From positions 1 to 22,861 of IMG/VR virus record IMGVR_UViG_3300005527_000314: DNA of 22,861 nucleotides, one strand, 5' to 3'. The notes beneath the pieces are model-generated. The model ran no database searches. It was not told the origin of the DNA and worked only from the letters and a program-made list of their open reading frames with translations. The number at the start of each line of letters is the position of its first letter. Positions within the stretch are counted from its first letter, which is position 1. Shown here in pieces: positions 1-22,861 of the stretch. This stretch comes from a virus. A program made the translations under genes and the position numbers.

Positions 1-568
1 ATATTATATCACCTTCGTATGGTAAAAGAGGGTAATTATTTAAGACATTATTTTCATTAAAATAATTTCCTAGTTCTATACTAGTGTCTTGATCTGTTAT
101 TCTTCTAACAGACCCTGCTTCTACTAATGGGTATTCTTTATCTTCTAATTCAGGAGTAATATCAGAAGAAGGTACAGCATTATGTACTTGACTATTCCAA
201 ACATTTATTGGGGGTAAATAATAAGCTGCTACAGCTGAGGTATTTTCAGTTACATTAGGATCTGCTAAATATATTATAGGAACTATCTCATTAATTAATG
301 GATATTGTTTTATATTAGGAAAAGCAGGATAAGCTGGGATAAGTGGAATGACATCAGAAAAAACTGGTTGGAGTGTAGGTTCAATAAAAATTGTTCCTAT
401 ACTATTCCAACCTCCAAATTCATCAAATCTATCGTGAGTATCATCTAATATAATATCTCTAACTCTACTAGAAATAATAGTGCTAGTTGATGTTACTGAT
501 TTTACATCTAATTTAGGAGCATTATATTTAATGGTATTACCAAAACCAAATCTAATATCAAGACTCAT
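1..568 (-). CDS. Virion/baseplate structural protein, partial (C-terminus outside window)
   Basis: An open frame starts with ATG at 568 and stays open to the left edge (189 codons visible), so the C-terminal part is missing. The protein begins MSLDIRFGFGN and has proline-rich segments followed by NVWNSQVHNAVP, EAGSVRRITDQDTSIELG and PLLPYEGDII. From memory, this WN-x(2)-H-x-A-x-P / GSVRR-TD / PL-P-GD order occurs in a virion structural protein family of T4-like marine myoviruses, near the baseplate/spike genes. That is family recognition, not a search result. The start ATG shares one base with the stop of the upstream gene (TAATG), so the two are probably translationally coupled. Confidence 0.7.
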   Translation of the reverse strand, partial: MSLDIRFGFGNTIKYNAPKLDVKSVTSTSTIISSRVRDIILDDTHDRFDEFGGWNSIGTIFIEPTLQPVFSDVIPLIPAYPAFPNIKQYPLINEIVPIIYLADPNVTENTSAVAAYYLPPINVWNSQVHNAVPSSDITPELEDKEYPLVEAGSVRRITDQDTSIELGNYFNENNVLNNYPLLPYEGDII

Positions 569-909
569 TACTCACCTCCTTCTTTAAACTTGTCTATTTC
601 GGCTAGCAATTGAGCTTTTTCTTCTTCAGAAATACCAAAACCGCCTTCAGCAGTTCCGTTATTACTCATAATACGCTGAATGATAGTAGCCATTTTAATT
701 AATTGTTCATCATTTTTAACACTTATTTCTAAGTATTCTTTAATTAAAGGAACAATTAAAGTAGCATCTCCTATTTCATTTACTAATGGTTTAAGTTCTG
801 ATATAAGAGCAGATATTTGTTTTTCTTTTTTCTTTTGATTATTGTATATCTCCTCTAATATATCAGAAAATTTTTTACCACCAAACACAATATTATCTAA
901 ACCATTCAT
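568..909 (-). CDS. Hypothetical coiled-coil phage protein (113 aa)
   Basis: Residues 15-45 (DILEEIYNNQKKKEKQ...) are charged and heptad-like. The tail is acidic, with a GGFG turn near residue 90. There is no signal peptide or membrane segment. The stop overlaps the start of the structural protein at 568. A 25-nt gap with a TATATTTA stretch separates it from the sigma factor gene upstream. I do not recognise the family. Its position between a late sigma factor and a virion protein suggests a late or structural accessory role, which is inference only. Confidence 0.75.
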   Translation of the reverse strand: MNGLDNIVFGGKKFSDILEEIYNNQKKKEKQISALISELKPLVNEIGDATLIVPLIKEYLEISVKNDEQLIKMATIIQRIMSNNGTAEGGFGISEEEKAQLLAEIDKFKEGGE

Positions 910-934
910 GGTATTTATTTAGTTATAAATATAC

Positions 935-1645
935 TTATGGGAAATTTGTATACCCGTTTTCTAAATAAAAATAATAGTGCTCTTTAAATATATCATAAAG
1001 TCTATTAGCTATTTTAGTGATTTTAGGTGTTTTAGCATCAATGATTTCTCGGATGTAGATATATAATGCTTTTTTATTAAAAATCTCTATACTTTCTCTT
1101 TTACGGAACAACTCTAAAATTGCATCTGCTATTTTAGCATCCCCATCTTTAGGGAACAATGTATGAATATTTTTAGTACAATAATCAACATATTGATCCA
1201 TAAATACATTTAACTTTTGATTTACAGGAGTATCATCAATATTGTAGCTATGTCTTTCATCTGATTCTAATTCTTCAACTGGGGCTTTATCTACTCGTTT
1301 TTTATAGTTTTTAGTATTGGAGATAATAAGATAACGTTTAGCAATTGTTCCAAAATATGAATATGCTTTAGCTCCCTTTTCTGGGTTGAATAAATGAATT
1401 TTAGATAATAGAAACGAAATTACCTCATGTTGTAAGTCTTCAATATTGTCTACTTCAGTGTAGTAAAACTTAAAAGTATGGATGATATTTTCTGTTAACT
1501 TAAAGAAAGCATAATGGATACGATCACTATAAATTCTACTTCTTACTTCAAAATCTAAAGTATTATTATATTCAATAATAGCATTTTCTGTTTCTTGAGT
1601 GAAATACATTCCACTTGTTTTAGGTTTAACCACTACTTCACTCAT
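935..1645 (-). CDS. T4 gp55-like late-transcription sigma factor
   Basis: This 236-aa protein has a sigma-region-2-like core around residues 60-110: NIEDLQHEVISFLL, then FNPEKGAKAYSYFGTIAKRYLI. The order of an aromatic plus NPEKG, AYSYF and a helix with A-K-R-Y-L parallels T4 gp55 ([21 protein letters not shown]) and cyanophage gp55 proteins. A basic stretch (KNYKKRVDK) follows, as in T4. gp55 replaces the host sigma factor on RNA polymerase to read TATAAATA-type late promoters. The start ATG overlaps the stop of the upstream membrane gene by 4 nt. The C-terminal half (residues 140-236) is longer than in T4 gp55 (about 185 aa) and may hold an extra domain. Confidence 0.7.
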   Translation of the reverse strand: MSEVVVKPKTSGMYFTQETENAIIEYNNTLDFEVRSRIYSDRIHYAFFKLTENIIHTFKFYYTEVDNIEDLQHEVISFLLSKIHLFNPEKGAKAYSYFGTIAKRYLIISNTKNYKKRVDKAPVEELESDERHSYNIDDTPVNQKLNVFMDQYVDYCTKNIHTLFPKDGDAKIADAILELFRKRESIEIFNKKALYIYIREIIDAKTPKITKIANRLYDIFKEHYYFYLENGYTNFP

Positions 1646-1917
1646 AGATTTTTAATATTGAATTGGTTTAAAGCACTTTGAATTTGTTTAATAGATTCAA
1701 AAAAGAAACCAACCTCATCATCAGATTTAAATGATTCTCTTGCATCTACTTCTTTAAGTTTCTTATCTGACATTTCAATTATATCAGATACTTTGTTTAA
1801 GTAAGACATGTATCCCATAAGGATATCTTCTTGTTTTTCATTTTTTCTAAGTAAGTTAAAGGTTGTGTATCCTAAGATCACAACCAATATACTTAATATA
1901 ACAATTGCTATTATCAT
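1642..1917 (-). CDS. Small single-TM protein with cytoplasmic coiled coil (91 aa)
   Basis: Residues 1-21 (MIIAIVILSILVVILGYTTF) form one hydrophobic helix without a cleavage site, followed by basic residues (LLRKNEK). The rest is a soluble, charged, helical tail. The topology is a signal-anchored membrane protein. It lies between the HD hydrolase and the late sigma gene with 4-nt ATGA overlaps on both sides, so it belongs to that operon. I do not recognise the family. Confidence 0.8.
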   Translation of the reverse strand: MIIAIVILSILVVILGYTTFNLLRKNEKQEDILMGYMSYLNKVSDIIEMSDKKLKEVDARESFKSDDEVGFFFESIKQIQSALNQFNIKNL

Positions 1918-2690
1918 ATATTATCTAGTAAACTTTTTAATCCTTCACTCTTGATGTTACTTAAAGCTTTAGTTTTAACAGGTGCTTTCTTGTTCTTCTC
2001 AATTGTGAAATTTGATGAGTTATTTTGGGTTACTTCGCCTTTAAGTTTAGGCATCCACACTTGTTCGAACTCAATACGTGCTGCCATTAAATCCGCTTGA
2101 TGCACAATAAACACTAACGCAGTACGTGGTTTTGTTTCTGGTGACCAAGACATTAAGTATGGCTTGTTAGCATCATCATATAAACCATCATGCAATTTAA
2201 TTGCTAACATTTCGTTTCTGGAGAATGTAACACCGTGAGACATGAGTAAATGTAATCCACGATCTGGTACTGACATATATTCAAGTCGATCATTGAATTT
2301 ATAATCTTCACCTAATTTCTCTTTACGCCATTGGTCTGTCTGAGGGATGTATGATTCATTTTGTTCATCTCCCATTTTGCCTAAGTCATGGTTTAAAGCA
2401 GCAAACACTAATTCTTCAACTGTATATGTTGAAGTATCAACCCCCATATCTACCCAAACTTTATTTAGTTTAAGAGCACACTGTACTACTCGTAATACGT
2501 GATCTACATAACCACCTGGGAATGCATTATGATATTCTTTTTTATGAGAAGCAGGCATAAGCATAATACGCTCTGCATACTGTTTATAAAACGCTTTCAA
2601 TTCAGAACATCTAGGTTCAGAGATATGTTCATCAATGATAGATAGAAATTTGTTCCAATTGTCTTGGATTTGTTCTGCTGTTAATTTCAT
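1914..2690 (-). CDS. HD-domain metal-dependent phosphohydrolase
   Basis: The 258-aa protein carries HD-superfamily metal ligands in order: H64 (GGYVDHVLRV), H101-D102 (NHDLGKMG), H152 (LMSHGV) and D200 (HQADLMAAR). Spacing fits the HD phosphohydrolase fold, whose members hydrolyse phosphoester bonds of nucleotides. The substrate cannot be read from the sequence. The last 35 residues are basic and low in complexity (KNKKAPVKTKALS). Similar proteins occur in T4-like marine phages near replication or late-sigma genes, where a nucleotide-related role is plausible but unproven. The gene overlaps both neighbours by 4 nt. Confidence 0.8.
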   Translation of the reverse strand: MKLTAEQIQDNWNKFLSIIDEHISEPRCSELKAFYKQYAERIMLMPASHKKEYHNAFPGGYVDHVLRVVQCALKLNKVWVDMGVDTSTYTVEELVFAALNHDLGKMGDEQNESYIPQTDQWRKEKLGEDYKFNDRLEYMSVPDRGLHLLMSHGVTFSRNEMLAIKLHDGLYDDANKPYLMSWSPETKPRTALVFIVHQADLMAARIEFEQVWMPKLKGEVTQNNSSNFTIEKNKKAPVKTKALSNIKSEGLKSLLDNI

Positions 2691-2890
2691 CGTGCAGCAA
2701 TATTTAATTCATAACCATCAACAGGCTCGTTTTCAACATAAGCTCTAGCTTGTTCAATTGATTCTCTAATGCGCTCTAGAGCAGCTTTATATTCTTCAAT
2801 TGGTTGTTGTTGGTTAACAATAAAGTTAAGTTGATTAGTTAGTCCCTCAATTTTATTGAGTTCACGTAAGATACTGTCTCTATGTTTCAT
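2687..2890 (-). CDS. Small coiled-coil protein (67 aa)
   Basis: It is almost entirely helical and charged (RDSILRELNKIEGL, YKAALERIRESIEQARAYV), with heptad spacing and no membrane segment. Its stop overlaps the HD hydrolase start (ATGA), so it is the first gene of that operon. I do not recognise it. Confidence 0.7.
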   Translation of the reverse strand: MKHRDSILRELNKIEGLTNQLNFIVNQQQPIEEYKAALERIRESIEQARAYVENEPVDGYELNIAAR

Positions 2891-2970
2891 ATATTTATTT
2901 TTTAGTAACGTTATTACATTATCACGTTTCTTATCTCTACGTTTTAATGTTTTCCTTATAACTCGTAATT

Positions 2971-3002
2971 ATATAATAATAAAAGAAAATTACGGGGCCA
3001 AA
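2971..3002 (-). promoter_or_regulatory. Weak promoter candidate ahead of the 2890 operon
   Basis: Minus-strand TTTGGCCCCG (TTTG at 2999-3002) resembles the -33 box of the promoter family seen elsewhere. Twenty bases further is TATTATAT, a poor match to TAnnTTTG. An imperfect dyad CGTAATT/AATTACG lies across it. It sits between the stop of the 3422 gene and the start of the 2890 gene, where a promoter would be expected. Confidence 0.25.
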
Positions 3003-3008
3003 TTATTT

Positions 3009-3422
3009 TTAAGAGAGGTTTACTATGTCTTGAATTTGTTTCAAGAATATACATCTTTCATATTCCTCTACACTTTCAAAGTATACTAAAGCCGCGTCTA
3101 ATGTTTTTTTGAATGTCTCATCTGAGTATAAGTTAATACAATCAAGATGTGTTTGATTAGTAATATCTAATTTAAATAGATGATTGTACGCTTTATCATA
3201 AACCATATATCCACTAACTCTTTCAATTTCATTAACATCTAGATCTGGGTTAGCATCACCTAAAAATTTAATTAATTGTTTAGCGAATGTTTCATAGTTA
3301 GTAATTAATCTTTTAAACATTCCTATCCAGATTACAGGACTTTCAGATAAGTCTATCTGTGATATTGTCTCTTCAGGTTCTTCAGGAGACTTAAATAAAC
3401 TAAATATTTTGTTAATATTCAT
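3009..3422 (-). CDS. Hypothetical soluble protein (137 aa)
   Basis: The start is MNINKIFSLFKSPEEPEE. The body has mixed helix (MFKRLITNYETFAKQLIKFLG, VYFESVEEYERCIFLKQIQDIV) and is acidic overall. No membrane segment or motif is recognised. The C-terminal YERCIFLKQIQDIV resembles the short-chain assembly-chaperone style helices of phage proteins, but this is not evidence of function. It stands alone between a terminator at about 3500 and a 118-nt gap. Confidence 0.7.
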   Translation of the reverse strand: MNINKIFSLFKSPEEPEETISQIDLSESPVIWIGMFKRLITNYETFAKQLIKFLGDANPDLDVNEIERVSGYMVYDKAYNHLFKLDITNQTHLDCINLYSDETFKKTLDAALVYFESVEEYERCIFLKQIQDIVNLS

Positions 3423-3500
3423 ACATTATACATATGGTTAAAACTGGTTTTAAGTGGATTTAATAACATCACTTATACCTTATACATATTGTAATATAAC

Positions 3501-3530
3501 AAGAAAAAAAGCGGCTAAAAGCCGCTTTAA
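3501..3530 (-). terminator. Strong rho-independent terminator
   Basis: The 8-bp perfect stem AAAGCGGC/GCCGCTTT (3508-3515 with 3521-3528) has a 5-nt loop. On the minus strand a run of T follows, and A-rich sequence lies on the other side, so it could act in both directions. It closes the tRNA/3868 transcription unit. Confidence 0.85.
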
Positions 3531-3550
3531 AAAGTAAGTTTAAGTTATTA

Positions 3551-3868
3551 TTATCCTTTAATTAATTGTTTAGCCCCAGTTGATCCTGTTGCTTTATCAA
3601 ATCGTGAGTCTGTATAAGAACGCTGCTCAGCAATTTGTCTATAAACATTTTCAAATTCATAAGATACTTGACGATCTGTATCTTCAAATTTTTTATAAAC
3701 TTGTTGAAGATTATAATCCCTATCTCGAGTACCATTATCTATCCACTCGTGAGTAGCTTTTAACTCAAATGTTAATTTGTTAATCTTAACTATACCCCAA
3801 ACAATCACAGCCATAAAAGCAACTGCAATAATCGAGAGCATACCTAAAACGAAAGATGTTGTTTCCAT
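3551..3868 (-). CDS. Single-TM protein with long coiled coil (105 aa)
   Basis: Residues 5-30 (SFVLGMLSIIAVAFMAVIVWGIVKI) are one membrane helix. The rest is a charged helix rich in Y, Q, D and R (DYNLQQVYKKFEDTDRQVSYEFENVYRQIAEQ). A good AAAGGAG ribosome binding site lies 11 nt before ATG, which is unusual here. It sits directly downstream of tRNA-Met and upstream of the terminator at 3501-3530. The topology would suit a signal-anchored envelope protein, but no family is recognised. Confidence 0.8.
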   Translation of the reverse strand: METTSFVLGMLSIIAVAFMAVIVWGIVKINKLTFELKATHEWIDNGTRDRDYNLQQVYKKFEDTDRQVSYEFENVYRQIAEQRSYTDSRFDKATGSTGAKQLIKG

Positions 3869-3907
3869 AATTTGTTTCTCCTTTATTTCAAATAACTTAC
3901 TTTTTAG

Positions 3908-3981
3908 TGCACCTTGCAGGAATCGAACCTGCGACCTACTGATTATGAGTCAGTTGCTCTAACCAATTGAGCTAAAGGTGC
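3908..3981 (-). tRNA. tRNA-Met(CAT), or Ile with modified CAT
   Basis: A full cloverleaf can be drawn: acceptor GCACCTT/AAGGTGC, D-arm GCTC/GAGC, anticodon stem ACTGA/TCAGT with loop CTCATAA (anticodon CAT), T-arm GCAGG-TTCGATT-CCTGC, discriminator A. CCA is not encoded. Sequence alone cannot separate elongator Met from the lysidine-modified Ile2 form. Confidence 0.92.
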
Positions 3982-4014
3982 TGATTGGAACAAATATAGT
4001 AAATAAATTCTAGA

Positions 4015-4404
4015 TCACCAAACTTTATTTGGAGAATAAACTCTAAAGAAATGATATGAAGTACGAGCTAAAGGAAATCTAATTACAAAGAAATTATAAC
4101 TATCCCAAAATTTAATAGCATACTTACTATCAAGTTTTCCACCAAAATAAACTTCAGCTGTTCCTGTTCTAAGATCACAAACAAACTTTAAAGCATTATT
4201 TTGGATGATATAGATGTCTTCTTCCTCTATTAATTTAATCTTATAAAGTTGATCTGTTCTATAGAGTGAATCAACAACCATACGACTATGACCTGGGATG
4301 AATAGTCTATATTCTTCTTGATTAAATCTTTTGTTTATGGGGATGTATTGAGAGTATAATGAAACCTTTATTAGTAGTGCTAGAAGCACAGTTAATATTT
4401 TCAT
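4015..4404 (-). CDS. Exported protein with signal peptide (129 aa)
   Basis: I chose the ATG at 4404, which gives MKILTVLLALLIKVSLYSQ, a typical signal peptide with likely cleavage near YS-Q. A longer frame upstream would run through an inverted repeat towards tRNA-Arg and seems unlikely. The mature part is mixed beta with many aromatic residues (YHFFRVYSPNKVW at the C-terminus). No family is recognised. It sits between tRNA-Arg and tRNA-Met in one leftward unit. Secreted phage proteins of this kind can act at the envelope, for example in superinfection exclusion, but that is only a possibility. Confidence 0.75.
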   Translation of the reverse strand: MKILTVLLALLIKVSLYSQYIPINKRFNQEEYRLFIPGHSRMVVDSLYRTDQLYKIKLIEEEDIYIIQNNALKFVCDLRTGTAEVYFGGKLDSKYAIKFWDSYNFFVIRFPLARTSYHFFRVYSPNKVW

Positions 4405-4412
4405 TATGGTGT

Positions 4413-4434
4413 GTTTATAATAAATATTATAAAC
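4413..4434. repeat. AT-only inverted repeat between tRNA-Arg and the 4404 gene
   Basis: Arms GTTTATAAT (4413-4421) and ATTATAAAC (4426-4434) are perfect and are separated by AAAT. It begins 4 nt after the 3' end of tRNA-Arg and 9 nt before the start codon of the secreted-protein gene. It could be a processing or operator site. Confidence 0.55.
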
Positions 4435-4438
4435 CAAG

Positions 4439-4512
4439 TACCCCTATCAGGATTCGAACCTGAGACCCACAGATTAGAAATCTGTTGCTCTATCCAGCTG
4501 AGCTATAGGAGC
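4439..4512 (-). tRNA. tRNA-Arg(TCT)
   Basis: The cloverleaf has acceptor GCTCCTA/TAGGGGT with two G-T pairs, D-arm GCTC/GAGC, anticodon stem ACAGA/TCTGT with loop TTTCTAA (anticodon TCT, reading AGA), T-arm TCAGG-TTCGAAT-CCTGA and discriminator A. CCA is not encoded. AGA is a favoured Arg codon in AT-rich phages. It lies 5 nt from the next tRNA-like gene. Confidence 0.93.
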
Positions 4513-4517
4513 ATATG

Positions 4518-4659
4518 TGGTCAAGGCAGGATTTGAACCTGCACGGGCTGCCATTATAGTGGCCGGCTGTTTAAATAACCTTTTTTTAACCCACAGTGCT
4601 ATAACCATCTGTCGCGTCTACTATCGGCCGGGACGTCCCGGCCCTTCCGCCACTTGACC
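4518..4659 (-). tRNA. Expanded Leu-like (class II) tRNA with D-loop palindrome insertion
   Basis: Both ends are plainly tRNA: acceptor GGTCAAG/CTTGACC, TG at positions 8-9, Leu-type D-arm pieces GGCGGAA and GTAGACGC, T-arm GCAGG-TTCAAAT-CCTGC, discriminator A. At 142 nt it is about 55 nt too long. The D-loop holds a perfect 18-bp palindrome (4626-4643). The anticodon arm keeps ACAG/CTGT but has a 12-nt loop, or GTTATAG (anticodon TAT) if TG/CA also pair and one A bulges. The variable arm is expanded by about 40 nt and holds a GCCA-CTATAA-TGGC hairpin. It starts 5 nt after a stop codon and ends 5 nt before tRNA-Arg. It may be functional, intron-bearing or decayed. Confidence 0.65.
4626..4643. 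repeat. Perfect 18-bp GC palindrome inside the tRNA D-loop
   Basis: GGCCGGGACGTCCCGGCC is its own reverse complement and is nearly all G/C in an AT-rich region. It replaces the TTG expected in a Leu tRNA D-loop between GCGGAA and GTAGACGC. Confidence 0.9.
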
Positions 4660-4663
4660 TAAA

Positions 4664-4855
4664 TTAATCTTTTAGATTATCATACTTACAGCATGTCAAA
4701 TAATAATCAATAATGTTCTCTTTAGAAACATTAATTCCTTTATGTAATGTTCTAGTAACTACCACCCACAACTCGTCTATGTGGGTGGTAATTGGTTCTA
4801 GATTCAGCTCTTTGTTTATTAGCTGATGTAAATCTTGTTTACTATTAAGCTGCAT
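4664..4855 (-). CDS. Small protein coupled to the DUF932 gene (63 aa)
   Basis: I chose the ATG at 4855 (MQLNSKQDLHQ), which overlaps the end of the DUF932 gene by 11 nt. Two earlier in-frame ATGs at 4885 and 4873 would lengthen the overlap. The protein has a central ITTHIDELWVVVTRTLHKG segment, and its C-terminus has a CC pair (YYLTCCKYD). I do not recognise it. The stop is followed after 4 nt by the expanded tRNA. Confidence 0.6.
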   Translation of the reverse strand: MQLNSKQDLHQLINKELNLEPITTHIDELWVVVTRTLHKGINVSKENIIDYYLTCCKYDNLKD

Positions 4856-5645
4856 ATTCAACTGCAAGTTCATATAATTTAGCATTCAAATCAAGGTCTT
4901 GTTTAAAGTTCTTAATTTTTCTTGCTTTACGCAACTTAGTACCTGATGTATATTCAAACATACCGTGTACTAGTTTCTCTTGAACTACATTAAATACACT
5001 CCACAAATCATTACCACTATCTTCAGGGCGAGTTGGTGTAACCAAATCATCAAAATCAATTGTAATGTTTTCTAGTTGTTCAACTCCAAATCGAATTGCT
5101 GCTGCTTTTTTAGCAAACTCAGCAATTTGTTCTTTACGAAGTTGTTTTTTCTTGAATTGATTCATTGACTCAACTGTCAGTGGAAGTTTTTCAACCATTG
5201 TACCAATAACGTTTTTCAATTCTTCAAAATCATATCCGTAGTGACGAATCTTAAGATTCTCAAACTCCTTAGAGCAAATAACCAAACCATTTTCACACAC
5301 CATACGGAACAAACCAGCTGTGAAAGTAAATGCGTTTTTACCGTCATGGCTATTAGTTAATAGAATCTGTGGGTAAGCATGATCACCATCTTCTCCATTA
5401 ATGACAATATCATTATTACGGAACACAACTAGATGTTTTTGGTAACCATCACCTTTGCGGGCACGTACTTCTTTTGCATCAACTACTCCCCAACCTAGTT
5501 TCTCCATATCCTGAATGATTTGGAAGGTTGAAATATGAGCGTATTTTTCACTAGTGCCTGGAGCACCTTTAGCTGTGAAGATTGATTTTGCTTTGTCTTT
5601 GATTTCTGACTCTGTCAAAAATGTGTTGCTTTCAATGTTTAACAT
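4845..5645 (-). CDS. DUF932-family phage/plasmid protein
   Basis: This 266-aa protein has features of the DUF932 (YfjQ-like) family of phage and plasmid proteins: GWGVVDAKEVRARKGDGYQKHLVVF around residues 51-75, then ILLTNSHDGKNAFTFTAGLFRMVCENGLV around 93-121, followed by a long helical tail ending in LRKARKIKNFKQDLDLNAKLY. The biochemical role of the family is unknown. It is driven by the promoter at 5681-5712 and starts in the recurrent context AATAAAGGTTATG. The small 4855 gene and the tRNA cluster lie downstream in the same direction and may be cotranscribed. Confidence 0.85.
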   Translation of the reverse strand: MLNIESNTFLTESEIKDKAKSIFTAKGAPGTSEKYAHISTFQIIQDMEKLGWGVVDAKEVRARKGDGYQKHLVVFRNNDIVINGEDGDHAYPQILLTNSHDGKNAFTFTAGLFRMVCENGLVICSKEFENLKIRHYGYDFEELKNVIGTMVEKLPLTVESMNQFKKKQLRKEQIAEFAKKAAAIRFGVEQLENITIDFDDLVTPTRPEDSGNDLWSVFNVVQEKLVHGMFEYTSGTKLRKARKIKNFKQDLDLNAKLYELAVEYAA

Positions 5646-5680
5646 AACCTTTATTATTTATTTAATTATTAATTTATATC

Positions 5681-5712
5681 TGAATATAACATCCTTTTCC
5701 TGTGAAGCCAAG
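5681..5712 (-). promoter_or_regulatory. Promoter for the DUF932/tRNA unit
   Basis: Bacteroidota-type promoter: -33 CTTG (5709-5712, in GCTTGGCTTCACAGGA), 20-nt spacer, -7 TATATTCA (5681-5688). The TTTG is replaced by CTTG, as in the next promoter upstream. Confidence 0.8.
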
Positions 5713-5719
5713 CCTCCTG

Positions 5720-6031
5720 TTAAAGACTTTCAATCAAGTAACAGATTCGTTGAATAGTGTCGTGTTTTTTCATACGAATATCCATTCTGTACGGTTCTAA
5801 ATCCAATGTTTTGTCCATTTGTTTCACTTGAACTGCCATGAATTTCAACTTTTCAGCAGTAGATCCTTCAATTTCCCCCTCTAAAACCATATCAGGAAAC
5901 ACAATATGTGGTTTCTCTGCTGCTTTTCTACCACGTTTCTTTGGTTCTGTTGTAGTAGTTGTATTCAATTGAATTTCTACTTCTTTCTTTTTACCCGTTC
6001 CTGGTGGGCGACCTCGACGTTTTTGTTCCAT
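5720..6031 (-). CDS. AT-hook DNA-binding protein (103 aa)
   Basis: Two AT-hook cores are visible: RRGRPPG at residues 5-11 and KKRGRKA at about 31-37, joined by a Thr-rich linker. A soluble mixed region (VLEGEIEGSTAEKLKFMAVQVKQMDKTLDLEPYRMD) follows. AT-hooks bind the minor groove of AT-rich DNA, which fits the AT-rich genome. It starts in the AATAAAGGTTATG context, 19 nt after the stop of the 54-aa membrane gene, so both probably share the promoter at 6238-6269. Confidence 0.75.
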   Translation of the reverse strand: MEQKRRGRPPGTGKKKEVEIQLNTTTTTEPKKRGRKAAEKPHIVFPDMVLEGEIEGSTAEKLKFMAVQVKQMDKTLDLEPYRMDIRMKKHDTIQRICYLIESL

Positions 6032-6050
6032 AACCTTTATTTGTGTTTAA

Positions 6051-6215
6051 TTATATGATAAATAATGATGTCAAAATCCAATAGAACATGATTTGAAGCG
6101 CATACCAAATACCTTGAGATTTGAGTGACAAATCTTCACCTTTCTTTTTGGCATCAATGCGTACATGTGATACTGCGCAATATGCCATCCAAATATATGC
6201 TGCTGTTGCTATCAT
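6051..6215 (-). CDS. 54-aa small membrane protein
   Basis: A short gene runs from ATG at 6215 to TAA at 6051. The N-terminus MIATAAYIWMAYCAVSHV and C-terminus WYALQIMFYWILTSLFII are hydrophobic and flank a basic loop (RIDAKKKGEDLSLKSQG), so two membrane helices are likely. It begins 23 nt downstream of a family promoter (-7 box at 6238-6245), which is the normal leader length in this array and supports it as a real gene. No family is recognised. Confidence 0.7.
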   Translation of the reverse strand: MIATAAYIWMAYCAVSHVRIDAKKKGEDLSLKSQGIWYALQIMFYWILTSLFII

Positions 6216-6237
6216 GTCCTAATTATTTAATTATGAC

Positions 6238-6269
6238 TAAATATAACATCCTTTTCCTGTGAAGCCAAG
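6238..6269 (-). promoter_or_regulatory. Promoter for the 54-aa and AT-hook genes
   Basis: -33 CTTG (6266-6269, in GCTTGGCTTCACAGGA), 20-nt spacer, -7 TATATTTA (6238-6245), then the GTCATAATTAA leader shared by most copies. Confidence 0.85.
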
Positions 6270-6286
6270 CAAGAGGTGAGGGAAGT

Positions 6287-6299
6287 GTGGAAGATCCAC
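6287..6299 (-). terminator. Possible weak terminator after the GNAT-like gene
   Basis: GTGGA-TCT-TCCAC forms a 5-bp stem just after the stop of the 7219 gene. It is followed by a pyrimidine-rich but not U-only stretch, so termination is uncertain. Confidence 0.35.
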
Positions 6300-6313
6300 T
6301 AGAACGTTGAAAA

Positions 6314-7219
6314 TTAAACAGGTATAACGTCTAAATCCTTAGTTACTATGAATAGTACATTACTAGCCTTTACCAGGATAGCTTCAGGTTTAGCATTAGC
6401 TACTACATCATGGTAAATCATTTTATCATCATTGATTACTTCTTCCAATGAATTGCTTTCACCTACCATTGTATCAAACTCTTCACCTGACCCTTCATAA
6501 GTGTATATTCCGTATTCTCCTTTACTTAATGACAAACCATCTAAATAATTTTGTAGTTTTATCATTTGGGGACTAGGATTAGTACTAGCTACATAGCTGA
6601 CTATATCCTGCATTCCCATGATTTTATCATTCTTAGCATCCTCAAGAGTTAAGGGAGCATAGAACCCACCTGTTTCTACTCCAAAGAAACCTCCAAGTTG
6701 AGTGGCTGGATAGATTTTGTTTGTCCAAACTGCTCTTGAACCTTCATAAAGGATGTTATCAGAAAAAAGGTTACCATAGTGTACTAAAACCATGTAGTAC
6801 ATTAAAGCACCTAAACCTTGACCTCTATAAAGTTTACTAATGTATGTTAAAACAATCTGTCCTCCTTCTAACCCATAAGGCTTACCTTTTACTTCCTCTA
6901 CATCAACAGAACCAACAATATATTCTTTCCAGGTTTTAGCAGATGGTTTTACTAGGTATTTTGTAGTACCTTCCACACCAGTAGGTTCTATTAGCTTATA
7001 CTCTCCTACTTCAGATAACTCTTTATACTCCAACTTAGACTCATCTATATCACTATTAATATTTAGTTTTCCACTTGCAACATAGTTTAAAGGATACTTA
7101 GTGTATAAATCAAAGTTATAAAAGAAACTTTCCCATAACTCATTATCATTAACAAATGCTTGGCCTAGGTTGCCTTTACGTATATCTAGTTCTTTAAGTA
7201 AGTCAGTCAGTTTTATCAT
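6314..7219 (-). CDS. GNAT-like acetyltransferase with putative virion-targeting N-terminus
   Basis: I chose the ATG at 7219 (MIKLTDLLKEL); a TTG 24 nt upstream is the alternative. The 301-aa protein has a GNAT-type acetyl-CoA loop, YRGQGLGALMYY (RGQGLG at residues 132-137), after a strand QIVLTYISKL. SRAVWTNKIYP resembles the later GNAT helix. The first 80 residues and the last 100 are not recognised. The N-terminal MIKLTDLLKEL resembles short amphipathic leaders common in marine phage proteins and similar in style to T4 capsid-targeting sequences. The substrate is unknown. The gene is preceded by a strong terminator, and no family promoter is seen. Confidence 0.55.
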   Translation of the reverse strand: MIKLTDLLKELDIRKGNLGQAFVNDNELWESFFYNFDLYTKYPLNYVASGKLNINSDIDESKLEYKELSEVGEYKLIEPTGVEGTTKYLVKPSAKTWKEYIVGSVDVEEVKGKPYGLEGGQIVLTYISKLYRGQGLGALMYYMVLVHYGNLFSDNILYEGSRAVWTNKIYPATQLGGFFGVETGGFYAPLTLEDAKNDKIMGMQDIVSYVASTNPSPQMIKLQNYLDGLSLSKGEYGIYTYEGSGEEFDTMVGESNSLEEVINDDKMIYHDVVANAKPEAILVKASNVLFIVTKDLDVIPV

Positions 7220-7241
7220 GGTAATAAATATTCTAATAGAC

Positions 7242-7277
7242 AAAAAAGAACCCCGATGAGTAGCGAATTCATCGGGG
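7242..7277 (-). terminator. Strong rho-independent terminator
   Basis: Perfect 9-bp stem CCCCGATGA/TCATCGGGG (7251-7259 with 7269-7277), followed on the minus strand by TTCTTTTTTG. It separates the 39-aa gene from the GNAT-like gene. Confidence 0.9.
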
Positions 7278-7312
7278 CCTAAGTAGCCTAAACTACAACG
7301 GTCCTAAGTCCG

Positions 7313-7432
7313 TTATCCTTGGTTCTCTAAAAGTGCTTTAAGAACCCTATTGTTTTCTTGAATTCTCTTAAAGTTTTTCTTTAAGTTAATTTTGTTTTTA
7401 TGCTTAGGTGTTTCCTTTTTAGCTTTTCCCAT
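7313..7432 (-). CDS. 39-aa basic protein
   Basis: I chose the ATG at 7432 (MGKAKKETPKHKNKINLKK). A longer frame upstream would read through a terminator-like hairpin. The protein is very basic (about a third K or R) and probably helical, so it may bind nucleic acid. The strong terminator lies 35 nt downstream. No family is recognised. Confidence 0.55.
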   Translation of the reverse strand: MGKAKKETPKHKNKINLKKNFKRIQENNRVLKALLENQG

Positions 7433-7461
7433 GACTTGTATTTTTATATATACATATATAG

Positions 7462-7486
7462 GAAAAAGGCCCCCACATGCGGACCC
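7462..7486 (-). terminator. Candidate terminator after the hydrolase-like gene
   Basis: GGTCC (7481-7485) can pair with GGGCC (7468-7472) around an 8-nt loop, with one G-T pair, and is followed by TTTTT. It lies 30 nt after the stop of the 7968 gene. Confidence 0.5.
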
Positions 7487-7515
7487 TTCACCCATACACC
7501 TTAATACGTATATAC

Positions 7516-7968
7516 TTATATACCAAAGTATTTAATAAAAAAATACTTGGGAATTTCACTATGACCCATATCGATATGAATAGCTTCACCACCACCATTA
7601 GCTATTGCTTTAGCAGCAGAAGGTAGGTTTTTATTGATATTACCCCAATTAGAGACATCATATAACATATGAACGTTATTGTGGTATTTTAGTTGGTTAT
7701 AGCTGGGTCTAGTTGATGGATCTATTAGACCGATAAAGGCATAGTCTGGGCTATAGTTTTTGAATACATCCAATCCTCCTGCACTGAAACCAATTAGTGC
7801 TGTGGTGTGGGGATCTATGTTATGTTTTATTTTATGTAGAGGAGTACCATATGGTACCATATAGACTTCATATTGGGCTTTGAAATGGGATGGAAGTTGT
7901 TTATCCATCCATTGTGGGGTGGCATAATACATTCCACACCATATGATAATTGTTTTAATGAGTGTCAT
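7516..7968 (-). CDS. Small alpha/beta-hydrolase-like protein (150 aa)
   Basis: Residues 56-66 (TALIGFSAGGL) form a strand followed by the nucleophile elbow G-F-S-A-G, giving S62 as the likely nucleophile. D83 (LIDPSTRP) or D104 (LYDVSNW) and H136 (DMGHSEIP) are in the right order for the acid and histidine of the triad. At 150 aa it is much shorter than a full alpha/beta hydrolase (about 250 aa), so it is a minimal or trimmed version. There is no signal peptide. It starts 4 nt after the stop of the T5orf172-domain gene and shares its promoter. The substrate is unknown. Confidence 0.6.
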   Translation of the reverse strand: MTLIKTIIIWCGMYYATPQWMDKQLPSHFKAQYEVYMVPYGTPLHKIKHNIDPHTTALIGFSAGGLDVFKNYSPDYAFIGLIDPSTRPSYNQLKYHNNVHMLYDVSNWGNINKNLPSAAKAIANGGGEAIHIDMGHSEIPKYFFIKYFGI

Positions 7969-7971
7969 TTA

Positions 7972-8577
7972 TTAGTAAATTATTGGGTTACCTATTTGAA
8001 ATATAGCTCCTATTTCTCGTACTTTGTCAAATGCAGTTAGTGGGTCAATTTGAAAAAATTCTCTTTCATTACCCAAATTTGAAGTTACTCTTTTATCGGA
8101 GAAACATTTGTGAACCAATTGTTCAATCCTTAAAGCATTACCCTTGGAAACTGGGAGAGCAAATTTAGGAGTCCATTCATTGACGGTTCCTGTTTTGTTG
8201 ATACTTCTAACTCTACCCTCTACTGTATGTTCTGTCATTCCTATTTTGACTAGATCTGGATAACCTGGGTTGATTAGAACATAAATATATTCTATGTTGT
8301 CTTTGGTTTTGGACTGGATATCTATGTTTTGTATCCCATAAACAAAATCCCATTCTGTTTCGGAGATAGGTATTTCAATGAGATAAGATGCTCTTACAAA
8401 GTGAAGAAACTTACTTGTGTCTACATGTCTAAATTTAGATCTAAGCGCGGAATAGTTGTTTTTCCACATTTGAGATTGAGGGTGATGACCTGTGCTATTA
8501 GATGGGTCTAATATGGTTATTTCGCCTATACTTTCTAAGTGTAATGCATCATTAAGTGGAAGTTTATCTCTATACAT
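7972..8577 (-). CDS. T5orf172 / GIY-YIG-like domain protein (201 aa)
   Basis: I chose the ATG at 8577 because it lies 18 nt past a clean promoter and in the AATAAAGGTTATG start context. The C-terminal half (about 96-185) matches the T5orf172 (MUG113) type of GIY-YIG-related domain: IEYIYVLINPGYPDLVKIGMTE, RVRSINKTG, then ALRIEQLVHKCFSDKRV and NEREFF. Such domains occur in phage and eukaryotic-virus proteins and may be nucleases; the classic GIY-YIG residues are only partly present (YVL...KIG, R122, E152). The N-terminal 95 residues are not recognised. It is the first gene of a two-gene unit with the hydrolase-like protein. Confidence 0.75.
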   Translation of the reverse strand: MYRDKLPLNDALHLESIGEITILDPSNSTGHHPQSQMWKNNYSALRSKFRHVDTSKFLHFVRASYLIEIPISETEWDFVYGIQNIDIQSKTKDNIEYIYVLINPGYPDLVKIGMTEHTVEGRVRSINKTGTVNEWTPKFALPVSKGNALRIEQLVHKCFSDKRVTSNLGNEREFFQIDPLTAFDKVREIGAIFQIGNPIIY

Positions 8578-8594
8578 AACCTTTATTTTATATA

Positions 8595-8626
8595 CAAATA
8601 TATTTATATACTTGGTCGATGCCAAA
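8595..8626 (-). promoter_or_regulatory. Consensus Bacteroidota promoter for the 8577 gene
   Basis: -33 TTTG (8623-8626), 20-nt spacer, -7 TATATTTG (8595-8602): an exact match to the Bacteroidota consensus. Its spacer lacks the conserved GCTTCACAGG of the array promoters, so it is a separate type. Confidence 0.85.
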
Positions 8627-8861
8627 AATTTTTATAAAAGAGAGATTTTAGGTTTTGCCATTTGTGATCCAAAGGGGTATTTTGAAAATTGGAGGTGTGT
8701 TATGGAGCGTATATATGTATATACAATCGGTGCGTAAAGATCGTATACGATCTGTTTTGTGGTCATTCACGCAGGAAGATCCGGTATCCGGTTATATGGA
8801 CCATAACGCGCATGGGAGCGTAATATACACATACCGTATATGTACGTACCATGTACTGCGG
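8627..8861. other. Non-coding, palindrome-rich segment
   Basis: No convincing gene on either strand. It is less AT-rich than its neighbours and dense in short dyads: AGATCGTATACGATCT (8738-8753, perfect 16 bp), GTATATAC, a TCCGGTATCCGGT direct repeat, GTACATGGTAC, and a TGCGG/CCGCA hairpin that overlaps the stop of the 9125 gene. It could be a cis-acting site (replication, packaging or regulation) or an RNA. Confidence 0.5.
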
Positions 8862-9125
8862 TTAAGCCGCAAGATTACTTTTTACCAACCTCACAAACTC
8901 ATTTATCTTGTCAGCATCGGTTTTACTTTCATCACACGCCCATTTTAAAACATCAGCATAGTGTGATGAGCGATGATAGTCAATCATGTCATCATATGAC
9001 TTGAAATTGGTTTTAGAAAATGTAACATATGAACCATCGTTATCATCTGATATCTGGTAACCTAGTGCTTCAACGAATGCGTAAACTGATTTGTTGATGT
9101 GTTTTTTCTGTTCTGTCTTTGTCAT
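8862..9125 (-). CDS. Hypothetical small protein (87 aa)
   Basis: I chose the ATG at 9125 (MTKTEQKK), 25 nt downstream of the promoter at 9150-9181; a longer frame would begin upstream of the promoter. The protein has a basic N-terminus, an acidic middle (SDDNDGSY) and a helical end (KINEFVRLVKSNLAA). A GC hairpin overlaps its stop codon. No family is recognised. Confidence 0.7.
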   Translation of the reverse strand: MTKTEQKKHINKSVYAFVEALGYQISDDNDGSYVTFSKTNFKSYDDMIDYHRSSHYADVLKWACDESKTDADKINEFVRLVKSNLAA

Positions 9126-9149
9126 GTTATTACTGTTTTTAATTATGAC

Positions 9150-9181
9150 TAAATATAACATCAAGGTTGGGCGAGGCCAAA
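9150..9181 (-). promoter_or_regulatory. Array promoter for the 9125 gene
   Basis: -33 TTTG (9178-9181, TTTGGCCTCGCCC), 20-nt spacer, -7 TATATTTA (9150-9157), followed by GTCATAATTAA. Confidence 0.85.
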
Positions 9182-9188
9182 TAGGTGG

Positions 9189-9455
9189 TTATTTGCTTTT
9201 ACGTTGTCCTAATTTTCTAACACCATACTCAACTGTTACCTTAGTATAGTTAACTTCATTTTCAAAATTATTTTTATCATAACGAATAACTCCTTCTTGA
9301 GTGAATCGTTCAACCCTATGTCCTTTTTGAAGTAATTCAAACACATCTTCACTTACAGTGATCCGATCATCTTTCTTATAGGCGAGTACTTTAATACCTC
9401 TACTAGTTTCAAAAATTGGATTTTTAACAATTAAGATAAATTCTTTGTGTGTCAT
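9189..9455 (-). CDS. Hypothetical small protein (88 aa)
   Basis: MTHKEFILIVKNPIFETSRGIK begins a mixed alpha/beta protein with basic ends (VRKLGQRKSK). No membrane segment is present. It lies alone behind its own promoter. Its stop is 7 nt from the -33 box of the next promoter. No family is recognised. Confidence 0.75.
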   Translation of the reverse strand: MTHKEFILIVKNPIFETSRGIKVLAYKKDDRITVSEDVFELLQKGHRVERFTQEGVIRYDKNNFENEVNYTKVTVEYGVRKLGQRKSK

Positions 9456-9480
9456 GTGTTAACGTTTTTTAATTATTGAC

Positions 9481-9512
9481 TAAATATAACATCCCTCCCC
9501 CATGAAGCCAAA
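9481..9512 (-). promoter_or_regulatory. Array promoter for the 9455 gene
   Basis: -33 TTTG (9509-9512, TTTGGCTTCATGGG), 20-nt spacer, -7 TATATTTA (9481-9488). It begins 2 nt after the stop of the 9679 gene. Confidence 0.88.
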
Positions 9513-9514
9513 CC

Positions 9515-9679
9515 TTAGGCTATGTTATCGTTCTCTAAGGTTTCGATGGTTACATTAAGTACACCTCTCAGATAACCAATAATCCAATCTTTACTATCAC
9601 CATTCTTGCACATTGCTTCTACTTCGGTGATTTGGTTCTTCAACATTCCAGCTAAAATTGTCTTGTTACTTTTGTTCAT
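9515..9679 (-). CDS. Hypothetical small protein (54 aa)
   Basis: The frame runs from ATG at 9679 (MNKSNKTILAGMLKNQITEV) to TAA at 9515. It is soluble and helical, with one Cys and a WIIGYLRGVLNV segment. It is supported by a family promoter 24 nt upstream and by exact fitting between two promoters. No family is recognised. Confidence 0.7.
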   Translation of the reverse strand: MNKSNKTILAGMLKNQITEVEAMCKNGDSKDWIIGYLRGVLNVTIETLENDNIA

Positions 9680-9703
9680 ATGTTAACGTTTTTTAATTAT
9701 GAC

Positions 9704-9735
9704 TAAATATAACATCTCTCTCCTGCGAGGCCAAA
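9704..9735 (-). promoter_or_regulatory. Array promoter for the 9679 gene
   Basis: -33 TTTG (9732-9735, TTTGGCCTCGCAGGA), 20-nt spacer, -7 TATATTTA (9704-9711). The TTTG lies in the pyrimidine tail of the terminator at 9741-9756. Confidence 0.88.
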
Positions 9736-9740
9736 CAGAA

Positions 9741-9756
9741 GGGCACCTAGGTGCCC
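9741..9756 (-). terminator. Perfect-palindrome terminator after the 10217 gene
   Basis: GGGCACCTAGGTGCCC is a 16-bp perfect palindrome followed on the minus strand by TTCTGTTTGG. The tail overlaps the next promoter. Confidence 0.65.
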
Positions 9757-9788
9757 AAAACTGCTCATAATTAAAAATAACACACACA

Positions 9789-10217
9789 CTATTTTTTACT
9801 CATATATGTAATCACATTTGTTGCCTCAATCCAAATAGATTCAGTAGTCAGGAAAACTACTTCATCAATAGCACTTTCTATTTCACTATGTAGAGTCCTC
9901 TCATCAAAATGAACTGATATTGTGTTTCTATCTAATTCTAACTCAACCATGTCCTCAAAATCAATCCCAGCATTAGTAATTGATTCAATTGCTGCTGTTT
10001 TAAAGCGTTCTTGGATTGTACAAGTGTACTCAATTAAAGCGTCCTTAGTAAATGATGCTACTATAGGTGAGTCTAGCTCTTGTTTATTGGTGACTAATTG
10101 TTTGACCATTTGATCTCGCATCCCTACTTGGTTGATGATCCATTCCATCATCTCACCATCCATTTCTACTTCTTTTAATACTGCTACAACTACGTTTGCA
10201 ATGTTTTGATTTGTCAT
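9789..10217 (-). CDS. Hypothetical acidic protein (142 aa)
   Basis: I chose the ATG at 10217 (MTNQNIANVVVAVLKEV), which lies 27 nt past the promoter; the longer frame starts inside the promoter. The protein is helical and strongly acidic in its second half (DFEDMVELELDRN, IESAIDEVV) and has no membrane helix. The residue content would suit a protein-binding inhibitor or DNA mimic, but nothing is recognised. Confidence 0.7.
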   Translation of the reverse strand: MTNQNIANVVVAVLKEVEMDGEMMEWIINQVGMRDQMVKQLVTNKQELDSPIVASFTKDALIEYTCTIQERFKTAAIESITNAGIDFEDMVELELDRNTISVHFDERTLHSEIESAIDEVVFLTTESIWIEATNVITYMSKK

Positions 10218-10243
10218 GTTTTTATATGTTTTAAATTTATATC

Positions 10244-10275
10244 TGAATATAACATCCCTTCCCCGTGAAGCCAAA
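10244..10275 (-). promoter_or_regulatory. Array promoter for the 10217 gene
   Basis: -33 TTTG (10272-10275, TTTGGCTTCACGGG), 20-nt spacer, -7 TATATTCA (10244-10251), followed by GATATAAATT. Confidence 0.88.
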
Positions 10276-10277
10276 CC

Positions 10278-10523
10278 TTAGTTTAGAATGAATTTATTTT
10301 TCTTAATAAACGCTCTAGCTGCCTTCATGGCTTGTTGACATGTGGCTCTATGACCTACCAACACCATCATGTCAGCTACAATTTCATCTGCTTCATCAGG
10401 TGGTAGTGGTTGGTCCAACTCCATACTGCACAGCTGAATCGCTTCATCTGCTTCCTGAATGCCTTCTTTTGCAAGTTCAATTACCTGCTTTGCTTCGATC
10501 ATCATTATGATATTCATGTTCAT
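10278..10523 (-). CDS. Hypothetical helical protein (81 aa)
   Basis: After MNMNIIMMIEAKQ the protein is an acidic helix (LAKEGIQEADEAIQL, PPDEADEIVADMMVLVG) ending in a basic segment (MKAARAFIKKNKFILN). Several ATGs lie close together at the start, and the first is used here. It has its own promoter. No family is recognised. Confidence 0.7.
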   Translation of the reverse strand: MNMNIIMMIEAKQVIELAKEGIQEADEAIQLCSMELDQPLPPDEADEIVADMMVLVGHRATCQQAMKAARAFIKKNKFILN

Positions 10524-10539
10524 GTTTTTTAATTATGAC

Positions 10540-10571
10540 TAAATATAACATCAAGACCCTGTGAGGCCAAA
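10540..10571 (-). promoter_or_regulatory. Array promoter for the 10523 gene
   Basis: -33 TTTG (10568-10571, TTTGGCCTCACAGGG), 20-nt spacer, -7 TATATTTA (10540-10547), leader GTCATAATTAA. Confidence 0.88.
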
Positions 10572-10578
10572 CAAGTGG

Positions 10579-10824
10579 TTACATCCACATATCATAAGCA
10601 TACATTTCGCGGGTGTTATAATCTGAAGATATACATAAACCATCACCACAAATTTCTTGTAGTTCTTTAATCCCTACACTTGTGAAAACATAAGCAGCCC
10701 ACTCATCATTTCTCTTGGCTACTACCCTACCAGTCAATCCAAGTGGATGTTCCATATACACTGGTTTAAAGTTTTTTGATTTACGAATTGCTGAAACGTA
10801 CTTGTGAAAAGAATTCATTGCCAT
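10579..10824 (-). CDS. Hypothetical small protein (81 aa)
   Basis: MAMNSFHKYVSAIRKSKNFKPVYMEHPLG is followed by a beta-rich part (GRVVAKRNDEWAAYVFTS) and a YNTREMYAYDMWM end. It is soluble and has two Cys. It sits between two promoters, with the stop 7 nt from the next -33 box. No family is recognised. Confidence 0.7.
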   Translation of the reverse strand: MAMNSFHKYVSAIRKSKNFKPVYMEHPLGLTGRVVAKRNDEWAAYVFTSVGIKELQEICGDGLCISSDYNTREMYAYDMWM

Positions 10825-10849
10825 GTTGTTACTGTTTTTTATTATGAAC

Positions 10850-10881
10850 TAAATATAACATCCCTACCCCATGAAGCCAAA
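10850..10881 (-). promoter_or_regulatory. Array promoter for the 10824 gene
   Basis: -33 TTTG (10878-10881, TTTGGCTTCATGGGG), 20-nt spacer, -7 TATATTTA (10850-10857). Confidence 0.88.
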
Positions 10882-10896
10882 CAAGAGGTCAGAAGA

Positions 10897-10910
10897 GGGG
10901 CCGAAGCCCC
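10897..10910 (-). terminator. TTCG-tetraloop terminator after the RadA-like gene
   Basis: On the minus strand GGGGC-TTCG-GCCCC is followed by TCTTCTG. It has the stable UUCG loop but only a short pyrimidine tail. Confidence 0.6.
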
Positions 10911-10941
10911 ATCCCCCTCTATAATTAAAACACACACATGA

Positions 10942-11748
10942 CTATTCTTCATCATCTGCATCAGGCAAACTATACTCAATCTGATTCAAACCAATTCTAT
11001 ACTTGATATATGATTCAGTATCACAATCCCTGTTCTTACTAAAATACACTTTACGACTATCACTTCCTTTGATTCGATCAATATGACACATTGCTTCAGT
11101 CATATGTTTTAAACGGTTACTACCTGCAAAATCTCCAGCTTTAGTAACTTGTTGAATATTGATAAATGAAGTGTATCTTTTACCTTTATTCTCACCTTTT
11201 TTAACTCGGCTTTGAAGATTCAAAAACCACAATTCAGCAGCACTTTCAGTTGTACGATAAGTGTCTTTATACATTTCAATCACTTCAGCAATACTATCAA
11301 TTGCAATCACATCATAACCTTCATTGAAAACATACTCTAAAGTCTCACGAACTGATTCTGTATAGTTCTTCAAAAACAAAGTTGGTACTGTTTTGAAATG
11401 AGGCATTCGGCGGCAGTATTTGAAGTGACCAATTTCATCCATTTCACCTGATACAAACAATACTTTCTTACCTCGTGATGCTAATTTACTTAACATATCT
11501 AATACTACTGTACTCTTACCTGAACCTGGTCCTCCGCAAATAATCATATTCACAGCAGGCATTAAACCTTTCTGACTTGATAGAATTGAATCCATCAATG
11601 TTCCTGTACTCATAGGTCGGAAAACATTCTCGTTAAAGTTCAATTCTGAACCTTTAAAGATTTGAACTGATTTTGGGTCAAATTCTACTACTTCTACTTG
11701 GTTCTTTTTTGGGCGACCTTTACCTCTTTTAATTACTAAATTGTTCAT
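10942..11748 (-). CDS. RadA/RecA-like ATPase with AT-hook-like N-terminus
   Basis: The 268-aa protein has Walker A GGPGSGKST at residues 72-80 and Walker B YDVIAIDS at 145-152. QVTKAGDFAGSNRLKHM at 200-216 corresponds to the HVTKEG-x-AGP-x-LEHM motif of RadA/Sms, and KNRD at 238-241 sits where RadA has KNRFG. The RadA zinc finger and Lon-like domain are missing. The first 15 residues (IKRGKGRPKKNQ) look like an AT-hook. A role as a DNA-recombination or branch-migration ATPase, or as a replicative motor, is likely. It has its own promoter and a terminator-like hairpin, and is the largest enzyme in the small-gene array. Confidence 0.8.
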   Translation of the reverse strand: MNNLVIKRGKGRPKKNQVEVVEFDPKSVQIFKGSELNFNENVFRPMSTGTLMDSILSSQKGLMPAVNMIICGGPGSGKSTVVLDMLSKLASRGKKVLFVSGEMDEIGHFKYCRRMPHFKTVPTLFLKNYTESVRETLEYVFNEGYDVIAIDSIAEVIEMYKDTYRTTESAAELWFLNLQSRVKKGENKGKRYTSFINIQQVTKAGDFAGSNRLKHMTEAMCHIDRIKGSDSRKVYFSKNRDCDTESYIKYRIGLNQIEYSLPDADDEE

Positions 11749-11774
11749 GTGTGTTAATTATTTTTAATTATATC

Positions 11775-11806
11775 TAAATATAACATCAAAATCCTGTGAA
11801 GCCAAA
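11775..11806 (-). promoter_or_regulatory. Array promoter for the RadA-like gene
   Basis: -33 TTTG (11803-11806, TTTGGCTTCACAGGA), 20-nt spacer, -7 TATATTTA (11775-11782), followed by GATATAATTAA. Confidence 0.88.
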
Positions 11807-11817
11807 CAAAAGGTGCC

Positions 11818-12087
11818 TTATTTCAATTTAATTATTATTGCTTTGGAGTAACTCCAACCTGTGTACCCTAATTCATGTTTAGCTCCTAGTTTTTTACAAA
11901 ATGAAACTAATTTATCTGAGGTTATACTAACATTTTTATAAAATGTATTTACAATTTCAAATTGATTCTTTTGATAATTCATACGCATTAAAGGATAAGC
12001 TTTGAACTTTTCAAAAATCAATTCTTTAAATTCTTTAATAGAGATGTTAGTGCCTGGGACTAATTTGTTGTTGTGTTTTTGCTTCAT
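11818..12087 (-). CDS. Hypothetical basic protein (89 aa)
   Basis: MKQKHNNKLVPGTNISIKEFKELIFEKF is followed by VNTFYKNVSITSDKLVSFCKKLGAKHELGYTGWSYSKAIIIKLK. It is Lys-rich with an alternating helix/strand pattern and has no membrane helix. A nucleic-acid-binding role is possible from the charge only. It has its own promoter. Confidence 0.7.
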   Translation of the reverse strand: MKQKHNNKLVPGTNISIKEFKELIFEKFKAYPLMRMNYQKNQFEIVNTFYKNVSITSDKLVSFCKKLGAKHELGYTGWSYSKAIIIKLK

Positions 12088-12104
12088 GTGTTTTTAATTA
12101 TGAC

Positions 12105-12136
12105 TAAATATAACATCACTCTCCTGTGAAGCCAAA
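12105..12136 (-). promoter_or_regulatory. Array promoter for the 12087 gene
   Basis: -33 TTTG (12133-12136, TTTGGCTTCACAGGA), 20-nt spacer, -7 TATATTTA (12105-12112), leader GTCATAATTAA. Confidence 0.88.
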
Positions 12137-12138
12137 CC

Positions 12139-12342
12139 TTAGTTTATAGACTTAAAATGATTAACAAACTGACTTGGTGTAAAGTTCAATTCAAAACCAC
12201 TACACCACCCTCTGATACCCTCTACACAGATATCTCCTTCTTCATGATCAACTAGTTCTACAATATCTCCTTGCATTACAACAACATTTATGTTTTCACT
12301 GTCTGCAAGTCCCTTAATACATTCAAATTTAAATTTTGCCAT
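12139..12342 (-). CDS. Hypothetical small beta protein (67 aa)
   Basis: The alternating hydrophobic pattern (FKFECIKGL, INVVVMQGDIVELVDHEEGDICVEGI, GWCSGFELN) suggests a small SH3-like beta barrel. No motif confirms this. The stop lies 2 nt before the -33 box of the next promoter. Confidence 0.7.
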   Translation of the reverse strand: MAKFKFECIKGLADSENINVVVMQGDIVELVDHEEGDICVEGIRGWCSGFELNFTPSQFVNHFKSIN

Positions 12343-12367
12343 TTTGTATGTGTTTTTTAATTATGAC

Positions 12368-12399
12368 TAAATATAACATCACTTTCCCTGAAGGCCAAA
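12368..12399 (-). promoter_or_regulatory. Array promoter for the 12342 gene
   Basis: -33 TTTG (12396-12399, TTTGGCCTTCAGGGA), 20-nt spacer, -7 TATATTTA (12368-12375). Confidence 0.86.
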
Positions 12400-12406
12400 C
12401 AAGTGG

Positions 12407-12595
12407 TTAATCTTGTTCTGGTTCAATCAATTCTAGTTCTTCTACATACTCCATAAAGTCTTTTACATATTGTTCAAACTTATCAGGTTGTAGAAAAAGT
12501 ATCTCTTTCAAGGTTCTTGTAATGATTTCTGAATCAATCTCAATTGCACCTTCTACATAGGCATTAATCAACTTTTCTTTTCTTTCAATTGTCAT
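12407..12595 (-). CDS. Hypothetical acidic helical protein (62 aa)
   Basis: MTIERKEKLINAYVEGAIEID opens an all-helical acidic protein ending MEYVEELELIEPEQD. No family is recognised. It sits alone between two array promoters. Confidence 0.7.
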   Translation of the reverse strand: MTIERKEKLINAYVEGAIEIDSEIITRTLKEILFLQPDKFEQYVKDFMEYVEELELIEPEQD

Positions 12596-12619
12596 GTGTT
12601 ACTTATTTTTAATTATGAC

Positions 12620-12651
12620 TAAATATAACATCCTTTTCTTACAAAGCCAAA
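12620..12651 (-). promoter_or_regulatory. Array promoter for the 12595 gene
   Basis: -33 TTTG (12648-12651, TTTGGCTTTGTAAGA), 20-nt spacer, -7 TATATTTA (12620-12627). Confidence 0.86.
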
Positions 12652-12658
12652 CAAGAGG

Positions 12659-12880
12659 TTACTTTATAATAACCACTGTTTTTATACTATCATCTTCATC
12701 ATCATAATCAGTAACCTTATCCATCCTATGATATGAAGAATATCTAACTTGACCTTCATCAACATCCCTTATATTGCTTGCTACTTCACTACTCCAATAA
12801 TCACCGTAGTTATAAGCAAATTTTACTTCCATGTTTGGGTCAAAACCCTCTAATGATTCAATCAATTCTTTTACTGTCAT
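12659..12880 (-). CDS. Small phage protein, MTVKELIESL type (73 aa)
   Basis: The start MTVKELIESLEGFDPNMEVKF matches a common type of small phage protein (MTVKELI-x-L-x-DP-x-EV) of unknown function that I recognise by pattern only. An acidic segment (DYDDEDDSIK) precedes the last strand TVVIIK. It is soluble and has its own promoter. Confidence 0.75.
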   Translation of the reverse strand: MTVKELIESLEGFDPNMEVKFAYNYGDYWSSEVASNIRDVDEGQVRYSSYHRMDKVTDYDDEDDSIKTVVIIK

Positions 12881-12898
12881 ATGTTTCTAATTTATACC

Positions 12899-12930
12899 TG
12901 AATATAACATCTATTTCCTGTGAAGCCAAA
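12899..12930 (-). promoter_or_regulatory. Array promoter for the 12880 gene
   Basis: -33 TTTG (12927-12930, TTTGGCTTCACAGGA), 20-nt spacer, -7 TATATTCA (12899-12906). Confidence 0.88.
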
Positions 12931-12941
12931 CATGAGGTGAA

Positions 12942-13115
12942 TTACTTTTTATCCACCTCAAACACAACATCTCTATCATGGGTAGTAGTGTGACTTCCTA
13001 CCTCAAATGCTTCACCTCTCAAATAATTGGCTAATGCATCTCCCTCATTAAAGGCTTCCACTTCAAACACTCTAACTACTGTTGCTGGTACAATTGCTTT
13101 TACTAGATATTTCAT
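12942..13115 (-). CDS. Hypothetical small protein (57 aa)
   Basis: The frame runs from ATG at 13115 (MKYLVKAIVPATVVRVFEVE) to TAA at 12942. It has two beta-type stretches around a short helix (EGDALANYLRGEAF) and ends in DVVFEVDKK. It begins 18 nt after the -7 box of its promoter and ends 12 nt before the next promoter, which supports it. No family is recognised. Confidence 0.72.
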   Translation of the reverse strand: MKYLVKAIVPATVVRVFEVEAFNEGDALANYLRGEAFEVGSHTTTHDRDVVFEVDKK

Positions 13116-13132
13116 ATGTTTTAATTTATATC

Positions 13133-13164
13133 TGAATATAACATCTCTCTCTCATGAAGCCAAA
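13133..13164 (-). promoter_or_regulatory. Array promoter for the 13115 gene
   Basis: -33 TTTG (13161-13164, TTTGGCTTCATGAGA), 20-nt spacer, -7 TATATTCA (13133-13140). Confidence 0.88.
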
Positions 13165-13175
13165 CAAGTGAGTAC

Positions 13176-13205
13176 AAAAGAGAAGCGGCGCCCGCTGGCA
13201 CCGCT
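13176..13205 (-). terminator. Strong terminator after the HTH gene
   Basis: On the minus strand AGCGGTGCC-AGCG-GGCGCCGCT (13184-13205, one G-T pair) is followed by TCTCTTTT. It closes the tRNA-Leu/HTH unit. Confidence 0.8.
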
Positions 13206-13238
13206 ACCCCAAAACACATGGCAACTCGACCTTCAGAA

Positions 13239-13451
13239 TTAGGCCATTTGACGCTCAGAATTCTTCTGACGACGTCGGGTGATGTTGTACATTGCAGAAG
13301 CAACATCTTCATTAATCGAACGATTTCCGTTCGTAATGTTTGTGATATGAGAGGTTGAATAACCTGTCATGTCTGCGATACGCTGGGTATCACCTGAACG
13401 CTTTCGGGCGTTGTAAAACGCCAATTTGGCGGTTGAATTTAAACGACGCAT
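13239..13451 (-). CDS. HTH (Cro/CI-like) transcriptional regulator (70 aa)
   Basis: A classic helix-turn-helix is visible: QRIADMTGYSTSHITNITNGNRSI (about residues 23-46), as in Cro/CI-type repressors, followed by a basic tail (RRRQKNSERQ). It is a single small DNA-binding domain. It starts 24 nt after the end of tRNA-Leu(TAA), so both are probably on one transcript, and a strong hairpin terminator follows. The segment 13180-13780 is richer in GC than the rest of the window, which may mean recent acquisition. Targets are unknown; the repeated promoters nearby are candidates. Confidence 0.82.
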   Translation of the reverse strand: MRRLNSTAKLAFYNARKRSGDTQRIADMTGYSTSHITNITNGNRSINEDVASAMYNITRRRQKNSERQMA

Positions 13452-13474
13452 AACTATATAATTTAAAAAATTAG

Positions 13475-13560
13475 TACCCGGGGCCGGACTCGAACCGGCA
13501 CAACCATTTCTGGTCGAGGGATTTTAAGTCCCTTGCGTCTACCTATTTCGCCACCCGGGC
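13475..13560 (-). tRNA. tRNA-Leu(TAA)
   Basis: A normal class II tRNA: acceptor GCCCGGG/CCCGGGT, D-arm GCG/CGC with AGGTAGA, anticodon stem AGGGA/TCCCT with loop CTTAAAA (anticodon TAA), an extended variable arm, T-arm GCCGG-TTCGAGT-CCGGC, discriminator A. CCA is not encoded. It is a useful control for the two abnormal Leu-like genes. Confidence 0.93.
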
Positions 13561-13605
13561 GTATTGTGGGCCTCGCACCCACTCGGGAGCATTTGTAACC
13601 TCCAA

Positions 13606-13800
13606 TTAGGCCTCAGTTGGTGCGGTCTCCACCTTCTTGGTTGACGGGCGTCCCAGTTTCACCACTCCTCCATTAACGGCAGCGCGCGCTGCTTTCTCTG
13701 CGAGTCGTTGTTGGCGTTTGCTTGTTGCTACCACTGGGCGGCCTTTTGATTTTTCTGTTGCTGGTGCAGTTACTGCTGCTGTTGTTTCTTCTTTTTGCAT
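13606..13800 (-). CDS. Small basic GRP-motif (AT-hook-like) protein (64 aa)
   Basis: An Ala/Thr-rich N-terminus precedes SKGRPVV at about residues 18-24, a basic helix (SKRQQRLAEKAARAAV) and LGRPSTKK at about 49-56. The two GRP cores resemble AT-hooks and match those in the proteins at 5720-6031 and 10942-11748. It starts in the AATAAAGGTTATG context behind its own promoter and lies upstream of the tRNA-Leu/HTH unit. It is relatively GC-rich. DNA binding is inferred from the motif. Confidence 0.72.
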   Translation of the reverse strand: MQKEETTAAVTAPATEKSKGRPVVATSKRQQRLAEKAARAAVNGGVVKLGRPSTKKVETAPTEA

Positions 13801-13830
13801 AACCTTTATTATTTATTTTTACTTATACTA

Positions 13831-13862
13831 TTAATATAACATCCTTTTTTTATGAAGCCAAA
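13831..13862 (-). promoter_or_regulatory. Array promoter for the 13800 gene
   Basis: -33 TTTG (13859-13862, TTTGGCTTCATAAA), 20-nt spacer, -7 TATATTAA (13831-13838), the weakest -7 in the family. A 13-bp repeat block lies 12 nt upstream. Confidence 0.8.
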
Positions 13863-13873
13863 CTTATTTTTAC

Positions 13874-13912
13874 CTGTTTTGCCTACCTGATCTTCCTACC
13901 TGTTTCCCCTAC
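13874..13912 (-). repeat. 13-bp purine-rich repeat, three tandem units
   Basis: On the minus strand: GTAGGGGAAACAG, GTAGGAAGATCAG, GTAGGCAAAACAG, with no gaps. The first unit contains the TAG stop of the 14079 gene. The block ends 12 nt before the -33 box of the 13800 promoter. Confidence 0.85.
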
Positions 13913-14079
13913 CAATTCCAAATCCAAATCAAAATGGTTACCCAAAATGCTACTACCAGGAACCAATATATCATTCGAACCTCTTCATATTCAGATGTTT
14001 TCATTTGCTGGAAGAACTCAGCTAACCATGCAATTGCACATCCTATAAAAATAAGTGCTATAAATATTATCCAAAACAT
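13909..14079 (-). CDS. 56-aa two-TM protein
   Basis: The frame runs from ATG at 14079 (MFWIIFIALIFIGCAIAWLA) to TAG at 13909. A second hydrophobic stretch (WFLVVAFWVTILIWIWNW) follows a charged loop (QQMKTSEYEEVRM), giving two helices and a Trp-rich end. It is 24 nt past its promoter. Its stop TAG is the TAG of the first 13-bp repeat unit. No family is recognised. Confidence 0.7.
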   Translation of the reverse strand: MFWIIFIALIFIGCAIAWLAEFFQQMKTSEYEEVRMIYWFLVVAFWVTILIWIWNW

Positions 14080-14103
14080 GTGTTATTATTTTTTAATTAT
14101 ATC

Positions 14104-14135
14104 TAAATATAACATCAGATTCTGTGGAAGCCAAA
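14104..14135 (-). promoter_or_regulatory. Array promoter for the 14079 gene
   Basis: -33 TTTG (14132-14135, TTTGGCTTCCACAGA), 20-nt spacer, -7 TATATTTA (14104-14111), followed by GATATAATTAA. A 13-bp repeat pair lies 6 nt upstream. Confidence 0.87.
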
Positions 14136-14141
14136 CAAGTC

Positions 14142-14167
14142 TTGTTCTCTCTACCTGTTCTTCCTGC
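14142..14167 (-). repeat. 13-bp purine-rich repeat, two units
   Basis: On the minus strand GCAGGAAGAACAG is followed by GTAGAGAGAACAA, just upstream of the -33 box at 14132-14135. Confidence 0.75.
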
Positions 14168-14328
14168 CATTTTTTGTATATACTTATATCTCTTATCGAT
14201 AGAGAGGCTTGGCTTGTGCGGTGAAGGGGGGTTACCTACCCCATTTCTCTACATACCCCATCCCCCTACCGTTTGTCACATATACTTATATCCTTATATC
14301 ACTATATCTTTATATCCGTATTCTATAC
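14168..14328. other. Non-coding low-complexity stretch
   Basis: No gene seen. It contains several imperfect TTATATC words (14278-14327), a TATCGATA palindrome with CTCT/AGAG flanks, and a G-rich minus-strand part (GTAGGGGGATGGGGTATG) that looks like diverged 13-bp units. Confidence 0.5.
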
Positions 14329-14341
14329 CCTATTTGCCTAC
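14329..14341 (-). repeat. Diverged 13-bp unit over a stop codon
   Basis: GTAGGCAAATAGG matches the unit GTAGGCAAAACAG at 11 of 13 positions and holds the TAG stop of the 14527 gene. Confidence 0.55.
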
Positions 14342-14527
14342 ACGTTGGTCACACTTGGTGGTATCACATTTTGTTGAATCACATTGGATTGTATCACATT
14401 GTGTTTGATTGCATTCACTACCTGTTCTTCCTACGGTTACTTTACCTAACACTATAACCATACCCATTGTTATTACTAATGTGAGTATGCCTAATAAAAA
14501 CAATTTTACTGTTTGATTTTTTAACAT
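14330..14527 (-). CDS. Single-TM protein with Cys-Asp pentapeptide repeats (65 aa)
   Basis: Residues 8-28 (KLFLLGILTLVITMGMVIVLG) form a membrane anchor. The tail has four repeats of period five, QTQCD, TIQCD, STKCD, TTKCD (residues 41-60), plus Cys39, so five Cys at regular spacing. The DNA is correspondingly repetitive (14346-14406). If exported, the tail could form disulfides; if cytoplasmic, it could bind metal. The codons for VGRTG are a copy of the 13-bp intergenic repeat (14422-14434). No family is recognised. Confidence 0.65.
   Translation of the reverse strand: MLKNQTVKLFLLGILTLVITMGMVIVLGKVTVGRTGSECNQTQCDTIQCDSTKCDTTKCDQRVGK
14346..14406 (-). repeat. 15-bp tandem repeats encoding the xxxCD units
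   Basis: Imperfect units around AATGTGATACAA / AATGTGATTCAA / AAGTGTGACCAA repeat every 15 bp in frame with the protein. Confidence 0.75.
14422..14434 (-). repeat. 13-bp purine-rich unit inside a coding region
   Basis: GTAGGAAGAACAG, read in frame as V-G-R-T-(G) in the 14527 gene, is identical to intergenic units. Confidence 0.8.
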
Positions 14528-14557
14528 AACTTTATATTTGATTTGTTTATTATATAC

Positions 14558-14633
14558 TTGTTTTCCCTACCGGATCTTCCTACCTGTTCTCCCTTATCTA
14601 TATACACTTGTTCTTCCTACTTGATCTTCCTAC
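14558..14633 (-). repeat. 13-bp purine-rich repeat, five units
   Basis: On the minus strand: GTAGGAAGATCAA, GTAGGAAGAACAA, an 11-nt spacer, TAAGGGAGAACAG, GTAGGAAGATCCG, GTAGGGAAAACAA. The block lies in the leader of the 14527 gene, starts inside the 3' end of the 14793 gene and supplies its stop. Confidence 0.85.
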
Positions 14634-14793
14634 TATTGAGGAATTTCATTACACCCATTATCCCTAATAATGTTAGTAGAATAAAAGCTATCACATAAGT
14701 GAAGTCTGGATATTCATTTATTGTTGTTACTAGTCCCACCGTCGCTATTAGCACTGCTATGAAGAATACTGAATATGTTATTGTTTGTTTCAT
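14617..14793 (-). CDS. 58-aa two-TM protein
   Basis: The frame runs from ATG at 14793 (MKQTITYSVFFIAVLIATVG) to TAG at 14617. A second helix is YVIAFILLTLLGIMGVM. The last residues NSRKIK and the stop are encoded by 13-bp repeat units, so the C-terminus is set by the repeat. It has no array promoter and follows the 15055 gene. No family is recognised. Confidence 0.7.
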   Translation of the reverse strand: MKQTITYSVFFIAVLIATVGLVTTINEYPDFTYVIAFILLTLLGIMGVMKFLNSRKIK

Positions 14794-14817
14794 TTGTATT
14801 TCAGTTTTGGTTTCTGC

Positions 14818-14843
14818 TTGTTTCCCCTACTTGATCTTTCTAC
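14818..14843 (-). repeat. 13-bp purine-rich repeat, two units
   Basis: On the minus strand GTAGAAAGATCAA and GTAGGGGAAACAA are contiguous. The first holds the TAG stop of the 15055 gene, and the pair forms the leader of the 14793 gene. Confidence 0.8.
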
Positions 14844-15055
14844 ACATCACCTTTATTTAATATGATGATAAGGATGGCTATAACCATTAATAACGCAACA
14901 AACCCAATTGCTAACACTATTGGCACCCATAACGGACTAGTCACCCACCACCAACTCCAATCTATATTGTTTGTTAGTTTAAGTATTAGAAACACTATAA
15001 ATAATAATGTTGGTAAGCCCATTTCAAATAAATTGGTTGGATTTTTATTGCTCAT
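14840..15055 (-). CDS. 71-aa two-TM protein
   Basis: Two hydrophobic helices, LPTLLFIVFLILKL (about 14-27) and WVPIVLAIGFVALLMVIAILIIIL (about 43-66), flank IDWSWWWVTSP. The stop TAG lies in a 13-bp repeat unit. It starts 5 nt after the stop of the secreted-protein gene upstream. A small holin- or envelope-type membrane protein fits, with no family recognised. Confidence 0.75.
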   Translation of the reverse strand: MSNKNPTNLFEMGLPTLLFIVFLILKLTNNIDWSWWWVTSPLWVPIVLAIGFVALLMVIAILIIILNKGDV

Positions 15056-15060
15056 ATTTT

Positions 15061-15441
15061 TTATTTTTCTCTACAAATGTACATCCAAGCATAGTCATTA
15101 TAACGGATTGTTAGAGCAATATTTGCTTCATCAAGTGTGGTTAGAAACACCCAACAATAACTTCCTTTTTTATCCATTGCCTTCCACATCACAGTATCAT
15201 CTTTACGTCCCATTTCTGTTACAATTTGATACACTTGATGACCTTCACTGTAAATAATAATTTCATGATCATTGAATTGAACTATTATGTCTACAGATGT
15301 TGGTTTTCTCACCCATTCTATTTCATCATTGTATGTTATTTCACCTAAGTAAAATTGATATGCTCTACCAATTAATGGTTCTTGAGCAAATGATACTAAT
15401 GACGTTAGTGTTATTAGTAGTGTTAAGATTAGTTTTTTCAT
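15061..15441 (-). CDS. Exported protein with Bacteroidota-type signal peptide (126 aa)
   Basis: MKKLILTLLITLTSLVSFAQ is a signal peptide with the SFA-Q cleavage style usual in Bacteroidota. The mature part is beta-rich (SVDIIVQFNDHEIIIYSEG, ALTIRYNDYAWMYICREK) and resembles small host-like periplasmic proteins, with two Cys. Its start overlaps the stop of the lipoprotein gene upstream by 4 nt. No family is recognised. Confidence 0.78.
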   Translation of the reverse strand: MKKLILTLLITLTSLVSFAQEPLIGRAYQFYLGEITYNDEIEWVRKPTSVDIIVQFNDHEIIIYSEGHQVYQIVTEMGRKDDTVMWKAMDKKGSYCWVFLTTLDEANIALTIRYNDYAWMYICREK

Positions 15442-15647
15442 TTATTATCTTCTTTTGTTATTCTTTCCATATGTCCGGTTTGGTGGTTTACAAGGAACTC
15501 AATCGAGTCAACAACAACTATCGATAATGATGTGTTACTGAGCTGGTTGTAATCTTTGAATTGAATCCTGTTGACTTGCTCTTGTGTTTGATACTCACCA
15601 CACCCACACAATATAACAAGTAAAATAAATGCTATCAGTTTATTCAT
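15438..15647 (-). CDS. Small lipoprotein (69 aa)
   Basis: MNKLIAFILLVILCGCGEY is a lipoprotein signal, with LCG before the likely lipidated Cys16. The mature part is polar and about 54 aa long (TQEQVNRIQFKDYNQLSN...). It overlaps both neighbours by 4 nt. Phage lipoproteins often block later infection or act as outer spanins; nothing here decides between these. Confidence 0.75.
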   Translation of the reverse strand: MNKLIAFILLVILCGCGEYQTQEQVNRIQFKDYNQLSNTSLSIVVVDSIEFLVNHQTGHMERITKEDNK

Positions 15648-15853
15648 TTTTTAGAAATTGAATCAAATATTTTTTCAAGTACCTTCCAAATCAACATTAA
15701 CACTACAAATAATAGTGCCATTGGCCAAACCAATGAAGTGATAACTGCTTGGGGCATATTAATTTCTTCTCCTGCTTTACATTGTTGATTGTAAAGTGCA
15801 CACGCTACAAATGTAGCTAAAAAACCTAAAATATAACTTATAATCATACTCAT
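15644..15853 (-). CDS. 69-aa two-TM protein
   Basis: The N-terminal helix SMIISYILGFLATFVACALY and the C-terminal helix VITSLVWPMALLFVVLMLIWKVLEKIF flank a short polar loop with Cys (NQQCKAGEEI). It overlaps the lipoprotein start by 4 nt. No family is recognised. Confidence 0.75.
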   Translation of the reverse strand: MSMIISYILGFLATFVACALYNQQCKAGEEINMPQAVITSLVWPMALLFVVLMLIWKVLEKIFDSISKK

Positions 15854-15869
15854 AATATATTAATTGTTT

Positions 15870-16208
15870 TTATTTATCCAAATTTTTTCTTAAATAGTCT
15901 GGTATCATAGGGCAGGTTTTTAATTCCCATCCTTCACTACCATCATATTCCCATCGTTCCAACCATGCTCCATATGTTAACCATACTCTACCATACATGT
16001 GTTGTGAGCCATAACCATTGTTATAGTTAAAATCAAGAAGGATATAAAACCTATCTAATTCTTCTTTAGTATGATTGAGTGGGAGGTGAATTAACATATT
16101 CTCACCATCATATGGATCACCCTCATAAGTAATTTCAGCACATACTAAATAGAATCCTCGTTTTTTTGAGGTTTCTAAGATTGTTATTAATTCTTCTCTA
16201 GCATTCAT
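15870..16208 (-). CDS. Hypothetical soluble protein (112 aa)
   Basis: MNAREELITILETSKKRGFYLVCAEITYEGD leads into an aromatic-rich, mixed alpha/beta protein (YGRVWLTYGAWLERWEYDGSEGWEL). It has no signal peptide. The 4-nt ATGA overlap with the gene upstream places it in the long operon. No family is recognised. Confidence 0.72.
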   Translation of the reverse strand: MNAREELITILETSKKRGFYLVCAEITYEGDPYDGENMLIHLPLNHTKEELDRFYILLDFNYNNGYGSQHMYGRVWLTYGAWLERWEYDGSEGWELKTCPMIPDYLRKNLDK

Positions 16209-16486
16209 TTGTCATCTCCTTTATATGTCCTGTTATAGTGACCTTCAGCGTCTATCTCTCCAGCTACATCCAACATATCTGTTAAGCCATACTCACCATT
16301 CCATCCCTCACCACTTGCTTTAAATCCTTCGCAGTAGTCAGATATAGATTGCTGCTTCTCCATTGCTTTGCAATCTCTGTAAGCTGAATTTAAGAATGTT
16401 TTATCTGGTTCTGACAACTTCAGTCCCATTGCTATAAGATGTCTAATGTGTCTGTGATAAACATCAACCGCTGTTTGTTTACTCAT
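16205..16486 (-). CDS. Hypothetical soluble protein (93 aa)
   Basis: MSKQTAVDVYHRHIRHLIAMGLKLS is followed by an acidic C-terminal half (GLTDMLDVAGEIDAEGHYN). Three His in the first 16 residues are notable but form no known motif. It overlaps the upstream gene by 8 nt and the downstream gene by 4 nt. No family is recognised. Confidence 0.72.
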   Translation of the reverse strand: MSKQTAVDVYHRHIRHLIAMGLKLSEPDKTFLNSAYRDCKAMEKQQSISDYCEGFKASGEGWNGEYGLTDMLDVAGEIDAEGHYNRTYKGDDK

Positions 16487-16823
16487 TGTTATCTTCTTTT
16501 AATTCTGATAATTCTTTTTCTAATCGTTTTAAAAATGTTTCCTCACCATCATCACCTGATAATAACCAATCAATACGTTGGGCGTATATAGCTGCTTTTC
16601 GAAGTGCATCTACACCTTCTTTAAACTTTTCAATTACCTCATCTGGGTATTTGTAGTGGTAGAGGTCTTCAGGGTATTGTTCATACCAATCAGGTTTACG
16701 CCAATGTTCATCTTTAAGTTCCTCATCAGTTTTCTTACGACCATTGTTTTCAATGATTCTTTCAACACCATCAGCTATTTCAGTGATGTGCCATTGTTTG
16801 TAATCAAAATGTCCTCCACTCAT
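16479..16823 (-). CDS. Conserved phage protein, MSGGHFDY family (114 aa)
   Basis: MSGGHFDYKQWHITEIADGVERII, then PDWYEQYPEDLYHYKYPDEVIEKF, then AIYAQRIDWLLSGDDGEETFLKRL match a widespread phage and prophage protein of unknown function that I recognise by sequence. The length is typical. It is soluble, acidic and aromatic-rich. It is cotranscribed with its neighbours (1-nt gap upstream, 8-nt overlap downstream). Confidence 0.82.
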   Translation of the reverse strand: MSGGHFDYKQWHITEIADGVERIIENNGRKKTDEELKDEHWRKPDWYEQYPEDLYHYKYPDEVIEKFKEGVDALRKAAIYAQRIDWLLSGDDGEETFLKRLEKELSELKEDNNE

Positions 16824-16824
16824 A

Positions 16825-17055
16825 TTAGTCCTCTATATTAAAGAGTTTATAGATTTGTTTAGACCAAAACCCAGCTGTTGGGAATATTATTATAACCGTA
16901 AATAAAAATGCTCCCCATATCTGCCAAGCTTCTGTTGTTTGTTCATTGATGGATAATTCTAGACCGTATCCTCCAACACACATGACGCATATTGTTAAGA
17001 ATGTGATGGCTAAAAATTGCATTGTTGCCTTAATGGCTGATGTGTTTTCTTTCAT
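16825..17055 (-). CDS. 76-aa two-TM protein
   Basis: Helices at about 12-30 (MQFLAITFLTICVMCVGGYGL) and 45-65 (IWGAFLFTVIIIFPTAGFW) flank an acidic loop (SINEQTTEAWQ). It starts 5 nt after the stop of the repeat-protein gene. No family is recognised. Confidence 0.75.
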   Translation of the reverse strand: MKENTSAIKATMQFLAITFLTICVMCVGGYGLELSINEQTTEAWQIWGAFLFTVIIIFPTAGFWSKQIYKLFNIED

Positions 17056-17060
17056 ATCTT

Positions 17061-17381
17061 TTATTTTTTAAGTTTGAAATCATGTCCAATTAAAGCAATT
17101 GCTTCTTTCATTGTATATTCGGGAATGGCCTTGGGTCGGTTGTCTACAATGATACCATTACCATCTTCCACATAGATGCACTCTCCGTACGCATCAAATT
17201 CCCTTTTACACCAATACCCATTACTGTTTTCCAAGTAGATACGATTTTCATACGCATCGTGTTCATATTTTTCCCATTCACCATCACTGTTTTCCCAGTA
17301 GATGCAGTTTCCCCTTCTGTCTTTGATTTCCAAACTTCCGTTAGTACTAAAGCTCCATTTGATTTGTTTTGCGATTGTCAT
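17061..17381 (-). CDS. RHS/YD-like short-repeat protein (106 aa)
   Basis: Three imperfect repeats of about 20-21 residues cover residues 18-80, each of the form aromatic-(D/E)-A-Y-x-x-x-I-Y-x-E-x-x-x-G-x-(W/I): RGNCIYWENSDGEWEKYEHD, AYENRIYLENSNGYWCKREFD, AYGECIYVEDGNG. This resembles YD/RHS-type beta repeats in small phage proteins, which in large RHS proteins build a beta cage. With three copies it is probably a small beta sheet. Start context AATTAAGGTTATG. The function is unknown. Confidence 0.7.
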   Translation of the reverse strand: MTIAKQIKWSFSTNGSLEIKDRRGNCIYWENSDGEWEKYEHDAYENRIYLENSNGYWCKREFDAYGECIYVEDGNGIIVDNRPKAIPEYTMKEAIALIGHDFKLKK

Positions 17382-17395
17382 AACCTTAATTTTAA

Positions 17396-17689
17396 TTAAA
17401 ATTCATATGTTGTAAAAGGGTGATATTCAACACAAAACACTTTTACTTTATCTTTCACTACTATAACTTCATCTCGAGTTACATTTTTCCAAGCATATGT
17501 AAAATGCCCTACATAATCATCAGGATATTTACTATCCAATGGATAAAATCCCCAACATTCAGCTTCACCTTTATGTACACCATAATAATCATCTAAACCT
17601 ACTCTAAGGTCTTCAAATGTAGATGCTGTCATAATAGGCTTGTATCCATTTAAATCCATAGCCACATATGTTACTTTAACTCTACTCAT
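17396..17689 (-). CDS. Hypothetical soluble protein (97 aa)
   Basis: MSRVKVTYVAMDLNGYKPIMTASTFEDLRVGL is followed by a CWGFYPLDSKYPDDYVGHF segment and a beta-rich end (VFCVEYHPFTTYEF). Its ATG overlaps the upstream stop (ATGA). No family is recognised. Confidence 0.72.
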   Translation of the reverse strand: MSRVKVTYVAMDLNGYKPIMTASTFEDLRVGLDDYYGVHKGEAECWGFYPLDSKYPDDYVGHFTYAWKNVTRDEVIVVKDKVKVFCVEYHPFTTYEF

Positions 17690-17949
17690 AGGTCTCCTCT
17701 ATTTATTTCGTAATTATAACCTCTAGTTTTTAGAGATGAATTGATTCTATCTACAAAATGCCATTCTGGTTCTGTATCATGTACCTCTGGATGTACTGAT
17801 GCTACTTGAGCAATTTGTTCTGCTATAAGTTTTTTCAACTCATTTTCAGAAACAAATTTGTCTCCCCAAATTGTGTTGTAGATATTTTGGTAAGCTTGAG
17901 TACATGCCTCATTACCTTCTTCTGTGAACATTTCAAAATAGACTGCCAT
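17686..17949 (-). CDS. Hypothetical protein, first gene of the long operon (87 aa)
   Basis: MAVYFEMFTEEGNEACTQAYQNIYNTIWG is helical and acidic, and the C-terminus is more basic (KTRGYNYEINRGDL). It starts in the AATAAAGGTTATG context 27 nt after the promoter at 17977-18008 and leads an operon of about 14 genes running to roughly 14330. No family is recognised. Confidence 0.73.
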   Translation of the reverse strand: MAVYFEMFTEEGNEACTQAYQNIYNTIWGDKFVSENELKKLIAEQIAQVASVHPEVHDTEPEWHFVDRINSSLKTRGYNYEINRGDL

Positions 17950-17976
17950 AACCTTTATTTGTTTTAATTATTTAAC

Positions 17977-18008
17977 TAAATATAACATCACTCTCTTGGA
18001 GAGCCAAA
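17977..18008 (-). promoter_or_regulatory. Array promoter for the long small-gene operon
   Basis: -33 TTTG (18005-18008, TTTGGCTCTCCAAGA), 20-nt spacer, -7 TATATTTA (17977-17984). It starts 11 nt after the tRNA-Leu-like gene. Confidence 0.86.
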
Positions 18009-18018
18009 CTTATTTTTG

Positions 18019-18114
18019 TAGTCAGGACAGGATTCGAACCTGCATGATAGTAGGGTATGTACACTTCCCATTTGAAGGACTATCTTAAACGTCTACCAAT
18101 TCCGCCACCTGACT
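18019..18114 (-). tRNA. tRNA-Leu(CAA)-like gene with abnormal anticodon/variable region
   Basis: The ends fit a class II Leu tRNA: acceptor AGTCAGG/CCTGACT, TG, D-arm GCGGAATTGGTAGACGT, T-arm GCAGG-TTCGAAT-CCTGT, discriminator A. TTCAAAT is a textbook Leu(CAA) loop, but only CC/GG plus a T-G pair flanks it directly. Instead GATAGT pairs perfectly with ACTATC 33 nt away, leaving GAAGTGTACATACCCT as an apparent insertion and no normal variable arm. At 96 nt it is 10 nt longer than the Leu(TAA) gene in this window. Confidence 0.68.
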
Positions 18115-18166
18115 AACCGAAACTACCACCCAAGTGAGCTGTTCGTCATGGGAAGCCTAGTGGTAC

Positions 18167-18247
18167 TTATCCTAACAATGCTAATGTTACTACTACAATA
18201 GCGAATAATACAAATGCTTTAATTGGATCTTCAAGTTGCTTTACCAT
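18167..18247 (-). CDS. 26-aa single-TM micropeptide
   Basis: MVKQLEDPIKAFVLFAIVVVTLALLG runs from ATG at 18247 to TAA at 18167. A short charged N-terminus and one membrane helix are visible. It is supported by its own array promoter, with the start 32 nt past the -7 box. It precedes the tRNA-Leu-like gene and may be cotranscribed with it. No family is recognised. Confidence 0.6.
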   Translation of the reverse strand: MVKQLEDPIKAFVLFAIVVVTLALLG

Positions 18248-18278
18248 GTTTTTATGTTTTAATTATTTAATTTATATC

Positions 18279-18310
18279 TAAATATAACATCAAACTCTGG
18301 TGAAGCCAAA
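18279..18310 (-). promoter_or_regulatory. Array promoter for the 26-aa peptide
   Basis: -33 TTTG (18307-18310, TTTGGCTTCACCAGA), 20-nt spacer, -7 TATATTTA (18279-18286), followed by GATATAAATTAA. This is the rightmost member of the family. Confidence 0.87.
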
Positions 18311-18316
18311 CTTATT

Positions 18317-18520
18317 TTACCAATTCTTTATATATCTTCTATTCTCAACACGGTTTGGTTGTTGGCGATACCATCCACATCCACCATTATCACGTTTAGA
18401 AAAATTGTTACGATAATGAGATGAAGTATGTTCTTGGGTATAAGAATGTTGGTGTTGAACATAACATGAGTTAAGCAAAATAGTAAGTGTTACTACAACA
18501 AGTAATTTCAATTTATTCAT
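18317..18520 (-). CDS. Small lipoprotein (67 aa)
   Basis: MNKLKLLVVVTLTILLNSCYV is a lipoprotein signal with lipobox L-N-S-C (Cys19). The mature part is rich in His, Gln, Tyr and Arg (QHQHSYTQEHTSSHYRNN) and basic towards the end (RRYIKNW). Its start overlaps the phosphoesterase stop by 4 nt. It could be an outer-membrane exclusion lipoprotein or an outer spanin for the lysis block, but this is inference. Confidence 0.75.
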   Translation of the reverse strand: MNKLKLLVVVTLTILLNSCYVQHQHSYTQEHTSSHYRNNFSKRDNGGCGWYRQQPNRVENRRYIKNW

Positions 18521-19236
18521 AATTTATTAATTTTTATTTGTTTATTTTCATATACTAAGTACTCTGGGGTGTTATCTAAACAATCAATGAAGTAATAACG
18601 ACCACCTGTTGCTTTACCTTTAGCATCAATTTCTTTTACAGCAGTGTGACCAACTACTTGTATCATTGTTTTTTTAACTTCTTGACATGCCTTCATTAGA
18701 CTTTTAGGTCGAATCCAAATTGGTGTTTGGAATTCATCATCACCATAAGGATCACTATGACTATACCCATTGTCTGCAAATTTGAATTTGTGGGGGCGAT
18801 AGTGCCATAAGTCATTTATAAATTCAACTACATCTTGATCACCCCACCCATTACTTAATAGAAAATCAGGAGTAATACCAGCGTGACTAAAAACTAAATC
18901 ATCACACCTATAAGCCATTCTTAAATGGTGTTTATTTGCTTCTAGTACTTGACCAATTTCTATATATAGGTTCTTTTGAAAACCACTATACCTATCATTA
19001 TACGCCTCAGGCATATAATGGAAATCATGATTACCAATCAATAATACTACTTTACACTGTGGATTATCATGTTTCCACTGTATAATGTTTTTAAAATTAT
19101 CAATTTGAACTTTACCTGGGATGTCAAAACTATCAAAATAGTCTCCTACAAATACAACTGTATCAGGTTGTTCTGCTTCAACTATCTGTCTCCAGATGTC
19201 TCGTCCATGTATGTCACCAATTGCAACTAGTTTCAT
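18517..19236 (-). CDS. Calcineurin-like metallophosphoesterase
   Basis: All family motifs are present in the 239 aa: GDIHG (7-11), GDYFD (31-35), GNHD (68-71), HAG (118-120) and GHT (196-198), which supply the two-metal site. These enzymes hydrolyse phosphoesters of proteins, nucleotides or nucleic acid ends. The short GDIHG form resembles phage PP-type phosphatases such as that of lambda, but the substrate cannot be assigned. It lies behind a combined terminator/promoter-like segment and is coupled to the lipoprotein gene downstream. Confidence 0.88.
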   Translation of the reverse strand: MKLVAIGDIHGRDIWRQIVEAEQPDTVVFVGDYFDSFDIPGKVQIDNFKNIIQWKHDNPQCKVVLLIGNHDFHYMPEAYNDRYSGFQKNLYIEIGQVLEANKHHLRMAYRCDDLVFSHAGITPDFLLSNGWGDQDVVEFINDLWHYRPHKFKFADNGYSHSDPYGDDEFQTPIWIRPKSLMKACQEVKKTMIQVVGHTAVKEIDAKGKATGGRYYFIDCLDNTPEYLVYENKQIKINKL

Positions 19237-19240
19237 ACTC

Positions 19241-19275
19241 TAAATATAATAAAAAAGGCTTGATTTTCCAAGCCT
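19241..19275 (-). terminator. Terminator with overlapping promoter-like elements
   Basis: On the minus strand AGGCTTG-GAAAAT-CAAGCCT is followed by TTTTTTATTATATTTAGAG. TATATTTA (19241-19248) and the CTTG in the first stem arm are 20 nt apart, so the hairpin carries a possible -33 box for the phosphoesterase gene. Confidence 0.75.
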
Positions 19276-19305
19276 AATTTAAAGTATTGTTTTATGTTTG
19301 TGTTT

Positions 19306-19557
19306 TTATAATTGGGTTTGTAAGTAAAGTTTAGCCGCACTGATAATACTCCAATCTTTCTTATTGAGAGCTTTTTGCAACATTCTTGATAAATACTCTT
19401 TTTTTGTGACTACTTCACCTGATAACTCACCTGTAGTATCATCTAACCATACAACCTCATTATCTTTAGGGGTTAAATTTTTAATATCTGGGCCATACGC
19501 TTTAAGAGTATTTTTAATTTCTTCTTTTATGATTTGTTGCAATTCTGATTTTTTCAT
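19306..19557 (-). CDS. Small protein with KSELQQIIKEEI N-terminus (83 aa)
   Basis: MKKSELQQIIKEEIKNTLKAYG is an amphipathic leader that I recognise as a recurring N-terminus of T4-like marine phage proteins. The rest is acidic then helical (WLDDTTGELSG, SIISAAKLYLQTQL). In T4, short N-terminal helices target internal proteins to the prohead and are cleaved by the prohead protease, so a packaged protein is one reading. It starts 1 nt after the stop of the spanin-like gene. A terminator follows. Confidence 0.72.
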   Translation of the reverse strand: MKKSELQQIIKEEIKNTLKAYGPDIKNLTPKDNEVVWLDDTTGELSGEVVTKKEYLSRMLQKALNKKDWSIISAAKLYLQTQL

Positions 19558-19558
19558 T

Positions 19559-20008
19559 TTATAGTACTAGTATTAAAATTATAGCTGTTATAACTCCACC
19601 TTCAATTAAAGCTACTCTTCTCCAATTTCGTTTTCTATTATCTTCTCTATCAAGTTTAATGTTTAATTGATCAATTTGGATGTCTTTTTCTCTTAATTCA
19701 AGAGTACAATCACGTCTTAAATCTTTATGTTTCTCATCTAAACGAACATAACTATCTGATAGTTGAGAATAGTTAAGACTAATTTTCTTAAGATACATTT
19801 GACAGTCATACGCCTGGAGAAACATACTGTCTAAGTTTTCTTTATAGATGTTCTTCCAATAGAAAGTCTCAATTATCTTCTCTTCTTGACTCCTGTTCAA
19901 GAAGATCCCAGTATCGAGTTGGTAAACTATCCTTGGCGCTGAAAATTTCTGCCCAAATGCTGTCACGCTTAGGATCACTAAGAGTAGGAATACGCTTAAT
20001 TTTTTCAT
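19559..20008 (-). CDS. Exported coiled-coil protein with C-terminal TM (outer/unimolecular spanin-like)
   Basis: MKKLSVFLLLVILSVTAFGQ is a signal peptide without a lipobox Cys. Residues 85-130 form a charged coiled coil (LDEKHKDLRRDCTLELREKDIQIDQLNIKLDRE), and residues 132-149 (VALIEGGVITAIILILVL) form a C-terminal membrane helix. The start lies inside the upstream membrane gene in another frame (140-nt overlap), like Rz/Rz1 nesting. Topology (exported, coiled coil, C-terminal TM) suits envelope disruption at lysis, but the missing lipobox departs from classical o- and u-spanins. Confidence 0.6.
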   Translation of the reverse strand: MKKLSVFLLLVILSVTAFGQKFSAPRIVYQLDTGIFLNRSQEEKIIETFYWKNIYKENLDSMFLQAYDCQMYLKKISLNYSQLSDSYVRLDEKHKDLRRDCTLELREKDIQIDQLNIKLDREDNRKRNWRRVALIEGGVITAIILILVL

Positions 20009-20249
20009 TTGATTTTTTATTTTTGGTTTTTGTTTCTACTATACGATCCATATAAATGGTATCATATTCAATAAGGATTCTTTCAGTTTCTTTATCTAAA
20101 TTGTCTTTTTGTTTATTTAACAATTCAATTTCTTCATCAGTGAAATCAGAAGCAGGTTTATTACAGTTTTTGAGTTTAACAATAGCAAATATAGCTACAG
20201 TTGCTATTAAAACCCATTTTACAATGTTATCAATTCTTACTTGTCCCAT
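19869..20249 (-). CDS. i-spanin-like protein: N-terminal TM plus coiled coil (126 aa)
   Basis: An N-terminal anchor (NIVKWVLIATVAIFAIVKL, about residues 8-26) is followed by a periplasm-facing charged helix (DEEIELLNKQKDNLDKETERILIEY). This is the topology of inner-membrane spanins (Rz type). It overlaps the endolysin end by 13 nt, and the next exported gene starts inside it. Position right after an endolysin is typical. Sequence identity to known Rz is not visible. Confidence 0.62.
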   Translation of the reverse strand: MGQVRIDNIVKWVLIATVAIFAIVKLKNCNKPASDFTDEEIELLNKQKDNLDKETERILIEYDTIYMDRIVETKTKNKKSNEKIKRIPTLSDPKRDSIWAEIFSAKDSLPTRYWDLLEQESRREDN

Positions 20250-20821
20250 CTTGTTATATGTATATTTGCGTTTAACGGTCTTATTTTTTCATAAAATCCA
20301 TTTCCCTCTCTACTACCATCACCATTAGTATTACCTTCACCTGTTAAAACAGCTGAGTTACCTATTGCTTTTTTAACTAAAAAGGCATGTCCTATTGCTT
20401 TATATCGTTTTGTATTCCTAAATTTATTATATGATAGTGTCCCAGCGTCACCTGGTCTGATTGGTTCTCTCAGTTTACCATCAGTATAAATAACATGCCT
20501 CTTATTATACGCTGTTGGGCTCCAACCTGTTACTGTTGATTGTATCCCAGCTAACTTATAAATTAATTTAAGAGCAAAAGCGCACCATTGAGCACCTCTC
20601 CACCATCCAATATTAAGCATCATTTGCTCATACTGTTTGTTATCAAATCCTTGGTTGGTGCCAACTTCTTTTATACCTTCAAAACTGTCTGCTAGTTGAA
20701 CAGCAATCTCAGCTCTTTTCTGGTATTCAGTTAGACAATCGGAATTATCACTCGGAACACCTGTATAAGCATATAAAGGTATAAGAAAAAGCAAATAGGA
20801 TAGTATGATAGTTTTAGCCAT
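20237..20821 (-). CDS. Exported CHAP-like endolysin/amidase (194 aa)
   Basis: A signal-like N-terminus (MAKTIILSYLLFLIPLYAYTG) precedes a CHAP/NlpC-type cysteine hydrolase: C80 in GAQWCAFALKLIY, PGD at 123-125, H145 in IGHAFLV and E162/N164 in GEGNTN. Such domains cut peptide or amide bonds in peptidoglycan. A signal peptide would let it leave the cytoplasm by Sec (SAR/SP endolysin style). The start lies 91 nt inside the holin-like gene, in a different frame. It is part of the lysis block with the genes at 20731-21099, 19869-20249 and 19559-20008. Confidence 0.75.
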   Translation of the reverse strand: MAKTIILSYLLFLIPLYAYTGVPSDNSDCLTEYQKRAEIAVQLADSFEGIKEVGTNQGFDNKQYEQMMLNIGWWRGAQWCAFALKLIYKLAGIQSTVTGWSPTAYNKRHVIYTDGKLREPIRPGDAGTLSYNKFRNTKRYKAIGHAFLVKKAIGNSAVLTGEGNTNGDGSREGNGFYEKIRPLNANIHITRWDK

Positions 20822-21099
20822 GAGGGTAGGGTTTTAAAATCTTCTTTAACAGTTGATGATGTGGAGTAGAAGTATTTATAAATACCTTTAAAGGTAAAAT
20901 ACATACCACCTAAAATAATTCCATTGAATAGAATCATAATTAGACTTGCTAATATTGCTCTATGGAACCAATCAGTTGAGTACATTGGATCACCAAATAC
21001 TTCTTCTTGTACCATTCCGTAGACAAAAAAGCCTACAAACGCGAGTGGTACACTCCAAATAAAATCCCATAACTTAAGCCATCTTAATAGTTGTTTCAT
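20731..21099 (-). CDS. Holin-like three-TM protein (122 aa)
   Basis: Three hydrophobic helices are visible: WSVPLAFVGFFVYGMV (about 15-30), ILASLIMILFNGIILGGMYF (about 49-68) and YYPICFFLYLYMLIQVFRVIIPIV (about 98-121). It lies upstream of, and overlaps, an exported cysteine hydrolase, the usual holin position. No family motif proves it. Its 28-nt start region is duplicated 98 nt upstream around a short ORF, which may affect its translation. Confidence 0.6.
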   Translation of the reverse strand: MKQLLRWLKLWDFIWSVPLAFVGFFVYGMVQEEVFGDPMYSTDWFHRAILASLIMILFNGIILGGMYFTFKGIYKYFYSTSSTVKEDFKTLPSWLKLSYYPICFFLYLYMLIQVFRVIIPIV

Positions 21100-21220
21100 A
21101 GTAACGTTTTATTATAAATTTTTTATATTTTACACCAACCTAAACATACTTTATTAAAAGTAAGTTTTTGAATAAGTTTGCATATATGTTGTTTCATAGT
21201 AACATTTTATTATAAATATT
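21091..21220 (-). repeat. 28-nt direct repeat of a start-codon region
   Basis: The plus-strand segments at 21091-21119 and 21189-21217 (TTGTTTCATAGTAAC, one variable base, then TTTTATTATAAAT) differ at one position. On the minus strand each carries ATAATAAAA, GTTAC and ATGAAACAA. Confidence 0.85.
21123..21197 (-). CDS. 24-aa leader ORF upstream of the holin-like gene
   Basis: From the upstream repeat copy, ATG at 21197 opens a 24-codon frame (MKQHICKLIQKL...GWCKI) ending at 21123, 24 nt before the holin start. Its first three codons match those of the holin-like gene. It could be a leader peptide, or a remnant of a duplicated gene start. Confidence 0.4.
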   Translation of the reverse strand: MKQHICKLIQKLTFNKVCLGWCKI

Positions 21221-21224
21221 ATAA

Positions 21225-21245
21225 AGGGCGTTATTTTAACGCCCT
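21225..21245 (-). terminator. Terminator overlapping the stop of the 21566 gene
   Basis: Perfect 8-bp stem AGGGCGTT/AACGCCCT with a 5-nt loop, then TTTATAATATTT on the minus strand. The stop codon of the gene lies inside the hairpin. Confidence 0.75.
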
Positions 21246-21566
21246 GTAAACTTTAATTTTAACTCGTCTTTTAAAACAACTAAACGTTTTAGACCAAGTG
21301 CTAATGTTAGCCTCATAGATATCCGTTTTTAGATACTGGTATGCTTTTTTAAGTGAGCGCTTCAATTTAGGATATAAATTAACTAACTCAAAAAATTTAT
21401 TCAGATTCATATATGATTCTGAGATCCATTTCCCTCCTTGCCAGATAGCTAGAACTGTTGTAGCATTGTTTACTTCATCTACTAAACAAACTTTAATGTT
21501 TTTATCCCAAGCATCAGGGACAATTTGAGCTGCGTAGTTGTCTTTAAGTGCAATTGTTGTTACCAT
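21231..21566 (-). CDS. Hypothetical protein with basic C-terminus (111 aa)
   Basis: MVTTIALKDNYAAQIVPDAWDKNIKVCLVDE is beta-rich, and the second half is helical and strongly basic (PKLKRSLKKAYQYLK, FKRRVKIKVYRALK). The charge split would suit nucleic-acid or virion contact, but no family is recognised. Its stop is inside the terminator hairpin. Confidence 0.72.
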   Translation of the reverse strand: MVTTIALKDNYAAQIVPDAWDKNIKVCLVDEVNNATTVLAIWQGGKWISESYMNLNKFFELVNLYPKLKRSLKKAYQYLKTDIYEANISTWSKTFSCFKRRVKIKVYRALK

Positions 21567-21615
21567 AACTTTTTATTTTAATTTAAATTTAATATTAGGT
21601 TTTGAAATTTACAAA

Positions 21616-22179
21616 TTAATCTTTAAGAAAGGCTACTAAATCCACTTTAGACAAATATTCTAAAGTGTCAGGTACTACATCTGTAGAATCAGGTTTAATC
21701 CAATGGTCAGTGTAGTTTTTCTTAACAGCGTTACGAGCGTAATTGTTAATAATAGGCCTACCTGTATTGTACGCGCCGGTTGCTTTACCCCAGTCATTAT
21801 AACGGTTATACCAGTCACGAAGCATTTTCATTGATATTTCAACATTCAATTCAATACTGTCCTTTAAAACTGGTTTTTTTACTTTAAAACCAGCATAATG
21901 TGAAGCATATTGAGGCATAATCTGCATTGGTCCTAACGCTCCAGCACTTGAGGTTTGTTTATGATTATACCCATCATGAAATGGTCCTTTATATCCTGTC
22001 TCTATTCTAGCAACGTTGAATGCTATGTGTAGAGGAATCTCATACTGTTGGGCATAAGTCATAATGGACGCGTACAGTCGTTGAGCAGGGTTTAGTTTTA
22101 CAGGTTGTGGTGTATTGCTAAAGGAAGCGACACAAACCACAGTTGCAAGAGTTGCAACAGTTAATAATACTTTTTTCAT
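21616..22179 (-). CDS. Soluble lytic transglycosylase (SLT/GEWL-like), exported
   Basis: The 187-aa protein has a signal peptide (MKKVLLTVATLATVVCVASFS). A lysozyme-like SLT domain follows: catalytic E60 in ARIETGY, SSAGALGPMQIMP (77-89) and GAYNTGR (135-141). These enzymes cut the MurNAc-GlcNAc bond to give anhydro ends. With the CHAP-like protein it gives two different wall-cutting activities. It is separated from the lysis block by one gene and a terminator. It could serve entry or lysis. Confidence 0.88.
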   Translation of the reverse strand: MKKVLLTVATLATVVCVASFSNTPQPVKLNPAQRLYASIMTYAQQYEIPLHIAFNVARIETGYKGPFHDGYNHKQTSSAGALGPMQIMPQYASHYAGFKVKKPVLKDSIELNVEISMKMLRDWYNRYNDWGKATGAYNTGRPIINNYARNAVKKNYTDHWIKPDSTDVVPDTLEYLSKVDLVAFLKD

Positions 22180-22194
22180 AGTTATTAAGTTTTG

Positions 22195-22226
22195 ATTAAA
22201 TATAATAAAAAAAGGCCCGAAGGCCT
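22195..22226 (-). terminator. Terminator joined to a TATATTTA box
   Basis: On the minus strand AGGCC-TTCG-GGCCT (22213-22226) is followed by TTTTTTTATTATATTTAATC. It ends the 22541 gene; the TATATTTA at 22197-22204 may serve the transglycosylase gene, but no TTTG lies 20 nt upstream (TTAG instead). Confidence 0.75.
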
Positions 22227-22253
22227 AATTTTATATTAAAGAAGTTTTAAGCT

Positions 22254-22541
22254 TTAGGCTTTTTTATAATAATACCTAACCATATCAAGTCTCTCACCAG
22301 GCTCACCTTCTATTCTTTCTACTTTACTTAAAGTATATCCATGATCTGAGAATAGTTTTTTTACTTTTTCTTCTTCTGTAGATGATCCTCTATCTTCTGT
22401 TTCAATGTATTCATCTCTAAGAAATGCTCCTCTTACTTTTTCTTTAAATAGTTTAAGCAATTCATTAGGTGATATTTTTGGCATTTCATTCTCAGTTAAA
22501 TGTTCACGTCTCCACTTGTATACATTAAAATCTTTATTCAT
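22254..22541 (-). CDS. Small protein with FNVYKWRR N-terminus (95 aa)
   Basis: MNKDFNVYKWRREHLTENEMPKIS is an N-terminal type I recognise from Bacteroidota and marine T4-like phage proteins. The rest has an acidic linker (EYIETEDRGSSTEEEK) and a KLFSDHGYTLSKVERIEGEPGE end. The N-terminus may be a virion-targeting leader (compare the genes at 7219 and 19557). It is driven by a promoter at 22563-22593 and closed by a TTCG-loop terminator. Confidence 0.72.
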   Translation of the reverse strand: MNKDFNVYKWRREHLTENEMPKISPNELLKLFKEKVRGAFLRDEYIETEDRGSSTEEEKVKKLFSDHGYTLSKVERIEGEPGERLDMVRYYYKKA

Positions 22542-22562
22542 TGGTTTATCTTTTATATATTA

Positions 22563-22593
22563 TAAATATATGAAAAAATAGTCTTGAATCAAA
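22563..22593 (-). promoter_or_regulatory. Promoter for the 22541 gene
   Basis: -33 TTTG (22590-22593), 19-nt spacer, -7 TATATTTA (22563-22570). The spacer lacks the conserved GCTTCACAGG. Confidence 0.65.
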
Positions 22594-22594
22594 A

Positions 22595-22861
22595 TTATTC
22601 TTTAATTATTTGCTGTTTTTTAACACCATCCTTTGTAGTCACTACAATCATGTACACTCCACTAGGAAGTTCACTCATGTTCAATTGATAAGCATCTATA
22701 TTAGTAGTTGTACTTAATACTTTAGTGCCTAGAGAATTGTACACATCTATATTTCTAAATGCTCCTTTAAAATCATCATTTACAGTAACTAACCCTAAAG
22801 TTGGGTTTGGGTACACTGAAATGTCAGATGGGGTTGTTTCTTGGGGTGTGATTGTAGGTTG
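22595..22861 (-). CDS. C-terminus of a T9SS-sorted protein (type A CTD), partial
   Basis: The frame is open to the right edge, so only the last 88 residues are seen; an internal ATG at 22816 is not the true start. A Thr/Pro linker (QPTITPQETTPSDIS) leads to VYPNPT, then IDVYNSLGTKVL, YQLNMSELPSGVYMIVVTTKDG and KKQQIIKE. This is the type A C-terminal sorting domain recognised by the Bacteroidota type IX secretion system, which moves cargo across the outer membrane and removes the domain. Finding it beside phage genes is unusual. The cargo domain lies outside the window. Confidence 0.88.
   Translation of the reverse strand, partial: QPTITPQETTPSDISVYPNPTLGLVTVNDDFKGAFRNIDVYNSLGTKVLSTTTNIDAYQLNMSELPSGVYMIVVTTKDGVKKQQIIKE

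Follow-up and report, generated by a model that had tools for sequence, protein, structure and literature searches.

Putative early promoters with a rigid 20-base spacing in a T4-like phage lineage of Bacteroidota

The window analysed here, i.e., positions 1-22,861 (22.9 kb) of the IMG/VR virus record IMGVR_UViG_3300005527_000314, carries 18 copies of a two-box element (class E; Table 1), which we consider, with a probability of roughly 60%, to represent T4-style early promoters that are read by the host RNA polymerase in a lineage of T4-like phages infecting Bacteroidota. The promoter family probably serves to claim the transcription enzyme of the host. A second class without a -33 box (class L) occurs in the same phages. 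Our analysis covers the sequence, spacing, family-wide conservation and genome distribution of the sites and the two promoter classes. From these we infer promoter activity and the holoenzyme that would read each class, whereas the assignment to early and late stages is based on gene content and on the analogy with T4.

The window is part of the genome of a T4-like phage of Bacteroidota. Among its genes are those for a sigma-70 region 2 protein, a DUF932 protein, a T5orf172 protein, a RadA/DnaB-like ATPase and an SLT-domain protein, besides four tRNA-like genes. The nearest named relative, as judged from the sigma gene (44% identity), is Flavobacterium phage vB_FspM_immuto (immuto hereafter), the annotation of which includes T4-like gp20 and gp23 genes. 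A 163-kb relative, G001 (IMGVR_UViG_3300035670_000019), spans the window region with matches to most window genes in largely the same order and is a useful reference for the lineage. When phage records were searched for near-identical copies of the promoter region, there were zero matches. At the window end (22595-22816, minus strand) a Por secretion (type IX) C-terminal sorting domain is encoded, which suggests a phage-encoded protein destined for the type IX secretion system of the host.

The copies in the window

On the minus strand the 18 copies share the consensus G-TTTGGCYY-N11-GATGTTATATT(T/C)AG. All copies listed in the original prediction are indeed present, the positions given there being those of the final A of TATATTTA, and the fixed distance proposed between TTTG and TATATT is 20 bases in 18 out of 18. 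The pattern TTGG-N14-GATGTTAT occurs 18 times, and none of the remaining spacings between 8 and 21 gives a match. When up to two mismatches are tolerated, TTTGGC-N13-GATGTTATATTTAG matches 18 times on the coding strand, 0 times on the opposite strand and not at all in 200 first-order Markov shuffles. The proposed position matrix, trained on the very 18 copies that it scored, gave 34.7 bits for the weakest copy and 3.3 bits for the next window site. The description of the copies as near-identical is correct for the two boxes but not for the spacer, where TTGGCTTCACAGGA is exact in only five copies. Variants include one copy (13831) with TATATTAAT and four with TATATTCAG.

With gene starts taken from simple ORF calling, the distance from the initial T of TTTGGC to a downstream ATG is 48-67 nt in every copy. 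If the -7 box takes the position mapped in Flavobacterium psychrophilum, -12 to -5 (PMC9723704), the leaders would be roughly 12-31 nt long. Many copies have a short, A-rich leader and a single tiny gene to serve. This agrees with the earlier observation that there is often one promoter per tiny gene: 12 of the 18 promoter intervals hold exactly one listed gene, which in 10 cases is 54-89 aa long. A tRNA-like gene at 18019-18114 (minus strand), detected by Rfam (35.9 bits) and missed by ARAGORN, terminates shortly before the class E promoter at 18008.

Table 1. Promoter-like sites and candidate regulators in the window
Feature	Positions	Strand	Gene or remark
Class E copy	5680..5712	-	before DUF932 gene 4845-5645; orthologous promoter kept in relatives fetched without motif
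Class E copy	6237..6269	-	gene 6051-6215
Class E copy	9149..9181	-	gene within 8862-9164
Class E copy	9480..9512	-	gene 9189-9455
Class E copy	9703..9735	-	gene 9515-9679
Class E copy	10243..10275	-	gene within 9789-10274
Class E copy	10539..10571	-	gene 10278-10523
Class E copy	10849..10881	-	gene 10579-10824
Class E copy	11774..11806	-	RadA/DnaB-like ATPase gene 10942-11748
Class E copy	12104..12136	-	gene 11818-12087
Class E copy	12367..12399	-	gene 12139-12342
Class E copy	12619..12651	-	gene 12407-12595
Class E copy	12898..12930	-	gene 12659-12880
Class E copy	13132..13164	-	gene 12942-13115
Class E copy, variant -7 box TATATTAAT	13830..13862	-	gene 13606-13800, then tRNA-Leu and HTH gene
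Class E copy	14103..14135	-	gene 13909-14079
Class E copy	17976..18008	-	gene 17686-17949 and following genes
Class E copy	18278..18310	-	short ORF from 18248, then tRNA-like gene 18019-18114
Related promoter, host-type -7 box, TTTGG-N20-TATATTTG	8595..8626	-	T5orf172 gene
TTTGG-N20-TATATTTG promoter	3991..4022	-	before tRNA-Met
Class L TATTTATA box	22561..22568	-	gene 22254-22541
Class L TATTTATA box	21211..21218	-	
Class L TATTTATA box	924..931	-	gene 568-909
Phage sigma factor, sigma-70 region 2	935..1645	-	weak match to phrog_234 late sigma
HTH_3-like protein	13239..13451	-	rejected as obligatory promoter reader
Terminator-like hairpin and T-run within promoter spacer (CTTGGAAAATCAAGCCTTTTTTATTATATTTAG)	19240..19272	-	
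GGCC-TTCG-GGCC-TTTTTTT then ATTATATTTAA, terminator-promoter-like	22196..22228	-	

Conservation in related phages and comparison with host promoters

Six large relatives of 136-163 kb were compared (immuto, G001, G019, G020, G021 and G022); the large IMG/VR relatives come without completeness estimates, and G021, G022 and the further record G024 are possibly fragments. Together the six hold 187 sense versus 24 antisense occurrences of TTG-N20-TATnTT(T/C)A (G001 32/3, immuto 33/2, G019 38/4, G022 18/2, G020 35/6, G021 31/7). When the spacing is varied the number peaks at exactly 20 and is close to background at 19 and 21. Among viral contigs the motif was located in at least 120 stretches. Its 19-base version has three matches in 84,980 prokaryote genomes, which is about the chance expectation (2 x 257 Gb / 4^19, i.e., ~2). 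A bacterial origin of the element was rejected on this number and because the flanks of the three matches have no A-rich leader. Two results support the idea that these promoters carry information beyond the Bacteroidota consensus: the spacing is exact in a further six large phage records, and the frequency in bacterial genomes is not above chance.

The family-conserved parts are two extended boxes, TTTGGCYY and GATGT-TATATTTAG, at a fixed distance. In an alignment of 270 unique copies, the core of which was set by the search so that it is informative at non-core positions only, G precedes TTTGGC, YY follows it, G or A precedes ATGT, and spacer positions 9-18 hold about 0.1-0.6 bits. Between relatives the spacers of orthologous promoters drift, and the spacer middle CACAGGA, originally regarded as a conserved element, is therefore a local feature that does not extend across the family. 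The DUF932 promoter retains TTGG-N20-TATATT in relatives that were collected through their sigma gene, independently of the motif, while the five bases before its -7 box vary by clade (GATGT, TTCGT and others). More generally this extension is GATGT in the clade of the window, TTC-N in immuto and TTCGT in other phages.

The large records contain 16-35 early-type and 20-33 late-type sites each, numbers that hinge on the consensus patterns chosen. Class E sites are clustered among small genes in four of the six (G001, 17 of 29 within one tenth; immuto, 19 of 31; G019, 19 of 35; G020, 22 of 25 within two tenths) and scattered in G021 and G022. The median size of the gene downstream is 87-148 aa for class E versus 152-220 aa for class L. 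The GATGT form of TTGG-type class E sites occurs 61 times in the densest 20 kb and 14 times outside, against 29 and 41 for the other forms, a concentration that is indicative only, since the cluster was defined from all sites jointly.

Promoters of the Bacteroidota primary sigma factor consist of TTG or TTTG followed by TAnnTTTG, with a -7 box ending in G. All 18 window copies carry the -33 TTTG 20 bases before the -7 box, in line with the distance of about 20 bases in these promoters. The class E -7 box, however, has A as its last base in 203 of 215 sites and G in only three, and so deviates from TAnnTTTG. Sequence amounting to 1.12 Mb, drawn from three genomes of the Mesonia family/Flavobacteriaceae, served as the host sample. 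In it, TAnnTTTG (218 sense versus 123 antisense) and TATATTTG (47 versus 17) are enriched upstream of genes, whereas TATATTTAG shows no sense excess (4 versus 4). No sharp spacing peak was present in this sample, and TTTG-N20-TATATTTAG does not exceed the reversed pattern in 199 Flavobacteriaceae genomes. Two sites at 8595 and 22563, which had been put forward as internal controls, belong to other classes, the former with a host-like -7 box and the latter with the late-type TATTTATA. The G001 counterpart of the 8595 site ends in TATATTTAG, which indicates that the A and G forms are interchangeable in evolution. TTG-N20 sites with the host ending TATATTTG occur in Mel-JY01, which the sigma gene places as a distant relative.

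Potential readers of the two promoter classes

Class L consists of TATTTATA without a -33 box. Upstream of genes that have no E site, 156 such sites without a conserved -33 element were found in the six records, and in immuto they precede the terminase, capsid assembly, tail sheath and tail tube genes. In the window the three TATTTATA boxes lie shortly before an ATG and flank the class E region. Class L probably represents late promoters for a phage sigma factor, by analogy with T4, and the phage-encoded sigma factor of the window is a plausible reader. All 25 homologues of this protein match PF04542 at E <= 0.1, the window protein itself falling below the curated cut-off. In T4 the match lies in the gp55 region and reaches 14.5 bits, against 22.6 bits for G001. 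The structural model of the window protein has a pLDDT of 71 and Foldseek matches in the PDB that are mostly sigma factors, though weak, with zero at E <= 0.001; the sigma profile gave no match among PDB sequences. In the C-terminal part no Pfam region 4 was detected, and a conserved helical part is predicted after region 2.

For class E, we favour the host holoenzyme. Host-type TTG-N19..21-TAnnTTTG sites are not clearly above antisense in G001 (10/7) and immuto (2/9), which makes class E the main candidate for the immediate-early transcripts and hence favours the enzyme already present in the cell. The host RNA polymerase with its primary sigma factor would bind TTG (-33) and TATATTT (-7), 20 bases apart, and the extra conserved bases that follow the -33 box (GGCYY), precede the -7 box (GATGT) and follow it (AG) may help these sites to outcompete host promoters. 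Structural genes elsewhere in the genome would use the TATTTATA class, probably via the phage sigma factor. The multiple copies before small genes, the T4-like genome and the extended consensus are all traits of T4-type early promoters. The near-invariant A would be unexpected if the unmodified host sigma factor alone had chosen the sequence, and since the -7 box ends in A and not in the host G, a phage-specific reader is possible.

Such a reader could be the host RNA polymerase altered by a phage sigma factor, or by another phage or injected protein, with its -7 preference changed from TTTG to TTTAG and with the extended boxes read. Less probable than the host holoenzyme but deserving serious consideration, this would give the lineage a polymerase with its own -7 preference (TATATTTAG, not TAnnTTTG), a ruler-like 20-base spacing and an early regulon private to the phage, not shared by host genes. 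Besides the near-invariant A, it would accommodate the chance-level number of motif matches in prokaryotes, the pre--7 extension that switches between clades as a co-evolving reader would give, and the sigma region 2 protein with its second conserved helical part, found in G001, G019-G021 and, by tblastn, immuto. However, the first phage genes need transcription and no alternative immediate-early class was found in G001 or immuto, sigma region 4 was not detected in the C-terminal part, and a gp55-like sigma factor would more naturally act on class L, which has no -33 box.

That a separate phage DNA-binding protein, an activator or repressor such as the HTH protein, binds the spacer is unlikely. 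In the window, G and A do predominate at spacer positions 12-14 (0.9-1.9 bits), but the weak conservation of the spacer centre over the 270 copies and its drift between orthologues do not support the suggestion that CACAGG is read by an additional factor. Relatives of the HTH protein occur in G001, G019, G020, G007, G008, G030 and G033; none was found in immuto or in G021, G022 and G024, records that are possibly fragments and hold 18, 12 and 18 motif matches, so that it does not qualify as a general reader. A MotA-like activation was also rejected: no gene was found by profile (PF09114 had no match in the six phage records, versus E=3e-63 for the T4 control), and the box spacing differs (14 versus 12 +/- 1).

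Least probable, to a degree that makes it very improbable, is that the repeats are mainly RNA or termination elements rather than promoters. Short hairpins are more frequent in the -33/spacer region than in letter-shuffled spacers in all three site groups, including GATG sites (23 of 92 versus 11.0 +/- 2.9) and T-run sites (13 of 30 versus 2.6 +/- 1.5), but they are confined to a subset and most copies have none. Pairing of the flank with the spacer gives stems no better than those obtained after the halves were swapped (mean stem score around TTTGGC 11.54 versus 11.34 +/- 0.11), on which ground a general hairpin or covariation was dismissed, and two boxes at a fixed distance directly before an ATG suit a promoter. 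Some sites have a terminator-like hairpin and T-run within the 20-base spacer, e.g., TTTGGCCTTCGGGCCATTTTTTATTATATTTAG in G001, and may be fused terminator-promoters. Besides the two in the window, such sites were seen at G001 23711, 79576 and 127061, and several in G019, G020 and immuto.

Comparison with known systems and implications

Like the sigma-70-dependent early promoters of T4, whose consensus extends beyond the host elements (PMC2988021), class E occurs in many copies before small genes of a T4-like genome and has an extended consensus, which in sigma-70 terms reads TTGGCY-N17-TATATT with TGn. It differs in the host phylum and sigma factor, in its rigid spacing, in a -7 box that departs from the host consensus by an almost invariant base, and in that no clear UP element is seen. 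With the T4 middle promoters it shares an extended -10 and a box, TTGGCTTCA, that resembles the MotA box WWTGCTTYA; the MotA box, however, lies 12 +/- 1 bp from the -10 (PMC2988021), whereas the class E box lies 14 bp away and a MotA-like protein was not detected. Class L resembles the T4 late promoters (TATAAATA, gp55) in its single TA-rich box, the lack of a -33 element and its more frequent position before longer genes, but has TATTTATA as its box, and its assignment to a phage sigma factor is an interpretation. The Bacteroidota primary sigma promoters share with class E the positions of TTG and TA..TTT and the 20-base distance; class E ends in TTTAG instead of TTTG, has conserved GGCYY and GATGT, and is rigidly spaced where the host sample has no sharp peak.

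In our literature searches we encountered neither a promoter map for any T4-like phage of Bacteroidota nor a paper combining immuto and promoters. This study supplies a predicted promoter map for such phages, covering six large records, and the cultured relative immuto is available as a test subject for the predicted promoters. The class E cassettes would be candidate expression parts for Flavobacterium, and the one-base contrast with the host -7 box could reveal whether the phage alters the promoter choice of its host.
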